Assembly (NCBI GenBank): GCA_036244855.1
Contig: BQKZ01000562.1
Coordinates: 82,505 to 146,504, forward strand
Reading direction: 5' to 3'
Length of the DNA stretch: 64,000 nt
Source: Temnopleurus reevesii
Lineage: Eukaryota > Echinodermata > Echinoidea > Temnopleuroida > Temnopleuridae
Positions 1-64,000 of this stretch are shown piece after piece; the stretch's first letter is position 1; every line of letters starts with the position of its first letter. Below the pieces are notes generated by a model. The model was given only the letters and a program-made list of their open reading frames with translations. It did no database searches and had not been told where the DNA came from. The translations under genes were made by a program, and so were the position numbers.

Positions 1-428
1 GAACTTCAAAATATCTCATCCATATCATCATTTAAGCGATCATATAAGAATATGTTTTTTGTATAAGCCATTTATTTTCATACAATGATCTTCATTGTTT
101 GATTTTCTATGAACAGAGTCATGCAATCTTTGTACTACTAGTTTCTTTTAATTTTGTATTTCTATCGGCATTTTAATTGTACTTATTGTAAATTGTATTC
201 TATGTTATTTTGTATCAATTATATTTTCATTGTTGCCTTGATCAGGACCTTGATGTAAAACAGCTTTTGCTGATCTTGTTTTTATCCTGTTGAAATATAT
301 TCTAATAAATAAATAAATAAATTGGATTGATTTTGACATATGAACTTCATGTCCTTGTGTACAGGAAAGTGGTAAATTGAGGCATAAACTCTTTTCTCAT
401 CTTTATTTCGTAAATTCTTAATTTTTAG
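1..428 (+). other. formin intron, 3' part
   Basis: AT-rich sequence ending in a pyrimidine-rich stretch and AG at 427-428, the acceptor for the first formin exon seen here. No other gene or element was recognised. The 5' part of the formin gene (regulatory N-terminus, FH1 and most of FH2) must lie to the left of the window. Confidence 0.6.
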
Positions 429-549
429 GATTCAGAGAGTGATAGTATAACATTACCACTTCCAGAGCCTAGCAAGGTTACCCAAGCTGGGCTATTCAAG
501 TTTGAAGATTTGGACAAGGACCTCAAGAGAATTAAAAAAGATCTGAAAG
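429..549 (+). CDS. FMN2: formin (FMN1/FMN2 type) FH2 exon A
   Basis: Formins are actin nucleators and elongators; the FH2 domain dimerises and caps the barbed end of actin filaments. This exon encodes 40 residues of late FH2, including FKFEDLDKDLKRIKKDLK, preceded by a PLPEPSKVTQAG segment, which matches the FMN1/FMN2/cappuccino branch. It is bounded by an acceptor AG at 427-428 and a strong GTAAGT donor at 550. It is read in phase 0 and ends with one base of a split codon, which joins in frame to the exon at 2653. The gene is partial because it starts left of the window. The family is clear from the joined exons. The choice of FMN2 over FMN1 is weak, since an invertebrate is expected to have one gene ancestral to both. 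Confidence 0.85.
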
Positions 550-631
550 GTAAGTCCTCAAACTGTACAAAATGAGCAACTCTCAGTCAACATTTTACGC
601 ACTAGTGGGATTTCGATAGGGGGAAAATTAT

Positions 632-927
632 TATGACATTATCATGACATTACCAATAACTTAGCAAAGCATAGTAACCCAGGCTGTTTTTTTTCGGGTT
701 AAAAGATTTAGGGGTTGTTGTTCAAAATCAACTGCAAATCAACTGCAACTTTGGAAATTTTAATGTGCATTTTCATTCACGTATAATATGCGCATTCAAC
801 GAGACTCTCATAAAACAATGATTTTTGATTGGCACGTTCCTATCAACTGCAACGTTCGATCAATGGCAACTTTTGAACAACAACCCCTTAGATAAGGATC
901 TGACGAGGATACAAAAGGACCTGAAAG
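632..927 (+). pseudogene. decayed tandem copy of formin exon A (A')
   Basis: From 632 the sequence follows exon A: ACATTACCA, then AGCAAAGCATAGTAACCCAGGCTG (compare AGCAAGGTTACCCAAGCTG), then AAAAGATTTA. It resumes at 891 with GATAAGGATCTGACGAGGAT and ends in GACCTGAAAG at 927. The donor GT of exon A is AT here, so splicing is lost. The copy carries frame-breaking changes and is split by a MITE at 711-887, with TTA on both sides. It is a dead duplicate, not an alternative exon. Confidence 0.75.
711..887. mobile_element. Tourist-like MITE, 177 bp, TTA target duplication
   Basis: The ends are inverted: GGGGTTGTTGTTCAAAA on the left and TTTTGAACAACAACCCC on the right. TTA flanks it at 708-710 and 888-890. 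Exon A, its paralogous empty site, reads GATTTGGACAAGG where this locus reads GAT-TTA-element-TTA-GATAAGG, so both boundaries and the 3-bp target duplication are fixed. TTA duplications and GGG-type termini fit non-autonomous PIF/Harbinger elements (inferred superfamily). The interior contains short AACTGCAA-type repeats. Two more copies lie at 1653 and 12191. Confidence 0.8.
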
Positions 928-1652
928 ATAACACTGCGTTATGAAAAGAACATATTGGAGACTGTCAAGATATTTTTCAAGATGCACACACATCCTTCAA
1001 AAGAGGGAGACCTGCAGATATACTGGAGAAGTTGAATTGACAACAGTTATATGTACAGTAAATAGACCGAGGACGTACAAAATAGCAAACTATTCTTTCA
1101 ACCCTTTGCAATGACTCAGATAGAGAAAGGATATTTATTTTATCTATTGGCCAAATTCTTTAAAGTTGCATATTAGCTGTTTCTTTAATCTGCTATATCG
1201 GACAAAATATTTGTGAAGTTTTTGGAATATAGAATTTTTGGGTTACCTTTCACCACTATAATGCAAGAAAAAGAAGGAATTACAGTGGAATCATTGTTCC
1301 ATATCCATTTTCTTAGCTGTTAGAAAAGAATTCTGACTGTACTGTACTTGAGACTTGTGAACGTTAATTGAATAGTTTGGTAACATTTGGTATTTTTTAA
1401 TGATGAAGTGATAAATCATTCAGTTTTCCCTCTTTATATGGTATAGGCAGTAGATTCAGCCGTAAAGTGTATCTGTATGTCTCCCTCTTTTGATGAATAT
1501 TTGTAAAATCTTGGATTAATTGTTCTCTAGATGGAAGGCTGCATTTAGATAGCAAAGTAGTCTCTAGTCTGTGTTATATGATTTGTTTATAATTTGAGTA
1601 AAAAACATAGGTTTGGCCATTTTCAGAGGGTCAGTGGAGGGCAAATGCCTTA

Positions 1653-1817
1653 GGGGGTGTTGCTCAAAATCAACTGCAACTTTGCAAATTGTAACGCGCA
1701 TTTTCATTCATGCGTGGTGCACGCCTTTAACAAGACGCGCATGTAACAACAATTTTGATTGGCGCGTCCCGATCAACTGCAACTTGCGATCAATTGCAAC
1801 TTTTGAGCAACACTCCC
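1653..1817. mobile_element. Tourist-like MITE, second copy, 165 bp
   Basis: Same family as the element at 711. It has the terminal GGGGGTGTTGCTCAAAATCA, the opposite end TTTTGAGCAACACTCCC, and TTA at 1650-1652 and 1818-1820. The interior is also shared: a GCATTTTCATTC stretch and repeated CAACTGCAACTT units. It carries no coding capacity; short ORFs across it are chance. Confidence 0.8.
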
Positions 1818-2205
1818 TTAGGTCAACAAAGACTTGATGGAAACAGACAGGATGCCTCCTTTACCTAACATTCAGGAATCATTTGCCCAACTTACATGGA
1901 CCCACTTAAATTTTAGATATAACTCCTGACCTAGCAACGTATTTTGAATCTATGTACTCCATACTCCTAAGAACGTAAACTGCCCCTATCTTTTGGTGTG
2001 TTTTATACATTGTAAAGCATTCCAAAATTGAGAATTGTTGTTTCCCCCTTTTGCCATTTTGAATTTCAACCAGTGGCACAATTAAGAGCATGTAATCTGG
2101 AGTCGCTCTTGTGCCTAAGGAGGGTTTTAACTTTCTCCTTTCTCATGTCATACAATGTTTTACTTGTCATACCATTCTTTATTATTGATTTGATATCTTG
2201 CACAG

Positions 2206-2402
2206 GTTGCCAGACTTGGGGCCTGTTACATAAAAGATGCAATTAAGCCTATGAGAGATATTAATTGCAAGATTAATTGTATCTCTTTTATGTTACACCT
2301 CCCAAAGCATATACAGTGCAGAAGAATTAGAGTAAAGAGCATCGGCAATCTTTCATTGACAAAATGGATGCCTTAATCAGTGATCCTCTCGAGGACAAAT
2401 AA
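2206..2402 (+). pseudogene. decayed tandem copy of formin exon B (B1)
   Basis: After an acceptor-like TTGCACAG the sequence reads GGTTGCCAGAC, is interrupted by an 87-bp fold-back insertion, and resumes with CAAAGCATATACAGTGCAGAAGAATTAG, matching exon B3. The frame contains a TAG where B3 has TCC, and the copy ends in GAGGACAAATAA (stop at 2400-2402) instead of continuing through the second half of the exon. There is no donor. It shares its 3' breakpoint with the copy at 2472, so the two arose by duplication of each other. Confidence 0.75.
2217..2303. mobile_element. fold-back MITE, 'GGGGCCTGTAACAT' family, inside exon copy B1
   Basis: Inverted ends GGGGCCTGTTACATAAAAGA and TCTCTTTTATGTTACACCTCC flank a short AATTAATTGCAA-rich centre. 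Comparison with exons B2 and B3 gives the empty site (CAGAC joined directly to CAAAGCA), so this is an insertion into a duplicated exon. The same family occurs at 4586, 5119, 6438, 11131, 16022 and 39968. Confidence 0.8.
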
Positions 2403-2471
2403 CTTGTTTCTCAAGCCATATATTGTTTCCGTCATCCAAAAATTTTTATCTTGATTTATTGTCTCGCACAG

Positions 2472-2578
2472 GTCAGACTAAAGCAGAAACGGTACGGAAG
2501 AATTCAAGTGAAGAGCATCGGCAACCTTTCAGTGACAACACGGATACATTCATCAGTGATGCTCTAGAGGACAAATAA
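2472..2578 (+). pseudogene. truncated tandem copy of formin exon B (B2)
   Basis: Following the acceptor CTCGCACAG this copy stays in frame with exon A and encodes QTKAETVRKNSSEEHRQPF and then SDNTDTFISDALEDK before TAA at 2576-2578. It is nearly identical to B3 over its 5' half but lacks the downstream half and any nearby GT donor. If used it would terminate the formin in late FH2, removing the last helices and tail (a poison or alternative 3'-terminal exon). More simply, it is a recent non-functional partial duplicate. The sequence alone does not decide between these. Confidence 0.7.
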
Positions 2579-2652
2579 TATCTCTCCCTCTTGCCATATT
2601 CGTTCTATAACAGAATATCATACACTTTTTATATCCAATTTTTCGCACACAG

Positions 2653-2797
2653 GTTGTCAGACCAAAGCAGAGACAGTGCGGAAGAATTCCAGCGAAGAGC
2701 ATCGGCAACCTTTCAGTGATAACATGGACACTTTCATCAGTGGTGCTCTCGAGGACATTAGCAAGGAGAACAAAAGATTATCAGAGACCAAAAAGAA
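2653..2797 (+). CDS. FMN2: formin FH2 exon B (functional copy B3)
   Basis: This exon continues formin FH2 in frame from exon A (the split codon is completed by GT at 2653). It encodes GCQTKAETVRK, SSEEHRQPFSDNMDTFI and ISKENKRLSETKK. The segment corresponds to the late FH2 helices of FMN2-type formins. The acceptor is CGCACACAG at 2644-2652 and the donor is GTAAGT at 2798. Of three tandem copies (2206, 2472, 2653) it is the only one with a full-length frame, a donor and a phase-compatible end (AA, completed by the next exon), so it is taken as the working exon. Confidence 0.9.
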
Positions 2798-3299
2798 GTA
2801 AGTACAGATTGTGAGATTTTGAATTTCCTGTATAAAGTCATGATAATTAGAATTTTAATTTCTTGTCCCCCATGTCATCTCTTGAATATAAGTCCCTCAG
2901 TTTTAAATGCAGTACTGTCATATGGCTTTAGCAGAGTGTGATACTAGTACTTTGCAAATTTTTCAGAATAGATTCCATCTCTTTTAGGGGAAAACATGAT
3001 TTTTAAAACTTGGTAAAGCAGTAAGAATAAAAATATTCTTTGTTCACTGTGTAATAATTGAAGAAACTTGTATACAAAATAAATTTAAATTGTCTTTGGG
3101 AGAACATGCCGAAAGACTGGCTCCTGCCATATTTTTCACAGGAATCTGCAAAACTATCTTTCTAACACCCTGTATTCTACCAAGGAATTCTACACAAACA
3201 CATTTGTATTGGATTCCTTTCTTCAAACTTTCCTGTCATTGTTCTATCGACTATCAGCATCCATAGGAACTTTAACCTGATTGTCTTTTTTCGATACAG

Positions 3300-3449
3300 A
3301 TTCTGTGAGTTAGCAGAGTGGTTCTGCCTGAAACCCAAGCAAGGCGACAATGAAGTTACCCCTAGTTACTTCTTCAATCTGTGGGCTCCTCTGTGTAGAG
3401 ACTTCAAAGACTTGTGGAGGAAAGAACTACAAATAGCTGCCAAGAGAAA
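3300..3449 (+). CDS. FMN2: formin FH2 exon C (end of FH2)
   Basis: This exon encodes the final FH2 helices: FCELAEWFCL, the hallmark KPKQGDNEVTPSYFFNLW, then RDFKDLWRKE. The pattern KPKxGxxEVTPxxFFxxW followed by a DFKDxW block is diagnostic of formin FH2 C-termini, closest to FMN1/FMN2. The acceptor lies after TTTTTTCGATACAG and the donor GTATGT follows AAGAGAAA. The phase is consistent with the exons on both sides. The downstream intron (3450-7895) is 4.4 kb and holds most of the repeats of this part of the window. Confidence 0.92.
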
Positions 3450-4289
3450 GTATGTCATTTTGTAATTATAAGATGTAGAAGAATTTATTATCAGTTGGCT
3501 GGTCAATCATAAATTGATAGATTATAAATCTTTGCACTATTGTAACATTACAAAATGTATCTGTATTGAATAACCTCTCCACCTGATTCTTTTAATGCCA
3601 GCTTTTTTTTAAACTAATCATTACCAATTTTTACCTCAGATTCTTCTTATGTGTGTTAAACCCAGTAAAGATTACTAATGTTTGCAACATGAAGTAAAAA
3701 TTCAATGTAGAATATGTGAAGGTCACTAAATTTGCAGCAGGATTACTGCTAATTCTAACTGACTCATGTTGGCAGTCATGCAATTATCTTGCATCTCAAT
3801 GATAATTTTTGAAGTTTATTTCATGCTCTTCTATTTTTGAAAAAATCATAGTCACCATGGAGCAGCTCAATCTAATGGTTACATGATAAAATGATCGAGC
3901 CCCACCTAAGTAGTTTACATACATAATCCACATCAAAGCAGTTTATCAAGTGCTGCCTCTTAGTAGTATCTGTGTCTTCTTGATCGCTCTTCTTATTTTA
4001 AATTATCCTGTACCTGCCCTTTCCTTTGGAATTGCCCATTTTAGGAAAATAATTTTTTTTCCAGTCAGGCAAAAATCTTTAATTTTTTTTAAATTCTGAG
4101 AACAGTGGATAGCATACCTGTATGGGTTCTGTGCTTGCATACTATTCCGAGTGTTGCCTTTTACTATTCAAGTCGTATCTAAATTCAAACACTAGGGGTA
4201 CTCTAGAGTTCAAAATGTGTTTTTTCAATTAAAAAAATCTGCACAATGACCGGCAAACCAGTGGTCAAGACATGTGCGTCTACCAGCCA

Positions 4290-4440
4290 TGTGTTGACGT
4301 CATTATCACATGTCATAAGATTTGAAGTGTAAAATGACGAGAAGCGCCCCACACGGTCAAGACGTGTAGGTCGTACAAGGATTATGGGCACGGTGAAGTT
4401 CATATGTAGACGTCATTATCACATGTCATAAGATTTGTGG
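4290..4440. repeat. 113-bp-period tandem repeat with CRE-like sites
   Basis: A 28-bp block beginning GACGTCATTATCACATG is repeated exactly at 4296-4323 and 4409-4436. The first copy lies in a perfect TGACGTCA palindrome (4295-4302), the CREB/ATF consensus; the second reads AGACGTCA. Flanking sequence is only partly similar between copies. It lies inside a formin intron. Confidence 0.7.
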
Positions 4441-4585
4441 TGTGGTGCGAAGAGAGACATGGGGTGCTGATAGACGTCTCTATTCAAGTTGCATTTCATT
4501 AGCTTGTGCTGCACAGTCCTTCCTAGGTCTCTGGTTTTTGGCCCGATCAGCCCTCTTTGCAGTTTATCTCTAGATTTAATATCCA

Positions 4586-4713
4586 GGGGCTTGGAACATA
4601 AAAGATGCCATTGAACTTACTATAAATATCAATTATAAGTCTATGACAAAACTTGTACCATAGAGGTACAATTAATTTTAAATCAATCGTATCTCTTTTA
4701 TGTTGTATACCTC
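4586..4713. mobile_element. fold-back MITE, GGGGCC family
   Basis: Starts CAGGGGCTTGGAACATAAAA and ends CTTTTATGTTGTATACCTC, with an ATCAATTATAAGTCTATGAC core shared with the family. The two halves pair into an imperfect hairpin. It has a diverged duplicate at 6438 because the surrounding block is duplicated. Confidence 0.7.
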
Positions 4714-5118
4714 AAATCTCCACTACCCTAAGTCCAAAATAAATGAGCGCAGGTTGTCGCTGTCCTTTGGGATTTAGCTTGACATGAACAAATCTGGTTC
4801 TCATTGTCCATATGAGCGTATTTAGAGTGAAAATAAACAGAACAAAAGATGCTCCTACTTTATAGTTGTATGTGTAGTTGTTGCGAAAATTAGTGTAAGC
4901 TGAAAAACCTAAGCATGGTCTGTGCTGTAACTGTGGAAATAAGTGAGTTTATTATTGCATGAGCTCACTATTGAATGAGCTCACTATTTGCCCAAGCCCC
5001 CAATAATCTTGAGCTTGGTCATCTTAAGATTTGTTTAGTAAACTAGCTGACTAATTGCATCTATGCCACAAATAAACTCAGCTTAGTTTTGATAAGTCTG
5101 TTCTAACCCAATAAATAG

Positions 5119-5230
5119 TGGCCTGTTTATAAAAGATGCAATTTAGCTTTCAATAAACATTAATCGCACATCAATGGCAAAAGATGTAACATAGGGATAC
5201 GATTAATTTCCCGTTTTTGTTTATGTCCCA
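5119..5230. mobile_element. fold-back MITE, GGGGCC family, present in only one of two duplicate blocks
   Basis: Sequence GGCCTGTTTATAAAAGATGC at one end and GTTTTTGTTTATGTCCCA at the other, with the family core of AATCGCACATCAATGGCAAA. The corresponding place in the duplicate block (near 7137, ATCCAGTAGCAAG) lacks it, so it inserted after or during divergence of the two blocks. Confidence 0.65.
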
Positions 5231-6388
5231 AGAAGTGAGCTAATTCCAAAACTCTACTTAATGCAGACGTCCCTTTTGTGTTTCATTCAATGGTACACTG
5301 CTACATGTAGCAACCACCCCGGGAGTGTCTTGAGTGTGTGTTGATTGAAAAGTGGTGTTTGATGATGAGGTTTTAATTCATAGGGATTAGCTGGGAATAT
5401 AATTAAAGACTGGTCAGTAAACTTCTGTTGCTGCTGAGTAATCAATCATTTCTCCATCTCTTCNTACCACACATTAGAAGGAACACCCTCCTCAACAAAA
5501 GGGCTGATGATCTGAGGGATCCAATCCTATCAAAATAGGGCGGCTTGTCATTGTGATGTCCCCATAGTGCAAGATATGGCATAAGCCAAAATAATCAACA
5601 ATAATTGTCCTATGACGCAGTTATTTTTTCGACATGCTTTTAAACTCTGTTTAATATGTCAAAAAAATGAAAATATGAAGATGAAAAAGATACTGCTCGC
5701 CCGTTCCATTGTTTTTAATGCTTTTCTCAATTTTCAACCCTTACCATTACCTTGTTTAAGTTACTTATTCCTCTCATTCTACTTGAATAATAGATAATGA
5801 ATAAATAGATTTATGTTCCCTCTTTACTTTTTCAAACCATGTTCTCTTTAGTTCTCTCTCATCGTGTCGATTCCTGTTCTTTCTATAACTTGAAATACTG
5901 AAATAATAAATCCCCCAACAAATAAATAAATAAATAAATAAATGATAAAATTGTAGAATAAATAAATGAAAAATAAGTAATAAAAACATTATTTTAAAAG
6001 ATCTGAATTTATTGAAACGCCTTAGAATCACGGGTCGGGAAAACACTCATCTCTCTTTCTAAAAAAAAGTATTTTGGGGCAATGGGAAGACTGCAAATTT
6101 TAGGGTGTTTTTATCGCGCAGAAAATAGCGCGAGCAGCTGTTCGCCAGGAAAGAGGGGATTTTTTTAGCGCGCACACTAAAATTTTGCTTTGTACAACGC
6201 GTTCGATTGGCTAAAAGTAGTAAAGAGTGGGCGGGTCTAAACTTAACACAGATAGAGATAACATACCCTTAACATAGTTTTCAGAATACCGATTTAGGGG
6301 TGTGTTATGGGTATGTTAAGTTTGGGACTTAACATAGAAGTTAACACAGAAGTTACAACAGTTTTCAGAATACGGCCCCTGGGCCCCT

Positions 6389-7357
6389 GTTTTTGGCCGG
6401 ATTAGCCCTCTCAGTGGTTTATATCGAGATAATATCCAGGGGCCTGGGACATAAAAGATGCCATTGAACTTACTATAAATATCAATTATAATTCTATGAC
6501 AAAACGTGTACCATAGCGGTACAATTAATTTTAAATCAATCGTATCTCTTTTATGTTGTATACCTCAGATCTCCACTACCCTAAGTCCAAAATATATGAG
6601 CGCAGGTTGTCGCTGTCTTTTGTGATGTAGCTTGAGATATACAAATCCGGTCCTCGTCCAGATTAGCGTAATTAGAGTGAACATGACCGGAAAAAATCAA
6701 GCATGCTCCTGCTGTATAGTCTTAAGGGGTCTTGAATGAAAATGATTGTGTAAGCCAATATTTTTGCAACTTTAGACTAGTTTGACGCCTTGGCGTGTTG
6801 TTATTTTCACGTTGTTGACAGTGTTTGTACCCATATCTATGTGCATCATCTGAGCAGAAATTTTTGTGACGCTACCTGAGAAATTTGCAAAAAACATAAA
6901 CATTTCAGCTTATAGAGTAGTTCAAGCTAAAAAAAAGAAAGAAAAAAAAAACAGCAGGGTCTGCATTGTGTGAATTACATTTAGTGAGCCTATTTCTGAA
7001 TGAACTCATTTATTTGACAAAAACCCGAATAAATCTTGAGTTTTTTCATCTCAAGATTTCTCCAGTGCATCAGCTCACTGATTGTGTTTGCAATGCAATT
7101 TATTTCAAGCTTGTTCTGATTGGGCGAGTTTATCCAGTAGCAAGCTCATTCCAAGACTGTCTGGTTAGTGGAGACGTCCCTTTTGTGTTTCATACAATGG
7201 TACACTGCTAGCAACCACCCCAGGAGTGTCTAGAGTGTGTGTTGATTGAAGAGTGGTGTTTGATGATGAGGTTTTAATTCATAGGGGTTAGCTGGGAATA
7301 TAATTAAAGACTGGTCAGTAAACTTCTCTTGCTGCTGAGTAATCAATCATTTCTCCA
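6389..7357. repeat. second copy of the 4530-5463 block
   Basis: Begins in GGCCGGATTAGCCCTCT and runs to CAATCATTTCTCCACC, parallel to 4530-5463. Its 3' part (7106 on) is also the start of the much younger 567-bp duplication. Confidence 0.65.
6438..6568. mobile_element. fold-back MITE, GGGGCC family (duplicate of 4586)
   Basis: CAGGGGCCTGGGACATAAAA at the left end and CTTTTATGTTGTATACCTC at the right end. Differs from the 4586 copy by scattered substitutions only, as expected if both sit in one duplicated block. Confidence 0.7.
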
Positions 7358-7672
7358 CCTTTTCTGATTGGTTTTTATTCCCCGTGCCTCTCCCATCCCT
7401 TTCTTTCTTTCTCTTTCCCTTTTTTTCTCTCTTTCTCTCTCTCTCTCTTTCTGTCACTCTCATTTTCATAGCCTTTACAACGTATTTCAGTTTTATTATT
7501 AAATAAAACCAAGAAATACTCCATTGTTTTAACAATCGTTTGCAATATTTTACATAATAAGATAAGGGGAAAAAATATAGAGATGGAGATAACAAGCCTG
7601 CCAGCTTGAAATTCCTATTACTGACTATTTACATACATTTACATGAAATCGTTGTCTGGGGAGGAAGGTTCT
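7106..7672. repeat. 567-bp near-identical duplication, copy 1
   Basis: This stretch recurs at 8535-9101 with a constant offset of 1429 bp and no net indels. I saw only one substitution (CAATATTTTACAT versus CAATAATTTACAT). It includes a (CTTT/CT)n tract near 7400-7452. The formin exon D lies between the copies. Confidence 0.9.
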
Positions 7673-7895
7673 CAATGATAATTTCTAACATCCATGGAAG
7701 CTGGTCCTTCATGTTTAGAATATACAAAAATCCAATTTACTTTGGCTTTACTTTGGTTTTGTTCCTCTCCATCCTGGCACTCTTGTTCACTTCATTTTAC
7801 AATACCATTATTCCCAATGGGTTTTTTTGAAGAGTTAGAATAGATGACGGTCATTTATTAGGATGATCAAATGAATTCTTCTTTTTTCTTTGCAG

Positions 7896-7989
7896 GATGC
7901 TAGAAACTCAGGAGATTGTAAGGCAGAAGCAGGAGGAATGGAGAAAAGCAACTCCTTTGAAAACAGGAATCAAGAAGGCTGATGGATTG
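7896..7989 (+). CDS. FMN2: formin C-terminal tail exon D
   Basis: The codon split at the end of exon C is completed by G at 7896, then the frame reads MLETQEIVRQKQEEWRKA, TP and LKTGIKKADGL. This is the short, basic, charged segment after FH2. In FMN1/FMN2 it carries the formin-Spire interaction sequence, which binds the Spire KIND domain; the GIKK(A) segment resembles the end of FMN2. The acceptor is TTTTTTCTTTGCAG and the donor a consensus GTAAGT at 7990. If the donor were skipped the frame would run 16 more codons to TAA. The last coding exon downstream is not certain. Confidence 0.85.
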
Positions 7990-10967
7990 GTAAGTTGTCA
8001 CAAATTTAATAGTTTCTTTAACTTTTTCATCCCAACCTAAAAAAGCAGCAATAAAACTCAAAGGAATGTTGAGTTTCTTCAAATGGTAACTCCACACCAA
8101 TAAGATAACTTGATTTTGATTAAAAGCGCAAAAATTAGACGAACATATAAAAACAGTTACGAGTGAAATTTAACAAAAATATCAAAGTTATGAACACTTA
8201 AATGATATCTAAAAATAATTCAAGCAGTTGTCTTTTAGCAATTGGCAGTTTTAGATTATGTGACGATGACGTATGTTCATCACTTCTCTACAATATATCT
8301 CATTTCTTTTTAAAGTCATAGGTTTTTCAAATTCATTGCATCAAATCGCCATATGTAAATGAACTAAAAACGTGGATCAGCTTAAAAATTTTATGCTGCC
8401 CTAATGTTCATACAAGTACAAATTTTAATGGAGAGCAATCTGTGGTTTAATTTGCCACTCGTTTGTTCTTGAATGCTACCCCTTCTGATCTAGGAAAAAA
8501 AACCACACAAACAAACAATCTCATCCATAATTTCCAAGCTTGTTCTGATTGGGCGAGTTTATCCAGTAGCAAGCTCATTCCAAGACTGTCTGGTTAGTGG
8601 AGACGTCCCTTTTGTGTTTCATACAATGGTACACTGCTAGCAACCACCCCAGGAGTGTCTAGAGTGTGTGTTGATTGAAGAGTGGTGTTTGATGATGAGG
8701 TTTTAATTCATAGGGGTTAGCTGGGAATATAATTAAAGACTGGTCAGTAAACTTCTCTTGCTGCTGAGTAATCAATCATTTCTCCACCTTTTCTGATTGG
8801 TTTTTATTCCCCGTGCCTCTCCCATCCCTTTCTTTCTTTCTCTTTCCCTTTTTTTCTCTCTTTCTCTCTCTCTCTCTTTCTGTCACTCTCATTTTCATAG
8901 CCTTTACAACGTATTTCAGTTTTATTATTAAATAAAACCAAGAAATACTCCATTGTTTTAACAATCGTTTGCAATAATTTACATAATAAGATAAGGGGAA
9001 AAAATATAGAGATGGAGATAACAAGCCTGCCAGCTTGAAATTCCTATTACTGACTATTTACATACATTTACATGAAATCGTTGTCTGGGGAGGAAGGTTC
9101 TNTATTTACAACTCAGGGAATTAGGAACATGTATTTTTATGGATTTCTGTTGACCAGAAGCATTGTAATATAACCATGTTAGAATTTGTGTCGAGTTCCA
9201 CGGAGGGATGGTAATGAAAATGTGACCAGATGGTGTTAAAATTCCTCCTTCAAGAATTTCTCCTATTTTCGAGAAAGGAAACAAAATTGTTGGTCAAGGA
9301 ACATTGTTGAATCTCTGAAGAGATACAGGATATCACTACCTCCATACTTCCAAGAAATGTTAAAGTTTGGCTGAATATGAAAATGACAAGGTATTATCTT
9401 TTTAAAACTATAAGCTGAAATCCTGAAAGAGGCTGAAATGGGCTGAAATATCAATATTCATTTCATAGTTGGTAAATTAAATTCAAATTAGGAAAGGACC
9501 GCAGAAATGCAACAAACTTTTGTGACATTACTTTATCGTCTTATTGCATTATTATTATACATTAGGTTGAATTGAATTCAGACTGAGATAACGCCTTTCG
9601 GAGGAAACTTTTCAGCACTGCTGATACGCCAAAATCTAAATACATCAGCATTCTTTTACGATGGGATAACATATTGGCGCTAGACATTTTCAGGTTACAT
9701 TATGACATTATGCAGTATTGCAGTTGGGCTGGGAAACTTTGTTACACAAAATGTTATGGTAGTGAGCAATTGCCCTTCAACAAAAGCTTGTCACTGCAAA
9801 GCTTTGTGTAATATATTGATTCAGGCACCACATAGTATATCAACAATATTGCACTACTACTCTTGTACATTTTATGACTGTTTTAGTCCAATGTATAGAG
9901 AGAAGATTTGTAATGAAGTTACATTTCAGCATTCTGGTGTATACAAAACTTTACAGCCAACTGAGGCGAAGTAGAGATACTAATTTGTGTGCCATCAATT
10001 TTGGTGCTTCAAATCAATCAAATTAATTGTAAAAGAAAAAATAAGGAGAGAGAATAGGGTTATATACATGGAGCAATAATATCACGTAATATCTGAGGTC
10101 ACATATCAACTCTCTTCATTTTTATTTTATTTACTCTTGTTTCATAAATCCAGATTGTATATGTCTTTGTTTAAGGTATATAATATTTGTTTATTGTTGT
10201 GTTCCTTTCCTCTATATACATCTTTCTCCTCTTTGTTTTGTTTGTTGTGTATTAATGTTTTCAAATGTGTATGAGTTTTGTTTGCCAGATATATAATGAT
10301 TATTTTGTTGATGCACCACCCAGGCTTCCAATATTGCTGAATTCAACTGATTGTTGTGTGTGATATATATAATAGAACGAAAGAAATATATGAATCTATG
10401 CATATGAAATAGGCAGATAGGATTAGAACAAGTTTCAAATAGGTGTTGTTCAGTCAGTTGGATACAAGAGTTGTGTTATGGTCATGCCAAGATGAATCTT
10501 GATGGATTTTTCGTGTAGCTTACATTTTTTTAAACAATCCGAGGGATAGTTTGACTTTGTCTAGGCATTGCATGCATTTGAGTCCTCACTTCTAATCTTT
10601 GTTTCACATTCACTCTCTCTCTCTCTCTCTGTCTTTTTTATATTCCTCCCTCTCCCACTCGGTATCTTTCCCCCTTTCCCTTTCCCTCTTTCAATCCTAC
10701 TTTTATTTGCTGTTTCTATCTCACCTTCCATTTCTCTTCTCTCCCAAATCACCCTGACCCTTTTCTCTCGTTCATTTTTTCGCCAACTTAGGACCCTTCA
10801 CTGGGTAGTTTCATCTGCAGTTTCTTTTTAACTCCTATTCCCCTGTAACTTGTGGTACTCAATCAATTAACAATAAGATGGTGATAGTGTCCATACATTT
10901 ATTAAACAGATGAATTTATGGTTTTACAAACTGTACTCTTATTGGATGCATTCTTGACTTCCTGCAG
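7990..10967 (+). other. probable last formin intron
   Basis: Apart from the 567-bp duplication, no coding signal or known element was found. An alternative terminal exon could begin at 9691 (acceptor GACATTTTCAG at 9680-9690), giving only three codons (V-T-L) before TGA. A CT-rich tract lies at about 10608-10632. Confidence 0.4.
8535..9101. repeat. 567-bp near-identical duplication, copy 2, ending at an N
   Basis: Identical to 7106-7672 except for about one base, and it stops exactly at the single N at 9102. A repeat that terminates at an N suggests a joined contig end or retained haplotig rather than a biological tandem duplication. It lies in the intron after exon D. Confidence 0.9.
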
Positions 10968-11012
10968 CAAAGCATGACACCTCTCATTCAACCTACTTAC
11001 ATTCTGGGTTAA
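10968..11012 (+). CDS. FMN2: possible last coding exon of formin
   Basis: A good acceptor (TTCTTGACTTCCTGCAG) precedes a phase-0 frame of 14 codons, QSMTPLIQPTYILG, ending at TAA (11010-11012). This phase is the one required by exon D. There is no homology I can point to, because C-terminal ends of formins are poorly conserved, so this rests on splice-site quality and phase alone. An alternative is a three-codon exon at 9691. A poly(A) signal follows at 11634. Confidence 0.27.
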   Translation, partial: QSMTPLIQPTYILG

Positions 11013-11130
11013 AATTTCACTATTTTGTGCAATTTTTACTACAAAAGTATACACTAATTCACTCCATAATAACAGAATCAACTACAGAAATCTGCTGTTC
11101 TGATATTCAGAACTATACACTTCTGATGTT

Positions 11131-11280
11131 CGGGGCCCGTACCATAAAGGTTTGCGATCAATTGCTAATCTGATAGCGATTGATATCAATCGCAAGTCTA
11201 TGGTAAATCATGTACTAAAGTTTGCAAGTGATCGCAAAATCAAATAGCGTTTAATCGCAAAGCTTTATGTTACGGGGCCC
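11131..11280. mobile_element. fold-back MITE, GGGGCC family
   Basis: Left end CGGGGCCCGTACCATAAAG and right end CTTTATGTTACGGGGCCC are inverted. The interior carries ATCGCAA repeats in both orientations, so the whole 150 bp can fold into a long hairpin. It lies in the presumptive formin 3' region and, if transcribed, would sit in the 3'UTR. Confidence 0.75.
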
Positions 11281-11633
11281 TGAACCTTGTAGATGCCCAT
11301 GAAAGTCAGAATTTCACATTTGAGAGCCCCGACAACAAAAGTAGTTTTGTCGAGAAGCATCAGGTTCTCCTACAGTGGGTTGCATTGTAATAACATGTTC
11401 ATGTTTCTGTGGCACTATCCATTTTAGGTGAATGCTGCCCTCTTAAGTTTTGTGATATGTAATTTGTCTGATTTGTGCCTTCCCAGAGGCTATAGAATTA
11501 TCTGATAATTTTTTCCTTTTTTACACTTTTATATTAACCAGCCTGATTTCGTCTTGTACATAATATTACTTGATATATTCTGGTGAAGAGTTAACAAATA
11601 GAGTTGACTGTTAGAGTACAGAGCTTTATATGA

Positions 11634-11639
11634 AATAAA
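11634..11639 (+). terminator. candidate formin poly(A) signal
   Basis: AATAAA within TATGAAATAAAAAATTG, about 620 bp after the candidate last stop codon. AATAAA is frequent in AT-rich DNA, so this is only a candidate. Confidence 0.25.
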
Positions 11640-12190
11640 AAATTGTTTATTTCAAATATTCCTTATTTGTAGTGCAATACAAACTCCTTTCATTACTATG
11701 CATGCTATTCCTCTAGTACTTTTATAGCTGAATTGTTTATTCCAAGTTGAACTCTTGAACAGTACTGATAAATTGTAATTCTAAACTAATTTTGTAGAAA
11801 TCTTTTGTCTTGTTGTATTCGGTGTCATGCAATTTTTCATATTGTAGAATACTCTATGATGCTTATGTATTCACCAATCTCACTAAGTATTTTGATGCAC
11901 GTAATTCATAATTTTTAATGAAGTAATTTCTCAACTTCTGCCATACACATCTCTTAATTATATTTATACATGCTTTGGGCTGCAATCTTTTCTCTTTTTT
12001 TTCGGCGAAAAATATATTAAAAAAAGAGGTTGACATCTCTTCAAATTAACATATATTCAACTCAATGTATCACTCATGTGTTCATACAATGTAAAAGATT
12101 TCTAGCTTATACCTTGGGTTTTTTTTTTAGTTCACTGAATTATATGGATCTGTTTTTTTTATCATCAAGTATTCAAATGTGGTAGTCTTA

Positions 12191-12313
12191 GGGGGTGTTG
12201 CTCAAAATCAATTGCAGATCAACTGCAACTTTTCAAATTGTAACGTGCATTTTCATTCGCGCGCGATATGCGCATTTAACAAGATGCACATGAAACTTTT
12301 GAGCAACACCCCC
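12191..12313. mobile_element. Tourist-like MITE, third copy, 123 bp
   Basis: GGGGGTGTTGCTCAAAATCA at the left end, AACTTTTGAGCAACACCCCC at the right end, TTA on the left and GTA on the right (one flank mutated). It is shorter than the copies at 711 and 1653 through loss of the inner right part. Confidence 0.75.
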
Positions 12314-15061
12314 GTACTGTATTAAGATAGAATGGGACAACTTTGGACATTCCATGTGATGAGTGTATATCATTAGAGTCCCAAATACAAAAGTAAATGC
12401 TCAATACATTATGAATCTTTAAAAAAAATAGTACAATAAATGAGAAATAGGCACAGCTAGTGCTCAAAAGATTATATTGTTAGACTTCTTTGCTTCAAGT
12501 GCTTTCAAGATGATTTAGATATAATAGAGACATTTGCTTCTGTTAGATTTTAATTTAATTCATTTATGGAAAAAATAGAAACATTCCATATTTGGCATCG
12601 TATTGAATAGAGAAATATGTATATGTCTGCTTCTTAATAGTTTACTGCATCATTTTCTTTACAGTAAAATACTCATTTAGTTTATGATTCTCATATTAGG
12701 TAATATTAAAGTGTTTACATTCCATAAAAATCTAGCAACAACAAGCATTTAATTGCTTTAAACTTCAGTACTTGACAGAATTATTTGGATGTCCGACAAC
12801 AAGCTCACAGCGGGGTCACTAGGCCTGGGGCCTAGTCCATTGTTTGAAACTTTGTAGTGGTAGCATACAAGCAAAGAATTCTTACTCACACTCTACTTAG
12901 AAATATGAAGTGCAAGTTCTTAAAACTCATTGGATATTAAACATTTAATTGTTTAAAACTGTAATATAAGTTGTTAATGCATCTCATGACTATAAATCAT
13001 CTCAAAAATATAAATCACTTTAAAGAAATGCATTTTCTGTCACTATTTTGTTTTCTCTTTTCAATTGACAGTTTAATATCAAGTTTATTGCTCTAAATTT
13101 TAAGTGTTTTACCATCTAATCCGTGTTGTAAAAGTATCAACTACCTTTCTTCATATAAAATACTTAAATGTTAAATCTGTGAAAACAATTTATGCTCTAG
13201 AATTTGTTCCAGTAACCGACTAAATTGGTATGAAGTGTAAGCATATATACTAAGTCCAGAAAGTGATGAAAGCAATACTGATAGTGTGATCCCATTACAG
13301 ATCCGTTCATTTGGCAGTATTCTCAGCAAAGCATATGGTTTAGAATTATGTGTTTTCTCAAGGGATCGCCCAAATTTGCCCATTTAGTGACAATGACTGG
13401 AAAATAAGTATCAGAAAAGAACAAAACTAAAAAGGAAGACAGAAATTAAAAATATGAAATATATCACCAATGCAAAATTATTGTGAAGAATAATGTACGG
13501 TTGCAAAGTAATAAACAGCTAAACAACGGGAAATGGTTCTGTCACTCCCGTCAAATTCTACCGTGGTCCCACATGATTCTACTTCATAAGCTATGAAGAA
13601 AAACATTTTGCAATTAAAATGGGTATGTTTTCAAGCAGCAATAATTAGAAGAATATCCAACTGATTTATTTTTTATTTAATTTCTGTACTTGAGCTGAAT
13701 GTTATCTTGTCAAGGCAGTGACCAGAACTTGATTGTAAAATTCTTTGGGAAGGAAAATTGGGAGGGGGCTGTTCCTGCTTTTTTTGTCAGACCACACTTC
13801 TTGATCCTTCCCTGCTCTTTGCCATCTGTCTTCTGGATGGTCTGCTATTATACCTAGGATATATCTGTAAGATATGAAATTCACCCTCCATTCTCTCTTT
13901 CTCTCACTCACTCTCGCTTTCTTCTTCGTTTTTCTGTATCCTCATCCCTAAATGCCATTAGTGCCTCTCGTTTCATTCATCCAAGCGCCACAAAGATTGG
14001 ATAGAGATTGTGTTACATATGTTTAATAGTTTTCCAGAATTTCTAGAATGAATGTGCTATATGTAATACTTTTCTGGAATAATTAGATTTGTTTTCAATC
14101 AGTGTTGAATTTCAAACCCAATTTTTATTGTGTACTAAATCGTATGCATCTTTGATATTGTTAACATATTATGGTTATTGATTTGATAATCATATTTTCA
14201 TTGATTCTACATATTAATATTTGTTGATCAACTATCAAAAATATTCAGTTGTGGCAAACGTATGAAGGCATTTCAAATTTGCACCAAAGGTTTGGTTTAA
14301 AGTTGAGATCAAATTAAATGTTATGTGCGGTGTTATATATTTTTAGTGTATATTGATATATTGACGATGGTGATGAATTTACTATTACTGAATTACAATA
14401 TTAGAAAGATTGTAGTTATTTGATATGACGTTTCATTATGCAAATGATTTGAGAAGGTATATAAAGAGAGCAATAAATTATGGAAAATTTAAAAGTTCCA
14501 AGTCCGTTTTCACTGCCTTTATTTTATATCCGTTTATATCCTTCAGAACTCAGAGAAGAACACTGTGTATCTTGTTATAGATGTGTAAGTGAGAACGATC
14601 GATGATGTGGAATGATTAAATTAGTATTCCAATTATTAGTATTTGTTTATTCAATTATCATTTTATTTTTATTTTTCATTATTTCATTAATCCTTTTTCC
14701 TTAAAATTTGATGGTATAAAATGAATACTTCAAATAAAGGTATTCCCTTTTTTGTTGCACAATAACGCTAATGCATTTAGATACTTTTTTTTTCCAATTC
14801 TGCGCTATATTCACTCGAGCAGAAGCAGAAGTGTGTTTTGAAACTGCGTTGGGTTGAAGAGACGGTATGGAACCTGAATATTTAACAGAGCATATACAAA
14901 AATACACCTTCTTTCTACTGTCTGTATAGCAACAATATCGCTCTCCATTTGTATTTCCGCTTTTTGTAATTTGAAGCAAATTGTTTATACAGTTAATTGA
15001 ATCGTTTGAAACTCGCCAAAGACATGGATATGAAATAATTTGATAGGCTGGTTTACAAATG
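12314..15061. other. intergenic, nothing recognised
   Basis: AT-rich single-copy-looking sequence between formin and gremlin. No exon, RNA gene or transposon end was recognised on either strand. It is part of the interval where long-range gremlin control elements could lie, but no specific site is claimed. Confidence 0.5.
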
Positions 15062-15240
15062 GATTAAAATTCATATACGTATTTTGCTAAAGAACAAAGT
15101 TACGTAATATTCCTTAAACCGGTTAGCAAAATTGAGCTACGATACTTGGAATCTAGTTTGCACACATTACTTGTTGCTACGTCGGGCAAGTTTTCGGGCT
15201 GTCAAGAATAACCTTTATGTATAGAGAACGCATAAAATTT
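15062..15240 (-). repeat. dispersed repeat R1, copy 1
   Basis: Read on the minus strand it contains ACTTGCCCGACGTAGCAACA and TGTGCAAACTAGATTCCAAG, then CCGGTTTAAGGAATA. The same order of motifs is found on the + strand at 28682-28840 and 54890-55086. Similarity is about what is expected for old copies of an interspersed element. No terminal repeats or coding capacity were seen; the class is unknown. Confidence 0.65.
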
Positions 15241-16021
15241 GCACTACATGTACTAGTAAGCCCGCATATTGGCCCAACACCAGACGAATTCTTTGTGAGT
15301 TTTCGAAAATCAAGCTTTGATACAATTTTGAATTTGTAGAACACTGGTGCTTGTGAAGTAGTTCACGAAATCATCAAAAAGTTGCACTAATTTGATAATA
15401 AGATCGAAATAAATTGATACCAAAGTAAATTTGTTAAAAAATATGAGATTAGTGGAGACATATTGGCGGCAACATGGAGCATCCCATTTTAGATTATCTA
15501 TTTATCAGATCAACTATCTTTGGAAACTCTGATAAGTTTGTCTGGTGCTTTGGAGTCAGTGTGTGTATACATCGATTGATTTTGTCTGTATGAGAATAGT
15601 AAGTATTGATTTAAATACATGTTGATTAGATATCTACTTCTGATTTATGATAAGATTGCGATTTAGATCATCACGAGATTTATTACAGATTATTTAGCGA
15701 GATTACTCCATTTATGCGTCGAAGCTTCGTGTTGTTTAACCGTTCTTTATGAGCTCTCCTTTTCTGTCTCTATTTTTCGAGTTGGTCTATCGGCTGGTTG
15801 ACTCCATAATTGATGGTGGTTTGCGGGTGTGTCCGCTTTAAAAGAATGATTATTTGGATTTTATGGTCTGTCCATTCAATGAAAGGCATTTTGCTCAAAT
15901 TATCCCTGATTAACGAGCGGTCATTTGCAAGTTGAATAAATTTTGATTGATTTGTCGAGGTATAAGACTTCCTTCTATGTGTCGAAGGCTTCTCTGATTG
16001 AGTGATTGACGTATGAGTTCA

Positions 16022-16140
16022 GGGGCCTGTAACATAAAACAAGTTTGCAATCAATCGCAAACTTTTGTACATGATTTCCCATAGACTTGCGATTGATACC
16101 AATCGTACGATCGATTGGAACGCTTTATGTTACGGGCCCC
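16022..16140. mobile_element. fold-back MITE, GGGGCC family
   Basis: GGGGCCTGTAACATAAAAC at the left, GCTTTATGTTACGGGCCCC at the right, and TTGCAATCAATCGCAAAC/TTGCGATTGATACCAATCG in the arms, giving a nearly full-length hairpin. CAG flanks both ends and may be the target duplication. Confidence 0.75.
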
Positions 16141-16329
16141 AGTTCTTATTGTTCCAGTCTTAACCCATACCGAGATGCCACAAAACGTTCCATAGAATTT
16201 CAGACTCCGATCAAAACGCATGAATAGTATAATTTATTGAGATTGCGTTGAAGCTTTTTGCATTCCTTTGGCACGCTGAACAATCTATGGAAAAGGAGAA
16301 AGAAAGTGGCAGAAAATGGGAATAGAAAT

Positions 16330-16551
16330 AAATAAAATGCACCGCGTCAGGGGGCGCATCCGATCTCCTGTGTTAAAGCCCGACCAAAGCAGTGTTTCTA
16401 CGACAGTCGGTTGGGGTGGTGAGCCGCGCTGCATTAGATCGCAATAACTCGTGCGAATCTCCTCATGTAAATCGGGGTATCTCGAGGCCGTTGCGAAACT
16501 CGTCGTGTATTGAGCGCTATATAAGTATCCATATTGTATTGTATTGTATTG
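16330..16551 (+). mobile_element. probable SINE 3' part with (ATTGT)n tail
   Basis: Ends in GAGCGCTATATAAGTATCC followed by about four ATTGT units. The AGCGCTATATAA motif before a simple tail is typical of tRNA-derived SINEs in marine animals. A clear tRNA head is not visible, so the 5' border is approximate. Confidence 0.4.
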
Positions 16552-16599
16552 AAATCGCATATAACTCCAAAATTTACGAACGCGTTCACAATTGTTACT

Positions 16600-16800
16600 T
16601 GCTCGTGGTTGGATAACTCGTGTTGAACTCGTGATAAGTCCTCAATACTCGCACGAAGCTCTTATTGCTCATAGCGGACTCGTAATGGGCTCGTAACAAG
16701 TTCTTTGTTTATTATCGTGTCGGACTTGCATTACTCGTACAGCATTCGCAGTAAGCTCGATGTTTCCTCGTAGATCACTCGGATTAAGAAATTACAAAAT
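16600..16800. repeat. CTCG-rich quasi-repeat
   Basis: Many variants of ACTCGTAA or ACTCGTG at irregular 10-20-bp spacing (for example GATAACTCGTGTTGAACTCG, GGCTCGTAACAAG). A similar compositional pattern occurs in the element at 61969-62595, suggesting a related repeat, but no termini could be identified here. Confidence 0.4.
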
Positions 16801-16999
16801 TGGCGCGATTCCCGACGAGTTATGGCGAATTCGTATTTTTAGCATAGCTCGTTTGCAAATCGCTATCGTGTGAACGCTGCTTTCAAACCCGACTAATGGG
16901 TCCATCCAGACTCGAGCCTGGACGACATAGCATCTATTCACATTCATTTGTCATAATAAAGACAGCATCGTCGTTAAAGAATGACAAATATTTTTGATG

Positions 17000-18823
17000 T
17001 GCATTCTAGTGTTGATGTAATGAGGTTGATGTGAAGGCAACAGGGCAGAAACCCACCCCAATGGCATCGGCAATTGTACCTTTTCTGGTTTGACATATGC
17101 GTCCAACAACCGTGATTTTAAATGAATTATCTCTAATAATACAAGAAAGACAAAACGAGAAGGAGAATAATGAACGAGAAAAAGCACAAAAAGGAGACGT
17201 AATTGTTCAGCAATGATCGATAAAAGCCACCCACCCGTGTCCAGAATACAAATATAAGTTTGTATTTAGCAAGTATTATTCGATGGGTATGAATGCTGGA
17301 GTATTGTATGGGTTTGTAAGCCTCAGGCGTCATCATACCTCAGCGATCAGTTTTGTATTATACTTGTTTTAAATGGGCGCCACGCAGTCGAACAAGCCCG
17401 ATGCAATTCCGTCTTTTCGGAGAGTTTTGTACTTTTCACTTCAAAACACGAACAAAATCAGAGCTTTCGTGTCTAGTTTACTGAAAATTCCAATAAATGA
17501 TGAATCCTTTCTTATTTGTGTTTTCTTTTGCTAACCTTAAATCCACTCTTGTAAAAGTCAGTAATCTACAACACAGGGTCACGAGACATAGGATTTAAAT
17601 TCTGAAATGATTTTGGATTCGGGGTAATGACACACGTTCCACTAGCTAAGCCTAGAAATATTCCACTTGTAAAATATTATACTCAAGTAAACAAATGATT
17701 CGACTTCTTTGCAATATCCATAATATCAAAGAATGTCAAACAATATATATAGTCAAAATGATAGATAAGGCTTGTCGATCAGAGCTAATATTTATATATC
17801 AATTCAAGGGGTCATCATATTTCGTTTATTGAGTTTATTATGATAATTTATATATCTATAATTTTATGGGTTTCTAACATTTCCATTCGAGGTTTTATCA
17901 ACCTTTCTTTTTAAATGGCCAAAATGCCTCTTTCTCAATGACTGTTCTTTCCTTTTTTTGTTCTTCGAGTGAGTCTAAATATTAGCAACGGTCTTGTAGT
18001 AGGTTATCTATAAATTTGAAGATTAAATTGTCCATTTTCAGTACGAATTTTATTAGTACATAATATGTCAATTTCAAAGTTATGAAATTTTCAGCTATGA
18101 TCACAAAAAGCTTAAAAAAAAGGATGGGGCTAAACTGTCATTAAAATGCCTAATATCCAAGCAAATAATCGTGATTCAATTCCATAATTTTATAATAACC
18201 AAATTTACGTTATTGCATTTCAAACTTTTCATGAACTTGCTCTAGATCTACTTCCTATTCATTCCTTCGGTAATCATGGTAATGCTGGGTATTAGTTATT
18301 CACTGATGATCCAATAAATTAAATGTGCATCAATATGAAAATTATTATAATTACCATTATTATTGCTTACGTTTTTGAAACATTAATGAGAAGATGATTC
18401 ATGTTTGCTTTTTGAACAAATAATAACAAAACGTATCTTCTTCACTTTCAAGAGAAACAAGAAAGATAAAAGTGGAACGCTCGAATTATTGTTGCACCGT
18501 TTGTGCCATAAATGAACGCGATAATTACCAGACTGTATGTCGATATCTATAGAGACATAGCTGCAATAAAGTTGAAAAATAATTTTTTTATTCATTTTAT
18601 GATGAAGTCGCCGAGTCATGCGTAAATTATATTGCATTTACTTTTAATAAAATCAATACAAGAATTGAAAAGATTTGTAAAGTTAATCAGGCGGCGTTCC
18701 TTTGTGAGAATTATATCTTCATCAAGAACAAAAGCGATTCGACGTCAGCCAAAAATGGGAAAAGAAGAAGAATAAAAAAAAATGAAGAAAAAGAAGAAAA
18801 ACAGGAAAACATGTAGGATGACG
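17000..18823. other. intergenic, nothing recognised
   Basis: AT-rich, with no coding signal, tRNA box pair or inverted-repeat element that I could support. Confidence 0.5.
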
Positions 18824-19098
18824 TAGTCCAGTTGAGGACTGAGTGGTTTGATAGCACCCACCTCTGCATATTCACTTACACTGTACACACAGGGACTGCA
18901 CTACACTCAACCACAGAGTCCTTATACATAACCCTCTAATATGTATGCCCCTCTGATCGCGCCTCCCCACTAGGGGCATACATATTAGAGGGTTATGTAA
19001 GGACTCTGTGGTTGAGTGTAGTGCAGTCCCTGTGTGTACAGTGTAAGTGAATATGCAGAGGTGGGTGCTATCAAACCACTCAGTCCTCAACTGGACTA
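18824..19098. mobile_element. 275-bp near-perfect palindrome with 9-bp target duplications
   Basis: The left arm (18824-18952) and right arm (18972-19098) are reverse complements apart from a 2-nt indel (CTTATACAT versus ATGTAAG) and surround a 19-bp spacer. The arms start TAGTCCAGTTGAGGACTGAG. AGGATGACG flanks both ends (18815-18823 and 19099-19107), a 9-bp target duplication. It has no coding capacity. A 9-bp duplication suits Mutator-like non-autonomous elements (inferred); long-arm fold-back elements of the sea urchin TU type are an alternative. The high arm identity implies recent insertion. Confidence 0.85.
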
Positions 19099-19599
19099 AG
19101 GATGACGTAGACGGGGTTCAATAACCTGGAGTCGATCGTATTTTTATCCAAATTATTGCCGAAAATGGCAATTGTCACCAATCTTTATCGTCAAGTGGAG
19201 GAACGAGGTTCGATAAGGAGATGGAGACATAGTCTGACTCGGTGGCGACAGGCTGAACAGCGCATGGTGTGAACTTGTCACATTCCAAGCTCAGGGGTTC
19301 CACTAACCTTAGACAGCGCGCTGGTGGTAGTGGGGTGCGTTCCCACTGGGTAGGAACGAACCAGGGAATGCGTCGGTTTGGAAATACAGAAGTCCACGCA
19401 AGTCAGGACTTTAAACAGCAAATTTGTTTTGCCATCATGATACAGTATATAATTTGGAAATGGGCCTTTATGTCTGTTCGAACTTACAAGGTAGTGATTG
19501 AAATTCCTAGTAAAGTCTCTCAATATTTAGAAGAAGACATTGGAATATCAGAAAGTAGAAGGATAAGGAAAGACGATAAATGCAAGGGAGGTTTAGGGG

Positions 19600-20054
19600 A
19601 TGAATATTTGTATTTGATGTGTGCGTGTGTGTAGGTGTGTGTGTATACTTTGTAGAATTGTGTGCATATTGTGTATTTTGTGTCTAATGTGCTGATATAT
19701 GTAGTGGATAAACCATACATGAGTGTAAATGTCGATAATGATACTGGTGGGTGTTGGAAAGAGTCTGTATGTATGTGTGTGTGTGTGTGTTGGGAGAGAG
19801 GCACTTAAGCAGAGCTTTAGAGACAGAGAATAGGAGTGTAATGAGAATCAAACGGTGCATGTCATGTTTTGAAATAAATGAATATCATATTAAGACCTTA
19901 AAGTGATGTGTGTATGTGTGCTTGTTTATACATGTCTTATTATGTTTGGAGTGAGCGGGTAGAAATGTGTGCGTGTGTGTGTGATATAGAATATGGATAT
20001 GAAGCGGTGAACAAGAATGTTCGTGTATATTTTTGTAGATGTGTCCTGTGGGCA

Positions 20055-20093
<39 letters not shown>

Positions 20094-20345
20094 ACGCATT
20101 AACACCTAGGTGCGTGAGAGGGGAGAAATAAAGGGGAAGATGGCGAGTTGTACCGTGGTGTGTGTATGTGTGTGGATATGTGCGTATGTGTGTAAATATG
20201 TTGGAGTGGGGTGTCGATTTGTGCGTGGAGTATGTATGTGTGCGTTTGTGTGTTTGTAACTATATGTGTAAGTCTGGCTGTGTCAGGGTGAACATGTGTG
20301 ATAAAAGTCTATGTGTGTGCGTGTGTGTGTTTGCACGACTGTGTA
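19600..20345. repeat. GT-rich low-complexity tract
   Basis: Degenerate TGTG-rich sequence with a pure (TG)n run at about 20058-20092. Its cysteine/valine-rich ORFs are artefacts of the repeat. Confidence 0.9.
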
Positions 20346-20702
20346 TCTGGAATGGGGGATAGAGAATGATAAACACATCGGAATTTAGTCAATATCAACT
20401 AGATATTGATAATTAATAATACAAGTGTCCAAAAAGTGTAAAAATGTCCACAACTTTTCACACTACATCTACACTGCATGTAAAAGGTACCTCTCACAAC
20501 GAATTCCACAAAACCACCACTCCAGTATTTGAAAAATGTGGCGGCAGTGTGAACAGGCCTGAACTGTGACACTCCTCCACCCATCCTCGGCTCCCCCGCC
20601 TGTGCCGGTGGTTAGGACCCGGTAGCTCGCAAATGAGTCGAGGCGATACGGGGGCCCCCGCCGCGTCGGGTGGGTTGCATGCCCGCTAGGCTGCGACCTT
20701 AA

Positions 20703-20831
20703 GCTCCAGTCACATAGGGACCCGGAAGCAACACGATTCAACACGACTCTTTGTGAATTAAAAGTTAAATAACTGCAAACAAAGAGTAGTGTTGAATCGT
20801 GTTAATTAAGGGCATCTATGTGACCGGGGCC
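20703..20831. mobile_element. fold-back MITE, CCCCGGTCACATAGG family, copy 1
   Basis: CTCCAGTCACATAGGGACC and AAGCAACACGATTCAACACG on the left pair with GTGTTGAATCGTGTT and ATCTATGTGACCGGGGCC on the right. A loop of TTAAAAGTTAAATAACTG separates the arms. It is more diverged than the copies at 45809 and 47191. Confidence 0.8.
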
Positions 20832-22661
20832 TAATACTGGGAGAAACGGATGCAGCTCATTGAATCTTAAGAATCTCCTCCATTCTATTGAAATCGAATG
20901 AAGTGTTTGTTCTCTCGAAAAAAAGTTTAGAAAAGTTTTCTTGGAACACAATGGAGATGAGTACGAATGGTATTTTAATGGGGGAATGATATTGATACTA
21001 GATACCAAAAGTGAATAACGTGCACCTTATCGTCTTAAAGAAAAACTTTTATATGAATCTCTCGAGTCTAATAGTTTTCCATTCGTTTGTTTGTACATTC
21101 TGATTAAAAAAAAAAGATAAATTTTACTGTTATTATGTTGTATGTTCGACGAAGTTAGATATATTGAATCAAATATGTCTGCACTTATCAGGCAAGCAAT
21201 GAAATAACGTGAAATTATTGTGATTTTTGCAATGACTTTAATGTACTTTGAAATTCAAGACTCGTAACCAAAATTATCATAATATGCATTTATTTTGTTT
21301 CACTTGAGGAGGAATGTTTCCGTGTATTCAGGTCAGTTTTCATTGTCATATTCTTCCCTCTTAGTGAATTAAAAGGAAACAAATCTTTGGAATTATTGTG
21401 TTCTCATTAGATGAAGAAATATCAGATAAACAAACAGAAAATTTGAGCAAAATAGGGCAACCCGTTCGAAAAGTTATGAATTTCCCAATTCTCAAAGATT
21501 TGATGACCTCTGCCGCTGATGGTGATCTTTTTACCTCCTTACATCTCATTCTTATTTCTATGTTTTCATACAAAGCATGTTGCTCTCGATTTATACACAC
21601 TGTAGTGTTTTGTTTGTTTAGTTCAATTGGTGTTACCCTACATAGATACATGAATGATTTTAGGAATATAATGAATAACACCTTTGGTGTTAACTTAATA
21701 CGTGTGCAATCTATATATCTAATGAGATAACACCATTTGAATACAACGTATCGGTTTATCTATATACACGTTCTCTATTCCCATACTTTTCTCTTTTCTC
21801 TCTTCTCCACCTGTTCATAATCAAACACAAACATTTTAAGCATACATATATTAGTACACACGCACACGCACATGCACACGCACACACGCACACATACAAA
21901 CACACAAACACGTGCAAATACTCCCCAAAGCACACACTGGTGTACACACACACACGCACACAAACACACACGCACATACATACACATAAATTCCTTTCTT
22001 ATTCTTCCCTATTCTCTCAGCCCTCTTTCATGAAAATGATGCGCTTGAACAAAAATCTTAGCAACTCCACTTTTGACCAATCAAGAGCGCTATTCCAGAA
22101 TTGCGTTCCGAGTTTCGTCTTCAACTGCCCCTAATTATTCCCCCGTTTTGATAGCCTCATGAATAATGTGTACAAATGAAATATGATGAAATAGCAATGC
22201 CATTGTAAAGCAACCAGATGTCATTAAATCGCTTAAATCTAAAAGAGTATGGCTCATTTTGGAAAATCTTGTTTATCATAGTCAATTTAACATGAGAATA
22301 GATTTACAGTTTTTCTCATTCATACTGTTTATTCATTTAATTTGCTTACAGCTAAAGCTCTTTTTTCTGAAAACCATTTCATTCATAATCGTGACGAGCA
22401 AGAGTTTATTTAATGTCAATTTTTTGGGAAAGATGAATCTATAATTTTCATCAAACGAAAACCATATTTTTAAATTTAGTTTAGTTAAAAACTTTGTTAT
22501 GTAGCGAGGATATGTTACATTTTTTTTCGTAGGATTAAGGTTGCCGTTTTATTTTCTTAAATTTACTAACATTTTTTCTGTCCATCAAAACAAATCAACA
22601 ACCCCCAAACCTTTAGTTATGGATGTCTGATCGTATTTTAATGATGCCGAAGTTGTTCTTA
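20832..22661. other. intergenic, only a CA-rich tract
   Basis: Contains a CACACG-rich tract at about 21855-21985 and otherwise AT-rich sequence. Overlapping ORFs on both strands near 21361-21730 show no domain or repeat support and were not called. Confidence 0.6.
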
Positions 22662-22884
22662 CGTGTTTATTTGTTTTAGGTGATTTCTCGTATGTCGTGG
22701 TTGGCCTTAGCAGCTGCAGTTCTAGCCTCACCCAAACCCTTGATCTTGAAAATTGGCGGCAAGAATTTGTTTGTTATTGCGTGTTTGTTTGCTTTTTAGG
22801 TGATTGCCCGAGTATTGTCATTGGCCTTAGCAGCTGCGGTTCTGGCCTCAGTCAAACCCTTGATCTTGAAAATTGGCGGCAAGA
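22662..22884 (+). repeat. 120-bp tandem duplication with exon-like halves
   Basis: Two copies offset by 120 bp. Each starts with a pyrimidine-rich stretch ending TTTTAG/G and continues into GTGATT with GGCCTTAGCAGCTGC, AAACCCTTGATCTTGAAAAT and TGGCGGCAAGA. Read from GTG, the copies encode similar peptides (LALAAAVLAS, then KPLILKIGGK) of about 40 residues ending in stops at about 22797 and 22914. The acceptor-like AG before each copy makes them look like tandem exons, but no donor or partner gene is visible. A non-coding tandem repeat is equally possible. Confidence 0.55.
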
Positions 22885-24122
22885 GCCCGGCATGGAACCC
22901 ACTTTACTGGTCATAACCTCCAGATGTCGATCGGGCGAAAGAGGAAGAGAAAAATTAAAATGGTTTCCATAAAAACAACCTCAACCCACGAAAACTCATA
23001 AGAGACCATTTATCAAATTTGATTGGCTGTTATCCATGAAGGTTTAGAACACATGCAGGATTCCAACCCAGTCGAGAAGAGAAAAAAAGTGGAAGAAAAA
23101 AAAAACTGTTTTGGGTATTTTTGTTTCGTCTTAAGGAGGTGTGCCGCTCAGCGGATGCCGCCGAAACTTGTAGCGAAACGGATCAATCTCTTTGCTAAAT
23201 AAGATGCAATAACTTGGAGCACTCAGCCCAGCCGGCGAGACGCTATCCTCTAAATCTAGTTCCGTCTTCTATCATCTCTTGTTGTTCTCATTCCTATTTT
23301 CAATCTTTCTCAGTCCCATTTTCAATCTTTTTCAGTCATGTTTTCAAATTTTTCCTGTTTCAAAATCCTATTTTTTCCTTTTTTTAAATATGTTTTTGCC
23401 TTCCATCATCGATTGGTGCCAAACTGCCAGCGATCTGAAAGTTGCCTTTCATTTCGTTAGCAGGGGTGATTCATTTCCAGAACCATGTTCGTGATTGAAT
23501 CATTTTAACCTACAGCTAAGAGGGGAAGCAGGCGCCAAGCGAGATGGGTATAAGAGCCAAACTTTAAGAGGTCATGGATATGTTTGAGTTGTTTCATTTT
23601 TTTTTTCGTGTTTTACGAGTTTGATTTTACTTTTCATTTAAAATAACGTTTGATCATGGTCCATCAAAATGGAAAAAAGAAGATCATGACATCATGACGT
23701 GTATGAATCAAATGTATTTTTTTCGTTCGTATTTCGATTTTGTGTATATATTGCATACCCGAACTATTGGATTAATGGGTTGGGTTTGAAAAAGTTGCAA
23801 GGTTTAACTTACAAAGAGTTGCCATTATTTGAATTCATTCATCCATTTCCATTTTAAATCATGTGATCATGGAAGATTATTCAGGCTTTGCCATCTCCAC
23901 ATCATTTGTAATAAACAATCAATATGAACACTTCAATGAATCTATCATATTTTTGTACCTTTGACCGTACCTTCCCACATTTTACTTCACTTTATGAACT
24001 AATTAGCCCATAATATCAATTGGATCATTACACGTAGGAAATAAATCAGAAATGACTAATGAAAAATTCATTGCATGAAATTTCGACAAGTAGAGGTCGG
24101 AGTTTTAACGACTCTTTGAAAA
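22885..24122. other. intergenic, nothing recognised
   Basis: Downstream side of gremlin. No exon or element was recognised; the distal gremlin 3'UTR could reach into this stretch. Confidence 0.4.
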
Positions 24123-24309
24123 GTTGGGCAAAGCTTTACTTAACACTGGGCAACATACTGTCGACACATTATTCTACACAACTTTGGACTAAAAATATAT
24201 CCAATTTATGGTAAAACTGCTCGGTTTCAATATGAATCGAACATTTTATAATCAAATAATTGTGTTGACAAAGTATGTTGCCCAGAATCGGGTAAACTTT
24301 TTGCCCAAC
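24123..24309. repeat. fold-back repeat downstream of gremlin
   Basis: GTTGGGCAAAGCTTTAC and CTGGGCAACATACTGTCGAC on the left are inverted relative to GTTGACAAAGTATGTTGCCCAG and GTAAACTTTTTGCCCAAC on the right. The arms are about 40-47 nt around a 100-bp centre. If the gremlin 3'UTR extends this far it would form a long stem in the message. Confidence 0.65.
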
Positions 24310-24611
24310 GTTCTAAGAATGTAACATTTTATGGAATTGCTAATTTCCTTAAGCCTATTGTACTTTTTCCCTTTGTGTAATCATTCTCCAAAATTCCACG
24401 TCAAAATGACCTGCAAATGAGTTAGGACCACACTCCGTTCCGGGTAAAACAAAATAACCAACAATAAAATCAAATGTGACAATTTCTTGGTCACATCTGA
24501 TATTTTCCCTGTCAAATCGGACCATATCACAAATTATTTTTTTTACATTGAAGGAGTTTGACCCAACTGATTATTTCCGGGTCATCCTGACATAGAATTT
24601 TTTATAGTGCA

Positions 24612-24617
24612 CGTGTG
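24612..24617 (-). terminator. candidate gremlin poly(A) signal
   Basis: ATTAAA on the minus strand, about 600 nt after the gremlin stop codon. It is one of several possible signals and is given only as the first plausible one. Confidence 0.2.
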
Positions 24618-24860
24618 TTATTTAATCTTTCCAAACGATACAAAAACAAATGAAGCAACACAATGTGTTTTATATAGTTCATACATATCTCCGTGTATTT
24701 ACACTATATTTGGCTCATGAAAATATGAGAATAGTAAATGATAATCTTCATTGAATACGGAATAGGTTATATCATTATACATTATGTACAATGTGAATAG
24801 CATCTTCTGTTATACAAATATCCATAATTAAATGAGTCTTTTATATCCATTGCATAAATA

Positions 24861-25060
24861 TGGCGTCTCCGTGTCTCCGAGCTAGCTCCTGTCATATCGT
24901 ATAGCTCGCTACACGGAGCTACGTGTACACCAGTGCCACGTAATATCGTCATCTCGTGCGGTCACGTGATGATTCGTTGATCGACCAATCACAGCCCGCG
25001 TTGGGTGTCCGTAGACGGTTTACACTAAATAGAGCGAGTTGCATGGCAGTGTTTGTTGAA
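24861..25060. promoter_or_regulatory. GC-rich block just 3' of gremlin with E-box and CCAAT
   Basis: Local GC content is clearly above the surroundings. It contains GTCACGTGAT (24961-24970, a CACGTG E-box), GACCAATCAC (CCAAT at 24985-24989) and CACTAAATAGAGCG at about 25023-25036. On the minus strand it would be early gremlin 3'UTR; on the plus strand it resembles a promoter pointing into gremlin antisense. Either reading is inference. Confidence 0.35.
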
Positions 25061-25219
25061 ATACGCTGAGATAGTAATGATAATAATAAATGTCATAGAT
25101 AGATTCATCAATGATGTCCTTTTTCATCACAAGATTCGTCCACAAGATATAAATAATTGTTTTGCATCTTTTAATCGTCCATGCAGTGTTCGTTTTTCGT
25201 CCGTTTACGGGATGCTAAT

Positions 25220-25807
25220 CTACGGTACCTCGACCGCCATGCATCTGCACCGCTTCACTCTCTGGACTCGCTTCCTCTTGATTGGCGGGTTCTGGCCCGG
25301 ACATCGCAAAGTTACTGTAATGTGATTCACCCGAAACGGTTTACAAAAGGAGCACGATTTGAAAGCTTCGTTATACGACGCCGCTTGTTTGGGAATAAAG
25401 AACGAGTTACACTGTCCGTAACAGAATCTATTCGCTATGGTCCGAGGAATACAGCCCGGTTCCTCGATCCGCTGTTTCAAGGGCTGCGTTTTACACCAGT
25501 CCCCTCGGAGGTATTGCTTTTCGGTAATCTGCATGGCCTCTTCGCTCGAAGGCTTCAGAACCTTGTGTGGAGCGATTCGGATGTCGCTCCCTGGAGGGAA
25601 CATTAAAGGGTCCAGTTCCTCGTTTTGTTCTGATTTTAATGATGTGTATTCCTCGAGGAGAAGGAGTGGGTTGGTGGGTGGGAGGTAGGGTTGGTTGTCT
25701 TCGACGTTTCTCTCTGAGGCCGACCGGTCACGATCTCCGGGGACTAACGCCGACCCAGCAACGATTGGTATTAACCAACTCAGGCACAGTAAGCACGGTA
25801 TCAACAT
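25220..25807 (-). CDS. GREM1: gremlin, DAN-family secreted BMP antagonist
   Basis: Gremlin is a secreted cystine-knot protein that binds BMP2/4/7 and blocks receptor access. The 195-aa product has a hydrophobic signal peptide (about residues 1-19), a variable linker, and a C-terminal DAN domain (about 88-195) with DWCKTQPLKQ, NRFCYGQCNSFFIPK and KSCSFCKP. Nine domain cysteines (105, 119, 129, 133, 152, 155, 169, 187, 189) have the same spacing as human GREM1, including the unpaired one (152). A basic stretch, KRKRVQRVKR (177-186), fits heparan sulfate binding. No N-glycosylation sequon is seen. The start is the ATG at 25807: a splice acceptor ends at 25815, so the eight further upstream in-frame codons are intronic. 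The context GTCCGCCATG is good. As in vertebrates, the whole CDS lies in one exon. It is probably the single precursor of GREM1 and GREM2. Confidence 0.96.
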   Translation of the reverse strand: MLIPCLLCLSWLIPIVAGSALVPGDRDRSASERNVEDNQPYLPPTNPLLLLEEYTSLKSEQNEELDPLMFPPGSDIRIAPHKVLKPSSEEAMQITEKQYLRGDWCKTQPLKQRIEEPGCIPRTIANRFCYGQCNSFFIPKQAASYNEAFKSCSFCKPFRVNHITVTLRCPGQNPPIKRKRVQRVKRCRCMAVEVP

Positions 25808-25814
25808 GGCGGAC

Positions 25815-25843
25815 CTGCAAAACACATACAAGAAAAGAAGACG
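25815..25843 (-). other. 3' splice site of gremlin coding exon
   Basis: On the minus strand a T-rich tract followed by TGTATGTGTTTTGCAG ends at 25815. Exon sequence GTCCGCC then leads into the start codon at 25807. It implies at least one upstream non-coding exon, which I could not place with confidence. Confidence 0.8.
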
Positions 25844-26401
25844 ATAAATTTGGTTTCATTTATCTCCTGAAGATCATTTTGATAGGGCCTAACATTTGAA
25901 ATAATTCAATTTGTCTTTTCTCTGTGTCTTCTTTCTCACTTTTTAGTTCAAGCTGATCCGGTTAGATTTTGGCATTGATTTGTCCATGACGAGACATTAA
26001 AAATATATTTAAAAGGAAAAAATGTATTCAAATTAGTAAAAATGAACTACATATTGGAGACATGAGTTTTTTTTTTTTAATTGTGTAGACCTCGCTCACG
26101 ACATCTTTTTAACGTATGAAATGCCATCCAGGATCTTAGTACAAATTAAAATAGCAAAATATAAAATCAATTTTAGAAAAAAAGCGACAACTCATTGCAA
26201 TTTCATTATTTTTCATGTGGTTATTGTTAAATAAAGTGAATGTTCATTTTCTACTCTTACTAACCCTGGATAATATCGATAATATCTTCTCAAATAAAAC
26301 AACATCGAATGAAGTTTGTTTGTTGGATAATAAGAAGGGCTAAATAGACAGTTGTCCGAATCCCTAATCACGGAGATGAGAGAATATTGATTTTAAACTT
26401 C

Positions 26402-26441
26402 AGGTCACAAGGTCAAGTCAAAACTTGAGGTCACAAGGTCA
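26402..26441. promoter_or_regulatory. tandem pair of DR2 nuclear-receptor-type sites
   Basis: AGGTCACAAGGTCA occurs twice (26402-26415 and 26428-26441), within a 26-bp tandem duplication. Each is a direct repeat of AGGTCA with a 2-bp spacer, the DR2 arrangement bound by RAR/RXR and COUP-TF type receptors in other animals. A TGACCT half-site in the opposite orientation follows at about 26459. They lie about 590 bp upstream of the gremlin coding exon, within its presumed intron 1. Confidence 0.5.
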
Positions 26442-27075
26442 AGTCCAGAATGGGAGTTGACCTGCAGTACCCGTGAGAGTTCAAATGGTTCTGCGCTTAG
26501 TAGTTTCGACCCGTGTCGCACCAATTCCTGCAGACGATTTAAAAAAAAATTGTCTCTCACTCAACTCTCACTCTCTTTTCCACCATGCCATATCCGTTCA
26601 CACGAAAATGTAGAGATGCCTTCCGTTCCATAATTTGCAATAGATTAAAATTAAAATATGATTGACCAAACAATTCAACCAAATATTTTCTCATGAGAGA
26701 AAGCATTAATTATATCAATGAAAATATGCATTCTCTTCTGAAAGTTATTTTGCCTGCATATTCTGGAACAGATGGCATCTCCACAAATGTGAAATATTCG
26801 AGAACATAGAATTTGGGGGGTCATGAGAATAACGAATTGTCATTGTCATAATGGTAAATATGCCAATCTTCCTAAATGTGCATGGGGATATAAATTGAAA
26901 AGTGAATCACAAAGCAGCTGGACCATAAATATTTTTTCATGAGAGAACGTGCGTGATTAATCCCTTTTATGCTCACTGTCATGGGGAAACTTTTGGTTCA
27001 GCTGTTTGAGAGTTCATATCATTTTTAATTGCAAGTCCTCACGCACATTCCGGATCGGCCAGGCTGTCATCGCCA

Positions 27076-27730
27076 NNNNNNNNNNNNNNNNNNNNNNNNN
27101 NNNNNNNNNNNNNNNNNNNNNNNNNNNNNNNNNNNNNNNNNNNNNNNNNNNNNNNNNNNNNNNNNNNNNNNNNNNNNNNNNNNNNNNNNNNNNNNNNNNN
27201 NNNNNNNNNNNNNNNNNNNNNNNNNNNNNNNNNNNNNNNNNNNNNNNNNNNNNNNNNNNNNNNNNNNNNNNNNNNNNNNNNNNNNNNNNNNNNNNNNNNN
27301 NNNNNNNNNNNNNNNNNNNNNNNNNNNNNNNNNNNNNNNNNNNNNNNNNNNNNNNNNNNNNNNNNNNNNNNNNNNNNNNNNNNNNNNNNNNNNNNNNNNN
27401 NNNNNNNNNNNNNNNNNNNNNNNNNNNNNNNNNNNNNNNNNNNNNNNNNNNNNNNNNNNNNNNNNNNNNNNNNNNNNNNNNNNNNNNNNNNNNNNNNNNN
27501 NNNNNNNNNNNNNNNNNNNNNNNNNNNNNNNNNNNNNNNNNNNNNNNNNNNNNNNNNNNNNNNNNNNNNNNNNNNNNNNNNNNNNNNNNNNNNNNNNNNN
27601 NNNNNNNNNNNNNNNNNNNNNNNNNNNNNNNNNNNNNNNNNNNNNNNNNNNNNNNNNNNNNNNNNNNNNNNNNNNNNNNNNNNNNNNNNNNNNNNNNNNN
27701 NNNNNNNNNNNNNNNNNNNNNNNNNNNNNN
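27076..27730. other. assembly gap (655 N)
   Basis: A run of N. About 90 bp to its right lies a T36-G13 homopolymer (27819-27867). ORFs that span the gap are meaningless. Confidence 1.
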
Positions 27731-27817
27731 TTATTGTAAAAGTATTGGATATTTTGAAACGCTATGATATAGCCGATTTTATTTGCTTCTTCTTTTGGGG
27801 TCAATTCTTTCCCATCG

Positions 27818-27855
<38 letters not shown>

Positions 27856-28681
27856 GGGGGGGGGGGGAGCTGTTTTATTCAAAATTCAAAACTTTCATAA
27901 AAACCTTATAACTTTGAGGTGATTTAAAGTTATCTTACCTATTTTGGAAAAATGTGGAAAATTGACATATGTTATAATCAGTAATTGTTCTGAGCTGGAT
28001 TAATAGATAAAAGAATCGATCAATTAACTTTCAACATAAATATATATCTGTAAATTATAAACGGGAAATAAGTACACATTCAGTCTATACGTGGATGAGA
28101 TGGGATTCCCTTTTAAGTTATAATTTGTCATTTTCGGGGGTATATGTTGCAATCGTTTTTATATCTAAACAATACCTATATTTATACAATACATATTTAG
28201 AAATAAACATTTCAATTTACATCGACAAATACACCAATTTACCTAGATATGTAGGCGTAATTGATATTTTTAAAAAGTTGGATTTTCTCAGAATGGGTAT
28301 TATGGGAAATATATAGATTGTGTACTATGAGAAATCACCGAATTGGCGACCTCAGAACGCGCCATAATGGTTCCACGAGAGGCGAGAATATATTTACTCT
28401 AGCGAAAAACTAACACGAATAACTCAAAAGACCTGTTATCTAAATAAATACACAAGGTGATTCTACATTATTATAAAATTAAAAAGAGAATGAATGACAT
28501 ATACTCTCTTGCAGATCGTGTCATTTGTACATCAATCTTACCTCAATCTATAAATTGATGCCGGTAATTTAGACGACTAAACCAGTTGACCACTATAATT
28601 ATACAAGTTCTCCCAGAACAAAGGCTAAAACTGCTACCGAGATGAAGATACAATAGGCTGCATGGTTTATTATTAGATGCC

Positions 28682-28840
28682 AATTTTATGCGTTCTTGAT
28701 AACAAAATGTTGTTCTTGGCAACCCGGAAGCTTGTCCGAGGCTTGCCCGACATAACAACAAATAATATATACAAACTGGATTTCAAGTACCACATAAGAA
28801 CGTTTGTTGGCGATAAACGTTCAACAATTTGAATATATCA
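28682..28840 (+). repeat. dispersed repeat R1, copy 2
   Basis: Contains AAGCTTGTCCGAGGCTTGCC, CGACATAACAACAA and ACAAACTGGATTTCAAGTA, then TTTGTTGGCGATAAACG and TTTGAATATATC, in the same order as the copy at 54890 and the inverted copy at 15062. Confidence 0.65.
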
Positions 28841-30564
28841 TAAACCTATTTAGTCTACAATCTTTCGAGAAATAACTTTAAGAAGTTCAGCCGCAGTAAA
28901 ATAATAAAAGTTTTGGAATGCAATATTAAGTACTCATTGATTTCTTTTCAAATGATTTAAACATGGACCTGCTAACTTTTCATATGCCAATGATTTTTCC
29001 CTTTCTTTGTAGTCTTCATTGTGGAATATCTGAAATTTTAAAGGGGAAAGTGGTGAGAAAATTGGGGGTAGCAATAGCTATGAAGGCAGGGAAAGAATGA
29101 CAGGTGAAGAAAAAAAAGGATTTGGGGTCGATGTGATACGATAGAAAGAATGGATAGATAACCGAGCAGCTTTCCTTCAATAGTTGTGAGTTTGGACAAT
29201 AAGTCGGGCACAATATGAACTATTCGCTTAACTGACCCCCTAGAATGGGATTCTGCGATTTTGTTTTGGTTTATTCACTCGATTACAGAGCCCAATGTGA
29301 TCCAATGGCATGTTGTCGCCATCATGCCACGAGAGAATTCCTGTCACCAAAAAAGAAAATCGTATTTTTTTTCTGACATTCCATTTACTGACGGTTTATC
29401 CTCGCACGGTTTCCTCATAATTCGACCGGACAATGAGCCGAAAAGTCCAACAAAAGCAGCCATGGATTACCTTATGAATGGAATATGCAGGCATAAACAA
29501 AAACAAGATTCATCCCAAGCTATGTAACTTATCACGATTTCAAAGAACACTGGAACACGTCTTTTTATATCATGATAGATTCCATCATCTCCTATATATC
29601 TCCCTCATCGCTATTTCCTCTCTAAAAAAATCGAAGATTTAATTTGTTCAACGAAAATAGATATCCTGCATTAGGAACGAAAACAAGCCCTTTATTGGAC
29701 ATCATTACCCCCTTAATTAACAATATACACCCAGCGTCATTCCTCCCAAGGGACACACAAACTGAGAATATCATGGCCGCTTAATGACTTGAGTATATAA
29801 TCGGTATTTCTGACAATAGATGAACACTTAATGATTTCCGACAGAACCTTCTCTTTAGCCCCATTCTGTTCCGAAGTATCTAGATAAGTGAACCCTTATC
29901 CCATTGAATGAATGGCGTAATTGGACCCTTAAACGACTTCGTAATGACATGCCCTCCGCCTTATCCTTCCCACTTTATGAGCATGTCTGTCGGACTTCAT
30001 TTATTCAACGTTAACTGGTAAACATATGCATAGTGATGGCGTGGAGTTCCTGGAGGAATACCCCCCCCCCCCCAAAAAAAAAAAAAAAAAAAAAACACAC
30101 AAAGCCACCGATTACGAAACAGGGATGAAAGCCCCCCAAAAAAAAAAGGGGGGTATAAAACATTAAGGTATTGTAAAAATGCCCTTGAATATGCCTATGT
30201 CTATTTCCAATTATCCACTCTGCAGAAAACTGTACATTATACCATCCAAAAACCCATGAAGTCCCTTTACTCTATTAATCAATTTTTGCATCATGATTTA
30301 AATTGTAGCTCGTAACTGATATCTACTATATTTGATTTGATTTGAAATAAAAAAAAATAAGCTGAAATGAATTGAACATAGCACTGGTACGGTGGTGGGG
30401 ACGAGAAAGAGCTGGCTAGAGGAAAGTCACTCAAATTGATTTGTAACGCATCCTTAGTTAAGTGTTTGGAGCAATTATACCCTTAACTTAATAGTTCCGA
30501 ATATTGGAATAAGGGGTACGGTATGATACCCTTAACGTTATGGTACCGAATATTGGGATAGTTT

Positions 30565-30662
30565 CGAACCTTATCGCCGGAGTAATTCGGTGCTATAGAG
30601 GTTTGCGACACTGGTATAGTGATCCAAATGTTTGGGGTTTGAATCCAGCTTGGATGCCTTGG
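30565..30662 (+). mobile_element. possible tRNA-derived SINE head
   Basis: A B-box-like GGTTTGAATCC lies near 30637, preceded by a GGTTTGCGACACTGGTATAG segment and followed by a T-rich stretch. The A box is imperfect and no acceptor stem is visible, so it is not a functional tRNA. Confidence 0.35.
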
Positions 30663-33261
30663 TTTTTTTTTTCAGGATCGGAAAAGGATCACTAAGCAGA
30701 AGCGTGAGCAAGCGTTCTATGACTCGTTGTGAAACAAAATATGAATATAATTTCTTCGTATCTTTAATTTAATTCACTAATTTTCACTTTTTTTAAAGGT
30801 CCTTAAACTTGGAGTTACCCTGGTCCCATTATGCTCGAATGGAAGGAGTGGGCAGACATCCACCCTGCCATAAGTACCCGCTGAATGATTTAACTTGACA
30901 CGTGCTTGTTTGGGAAACATAATTCAACTATAGACTCCATTCTTCCACTATATTCCTTTCCCTCCCCCTCTTCCTCTTCCTCCTTCGCAATATTTGTGCT
31001 TGAATCCCACAGCTCACTCCCAGGCTTTCTGCGTTTCGTACTTTTGACCAATAACCAAACGAAATATGCGATTATGTTGATTTAGCACAAGTTTAAAGAG
31101 CGACGAACGTGCCGCTGAGGAATTAATCAAGCACGGCAGCTCTTCAGCTGGAGAGTTTTTTATGAAAACAAAGTTTATGGAATACTTCTGGACAGTTAAA
31201 TGGAAATTTAATGGAAGTAATGAAAATAAGTTAATTGCCCGTTATAACCTTGTGGTTTTCAACTCTAATAATGTATGTTTTCGTCCTAAGGCAGAGGTGC
31301 GTTTTTGTGCGTTTCGAACGTGGTGGAATTATATCAGGAACTGTCTCATCTAGAAGTATTTCGCAAACACACTCCAAGAGGAAATTTACAAAAACGTCAA
31401 AATTCTGAACTTTTCAACCTACAAATTATATATTCCGGCTAAAGGGTGGTCTCCATTTCTTCAAAGACCTAGCGGAATGTGCTAATTTGTCCTCAAAATT
31501 GCAGTTTAAATAAGCAAACGAGCAATACATCCAGAGTGCAAACATGGTAGAGATAAGATTCTCTGTGAGGTCCTGCGTTGAGGGGTCTAAGTCTCGCCAT
31601 CATGGTGCTAGAATTCAGATGAACAATCGGTGATATGAATATTAAAACGCCATGCCACAGTCCTTGTTGAATGGTGTGGCGTCGCAGGGTCATCGCAGAG
31701 CTTCACTTAGTTTGTTCTCACCACGTTCGACTCCAACCCTAATGATTTTAGCAGTCACGTTTCGCCAAGTGCCAATTAATTGGCTTATTTTCCACCCCCT
31801 TTACACCTTTATTCCTATTTCTTTATGTCCCACGCGACCTTTCACGTCTTTTCGAGTTGTAAATTTTACCCCAGACCAATCCACCGATCGAGTCTTCGAT
31901 TGTTCGTAAATGCTCAGAGAAAGTGGCCCTTTTCATTAACCGCCCCACACTGGCGACATATCGTTTGGAAGAAAAAAGGGGAAAGAAAAGCAAAATGAGG
32001 CATAAGCTTTCAAACGTTTTGCAAACATAATACACTCCAGTTCCACGATAGTAAGCGAAGGCAATTTAGCCGAGGTTTAACAATAGCTTGAAATGGGCCA
32101 AGGGCGGAGCAAGAAAGCCACACCATATATATACCAAGAATCTCAATATCCCTTAAACTTCTTTTTGTCAGTATACTTTCGTACGACTTCTCATAAAAAG
32201 GGGAATCTATTTAAGTTTCAAGCCTTAAATTGGTCTTTAGTTTGTTTCGAGTGCTTGTGACGACCATCTCTTGTCCAATTGATTTGGGCGATACACCCCT
32301 TCCTATTCGAGGAGCGCTTGGAGAGGGGCTTCTTGATATCTTTATTCTCCCGATTGTTCGCGCTTCTAAAAGTAATATTCTAAAATACTGTTAAACTCTG
32401 AAGAACCATTTAAATTCTGAAGAACCATTTAAACTCATCACAAGGCATATTTATCTGGAATGTTAAGTGTCTTGATCATTACATTTAAGGACAACTTAAG
32501 TATGAAAGAATGAATGAATCGATGTGAAATATGTTCTTTACCTCGATCATTCATATCATTTTCAACAACATTTGCTGTTTATGGTATAATCCATTCAGCA
32601 TATGTAGGTACGTCATAATGAATTAGAACAGAACAAATTGTGAAAGTTTGAGCAAAGTTTTACAAATCTTTTCATTTTTTGAAATTTTTCTGTTAAGTCG
32701 TTATTTGATAATGAAATGATTGATAAAACAAATTTACTAAGATTGTGAGATATCAAAGTAGACAATTTGCTGTTCACTTTTTGGTTAAAAAAACATTTAA
32801 AGATATAGTATTATATAAAATTTGAACTGGACCTTTTCTTAATCGAAAGCGTATTTTCAGAATAGCAGAACTATAATGCGTCAATATTTTATACTCAGGT
32901 AATGAATAAAAGAAATATGTTTTTTTTTATAAAAAAGAGTGAATACGTGATTTAATTTTTCCAAAAGGACCAAAAAAAAAATTCATGATGGCAGAAGTGA
33001 AATTCAAGAATACCTAAAATATGGATTTACCGTAATTTTGTAAGATTCACAGACGCTTCACATATTGTTACACTTGTTTTCTATATTACAATTTGTCCTT
33101 TATTTTGTTTTATATTTCCAGTGTCATCACACTTTGTTTGACACCCTTTACTTGATCAATGTATCAATTTATAGAATAGTTTATAAAATAAGTTGTAGAT
33201 TCAAATTCTCAGCTGCAAATTACAATTACAATTACAATATTCTTTCCCTGTCATAGACTAG

Positions 33262-33450
33262 CTGCCAATAAGGAGCTATATAAATTTATGAGGATAAATA
33301 TTTCTCTGAACCCATTCTTATCACCTGGGTTGAGTGCAGCACAATGTGGAATAATTTCTTGCTGAATGAAATTTACGCCATGGTTGAGATTCGAACCCCC
33401 AGCCTCTCGAGAGGTGAGGGTTAGAACCACTACCTAACACCATGACGTGT
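33262..33450 (-). mobile_element. tRNA-derived SINE
   Basis: On the minus strand: an A-box-like TGGTGTTAGGTAGTGG, a B box GGTTCGAATC (about 33391), then CTGCACTCAACCCAGGTGA and a tail near TTTATATAGCTCC. The CTGCACTCAACCCAGGTGA core is shared with the element at 57975, so both belong to one family. Confidence 0.65.
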
Positions 33451-36400
33451 CAACTTAAACTTAGACCAGTCTGGCTAAAAAAAAACATCGTAATTGCTTG
33501 GAATTTTGCCCAACACAATACGAAAAAAATGTGAATATATATAAAGCATCTTCATGGTGATAGCTAAGAATATAATCTATGAGACCGGGGATGATTTCAT
33601 GAACTAAAACCTCGATAAGACACATTTATCATTAAATGACATTGTGAAACACTGTCGTTACACGATATAAAATATACTTAAATCAAGCAGTCTCGCCCAC
33701 TTAATTACATTCAGATCGATAAAAAAACAACAAAGAATGCAAAATAAAGAAAGCTTCACGGACAGTTACAATATGTCTGAGAAAGTCGAATTAAAGTTTC
33801 CAAGGACTGACAAATCGAGTACAGTGTGTATTTTGGGGAAATGAGTTAAATTTCATTTTTTTAAACACTTCGTTTTGAGGCACTTCGTTTTTAAACTTTA
33901 TATTTTTTACAGCTTAGTTTCTGCACACCATTAACTATTGAGATAAAATTTAGGAACTGGCAGTTGAAAAAATTAAGTTCAAAATAATTGCATCCAATGC
34001 TTTTAGGAGAACCTTTCAATGTTTGTTTTAAACAAATGATAACCCTTGAACACCTCTATTGTACTAATTCTTAAAAATAATCTAGCCAGTAAATTAAATT
34101 ATGAAGTGAAAAATCTAGAAAATTGAATTAAGTAAGAGAGGAATTTATGTTAAAAACTGAACTGTAACGATTCAAGAAAGGGTTAGAGACAGTTTTCAAA
34201 ATCACCCGAGTATTAAACACTATGCCAACAGAAGAAGAAGGAGGGAGGGGGCAGGGATGGGATGGGGAAAGGGTTGGAGGGATGCCCGAAAAAAAATCAC
34301 CACGTTTGAATAATTCATTCATCAAAAGAATAAAAAAAGAACGTTACTTCGTCTATATAGACTCTATATTCTATAAGATAAGTTTGGAGGTAAAAAATCT
34401 TGGCACCTCTCTAGATAGAAGGCGTCATTCTGCCCCATTTAGGTAATTTGATACCAAACAGCCTTCTTTATTCTTTTGTAATTGTGACCTACTTGAGGCA
34501 CCAAAGAAACCCAAATATCTCCCAACTACATTGTATCCTTCTACATCAACTATTTTCTCTATGCCTAATCTAGGACTCTCTAATTATCTTTTCGTTTCTA
34601 AACATCACCCTCCCGCGTAATTAATCAATAATTGATAATGGCTCAAAAATTGTCAGAGGAAGATTCTATAAGGTATAATAGTTCATAATATAATAGTCTG
34701 GTGACTATATAGGGTATGACAGCGCGATAAATCAGAGAGGGCATTTTTCTTATTATCACTGCTATCATCTATCTTTATTCTCCTCTTTCCATCTTTTTTT
34801 TTCAACAACAGTCGCTTCTTCCCATTTGTTATCGCTGGCATTCATAGGAGCCGAGAGTTCTAACGCGACATATTAATTTGGAGGCAGTCAAAATGATACC
34901 TAATATTTCAAAATGAAACACCCATCAATTGGGGTGATTGAATGCTAATACGACAAAGCAATGCGGCGCTTCATTCAAAGGGAGTGAACCTACTTGTTGG
35001 GCGCCTATCTAATCATATATCATCCTCTTTCCTTTACCGTTTTGGTGATTATCAAAAAAGTAGAAAGAAGACAGAACGAAAACTACCAAAAAAAGTTTTG
35101 TGATATATTTACTGACTTTTTGAAAGATTTTAAAAACATATGTACGCCCACCATTTAGGCCTCCGCCATTTGCTACAAGTTTTCCTTATTATTCAATCCC
35201 TGAAAGTCGTTGCGTAAAAAGCAAACGCCTGCAAACGCGTTAAGAAATAAAAGACAATGGTTATCGATGAAACTTAAACCATCCAACCTACTTTTAACGA
35301 AACTTCTCAATTTGTATTCAGATTTATAATCGGAAAGATTTGAGAGGGAAAAAATTTATCGTAAATCAAACTATATTTTTTTCTCAAAACGGTTAGCGTC
35401 ATGATGTTGCAATCTAAGAAAGAAATATATATATACTCGTGGGATAAAACGACAGAGAGCAAGGAAAAAAGAAGAAAGAAAACAAAAACACTCACTATTT
35501 TGATTCGATGAGAACGAAATGATAAAATTCCTTTTAAGGAATCCAAGTAGGAAATGGTATCCGAAAATATGTTCCACGTTTCGGCTCAAGTTCAGCGACG
35601 TCAACTCGAGTAAGGAACCAGATATCTAGCTTCTCGTCCAATATTCTGGTCCTGAGAAAAGTTTCTCAAGATTCTTCAAATATTATCTCCGTCTCCCCAT
35701 CTTGGCAAGCTGTCCAATTTGGTGTTTTTCCCCTCTCTCAGTTTCATGTACGGTTATGATTCCACTTAGAATTTTTAGTAAAACGTTGGAAAGTTCCAGC
35801 TTTTTTACAAAACGAAATAGGTGGTGGCGGTCACCACTCCCAAGTCCGAAAGACCCTAAAAGTGTTTCTCTCAGCAACGGGTTTGAGCAAAGATATATAA
35901 GAGTTGGTTTGAGGTACACCGGAGTGGAATGCTCTTGGATGAAAGCGTGGCGCCTCTATGGAAGGCGTGTCCGATTTAATATCTTTCGAGATGGAATCAT
36001 CGCATTGAAATATAGATATGAATCTCTCCTCAATAGAGCTCAGTGGATGAAGTATTGGATGAATGGTGCATGAAAAGGAATTTAATCTGAGTCCGTACTG
36101 ATCCGATCTCGGCTATCTGCTGGTCGTGATGTGAGTTTCAATCAGATCGAATCTCGAGGATGAGTCGAATACTGGTCCATGCTCTGCTGACTATTCATAA
36201 TATATGTTTACCCGTCACTTTACAATTGGACACTGTAGCTTTTTTTCTGCCGAGGATGGCACACGCGAAAGAAAAAAAGAGAGGCGCTCTCTCGACCAGA
36301 AAAGTTTTGGTGGAATGCGTGTCGTATCCCAAGTGTGATTGGTTGCGACTTGCTAGCATAATAATGCATTGCGCTCCTCTGCGCCCGATACGGAGGCCAA

Positions 36401-36479
36401 CAGCACGCGCCGGCTTTCTTACTATCAAGCCATCCGATATTTTTGGAATTCCATGACTGGTAGCTATTTTGTGTGATAT

Positions 36480-36700
36480 AATTAGTAGCGGAGTGAGTTT
36501 CGGTGCCAAGTGCAACTGCAGTCGCCGCGGAGTCGGTTACCATGGTGACGGGGAGGGATGATACCAGGGTTGGTCGTCTGTCTGACGTCCTATCATGTGA
36601 GTGCACGGCGGCTGAGTGACAGGTCCCCGGCGTATCAGGACCGCTCTCGGGAGAACCTCTCAGCCAATCAGCGCCCGGCTCCGTTTCACTTTACCAAACA
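36480..36700. promoter_or_regulatory. GC/CpG-rich candidate promoter with X-box, CRE-like and CCAAT motifs
   Basis: The most CpG-rich stretch on this side of gremlin. It holds a near-palindromic RFX X-box (GTTACCATGGTGAC, 36536-36549; one mismatch to consensus), a CRE-like TGACGTCC at about 36584, and a CCAAT box (AGCCAATCAG) at about 36662. A GA-rich tract (GAGAGGAGGAGG) lies just to the right. It is 10.7 kb upstream of the gremlin coding exon, a distance similar to vertebrate GREM1 intron 1, so it is a candidate gremlin promoter. No TATA box or donor site fixes the start, and it may be unrelated. Confidence 0.35.
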
Positions 36701-38220
36701 ACTTTTGAAAAACGAGAGCGAGAGAGGAGGAGGAGGAGGGGAGAGAGTATCCCCCATCGCTCCGCCTGCATGCTCCGATATTAATAATGATTCATAAAAC
36801 TTGCCACATAAACTAGCTCTTTGCCCAAGCAATAGAGTGTAACTCGACACACATGGTCGCTTGTGTGAAGTGCATGAAGAACTGGAACTGGTCTCGCGGC
36901 TGCTATGTATTTGTATTGCGGCGCCTATGAAGCATTATTATTCTACGAGTTAGCATCTAGCCGACTAGCCTGAGCTTGATAGCCCCGGCACCAAACATCT
37001 CCTCCAGCAGTCGTTCTTATCATACCCCAACTCTTCAGAAGCAACCAGTGCAAATATTGACTGCCAATTAAAGTTCAAACTCGGGGAATAAAAAAAAAAA
37101 AAATTCCCACCGAAAAAAGGAACCAAGATAGATAATCCCATTGATGAAATAGTTTGATTTCTTTTTGAACGAAATAAAAACGCATGTTGTAAAACTACCC
37201 TTCAGACAATATTTTATGATGCCATTCAGCTATGAAAATGTCATAAAACTATCATGTACTTCTAAAGATGATTGCTGAAAGGATCAAAGTTTGACAGATA
37301 CCTGATCCTCTAAAAAAAACGCGTCGAGAATGTTCCCTTCTCTGGCGCCGCTTCGCATGCTAATTTGCCAACAAGATAATCCTAATAGTTTGATACGAAT
37401 AAAGACAATCTCGTTACCAGACATCAAATCACATGAACAAACCATAACTTAACAATTATTGTCATCCGAGCAATTCCTGATCATATCAACTCAACCTCAT
37501 AATTGGAATTAAATTATCAAGATATCGCGAATGATCTGCACACAAATTACAGTTACATAGCTGATAAGGTGTAGTGCAAACATACCTTGATCTTTAAGAT
37601 CGCATTAAATATTGAATGACATTTCTAGATTCGATAAGAAATTGTGATAGACATTCTTAGGGCATTCTTTCTTCTGCTAGGTCTTTTAATCACCACTCTA
37701 AATATTTATTGATAAATTTCACCGGATCCAGAGCTCTATTTGACTCTGGTATTCGTAAGTCTTGAATTATTTGTTATAAGTTATTATACAAGTATTCGTC
37801 ATTAATTTTTTTTTGGATAAAATGGCTCACCCGCGAGTAATTTAGCATCTCGTTTGAGCTTCGATTTTGAGCCCCTTCAGTTTCCGGGAGGGGGGTGCCT
37901 CAGGCTCCACCACTGCCCCCCCCCCCCACCTCATTCCATGGTACGCCCATGATCATTGTCAGTGCTACGAACATATTGCCCCATGCCCAACATCATCACA
38001 ACTATTGATCATCACTATTGAAAATATCATCTACACCTTCACCATCACAAACATTAGAACCACTTCATTGCACTTTAATTATAGGTTTGCCCGGTCAACT
38101 TCAAACTAACTCTGACCAAATAAGTAAACATTTCATTCAAATTAGACGATATCTTGCGTGTCGTGCATATCGATTTTTGAATTTGACAGAAATAGCAAGC
38201 AATTTCGTCTTTGAACGATN

Positions 38221-38860
38221 ACCACCACAACCACCACCACCATAACCACCACCACCACAACCACCACCACTACCACCACCACAACCATCATCGCCATGGC
38301 TAACATCTTCAACACTACCACCTCCATCATTAATTGTTATAAATACCACCATTACTATTGCCACAACCGCCATCTTCATCTCCTCTACCATCATCACCAC
38401 CATCGGCATCAGCACTAGCAGTAAACAAGAACCATAAGAACTAAAAATGCCATTATCAACCATCCTACCATATTGACCACCACCACCTCCACCACCGCCA
38501 CATGTACCACCCTCACCAACGTCTCCAACAGCAACCATTATGGCCACATACATCTTTTCACAACCATCATCATCAACTCAATTATCAAAACCATCACCGT
38601 CACATCATCACCACCATCATCACAACCATCACCACCACCTCTATCACCATTTCTACCTTCACCAACATCGTTCGAACCGTCACCACATGCTATTACTACC
38701 AACTCCTACATTCTATCCACAGTCATCACCATCACTAGCATTACCATAATCGGGCCGACCACAATCGTCACCACATGACCACCACCTTACCATCATCATC
38801 ATCACTACCACTACTACCGACAACGTGACCACCATGACAATATTCATAATCATCATCACA
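38221..38860. repeat. (CCA/CAT)n low-complexity tract
   Basis: About 640 bp of degenerate ACC and ATC triplets, starting right after the single N at 38220. Its Thr/His/Ser-rich and Val/Met-rich ORFs are repeat artefacts. Confidence 0.95.
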
Positions 38861-39006
38861 CATAGTTATTCAAAAAAACAGTGCAATATTAGGAGCAACT
38901 TTTTGGAACAATATTACATTTATTTTAAAAAAGAAGCCATATTGCTCCTTTTCTTCTGCCTGGAAGACAGCGTGCATGATTTTATAAAACATTTGAAATT
39001 GCAGCA

Positions 39007-39084
39007 GGTGTAGGTTTCGAACCCACATCTTGAGGAATCACTTCATTCCAAGTCAAACACTCTACCGACTGAGCTGCTCGCTGC
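39007..39084 (-). mobile_element. tRNA-like SINE head or tRNA pseudogene
   Basis: On the minus strand: AGCTCAGTCGGTAGAGTG (A box), CTTGGAATGAAG in the anticodon-arm position, and GGGTTCGAAACC (B box). The intervening region is longer than in a normal tRNA and no acceptor stem closes, so it is a SINE or pseudogene. Confidence 0.6.
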
Positions 39085-39239
39085 TTTCGAACGATGACTA
39101 AATTTACAAAAATCAAACATAGACTCTTTTTTTTATGAGAACGATTACTATCATTTCCCAAGAAAATATGTATTCGTAACCGAATGTCGTTAACGACAGT
39201 TCTAATCTCTCAATGTCAATCATTCAATAAGAGCAGACA

Positions 39240-39316
39240 TATAGCTCAGTCGGTAAATCGGCTCACTTTGGAATGAAGCGGTCCTTTATGGCGTAGATTT
39301 GAACCCCAAACTGCAG
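39240..39316 (+). mobile_element. tRNA-like SINE head, inverted relative to 39007
   Basis: ATAGCTCAGTCGGTAAATCG, then CTTTGGAATGAAGCGGTCC, then a decayed B box GATTTGAACCCC. It is the same family as the copy at 39007 but on the opposite strand, about 155 bp away. Confidence 0.55.
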
Positions 39317-39967
39317 CATGTTTTAATATATATGTATTGTACAGTACAATCTGAACAACCACCTTCCATTGCCTTTAGGTACCGCCAACACATTGCCACA
39401 GGTTTATATGTTTTGAAACTTTAATTTAGACACAAACGGTGTTTTCCTTAACAAGAGTAAAATACAAATTCGAAAACATTTTGATTATTATAGACTTAGC
39501 TAACAATTTACTTTTAAACTCTCAAACCCTTTTTGTTCTCCAGGATAATTATTATTATTATGAGTTAATAAACAGTGATATCAAACAAGAAGACAAAAGA
39601 AAACGTGATCGTGTTTCAATCTTGAATTGGCAACCCCGCAGAGAGCAAAGACCCAAGCGATCTGGCCTCTGGTCGACTTCTAAGATGGCGGCGCAACGGG
39701 GTACCCCACTGGCTCCTTGGGCGATTGCACGTCGGTATTAAAACATTAGAAATTGTTTGTTGCAAAGAATATGCTTGTTAAGAAACATGATAATTCAAAA
39801 TGACGTTCTATATATATGGGCCACTGTCAGAATACAGAAGTCTAGTTCATGGGTCCTGTGCTTTCTACGTAAGTGTTTGAACCTTCTGTAAACTGCATGA
39901 TTTGATGCTGTCTAATTATATGTGGAAACTTTAAATGTTATTTTTATTTTTTATTTTATATACAACA

Positions 39968-40096
39968 GGGGCCTGTAACATAAAATATAGGATGAAAGTT
40001 ACAATTAATATCAATCGTAAGTCAATGGCAAAATATGTATCTTATAGGGATACGATAGAGTTTTAAGGAATCGTATCTCTTTCATGTTACAGGCCC
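39968..40096. mobile_element. fold-back MITE, GGGGCC family
   Basis: GGGGCCTGTAACATAAAATA at the left and TCTTTCATGTTACAGGCCC at the right, with the AATATCAATCGTAAGTCAAT core seen in other copies. Confidence 0.75.
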
Positions 40097-40486
40097 TTGA
40101 TCATATCTTTATACGGATGCATCAATCTCTGTTATATCCATCTCAAAGCATGCAGAGAAAAATAAGATGAAACAAAATAAATCAAGCAATTTTCGGTTTG
40201 CTTTTTTTGATGGCAAACACATGTCTTCAATAATGCGACACTGACCATGTAAAATCACTTAACCCATGGAATACTGAAACCGAGTAATCTCTATACAAAG
40301 TAATATGAGAATATGGGAATAATAAAGTCCAGCAGACAATCTTTGGATTTTAAAACTGAACCTAGTTCATATCGTATCACCAGTGGCATCTGTACCCAAT
40401 GTATGCACTGTGAGCAAAACAGACAAATAAACTGGACAAAGTATCCTCCTTTCAAGTCTTCCTAATAGATTTAGGTCACACTATTA

Positions 40487-40640
40487 AGTAACTTCTCTGT
40501 TTAGTCATTGAACAGGTGTGACATATGCTCGACATTTTTCTTTGCAGATTAAGAGGGAATGAGCACTATTTTGTGTTCTGCAGCTTTGGTAAAGGCTTGT
40601 ATGGAGTTGTCTATTTTGTCCAAATTATTTGTCTCTCCTG
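40487..40640 (+). repeat. R2 repeat or duplicated element, copy 1
   Basis: TTGAACAGGTGTGACATATG, a middle with CAGCTTTGGTAAAGGC, and GTCTATTTTGTCCAAATTAT align in order with 58245-58395. The following 180 bp (to about 40830) are GC-richer and end in homeobox-like TAATTAATTAAG, which the other copy lacks. Confidence 0.45.
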
Positions 40641-41365
40641 CTCACTGTGATGGCGACTTCCAGGGGCACATATCCATCACTACGGCTCCGCCATCCGCAG
40701 ACTGGACGGGGTGGATATTATCCCAAAAGCGCCAGGCTTCTCCTCATATCGCTTAAATCGGGAGTAATTACGGAGGTTCTCGAGAAGGCCAGATTGTTAT
40801 CAATCTAATTAATTAAGAATTATAGCTTCATCATCTCCAGGGCTCCGCATGCACTGCGAATGTCAAGGGCAAAGCGAGTGGACAAAACTAGCAACCACAA
40901 ATTTAAACCCTCGCATGTTCTTGTGGAGAAATCAAATTTCTATCCCGATACTTATTCAAGAAATTTGAATAGGCGACGAACACTCATCCATTTGAATGCT
41001 GAATAACATGAACATGATCATGATGATGGAAGAAAATTATGTCCTGATTTTTTTTAAAACCAATCTTTGCATGATTGGGAGCAACATGATCAAAATACTA
41101 ACATCGTTTGGATATGTCTTGCCCATTTATTTTGCGAAGTGTTATTGCATTATCATTTCAAGAATACATGAAGACTTAAATGGGCGTTTTTGTAGGGTGT
41201 TTTGCCCACCTTTTTGTGTAAAAATTGAGAAGAAAGCATCATGGGACTATTGCACAACACTGACAATAGTTACCCATGTAAGCTAGAAAAAACGCTCTGC
41301 AATTCATCTAAAAAGTGATAAAATCCGGGGGAAAAGGGTTATGTCAGATCACTCTTTATAAGGGC

Positions 41366-41420
41366 AGGGTCGTGGTATAACTTTTGGTATATGTCTCACG
41401 GTTGCTGGGTTTAAACCGAT
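41366..41420 (+). mobile_element. possible tRNA-derived fragment
   Basis: GTCGTGGTATAACTTTTGG resembles an A box and CTGGGTTTAAACCGA a B box. It is short and weak. Confidence 0.3.
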
Positions 41421-42979
41421 TTTTAAATAAAATGACTCATTTATTTTTTTTTCCATTCTGAAACATCAGGCGCCACTAAAAATACTTTGAGACTTTTTTT
41501 AGGGTGGGTCTTTTCTAGAAATGGAAATACTTTGATCTTGCAAAAATGCACCAGCAAAGAAATGCCCCACTTTCCCCTCGTCCCACTTCTTCCGTTCTCC
41601 CCTACTGGGAAAGACGACATTTATAAGATGTTTAATCAAAATTGCAAAGATAGACTATATAATGCCGAATTCCCCAAACATTTCTCCTTAAATCATCTAT
41701 TCCCATAGATATTGACGATATGACATCACTTCCAGAAAATGTAAGATATATTGTTCTGCGTGTGGTTTTCCGTCCCTCTCATTATATTCTATAAAAACCG
41801 GTCTCTCTTGAGAACTATTCCCATGCCATAAAGAGATCGGATGTCACGGCTGGCGACCAAGCCTAACGCTTTGAATCGTCCACAATCGATTCGCTCGACC
41901 GATTCCGTCTCCACCCTTTGTCTACAAAATTCTCCTTTTGTTTTATGAGCAATGATGAGAGCAACTTTGGCGTCCTAGATATGACACCAGAGACTCTCGA
42001 AAAAAATATTCATGCAATGATTCAACAACTTAAATATTAGTTGTGGCTTATGATTCTTGTGAACTTGTATTTTCTTCATACAAATGATGAATAAGGTTTT
42101 TGATCTCTTTGTCTTTTAACGCACTTCTTTCTTTTCTAAAAGCTTGTCTATTTGGAATGAACTTGCAAATTTAAAGTGCGGGCGTTTTTGTATCATAAGA
42201 CGCTATACATGTGGTTAGCTTTCTAAAGATGCTCTTTATATATATATATAAAAAAAAACTCAATTTATTATTTCAATAATAGTTTCTGTGAAACGAAATT
42301 ATTGTTGAAGAAATATGAAATGAAACAAACGCTATTTTGCTTGCATCTCACCTTAATCCTAAGTAAGAAAATTGTTATTTAAAGAGTCATTGTCGGATTT
42401 TGCACTATTTTGCACCCCTTTTTTGGTGAAGATGTTTCCTATTGGTATTTAATTAATCCCGCAAGTTTGACCACAAACTTCCTACAAATCATTATATTGA
42501 GCTGTACATCGCAATATCAAATCCTTTCATCATCTCATTTAATTTAGACTACTTTCATGCTAAATCTGTTTAAATCGTATATCTTGCTCGCATGCAACCA
42601 AGCATCATACCCATTCCTTGATGGTGACTCGGTGAGGTGAATCGCCCCGCGCCGGGCAGCCGGCGGACGTCACAGACTCGCACTATCTGGTTGGTATACC
42701 GAGAAAATGGGACAATAGCTAATAGCTTTGAATAAAAAAGTTGCAATCAATTTCAGTGAAATTGCACCATTTTTACTATCGTTCAGTTATATGATTTCCG
42801 ATCTAAATGTTGATCTCTATTCTATAATGTAATGTTTACTTTTATCATAAATACAACGTTGATAAGTGCAAGGCAATTGCGTGGAAGAAAAAAAACACAC
42901 ACTCTAGATAATTCCATAATGTTTATCGGTACAGTGGAACGCCTTGAAAAAATGGCGTGGCTCGTTTTAAGAAATTTGC
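41421..42979. other. intergenic, nothing recognised
   Basis: AT-rich. A short CpG-rich patch with GGACGTCAC occurs at about 42640-42690, but no gene or element boundary can be supported. Confidence 0.45.
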
Positions 42980-43010
42980 TACACGTTTCAGCTACTGGCT
43001 GAAACGTGTA
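42980..43010. repeat. perfect 13-bp hairpin
   Basis: TACACGTTTCAGC at 42980-42992 and GCTGAAACGTGTA at 42998-43010 with a 5-nt loop. No U-tract follows and no gene ends here, so a role is unknown. Confidence 0.8.
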
Positions 43011-43101
43011 AAAATAATTACAAAATTGGGGAGGCGGTCGCAGCCATCACCCTTCCCCCCCTTTTCGTATATACCCCATAATACCTATGCGACATTGAGA
43101 C

Positions 43102-43414
43102 GTACGAAGGCTGACGAATTGAAAAAACATAAGGAAGCTTACACGTGCAGCTCCATGGCGAGTTTGGAAAGTTGGAAATTTATTTATTCGAACGTCATCG
43201 ACATGTACGGTCAACATTCTGTTCTTATTACATTTTTGCATATACATTGTGCTATGTTAAGCAAATTATACAAAATAAAGAAATTTTGTACAAGTTTGTA
43301 CAAGTCGTCTTCTCGTTCTAGGGAATGTATCCTGGCCTGTTGAACAACTCGCCTTCTTGCTGGTTGTATAAGCTTCAGTATTTTCCATTTCGTCAGCCTT
43401 CGTCCTCTTCAGCA
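43102..43414. repeat. inverted pair of a coding-like repeat
   Basis: 43102-43142 (+) and 43364-43414 (-) are related: both contain ACGAAGGCTGACGAA followed by AAGCTTA at the same spacing. Their translations are alike (RTKADELKKHKEAYT on +, RTKADEMENTEAYT on -), with several differing bases falling at third positions. They are probably two inverted fragments of one transposon-derived coding sequence; the protein is not recognised. Confidence 0.5.
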
Positions 43415-44210
43415 TCGAAATTAACAGCATATGTACATTTTTGCAGAATATTGTCAAAGTAAGGTCTTATGACACCCCCACCCACCCGGATGAATACATA
43501 TTTGTTCTTTTAAGCGCAGTGTTTAACCATCTACCGTAGATCACAGTATACACATGAAACATTTTTTTAAAACCTCGAAAATTCGATAATGATAAAAAAT
43601 ATTTCAATCCAATGCTGTTGCGTGCAGATTAATCTTAGTTAAAAGTGCCCGAACACTGATTTTTTTAAGAGTCGAATTTTTGTAAGTAAGAGTCACATTA
43701 TGACAGTGATTCTAAAGATTTAGGACGGTATTTGGTCATCGTAAAATATGAATATTCTGTAAGCTCAGAATAGCATTCCTATAACACGTTTTCATCAATC
43801 TTAGCGCTCAGAATCATCATTGGATGTAGGAATGGATAAACAGCTCAGCACCCATATATGTGGCGCAGTATACAGGCTTCGACGTTTATACGAAGAGCCT
43901 AAATCATAATGGTCGCTTTATGCCACCATTCTATTCTCCATTTTAGTCGAAAAATGCGAAAATTGAAGCGTGGTAATCTTTTGCGACCTTTCCTATTCTC
44001 AAACCATTTACAGGTAGAGGACTCATGAATGGGGAGGAATTTCGATGAAAACCATTTAATTAAATATGTCATGTTCTTATAAAAGCGTTTCTGTGTCCAA
44101 GTAGCAGGACATAAATCCCCTTCCTCTTTCATAAATGTCTTTATGGCATATCTCGGGAGCTCTGATACGTTAAACAGGCTCGCTTCCATCGAGGATTGAG
44201 TGCAGTATAA

Positions 44211-44706
44211 CCCCGTTCAAACCTAGTTTTCAAAGTGGCTTCAAATAAACGAGTTTCGAAAGCTGGTTCGGAAGGCTAGCTGTATGCCCGTTCAGATTAC
44301 AGAACCGCTAACTGGATTTCAAGTCCACTTTAATTCTACTTCACGCAAATGGCTCTGTTTTTGAGACGATGGAAAAACAGCTGGGTTAGAAATTCCAGTG
44401 CGATATTTTCGCTTGTATATTGACACGTACATGTTTTTTGTTCCTGTATTGTCACTCCATATAACGCTGGCACAGCACAGCGGAATGTCTGACATTATCA
44501 GTGTGAAATTTACAACCTGATGCAGCTTTACGAGTCTCGTGCGTTCAAACCAGAGACTGAACTGATTCTGGTCACGAAAATCTACAAAATAACGAACGTA
44601 GCATTCCTAACAAGTTTGGAAGTCCACTTTCGTGACCTACCGTAAAACCAGTTTCTGTTAAACTGGTTTTCCTTAAAGTGGTTTAAATGTGTATATCTGA
44701 ATGGGG
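44211..44706. mobile_element. possible non-autonomous DNA transposon
   Basis: The terminal CCCCGTTCAAAC (44211) and the opposite GAATGGGGTG (44699) are roughly inverted. Subterminal AAAGTGG/CCACTTTAA and AAACTGGTTTT/AAACCAGTTT motifs recur in both orientations inside. No clear target duplication. Confidence 0.35.
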
Positions 44707-45808
44707 TGTTTGACGACAAACAATCAGCCCATATCCAGATTATCACGGATGCAATTGTTGATGATCCCCTAAATCTCACCAAAGAATGTCTTGGGTGACC
44801 AGTCGGGCTATATGGATAGAATTCTTTGTCCTATATCCCACTCGCCTCCGTTTTAAGGATCCGTCACACCTTGGCGTATATAGCCAGCGTCTGCAAAGCG
44901 TTCATGGAATTTAAGAGATGTTCCATAGATGAAGACATACCGACGAAAGACACTTGGCTGACGCTAATGCATAAGTATGTCGATTGTGAAGTCTTTAAAG
45001 ACCTTCAGTGGTTTAGCAAAGAAAAGAGATGATTTTTTTTAAGTTACTTATTCTGTTTCCTAAACCCAAAGACCGATTTATATTTCGAAATATTTCAAAA
45101 TATCAATTATGTCATACTCATAGGTCTCGTAGTATGGAATAACCTCACCAATTACATTATAAAAACTCCCTTTCTGTTTCATTTTCAAAATTTTGTGGGC
45201 GAAAATTTCATTTATATTCTCACTTGATGTACCTTGATCTGTTGATGGTTACATTTTAGCATTCTTGTTTATCATTATGCCTTATTTGTAAGGAAAATCA
45301 AGATTGCAATTGAAAATGTTTGTGTCAGGGTTCTAGGAGCACAGTGTTAAACACTGATGGAGTTAATGAACATTCACACGTCAGGCTAACGTTTTCCCCC
45401 ATATTTTTCGTTCCCGGAGCATCTTTCACATTTTAGTTAAAAAATTCAAAATTGTAATTGTTAATTTATGTTATATCCCTCCCCCCCCCCAGCGACAACA
45501 ATATTTAAACCACTGATGATGTCACCCTGCTAGAATAAAATATGTACGTATCAAACGTTGGTCAATCGTTTTCCTTTCCGTAATTTCCGTTCCCTGAGCG
45601 TCTTTTATATTTCATGAACACAGGAAACACGATTGCTCTAAACGTCAAGATGTGACTGAGCACTTAGCAGTTCTGAAAAAATCCTTCCTCTCTCTTTATT
45701 TATTTCTTTATTTTCTTGACATTTCAAAGGTTTTTGACAGGAGAGATGGATAAAAACACCAGTTGGGATCACGCTCCAAAGAAGGAGGAATGCAACATAG
45801 GGGTAAGG

Positions 45809-45934
45809 CCCCGGTCACATAGGACCCCGGAAGCAACACGATTCAACACGACTCGCTCTTAATTCACAGTTAACCGCCTCAGAACAACGAGTCGTGTTGA
45901 ATCGTGTTGCTTCCGGGGCCCAATGTGACCGGGG
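45809..45934. mobile_element. fold-back MITE, CCCCGGTCACATAGG family, copy 2
   Basis: Left arm CCCCGGTCACATAGGACC then CGGAAGCAACACGATTCAAC; right arm GAATCGTGTTGCTTCCGGGG then ATGTGACCGGGG. GTAAGG flanks both ends, indicating a 6-8-bp target duplication that merges with terminal Gs. Arms pair almost completely around a loop with AATTCACAGTTAACCGCC. Confidence 0.85.
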
Positions 45935-47190
45935 GTAAGGTGGTTTACCTGGCTCAATGGTTCGAGAATGAATGGGAGATGTCACCAACAGGACGATCCA
46001 TTTAAGGGGACAATGGACCGAGAATATGCCATTATTTCTTAACTTTCTTTACTTTACTATCTGTTAATTATTATGTATGTACATTAGAAATTTACAAATT
46101 ATTCAAGCGAGAGTATCAGATTTGTAAAAGAATTGTTGATTGATTAATTAATTGTTTGCTTAATGATTTATATTTCATTAATACACAAAATGTGAAAAGA
46201 ATTAAACAAATTGAACAACAAGATGATTACAAAATACATATACATGACAATTCTTCATCAAATAAAATGTGTTATATGAACGACCGACTTTTGCCTTAAC
46301 GAAATAGAGGGGCATGCAAAAAAGAAATGCTTGCAGGACGCATGCCCCTGAAACAAATTACATTAAAAGAAAAAAAAAGCAAAATCAATAAAAAAAAAAA
46401 AAAGCATAGAACAAGATTATGACAATGACAGACCAAAGGAAAATAAACGGCAAATAAACTGCCAAAACAACGAATTAAAAAAAGATTATTGCCGTGGCAC
46501 AGAACTGTTTTCATAATTATGGAAGAATCGTATTGCCCTGTTAGTCAATTTTCTTTCCCCATAGTTTTTGCTCTTTGTATAGGAAAAATTGCCAAAGTGC
46601 CAATATGAATACGTAAATGAGATATCAATAAATAAAGCTTAATTTTGAGAAAACTACACTTCAAGAAAGTATTCAAGGTTTCCTTGGTAAAATTGGGGAT
46701 TTTTTTTCCATCAGAAAACATTCAAATGTAACAATTTCAAAATGTTAACAAGATTATTCGTGCCAGCAGAATGGTTGCCCAAGCATTCCCCGACAAAGCA
46801 ACACACAGTGCAGGCAATGTTGATTATAGGTTAATGAGTACCTATATATGATTTAATACGAGCAGGTAATGCTTTGATAACTTTTATACAAATTAAACCT
46901 TAATATTGTACACAAATGTACTATACGTTTGAAAGCGATTGAAATAACCATGGCAACCAGGTGAGTTGACCTCTTCTCGGAACTTTTTTTTTCAGGGGAT
47001 CAAAATAGTTGGCAGGTGCGTAATAATAGCGCCATAAAAGTATTGTTTCTGTATCCTGTTACCAAACACACTTCGATTCATTTGGAGTTCTAATACCCTG
47101 AAACTAGGCTAATATGGAAGTTCGTCGACCTAATCCGAGGATAATCTCTTAAATCCATTTCCCTCTTTTTTCAACCTTTTGGAGACTTAA

Positions 47191-47318
47191 GCCCCGGTCA
47201 CATAGGACCCCAGAAGCAACACGATTCACCCCGACTCTTTGTTAATTCACAGTTAACTGCCTCAGAACAACGAGTCGGGGTGAATCGTGTTGCTTCCGGG
47301 GTCCTATGTGACCGGGGC
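47191..47318. mobile_element. fold-back MITE, CCCCGGTCACATAGG family, copy 3
   Basis: Same arms and loop as the copy at 45809, but where that copy has CAACACGACTC paired with GAGTCGTGTTG, this copy has CACCCCGACTC paired with GAGTCGGGGTG. Both arms changed together and the stem stays perfect there. Confidence 0.85.
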
Positions 47319-48782
47319 TTTATAAAATGTGTTTGTTTGTTTCCGATGTTAGTTCATGCAGCTATGCGATGAAGCGGAGCGGGTGACTGTATAATACTGA
47401 GAATGTGTGACATCAACGTGTTAGCCAAGCACGACTAGGTAAATCGGCCGAACCAACTTCGGGAACATTCAGGAATTGCCCCCCTTCCATGGGGTCGTGT
47501 CAGAACAAGAATTGAATAAAATAATATCACCACTGCCACTTAATAAAAAAATGATGCCCTCAATAGTTGCCCCCCCCAAAAAAAAAACCCCGATGTTTTC
47601 CAACAAAATATTGTGTCCCATGAAAGCACAATTATGCCCCTTATAACAAATTTCCTCCCCCCCCCCCCGAAAAAAAGAGAAAAACATAAGGGATACTGTT
47701 TTTACCAAATAGATTTGAAACATTTTTTTTTAATTTAGGGTAATGGTTACCTCTGTCATAGATGGATTTAGGATTTAGATACGTCTGAATATAATAAAAT
47801 TAGAGTATTGTATTATCCAAATTGGAAAGTATGTAAAACAGACAGGCGAAATTAGTGTCTTCACATTTGCGTTTTATCTTTGTATTTGCAGTACACTTAG
47901 AATCATACAACAAATGGTAAGGAAAGATAGACATGTGTTTTCAAAATATTTTTTTTTTCTAATCAGCAATAATGTTAAAAAGAAATATTTATTAGGCTCG
48001 TACATTAGTGTAAGGAGGTCGTTGATGGCAGTGTATTTTTTAACAATGGAATTCACCACCCAGTGCCGAGGTAAGGACGATCTATTTTCTTCTTATTACT
48101 ATTTCTTGAAATTGACGTTATTTTGTGAAAATTGGTAAGTAAAGTAAAGGGAATACTCTAGAATCCGTGATTATGTTAACAGATTTGAAAGCTGTGCCTG
48201 ATTCGAAGCATAATTTCAGCGATAAAGTTGGTATGTTTTTTTGAAAAGAGTGTAGTTGAAAAATGTACATACACGTATGTATACAGAGCAGTCTATGTGT
48301 GGTCGTGTGTGTACGTATGGGTGCATGCACGGTTCATAGAACCTTGTACGAGGTATCCCTTTGTTACCCTTTGTCAACAGCAGCGTCCCGAAATAATTGA
48401 ATACGTAATGCGTTTTGTATATGAGGGATTGCGTTATTTCTGGATGTAATATGGATATTAAAATGCTAAAAAAGAAATTCCATTCAGATGTCTAATGTTA
48501 CGGTTTGGGCACTTACAGCAAAACTGTGCTTTGAAATATTTCAAGGTTGTACATTTTCATCCCTATAGGTAATCCATGTAATTTTACTGAAATAGTGACA
48601 ATTTGCATTTGATTTTGTTGTATTGAATCACGTATGTAAATTGTTCCGCTCTTTTGTAAGCTGTTTGTAATTCATTGATTTTTTGCCCCGCTTTCCTGTT
48701 CCTTCTGCGAGGGCCCCTAGAAGGCGAATAAGGGCAATTTCACTCGGCTTTGTCATGTCTAATACGCAAAAATACGCCAAAA

Positions 48783-48850
48783 AACTCGAACCCATGCCGC
48801 TGGATGTGTAGACTGATGCTCTATACCGACACTGGGGCGTTATCACCCGA
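48783..48850 (-). mobile_element. tRNA-like SINE fragment
   Basis: On the minus strand: CCAGTGTCGGTATAGAGC (A-box region) and GGGTTCGAG (B box, about 48785-48793). No closed cloverleaf. Confidence 0.45.
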
Positions 48851-49365
48851 ACTATAGGTGAATCAGACAATTTAATCGTGAGTACAACATTATTAAATTA
48901 TCTGTGTCATGCATTTCAGTTTAAAACATTGCAGACATATGAACTACCCCAAAATAACCCCAAAGAAGCCAAAGTAGCCCAAATGGGTTGACAAATAGCC
49001 AAAGTATGGAAATCAACCATTAACCAATGTTTTGCAAATATCTATGGCTTCCCCCTCCTAGATTAATCTTATAAATGTATTTTATATGATTTTCTGTGAT
49101 TTTTTTAAAAATTTAGTGGGGAAGGGGGGGGGGGGACATAAAGAAGTCTTACCCCAGGTGTAAATAGCAATGGCGTTAATAGACCCGGGTTAAGATCAAC
49201 CTTGCTATCATAATACGAGCCATAATATGTGCCAAAGATACTATTTGTTTCATACGTACTGAATTTTACGTGATTTTACAAAAAGTTTTTCAGACATTCA
49301 CATTTTTTCGTGCACAAAACAAAGCATTCTTGGGGGATGTTCTTTTATTTGTCACGGGTGTTTAA

Positions 49366-49875
49366 CCCATAAACTGCTGCGGGCCACTTTTGTGGCCCGA
49401 GAACTTGAAACTGCCATACCACAAATATGTGTGCATGACAAAAGGATATAGAACTATTGTGTATGAACCACTTTCTCAAACATCCATTTGATATTAGTTG
49501 TCAAAAGTCATTCATGACTCTGGGCTGAAAAGAATTCTTCCAAACTTCAGTAGCATTATATACACAATGGACATATGTTATGACCTGTGTCGAATTCTTT
49601 CCTAGCTCATTATTGATATACACAGAGCTTTAGTACAGGGCTTTGATTTTCACTTTGATTTGACTCCTAATTACATATTCAAAGCATTGTTTTAGGAAAG
49701 ATCATTTACTAAAAAAATGTAATACCTTTTGCCATGATATAGTAAATTATGTGAGAATAAGTTGTGTAAATTCCAGCATCATACCACTAACATTTATAAC
49801 ATAAATAAGGTTAAAGTAACCTAATGTTTTGTGTGGAATTTATTGCATCAGGAAAAGTGTTCAGCAGTTTATGGG
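49366..49875. mobile_element. piggyBac-like MITE, 510 bp, TTAA target site
   Basis: Starts CCCATAAACTGCTG and ends CAGCAGTTTATGGG, perfect inverted repeats. TTAA is directly adjacent on both sides (49362-49365 and 49876-49879). TTAA duplication plus CCC-starting ends is the hallmark of piggyBac elements. Next to the left terminus is a hairpin, GGGCCACTTTTGTGGCCC. There is no transposase coding sequence inside. Confidence 0.8.
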
Positions 49876-51138
49876 TTAAAGTCTACCTTCCCCTACCTTA
49901 CCCCACCTTACCCCGGCACCGAGTTACACTACTAACATCACATACGAGCATTTGTCCTTCAATAATTGTATCATTCATCTGGGGTATGAGAAAAGAGGTC
50001 TATATTTTGGTTTAACCCCACCTCATAGATCTGTCTCCAATATTTCAAACACAATATACATCCGACCCTCTTGCCCCCCCCCCCCCCCATCCGAAAAAAG
50101 GAGCTTAATAAAATGAATAAAATGATCTAAAAGAAAATATAAGTGAAATAAATACAATATATTTGCATTGATTCTGGTCGAATTACTAAGAATTTAGTTC
50201 ATTTAAGACTTTATTTCTACAATTAAGCATTCAAAAACATTGCTTCTTCCAAACAATTTGCTTATAAAGATAATCATTCTTCTTCTGAAAATGAGTTATG
50301 GTACATACAATAAAGAAATATGTACAACCAATCGTTATACATTTAGATGAAAACAGAAAATGGATAACTAATAATCCAGTTTACAGATTCAATAATTCAG
50401 TTTATAGATCAGAGTGAAATATTACCTATAAATAATATATTCATGTATGTTACAAAATGTAACTAAATGTAGGTATGTATGGAATGTAGTACGTGAGGTG
50501 GTTCTGACGGGTGAGAAGAAAAAAATATTGAAATTGAAAGTGATGCTTTCCATTCAAGATGAGGTCAAGAGTTTTAAGAGAGCTCTTAACAGCGGGTGTC
50601 TTGAAATCAAATACTTCATCTCGAAATCTGATGTTGGTTTTATTCCTGGGTAATAGATCTCTAGAGAGCATGTTAAAATATTCTCATTTTTAGGAAGAAA
50701 ATGATATGATATCTTTGGTAGGGCTAGAGTAATTGCATTTTCGGTGAAACATGAAGGATGTAGTTTACACGATGGGATGAGAGGATGGATGCATGATTGG
50801 TAATTAGAACCAACAGATGACTTGCACCCCCCCCCCAAAAAAAAATAGGAGAGTGACAACAAACACAATTAAACAAACAAACAAGTAAACAAAATATCGT
50901 ATGCATGAATAAGTAAATATATTGATAGGTAGATAGATGAATAGAACATTATAAAAAATGAACGAATATATCGATATGATTGATAAATAAACAATAAATG
51001 AAAATTAAAATTAATAGATAAATCGATTGATAATTGGGCAGCACCAAAATTGTGTCAAAACAACACTGGCAATGAAATGAATCGATTCCAATGATAATAC
51101 AGCTAATATATCCCGGTATTAATTACTTGATGGTTTTA

Positions 51139-52157
51139 ACGGGGTAAGCTTGCTATTCATAAGGACTGCTATTCATAAGGATCAATGACTCATAAGGACC
51201 GCTATTCATAACATGTAAATTCCTATACCCGAAGGGTCGCTATTCANNNNNNNNNNNNNNNNNNNNNNNNNNNNNNNNNNNNNNNNNNNNNNNNNNNNNN
51301 NNNNNNNNNNNNNNNNNNNNNNNNNNNNNNNNNNNNNNNNNNNNNNNNNNNNNNNNNNNNNNNNNNNNNNNNNNNNNNNNNNNNNNNNNNNNNNNNNNNN
51401 NNNNNNNNNNNNNNNNNNNNNNNNNNNNNNNNNNNNNNNNNNNNNNNNNNNNNNNNNNNNNNNNNNNNNNNNNNNNNNNNNNNNNNNNNNNNNNNNNNNN
51501 NNNNNNNNNNNNNNNNNNNNNNNNNNNNNNNNNNNNNNNNNNNNNNNNNNNNNNNNNNNNNNNNNNNNNNNNNNNNNNNNNNNNNNNNNNNNNNNNNNNN
51601 NNNNNNNNNNNNNNNNNNNNNNNNNNNNNNNNNNNNNNNNNNNNNNNNNNNNNNNNNNNNNNNNNNNNNNNNNNNNNNNNNNNNNNNNNNNNNNNNNNNN
51701 NNNNNNNNNNNNNNNNNNNNNNNNNNNNNNNNNNNNNNNNNNNNNNNNNNNNNNNNNNNNNNNNNNNNNNNNNNNNNNNNNNNNNNNNNNNNNNNNNNNN
51801 NNNNNNNNNNNNNNNNGACCCCATTTTCTGATTATGAATAGCGACCCTCTTCTCTGATTATGATTAGTGACCCTTATGAATATTGATTCTTATGAATAAC
51901 GACCCTCTTCTTCAATTGGGAATAGCAACCCTTATGAATAATGACCTTTATGAATAGCGACCCTAATTTGGTATTATGAATAGCGACCCTTTTTCCGTAT
52001 TATGAATAGTAACCCTTATGAGTTATTATGAATGGCGATCCTTATGAACAATGGCCCTTATGAATAGCGACCCTTATGAATTATTATTGATAGCGGTCCT
52101 TATGAATAATTTTTCGTTATGAATAGCGGTCCTTGTGAATAGCGAGCGGACCCCGTT
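51139..52157. mobile_element. Foldback (TU/FB-like) element with repetitive arms around a gap
   Basis: The outer ends AACGGGGT (51139) and ACCCCGTT (52150-52157) are inverted. Inside, the left arm has repeats of GCTATTCATAAGGAC and the right arm repeats of the complement (CCTTATGAATAGCGACC), more than a dozen degenerate units. Inverted arms made of short tandem repeats define Foldback elements such as sea urchin TU and Drosophila FB. The centre is missing (N gap 51247-51816). Confidence 0.75.
51247..51816. other. assembly gap (570 N) inside the Foldback element
   Basis: Run of N. Sequence on both sides is inverted tandem repeat, which explains the failure to assemble. Confidence 1.
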
Positions 52158-54615
52158 TTAACAATATGCGCTCTGGATTATGTTTAACACTCCGGTTTTT
52201 GCGATGGGTTTAAAAATAATAAAGAATAAACAATCAGTATGATTAGATCAATTAAATTGTACAGATAGCCAGTAAAATAATATCTACACTTCAAAAAGTA
52301 GAAGGGGTGAATGGGGTCCCTTGCCGCCCCCCCCCGCCAAGATGTAAACATTAGTACAGGAATTAGCAGGAATGTTCAAGTTTGTTAGGGACGGTTGTAA
52401 CCTTCAAGGAAAGTATCACATGCGGATTTTGAAATACTTCAAGAATATTTGGCCTAGAATTATACTTGCATATCAATAGATACACAAACTTTGCATTTTT
52501 CAAACATTTGACTTTACGGAAGGCTTTATCTAGGTACTTGTTCGATTACTCCTTATTCACACAATGCAGTTTTGTTTAAGTTATGAGTACTTATAACGTG
52601 ACTGCTTTATCCACATTGTGGAGAACCAGAGATAGATGCTAAATTTGACCCCGGGAATTTGACTCCTTTTGTAGTTGAATGAACTTCAATTCATAAAACA
52701 AAGTGGAGTTCTCTACAAATAGAATTGGCCACGATGTGTATGAAATTAAAGCTAAAAACTCTCTGAAAATCCTGATATGTTTTTATTGTGGTCGTCATGA
52801 CCATTTTCATCATCCTTACATTATCATCAGGAGCCCATCCAGGAATGGGGAGAGAGCATACAATATCATTAGCTGAAATGCCCTCTTCTCGGAGATTTTG
52901 ACTCCATTTGGTCCTAAAATTTTGCACTACTAACTCTGACCTGCGAGGGTTGGCCTCGAGCTACATAGACCCTCTCCCCCTTGCGCATTATCATCAAGTA
53001 ACAGCTTTACCCCTTATCGTTCTCCTTGTCGCCCTGCTCATCACCTTCCAACACCACCATCCCTATCAACGCAAGGCTTTCTTTCCAAAAGTATCTTTTT
53101 AAAATTCTTTATACTACCTGACTACACTTATTCTTTTCTTATTTCCTCGGATGATTTTTTTTGTTGATGTCATGCATCCAAATATCGTTTCATCGTTCCA
53201 GCTGATACGATACGATATGATAGAACCAGAACAAAAGGAGAGGTTGTACACTGCCAATGTCTGCACGTAATAACAGAATAATGGGGGCTACAACCCCAGA
53301 CATCGGGTCTGTAGTCCCTAGTGGAGATGGCACGTGGGGTGTGCAGGGGGCGATCGCCCTAATAAATATTGTTTGGGACAGTGCCTTGTAAAAATGTTGT
53401 AATTGATCATTTCTTTTCTGTAGTCCCCAACTTAAACATGCTGCTTACGCCTCTGCTGCTATAGATTTGTAAACCATTTTAAATATAAACTATTATATGG
53501 GAATATCGTCCATTATCGCTCAGGGAGGCATACAAATTGGCAAAATTCCTCAGAACCCGAACTTTACAACAACAATATTGGACTCATTTTTTTTCAATGA
53601 CGTGACAAAGACGGGGTTGTGCCCGTTCTTTTCACTTCAGTCCCGGGTATAGATATAAAAGTTAGTTTCGCACTTTATTTGATCCCATATCCATCATAGA
53701 GGCATTAGCCTCGATTGCGTCTCTCCCCTTGGACGTTTTTCCAGAGAATAGTTGTTTGTAGAAGAAAATCGGATGGAACAAGTTCAATCCCTGGACTAGC
53801 CCGACTGATCCGCTCCGGCACCAGCGGATTTTCCGTTCTGTTCTCTCCGGAACGCCCGGCATGTTTTTATGTTTGACATACCACCTGAGTAGCTGAGATC
53901 CGAGCTGTCATCGCATTAGCACCATTAGTTTTTGATGGTTGCGATTCAGAAAATTTAGGGCAAACCTTTCATCTTCGATTATTCTTTTGGACTTTTGACT
54001 TTGGCCGGAAACCAAATGACATCGGTATTCAACTAGCTCTTGCTTTAAGGATGGGCAGGCGTGAATATAGAATAAACTTCTTAAAACCCTATAGCCCGGG
54101 GGGGGGGCACTTTTGCCCCCCCCCCCATCAACACTTCTTCGAACGCGTCACCGCATTTCCCTCGTTTTGCCCAGTTGTGTATCTTTTCAAGCCTTGTGCA
54201 ACTTTAACGAACATATTCGCGACGATTGTCTCAATGGTTCCGAAATTAAAAGGAAAAATCCGTCAGGCCCTTAACGACCCCCCCCCCCCCCCCAATATAA
54301 CATGTGTGATTTTATGAAGAAAAAAAAACAATACAAACTACGGGCTTGACGTTGTCTTTGCTTTCATGAAGTGATAGTAGCCAAAGAATAATGTTGCACG
54401 AAACAGTTTTATTGAAATTTATTGAAGTGTGCTCCTCTTGTGTATATTAGAATTAACACTAGCGAGGTTACGCACCGTCAACACAAATCGCTGATCAATA
54501 CCATTTTCGACCCGTTTAGGTCGGCTTCGCTGGTTGCCAGTGACAACAGCGGCGAAGAGCAGAATTCTACAACGGTCTTTGCTCAATCCCACGTCCGACT
54601 TAGATGCAGGAACGT
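52158..54615. other. intergenic, nothing recognised
   Basis: Mixed AT-rich sequence with C-homopolymers at about 52326, 54110 and 54281. No exon or RNA gene was supported. Confidence 0.45.
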
Positions 54616-54661
54616 AGCCAATCAGATGCGGCCAAGCGTATCACATGCCTATTATGCAAAT
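54616..54661. promoter_or_regulatory. CCAAT box and perfect POU octamer 28 bp apart
   Basis: AGCCAATCAG (54616-54625) and ATGCAAAT (54654-54661) lie in a GC-richer block (about 54430-54800). CCAAT plus octamer is typical of sea urchin histone H2B and some snRNA promoters, but no such gene follows within view, so this is only a candidate element. Confidence 0.3.
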
Positions 54662-54889
54662 CTTTGGATTTCGGCGTGAAAGCTCGATTCCTGACGGCAC
54701 ACTCATACTGCCGTTGACCGAGTAGCGTAACAGAAGCTAAGAGCAACGGAGGGAATAAGGACGGGTTATCAAGAACGCAGGAATCTGACGAATTCTCCCA
54801 TCGTTGAGCCGCTCTGTTGTCGAGCGTAAACTCGGTACTTATTTAACGTGAGAGGTTGTCCGTTGAATACGCGGATTCACTGATGGCGC

Positions 54890-55086
54890 AAAATGTGTGC
54901 ATACCTCTAAAACAATACTTGTTCTTGACATCCCTAAAGCTTGCCCGAGGCTTGCCAGACATAGCAACAAGCAATGTATGCAAATTGGATTCCAAGTATT
55001 GTAGTCCAATTATTACCAAACGGTTTAAGGAATACGTAACTATTATGTTCGTTGGCAAGAAACGCACATAAATTTGAATATAATCC
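54890..55086 (+). repeat. dispersed repeat R1, copy 3
   Basis: Best preserved copy: AAGCTTGCCCGAGGCTTGCC, AGACATAGCAACAAG, GCAAATTGGATTCCAAGTA, ACGGTTTAAGGAATACG, then TTCGTTGGCAAGAAACG and TTTGAATATAATC. Confidence 0.65.
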
Positions 55087-57974
55087 GGCCTACTGTTGCA
55101 ATGTCGTCTTCATACAAGGATGCCCTTCGTCTACACTTACTACGTGAAAACATGGATGATATGATTGATTTTCCTCTGATGGGCTGTATTAAATCAAACA
55201 TAAGTATTATACCTTTTCACAATACTAATCTAAAACAATTGAATGACATAACTTAATGCATTTTAAAGTCATTTTTTTTTATTTGAATAATTGTTGTGAA
55301 TAACCCCTCATAAGATACAACAAAAAAATTAACACAATTGGCCGTTCGCAACGAAACCTCAAGAGAAATGAATTGTTTAAATACATGCTCTAAATAGATT
55401 AAGGATGTTTCGGAAATCTTTACAGCTATTGAGTCAATTCAATTAATCTAAATCAATATCATTTCGATACACTTCACATTAATCCTGAAAAAGTTACCTT
55501 TGCAGTAATATTCAATTTGGAGTTTTAAAACAGCCTGACCAGATTGAATTTCTGGTCTTGTTTATATTCATTATCTCGAACATAATGGTCATCAGATTGT
55601 TGGTTTTGAGCTTTTAGCCTATATGTTTTGCTCGATATTGGCGATAGATAGAGTAATAGAATAATCAAATTTTCTAAATAATTCATGAACTTCACGCTAT
55701 CAAATTCCACGGGCTAAATCGTTACATTTTAGACATTTATTGTATTCGCTATTCTCATCCTTTCCACAATTTTCGTTTGAAATAAGCATACATTTCAAAA
55801 GTTTTTCCCCAAATTTATCTCTTCAAAATGACATCCGTTCAATCGTTTCCCTTTGTAAGTAACTTATTCTCGTAATTCTCACCCCGAACTTGATTCAATA
55901 AAGTATATACGTCATTTGTGTTCTATCAATCCTTCTCTCAGTCTCTCTTAGCTTTCCCTCCATTTTCTCCTCATGACATATACTAGAGGTCCTACTTTGA
56001 TTGACCTTTTGGAATGAGTTTTGTCAATCTGTCTGTACAGGCGAGACGTCTGGCCTACCATTCCTAATCACACTAACTCTGATCACAATAACACGGCCCA
56101 ACTTTCATTAAGTTCAGCAATCATATTCAACCCCCCTCTACCAAACTTTTGAAAAAGTTGAAACTTTCCCTCTGTACATCCCATTGATGACGTCACATGA
56201 AAAAAGTACGGGGAGCTTCAAATGCAGAAAGAAAAAGTGGCAGAGATAATTCAAAGTGATACAAAGTGTATCGTCATCCATTCGGATTTGCAAAAGCACG
56301 TCACTTTGCTTTAAAACACAGAAATCTAGAGGAAAAAAAGCAAACCGCCTAAATCCGAAACAAAATAAGACAAACAAACAAGCAAACAGATAAAAACGGC
56401 TTTATTTCTCGACGAAATTACATAATTGACCTTATGCAGTTTCGAAATTGGCTAACGCTGAAATGTGCGCATGCCGAGCGCTCTCCAAACAAATTTAGTA
56501 TCAGCCAAAAGCACGCCCTCCGCCTTATGAAAATATATTAATCCGTATATCCTAAAATCATACATCTCATAAGACAAGCGCATTGACAACATCGCCGGAA
56601 TCACCCTTCAAAAAGTGGATTTTTAGCCGTCATATGAAAGGGGGGGGGGCGAAGCTTCTCCAAATACGTTTAGATATGTAGGGAAGTCCTGAGAAAACGG
56701 CTCAGCAGTCAGAAAACACATGGATCGGGGTCAGCAAAACTATGACGCTCTACTTTGCCGAAGCTCCATTTAGAGGTTCATCTGCTCATGATCCCGATGA
56801 TGAGGATGATGATTGCGGTAAAGAGTTAAGATATAAATTGGGTTAAATCGCTTGAATCTTGAAATATAACATACAATTGAACTTATACCGTGTTTATACG
56901 AAATTCTCAACAATGCTAGTCGATTTTTAAAGACTTTTTAAAATTACAAATGACAATTTACAAATCTAAAATTGTTCCAATCCAATACATGTTTATTTAA
57001 AAAAACATTCTGCCAAGCTTTCGGAATTCGGTTTCAATTCTAGATGCATCAGTCATAATCTGTTCAATTTGGTTAGATTACAGCTCACTTTGGTCAGGTT
57101 TGCTAAAATAAATAATTCAAGGGAGAAAATAAATTTTCTTCAAAAGAATAATGTCAATATACAACCTAAAGGAGATGACTCCTACCAAAAACGTTGTAGA
57201 TTTATACAGGTTGACAAAATAATGAGAAAAAGAATTAATTCCTGACGAAGTGAAACAAACGAGGAAATTCGATTTAGAGTAAATTAGGATTAATTCTACA
57301 TCAAAATTGACTCAAGCAAAACAAGTTAGAATGGGAAAGTTAATTGAAGGATATAAAATAAACTTTGTAGATGGTCAAAACAATTTGCGGTCAAGAAAAG
57401 TATACGGACCAAGTTCAATGGACTTAGATAATACATGTAGTAATTAAAGTTGAATATTCGCAATAATAACGTATAATACTTAGTAGCTATTGGATTTAAG
57501 ATTCTAATCAGAATATCTAGTTAGAAGTATATAAATCATAAATATGAAGATAATCAAGATATATAATTGTCTCTTCAAATGGGATCAGATTCCATATCAA
57601 TAAACACATCAAATTCATTGGGGGACTACTTCTATAGTGGCCTGATTAATAGGCTTGTCTGTTGCAGCCACTCAGCAGCTGCCTAGAATCGTCAATCTCT
57701 CCCAAGACGAATTGACATGTTCAGATTAATAATTCAAAGAAAAGTCCAAGACATTCTTGTTGCTCGTTTTCAGGTTCGCTAAACAACAAGACCGACCCAC
57801 GCAAAAAGATGTGATTATGTCTCTTCTTCTGGAAAAAAAGTAAACAAAGTGAAAGTGCCCAATCGAATTATGGCAAGAGAAAGGTGAATGACCGCGGGCC
57901 TAGGATTCTATCCGAGATGTGTTCACTTTGAGCAAAATGGCAAAGGAATTGTACAAAGAAAATATGCTTTCATC
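55087..57974. other. intergenic, nothing recognised
   Basis: AT-rich; only a short G-run at about 56641. No gene, tRNA or transposon end was supported. Confidence 0.5.
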
Positions 57975-58225
57975 AAGGCCTTTATAATAGTGGTTATGAC
58001 TCTCGCTTTTCAACCAGAGGGTCGTAGGTTCGAATCCCACACTGTACTGCACTCAACCCAGGTGAGGTGAATGGTTAACGGGTAGGAATATTCATTTCTT
58101 AAAATGCCATGTGCGATGGTGTACGCCGGGCTAAAGCCAGGGTAATAATCATGCAAAATGCCTTGAGCACTCCGCAGAGTGGATACGTGCACTATATAGA
58201 TTGCATCTAATATTATTATTATTCG
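57975..58225 (+). mobile_element. tRNA-derived SINE, full length
   Basis: A-box-like TAGTGGTTATGACTC, perfect B box GGTTCGAATCC (58028-58038), body with CTGCACTCAACCCAGGTGAGG and GAGCACTCCGCAGAGTGG, then GTGCACTATATAGATTGCAT and an (ATT)n tail at about 58211-58223. The same body occurs at 33262 on the other strand. Confidence 0.8.
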
Positions 58226-58244
58226 CACACAAAAGGAATTGAAT

Positions 58245-58395
58245 TCCCTGTTTATTTAGTGAACAGGTGCGGCACAGGTTCAATATTTCTGGGCAGCATA
58301 AGGGGAAAAAGTTTCCTTTATGTGTCTTCAGCTATTGTGAATGTTTGAATTGAAGTAGTCTACTTTGTCCAATTTATGTTTACCTTCTTCTCAGA
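58245..58395 (+). repeat. R2 repeat or duplicated element, copy 2
   Basis: TTAGTGAACAGGTGCGGCAC, CAGCTATTGTGAATG and GTCTACTTTGTCCAATTTATG match 40487-40640 in order. Confidence 0.45.
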
Positions 58396-61159
58396 GTGCC
58401 TAATAACTAAACCTTGTACTGCAAACAAACGTACAATCTTTCAAATATTGAGCAAATTCTGCTCAAAAAGTGATGTATGTGTATTACAAAGTAATTGGGC
58501 AGTTCTTTTCAATATTTTGTTCATTATAGTAAATTACCTTCTTGAATAGAAATTTTGGCATGAAATTGTGAAATAAAGCTATCAGCCAAAAGGAGAAACC
58601 AATTTTATAAGAAATTACAAAACAATTTTCCCTAGAGAAACTGACAGGGAACCCTTATACATGTAATGTATAACAGAAAATTCATTTTATAGAATACTTG
58701 TGAATTTAGAAACAAGTTAAATAGAAGGGAAGAAAAGAATGCTAAAAACCAACGAATACAAATTATTCATTTCATGTCAAATTAATGTGAGTAAAAATAT
58801 GATGCTAGGTTCGAAATATCAATCAGGGGGAAAAGGAAGGGCGGACACTCGGAAAATAAATTGGACATCAACCACTCCCATGCGAAGCCCCCTTTTTAAT
58901 TTCAATGATGCACTGTGAATTGGTTGTGGTTGCCTAGCAACGATAAGTGGTGGACCAGGGCTGGTGCCGTGTATCATCAAAGCTCATTATCAGGGTCGTT
59001 TTCACCATGACCTCTCCTTATTATCATCCCGGTCGTCGAGACAACGTGTCGAAAGAGCCTTGTCTACTTGGTAAAAGAACCCCCTCCACCACCAATACTT
59101 CGGGAGGGGGGGGGGGGGGGGAGCGGGCGATTGCAAGTGCGTTAGAATGATCCTTTAAGTGGTATTTTCGCAGTGCCAGTATCTGGTCAGAGAATGTTAC
59201 ATTTACACAAACAAACAAGCACACACACAACACACACCCACACACACACCCACACCAACATACACTTACAACATACGAACAGGCCGCACGCGCACGCACG
59301 CATGTACACGCACACATAAACACACACTCATACACGAAAAAGGAGGAAGAAAAAAAGAGTGTGAGGGTTCTGTTCATCTGAAAGATGTTTTTTGTTTTGG
59401 TTTGTATATTTATCGTTTGAAAATTACGGTTCGAGCGATTTGGCAGTTGCGGTTTTTGTTTAGTCCACTTTGTTAGTAAAACTTGTTATTCTGTGCTGGC
59501 TTCCTTCACTTGTCCAAACAACTGTTATTTAATGGGTCGCCTGTACAGGCACAACTTACATTCTTGTAAACTCTCAGGACATTCTCGAGTGATACATATA
59601 CAACAAATGTTACCCCAGATAGAACATCTTTCCTTTCCCGAAACAGAAACAAAAACAGATATGCAAATGAATAAACAAAAGACATGGAAGGAACTCATAT
59701 CACCAAAAAAGGGGAAATATAACGAACAAATCTGCATTTAACAGAAACTCTTCAAAATATGAACGATTTCGCAGTTGAATTTATGAGTCAGTGGGGCCAA
59801 TAAAACTACTAGATACGTTGTCGGAACCGTAATTCACGATGTCCTCATGCAGCCGTAAATTATGAGCTAAGGAGATGGGCTTGTAAACAAATATCATGCT
59901 TTTTTAAGAAGTGAGAGACGCCTACATGTGTCTCTGTCCTAGATGGACACTTGAATATGAACTTGGATAGGCTGGGGCTCCTAAAGATTTAGCCGATTAT
60001 AAAGAGTAAAAAAATCATGCATACACTCATGATTTGATAGCGCTCAAAGTTTGTACCGCCCCACCCCTATAAAAAGGATCATCGGCACAATTGTTGTGAT
60101 CCTTATTAATTTTTGTGCCACGGAGAAGCTGATAAGGAAAAAAAAGAGGTCTTTATTTCAAATTTTGCGCCACTTTTGACCAATAATAAATGAGGAAAAA
60201 AGATAATAACGAAAACAAAAAGGCCGACAATGTAACCGTAACTATAAAGGATCCAAATTGATCCAACTGAAAAAACAAGTTGCCAATAACAAGATTCTAG
60301 CAACCAAACAAAATAGATTGGGCACGTCTGTTTTCTTTGTTAATATCTCACTTTCCCCAATACATCTAGCAATTTCCTTACATGAATGATATTTTGTCCG
60401 ACTCATGAATGGAATTATAGCACCTATAATGGCTTAATGTTACATAGAAAGCTAAAAATTGATCTTAAAAAGCCTAAAAATGGCAATGATGAGATGAGGT
60501 GCGCGGGATGGAGAAGCCGGGAAGGGGCCCGGCGTTTGTGATACCAGAGGGATGCGGCCTCAGTGGCGCCACCCCTGTACACCATGTGTCACTATGTGTT
60601 AGCTTCCATGCATCCTACCACTACCAATCAACATCACCATCCGCCTGGCACGCTTGATACCGGGAAACATCTCGACGGGGTTGCCAAGCGACCCCTCCTC
60701 CTCCATCCCCTACCCCTTAGAGAGGAGTCAATGCCACTTGTGATGTTTGGAGGAGTGTGGTGGATGAGAGGCAAATAACCGGTCATGGCCTAACTCCAAT
60801 CGGTAGTTTAATTGGAGGATTAGATTTGCTTGGAATTGAAGACATTTATTTATTGATTGTTTGGTCATCTCCCATTTTGATAGATGTCCAGTATAATCAT
60901 CACCATATAAGATTTTGGTAATTATATGAGACCGAGTTGATATACAGTTTTGCTATTCCGTGACAAATGGAGAAGTTTCTTAACATCATAATATACTTCG
61001 TATTTGTTTTAAGGGCTGTGAACCTAAGAACTTTGCTTAACCCAAGAAAACTAGTTTTGTTCGAGAAATTTTACGATGCAGTAGCATTTAGCAGTAACGG
61101 TTTGTTTGTTTTAGATATCAATTTTTATCCCTATATTTTGATTAAGGTTTAAATCCATG
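58396..61159. other. intergenic, CA-rich tract and nothing else recognised
   Basis: A (CA)n-rich tract spans about 59210-59335. A G-run lies at about 59106-59120. A GC-richer stretch at 60500-60780 has ORFs but no recognisable protein. Confidence 0.5.
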
Positions 61160-61307
61160 GGCCCGTATTCCGATAGCGAGGTTTAACTCAACCCGGAACC
61201 TAAGCTATTGTTATTTTGACCGGGGCTATTGAAAAGTTAAACCAAGAGTCTAAATTACAATGACTTAGACCTGGGTTAAGTTAAACCTCGCTATCGGAAT
61301 ACGGGCC
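61160..61307. mobile_element. fold-back MITE with 37-38-bp inverted ends
   Basis: GGCCCGTATTCCGATAGCGA and GGTTTAACTCAACCCGG on the left are inverted relative to CCTGGGTTAAGTTAAACC and TCGCTATCGGAATACGGGCC on the right. Centre about 70 bp. No copy with full ends was seen elsewhere in the window, though CAGAATACGGCCCC at about 6365 resembles such an end. Confidence 0.8.
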
Positions 61308-61968
61308 AAAGTTTTTAACTTAATTTGTTAATTGGCGATACTTCATTATTCCCAAGATTGTTTTTCTTCTTTTTTTTTTTGGTCCAATCTGAAAATAAGT
61401 TCGTTATTCTGAAGGAAAGATTTTTCCCATTTTATGCCAAACTATTCTAGATTCAGAATGACGAATAATCAAAATGTCGACACAAAATGTTCGAATTGGC
61501 TGTCTAATTTACCATCTATAGAGCGACGAATTAAGAAAAAAAAAAGATACTCGACAACGTCCTGCTAGGAACCCAACCTAACGACAATTTTACTTATATC
61601 GTATTGACGACTTAATAATGGTACGTCATCGACCAATACAAAACAAAATTAATTGACGAATGAGAACTCATTCCTTTAACAATTACTGGCGATGGATCAC
61701 TGATACAATCAAAAGGATTTCAGATAGTAAGCAATAATCCAAGCATTAAACCGAAGTTAAAGTATAACATGACAAACAGGATCGCGACGTAGCTATTTGC
61801 CGATGACGAGACTCGACATTTGGTCCCGGCATATAGCTTGTTTGTTTGCTGGTAAATGCCCTCTATTTATTTGTGATGTGTATATTGTATTGAAAGACGC
61901 CATGTTTTCTAGACGCTCAGCTTTAAGATGTAAGCAGTTGATGTCTGGACTTGCTCCCATGTCAGTAC

Positions 61969-62595
61969 AGGAGCGTTCCCACTTTACCGATTTGGAGTTT
62001 ATAGTTTATGGGAAGATGAGGTAGCTGCTTCCGAGAGAGGTACTCGTGATAGCTTGCGTAAAGCTCATCATGCAACTCGTGACAACTCGGTAAGATTCGA
62101 CACAGCTCGGCAATACTCGACGCAACTTGGCAGAACTCCCCCCTAAGATCCCAAACTATTTGAACATGCTCAAAAATTTGACGAAGTCTCGTTGAACTTG
62201 ATCAATCTCAGAATATAGTGACAATAATCGTACAAAACACGGTGTGAGTCCTTCGGTCCTCGTATGACCCGTATATGCACATTTATATTTTTCCACTTTC
62301 GTTTTACGAGATATCAGACGGAGAATCGCGTCACAATTGGCTTCATGCGAGTGTACCACGAGTTTACACGAGTTTAACACGATGAAATTTCTTTTTGTCA
62401 TGCATGTTCAATCATTTTGGAACTGCATTCGACCTCATGAAGAGTTGTGCCGAGCTTCGCCGAACTGCGCCGAGTTGCGCCGATTTGTCACCGATTTGCA
62501 TGAATAACTTTATGCAACCTATTTTGGTAAGCTGTCGCAAGTCGCCACTCCATCTCGGCATTCTTCCAACAACTCGGCGAAGTGGGAACGCTCCT
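61969..62595. mobile_element. non-autonomous element with 16-bp inverted ends
   Basis: AGGAGCGTTCCCACTT at 61969-61984 and AAGTGGGAACGCTCCT at 62580-62595 are perfect inverted repeats 627 bp apart. The left half carries repeats of AACTCG and the right half their complement (GCCGAGTTG, GCCGAGCTTCG), so subterminal regions are also inverted and repetitive. The target duplication is not clear and no transposase is present. Confidence 0.65.
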
Positions 62596-62767
62596 TATTT
62601 CATCAGTCGTAACTTTTTATCGAGGTATATGGGGTGATGACCGAGTTGTGTATGGGGCATGTCGGCACGGGTAACAGATCGATGGGCTTAAAAAGGTTGC
62701 TCTGAAGATGATGCATCACTGTGCATGATTATGATTTTCAAGGGTTTTTTTCGCATAAAGACTGAAC

Positions 62768-62835
62768 ATCGCCGAGAATCAAACCCGGACATTGCATGGC
62801 TAGGTACTCATAGCTAAGAAAATTGCCACTTTGGT
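62768..62835 (-). mobile_element. tRNA-like SINE fragment
   Basis: On the minus strand: TTAGCTATGAGTACCTAG (A-box-like) and CGGGTTTGATTCTCG (B-box-like). No tRNA cloverleaf. Confidence 0.4.
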
Positions 62836-63302
62836 TAAAATATAATGGTTTTGGGTAAGAATTTGATTATGTTCCTTAGATATTCTACTTTCTAGACATT
62901 TTTTCACTTTTATTTTCAAACTTGTGTCAAACTTGGATTAAACACAACTATTTTGCACTGACATTCATCCGAAAACATCGATAATATGCATAATAAAAAC
63001 ATTCACAACTTAAAAACCATTTTAGAGTGATTTTTAAGTATAACGTTTCAGGATTCAGAAAATAGCCTTCTTAGCCATAAGTTGGCTTACCGCAGCAATG
63101 GTCCGTGAACGGTCCAGTATTATGAACATACAAGTTAATATATTTACAAGCCTTTTTTAATACCTGAGTATTAACCTCCTCCTTTGCAACAAACGATTTT
63201 AATTGGATTAATATATCTTTTTTTAAATTCGATAAAAATACTTGTTTTCAGAATACCAATCCTTTTCACAAGCCTACCAGCCAGAAATTTGAGGGAACAT
63301 AG

Positions 63303-63431
63303 AGGGAACTGGATGCAAACGTCAAGGAGCTGGGAATGAGATGGACAACCATAACAAAAGAAGTCCAGGACAGGAAAAGCTGGCGTGTTGTCGTCAATGG
63401 CCTATGCTCCAGGAGAAGTGAAAAGTATTGA
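63303..63431 (+). pseudogene. LINE reverse-transcriptase C-terminal fragment
   Basis: A 42-codon frame ending at TGA (63429-63431) reads RELDANVKELGMRWTTITKE, then VQDRKSWRVVVNGLCSRR. The pattern LGxxWxxI...AxDRxxWRxxVxGLCS is the conserved tail of the RT polyprotein of many RTE/CR1-like non-LTR retrotransposons in invertebrates. A stop (TAG) directly precedes it, so it is an isolated, inactive remnant. Confidence 0.6.
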
Positions 63432-64000
63432 GTAAGTACCAGCCAGAAACTGCTAAAAGTCTAGCTCATTAAAAAAAACGTCCTCCATCGTGTATGATAG
63501 AATTGGCAATATCGTAAACTGTTTCCGAATCGATATTTTCTTTTTTTTTCATTTCACATTTTTGTTATTCAGTAACACATCAAAATAATTTTTTTAAATT
63601 CCTACTCAGGTGTACATTGCATTTTACTGCCTAAATCTTTTAGGGAATCATTTTTGCATCTTCAAATTGAAATCAAAAGAGGTCAGTTCAGATATGAAAT
63701 AGAAATACTTGTAGTACTCATTTGTAGATTATGATTACAAGTTTCACTTGCATATTGACCATTTTGGTTCTTTTTTTAATTATCACTTCTAAACTATTTC
63801 TTATCCAGATGATGGTACATTTTTAATCATATTTCAACGGACGCTTATAGATCAGTTTTGGGAAAGATTACACTTCAGAAATTAACTAATTTGTAAGCTG
63901 CAGTAAAACTATCACCATAATTAGAGCATGTTCATGTTTTGTTTGAGTGAAATCAACCTAGAAATTGTTTAATCATCGCGAAACTAAAATCACCCCGTGC
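63432..64000. other. end of window, nothing recognised
   Basis: AT-rich sequence without coding or repeat signal that I could support. Confidence 0.5.

Follow-up and report, generated by a model that had tools for sequence, protein, structure and literature searches.

Formin and gremlin genes lie tail to tail in the sea urchin Temnopleurus reevesii, a probable instance of an ancestral bilaterian pair

We analysed a stretch of 64,000 nucleotides from Temnopleurus reevesii (hereafter the window), in which two genes were recognised. The first consists of one coding exon on the minus strand, 25220-25807(-) with its stop codon, inside a stop-to-stop open reading frame at 25220-25855(-). With the start placed by alignment to protein P0001, the coding sequence is complete and encodes 195 residues. 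The reading frame matched the Pfam cystine-knot family DAN (PF03045) at E 1.4e-36 over query residues 98-207. Searched against PDB, the protein scored 148-153 bits with Gremlin-2 and Gremlin-1 and 52-53 bits with NBL1, and in the alignment from that search its nine domain cysteines matched those of human GREM2 by eye. Judged by these scores, the predicted product is a gremlin, closer to the gremlins than to the rest of the DAN family. Gremlins are secreted BMP antagonists, a role that can be predicted here from family membership, and by eye the N-terminus is hydrophobic and signal-like. Directly before the ATG, an acceptor-like AG (of TTTTGCAG) and seven further bases occupy 25808-25816(-), which suggests an upstream non-coding first exon.

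The gremlin was then placed in a tree of 22 rows, where it fell with echinoderm and hemichordate gremlins and had P0001 as its nearest row (99/98). A branch with support of 100/98 separated 12 ambulacrarian or unnamed rows, the window gremlin among them, from 10 chordate and moth rows, and so divided its group from human GREM1 and GREM2 jointly. In this midpoint-rooted tree, in which vertebrate GREM2 is represented by one long row, the window gremlin is thus placed outside the vertebrate GREM1/GREM2 split. The 120 database matches listed of 250 were named gremlin, CTCK domain, hypothetical or uncharacterised, or were unnamed or nameless; none of these 120 was named as a sea-urchin gremlin. One sea-cucumber gremlin-2-like row among them was also labelled 'Glycoprotein hormone beta-like 1'.

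The second gene is a formin, a member of a family of actin nucleators. Four consecutive C-terminal exons with AG/GT borders were found on the plus strand, and their joined frame encodes 170 amino acids. Exon E1 (429-549(+), starting DSESDSITLPLPEPSKV) lies within the FH2 domain and ends in phase 1; E2 (2653-2797(+), GCQTKAETVRKNSSEEH...) also belongs to FH2 and ends in phase 2; E3 (3300-3449(+), FCELAEWFCLKPKQGDNEVTPSYFFNLW...) holds the end of FH2 and likewise ends in phase 2; and E4 (7896-7989(+), MLETQEIVRQKQEEWRKATPLKTGIKKADGL) ends in phase 0. E1 and E4 were delimited by their borders, and E2 and E3 by borders and frame. In tblastn, the four were 83%, 82%, 78% and 75% identical, respectively, to P0121, a Strongylocentrotus purpuratus relative that carries a full FH2 domain (E 1.7e-84). 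The joined tail matched Pfam FH2 at E 2.3e-14, covering positions 266-372 of the 372-position profile, approximately the last third of the domain. Identity was 82% to S. purpuratus LOC115929551, 80% to Lytechinus and 67% to Diadema over 88% of the scored region.

In phmmer, the formin tail scored 105 bits with FMN1 and 98 bits with FMN2 vs 15.6 bits with a DIAPH1 piece, the human FMN1 and FMN2 tails having been entered by hand and the DIAPH1 letters copied from a separate result. These scores, rather than a formin tree, place the gene as probably FMN1/2-type, nearer to FMN1/FMN2 than to DIAPH. A plain protein search with the 170-residue tail gave 57 candidates, none at E 0.001, in our view a consequence of the great length of complete formins relative to this query. 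Against PDB, the tail matched a designed protein at 0.0016 and, weakly, DIAPH1; the tail of S. purpuratus P0121 returned designed or unrelated proteins only, with no Spire-formin entry.

Two partial copies of E2 precede it on the same strand. Copy B (2474-2572(+)) has its own acceptor and an open frame that runs into TAA, and is 79% identical to P0121 in tblastn. Its codon differences from E2 comprise 10 synonymous and 2 non-synonymous changes, and it seems to be a truncated tandem exon copy that has been protein-constrained. Copy A (2304-2396(+)) is decayed, with an internal stop and 58% identity to P0121 in tblastn.

Because E4 ends in phase 0, one further short coding exon (~12 codons) is expected. 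The proteins P0121-P0123 run on past E4 as a KARLS... tail, which we take to be the Spire-binding motif. Searching the S. purpuratus, Lytechinus and Diadema tails against the plus strand of 8-64 kb gave nothing convincing, nor did whole-protein tblastn on both strands among the P0121 matches listed. As the final exon was not found in the window, the last codon seen falls short of the formin's true 3' end.

Formin (+) and gremlin (-) are convergent, tail to tail, in one assembly, with 17.2 kb between the last formin codon seen (7989) and the gremlin stop (25220). The preliminary description had proposed an FMN1/2-type formin facing a gremlin in an invertebrate, and the domain, score and tree results, the positions of the exons and the identity to the S. 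purpuratus formin bear this out. Its spacing of 14-17 kb compares with 17.2 kb from the last codon seen. Its statement that no other gene is recognised between the two is consistent with our searches, which were weak tests. No gene was recognised in the interval at 9103-25219: among the 22 open reading frames of at least 80 amino acids lying wholly within it, none reached a Pfam family cut-off (three fell below it at E 0.04-0.07), and Rfam gave no match at the gathering score anywhere in the window. Ten further stretches, six from the upper codon-usage ranks and four chosen as long open reading frames, were submitted to Pfam with none above the cut-off; three lay in the interval and seven in 28-64 kb, one of the latter falling below the cut-off at E 0.055. 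In 28-64 kb, no other gene was recognised from 80 open reading frames of at least 75 amino acids read by eye, the codon-usage score, Pfam on the seven stretches or Rfam.

These tests have low power, as the real formin exons E1-E4, submitted singly, also drew no Pfam match. With just ~1.1 kb from this locus as training data, the codon-usage score placed certain non-gene reading frames ahead of real formin exons; those at 20539-20729 and 19232-19354 scored at least as high as real formin exons, and E1 and E4 were absent from the 45 listed. A gene of short exons in the interval could therefore be missed.

A probable assembly join lies between the two genes. A 570-base segment at 7103-7672 recurs at 8532-9101(+) with 99.65% identity in self-BLAST, and the second copy abuts a single N at 9102. 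A further repeat match, 5238-5463, likewise stops just short of an N, at 5464. Since the formin-gremlin interval spans this probable join at a repeat, adjacency is not provable from one assembly. Together with the missing last formin exon, these features would fit a chimera in which an unlinked contig carrying the formin tail was fused to a gremlin contig at the repeat ending at 9102. Against this, a random misjoin would be unlikely to choose gremlin's vertebrate neighbour in the same orientation: we estimate the chance of two given genes adjoining in a given orientation at 2/25,000 x 1/2, or ~4e-5, with an assumed gene number. The linkage is also reported in limpet, amphioxus and human (PMC4079206). 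We consider a chimeric origin very unlikely.

The human FMN-GREM pairs lie tail to tail. According to PMC3541112 and PMC5274524, vertebrate FMN1-GREM1 and FMN2-GREM2 join the same two families, adjacent to each other, as in the window. Fmn1 and Grem1 are linked in the vertebrate species analysed in PMC3541112, and the exon order given there agrees with a tail-to-tail arrangement. For mammals, PMC5274524 places FMN2 next to GREM2, 5' of gremlin 2; this wording, which we take to refer to chromosome direction, by itself lends no support to a tail-to-tail order. Whereas vertebrates have two such pairs, the window shows one, with the gremlin ~17 kb from the last formin exon seen. Outside vertebrates, PMC4079206 (Genome Biol Evol 2014) finds that a limpet scaffold carrying Grem shares synteny, FMN included, with scaffolds of amphioxus and chromosomes of human, and assigns Grem-FMN synteny to the ancestral linkage group CLG11. 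Gremlin and FMN are thus linked outside vertebrates there as in the window, and the conclusion of an ancient linkage is the same.

The gene identities, the convergent order and the sea-urchin host together suggest that the linkage predates the vertebrate genome duplications, as the preliminary description had argued, a conclusion that was already in print in PMC4079206. We found no point in favour of formin and gremlin having been brought together separately in this lineage, and the identity of partner and orientation with vertebrates and the limpet and amphioxus linkage (PMC4079206) make such an origin extremely unlikely. We infer that the linkage was inherited and is not the product of misassembly or chance. 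Very probably, the window shows, in a sea urchin, a gene pair already present in ancestral bilaterians, with an FMN1/2-type formin tail to tail with a gremlin, which would later have been doubled into FMN1-GREM1 and FMN2-GREM2.

Conserved metazoan microsynteny was reportedly described by Irimia et al. 2012 and attributed to cis-regulation. In such pairs, as in the window, a developmental gene neighbours a 'bystander' to which it is unrelated. As in mouse, gremlin enhancers within the interval and the 3' introns of the formin may hold the pair together, with the formin as bystander host. A retained common cis-regulatory element is proposed for Grem synteny in PMC4079206. Among the possible mechanisms we favour retention by such enhancers, giving it roughly an even chance; passive retention follows closely. 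Passive retention shares the ancestral linkage with the preferred reading and differs in how the pair was kept, namely by slow rearrangement inside CLG11 without a regulatory bond.

Several observations fit passive retention. In PMC4079206, FMN, DAAM and LGMN are near Grem in CLG11. Zebrafish, fugu and medaka keep the linkage but lack the three conserved Fmn1 limb elements (PMC3541112), so that those elements alone cannot account for it; sea urchins, moreover, have no limbs. The bond is also breakable, as PMC5274524 infers a separation of FMN2 from the GREM2 site, with loss of GREM2, in ruminants and cetaceans. Against passive retention, the two genes have remained close together in the window as well as in each vertebrate pair, and CRM2, a mouse Grem1 enhancer that takes in Fmn1 exon 22, shows conservation as far as sharks (PMC8455560). 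Weighing these points, we give passive retention somewhat less than an even chance. Within the enhancer-based reading, gremlin enhancers housed in the formin's 3' introns and at 9.1-25.2 kb might even share an ancestor with vertebrate CRM2/HMCO1 (Fmn1 exon 22), the limb enhancer having been co-opted from an older bilaterian gremlin switch in the formin; we consider this quite unlikely.

The ancient age of the Grem-FMN linkage is mostly not new, as limpet, amphioxus and human are already covered in PMC4079206. With that age in print, what is gained here is the orientation and spacing of the pair in an echinoderm. In the literature searched, mostly open-access main texts, no report of a formin-gremlin pair in an echinoderm was found. 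In the textbook example of Fmn1-Grem1, limb deformity mutations, mapped to the formin, act through its neighbour. With ~17 kb from the last formin exon seen to the gremlin, the compact sea-urchin locus would offer a small, testable system for the regulatory nature and the age of this bond.

The open reading frame at 25220-25855 on the minus strand, taken from stop to stop, encodes a gremlin by sequence comparison. Its product matched the DAN family at 1.4e-36 (Pfam) and, in a PDB comparison, scored 148-153 bits against human Gremlin-2 and Gremlin-1 versus 52-53 bits against NBL1. Alignment to P0001, a 90% identical gremlin relative from the protein search, placed the start methionine at 25807, and the coding sequence is a single open exon of 195 codons plus a stop. 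TTTTGCAG plus seven bases directly precede the ATG; the resemblance of TTTTGCAG to an acceptor suggests a non-coding first exon upstream. This plan would be similar to that of vertebrate Grem1, for which PMC3541112 mentions a 'Grem1 coding exon 2'.

In a midpoint-rooted tree of 22 rows, a branch with support of 100/98 split 12 rows (the window, P0001 and three further search relatives, P0002-P0004, sea stars, sea cucumber, crinoids, and Saccoglossus) from 10 (vertebrates, amphioxus, and moths). P0001 was nearest to the window gremlin (99/98), followed by P0002 (94/95). Inner echinoderm forks ranged from 85/90 to 94/95, and the rows of the sea cucumber, Saccoglossus, and human GREM2 were long. 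Among the matches listed in the protein search (120 of 250), no sea-urchin protein was named gremlin; named sea-star, sea-cucumber, crinoid, and hemichordate gremlins were present. Sea-urchin reference genomes may lack an annotation for it.

Four formin exons lie on the plus strand, E1 (429-549), E2 (2653-2797), E3 (3300-3449), and E4 (7896-7989), each with AG and GT borders, and together they form one 170-aa frame. This tail matched FH2 at 2.3e-14 (profile positions 266-372 of 372), and the remaining part of the gene is expected beyond the window's left edge. Of 174 candidates in a search with the padded tail, three proteins were returned, each a sea-urchin formin aligned over 88% of the scored region: Strongylocentrotus purpuratus (82% identity), Lytechinus variegatus (80%), and Diadema antillarum (67%). 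These matches point to a sea urchin other than these three species as the host. The S. purpuratus protein (P0121) carries a complete FH2 at 1.7e-84. Pairwise scores against short references were 105 bits to the FMN1 tail and 98 bits to the FMN2 tail versus 15.6 bits to a DIAPH1 piece (from retrieved sequence), so the window formin appears to be of the FMN1/2 kind. All three sea-urchin formins end in a short tail starting KARLS, which should come from one further exon past 7989; window searches beyond that position did not find it. A segment at 888-1022 weakly matched the end of E1 plus the start of E2 (LDKDLTRIQKDLK, E 0.53) and is perhaps another old partial exon copy.

The preliminary description had proposed a convergent formin-gremlin pair with no other gene recognised between the two. 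The orientation was borne out within this one assembly, as the formin (E1-E4, +) runs rightward and the gremlin (-) leftward, with their 3' sides facing each other; the gremlin stop lies 17.2 kb beyond the last identified formin codon. We take the human FMN and GREM strands to be tail to tail as well. For Fmn1-Grem1, such an order fits the exon order in PMC3541112.

The absence of a recognised intervening gene also held: none of the 22 ORFs of at least 80 aa wholly inside 9103-25219 exceeded the Pfam cut-off, in tests that are weak for split genes, as formin exon ORFs sent singly also lacked a Pfam match. Three of the 22 gave weak sub-cut-off matches (E 0.04-0.07), three additional interval stretches gave nothing with Pfam, and Rfam returned zero matches in the window at gathering score. 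In a codon-usage ranking, E2 and E3 placed no higher than 20539-20729 and 19232-19354, and E1 and E4 were absent from the 45 listed. The G+C-rich minus-strand ORFs at 20539-20729 scored above the formin exons and matched no Pfam family. Palindromic repeats at 18824-19098 (93% match to its own reverse complement) and at 20698-20836, 45808-45934, and 47189-47320 (73-91% matches, both among the three and to their own reverse complements) appear MITE-like. Past the gremlin start, ~38 kb (25900-64000) showed no recognised gene in these weak tests, and a stretch at 36-38 kb was G+C-richer (0.43).

A lone N lies at 9102, between E4 and the gremlin. A 570-base segment (8532-9101), 99.65% identical to 7103-7672, ends exactly before it, and an N at 5464 likewise directly follows a repeat match. 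Both are likely points where contigs were joined at repeats; the last formin exon, which was not found, may have been lost at such a join. Evidence for the formin-gremlin adjacency thus comes from a single assembly in which the interval probably contains a join.

No report of a formin-gremlin pair in an echinoderm was found in the literature searched. PMC4079206 (2014) describes limited synteny of a limpet scaffold carrying SOSD and Grem with amphioxus (two scaffolds) and human (three chromosomes); DAAM, Lgmn, and FMN are included in this synteny, which derives from CLG11. Citing Irimia et al. 2012, that paper proposes that a common cis-regulatory element has been retained across taxa. Grem1 and Fmn1 are linked in the vertebrates analysed, the stretch between exons 19 and 23 of Fmn1 acting as a limb control region (PMC3541112); the two genes share a landscape, and the enhancer CRM2, which contains Fmn1 exon 22, is conserved to sharks (PMC8455560). 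FMN2 adjoins GREM2 in mammals and is described as lying 5' of gremlin 2 (PMC5274524). Most likely, a bilaterian ancestor already had the pair, which was then duplicated along with the vertebrate genome, in line with the preliminary proposal of an ancestral form of FMN1-GREM1 and FMN2-GREM2.

From a nearly balanced position, we lean towards regulation keeping the pair together, since there is a precedent in mouse and both vertebrate copies have retained the arrangement. Against regulation, zebrafish, fugu, and medaka lack the three conserved Fmn1 elements despite retained linkage (PMC3541112), FMN2 and GREM2 are inferred to have separated, with GREM2 lost, in ruminants and cetaceans (PMC5274524), sea urchins are limbless, and nothing in the present data points to a regulatory element. 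Passive survival in a slowly rearranging linkage group accounts for the data almost equally well.

Upstream of E2 lie two partial tandem copies of it on the plus strand, A (2304-2396) and B (2474-2572), the latter with a right-phase acceptor and an open frame ending in TAA. Copy A carries 17 differences from E2 in 93 bases (5, 4, and 8 at the three codon positions). Copy B carries 12 in 99 (0, 2, and 10), which leave 10 codons changed synonymously and 2 non-synonymously. In a simple simulation, two or fewer non-synonymous codons among 12 random changes occurred at a frequency of 0.0001; this rose to 0.047 with only 6 of the 12 changes free on B, so the case for protein-level constraint on copy B is suggestive. 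Copy B may be a candidate alternative terminal exon, and, if so, the formin would be cut short inside FH2.
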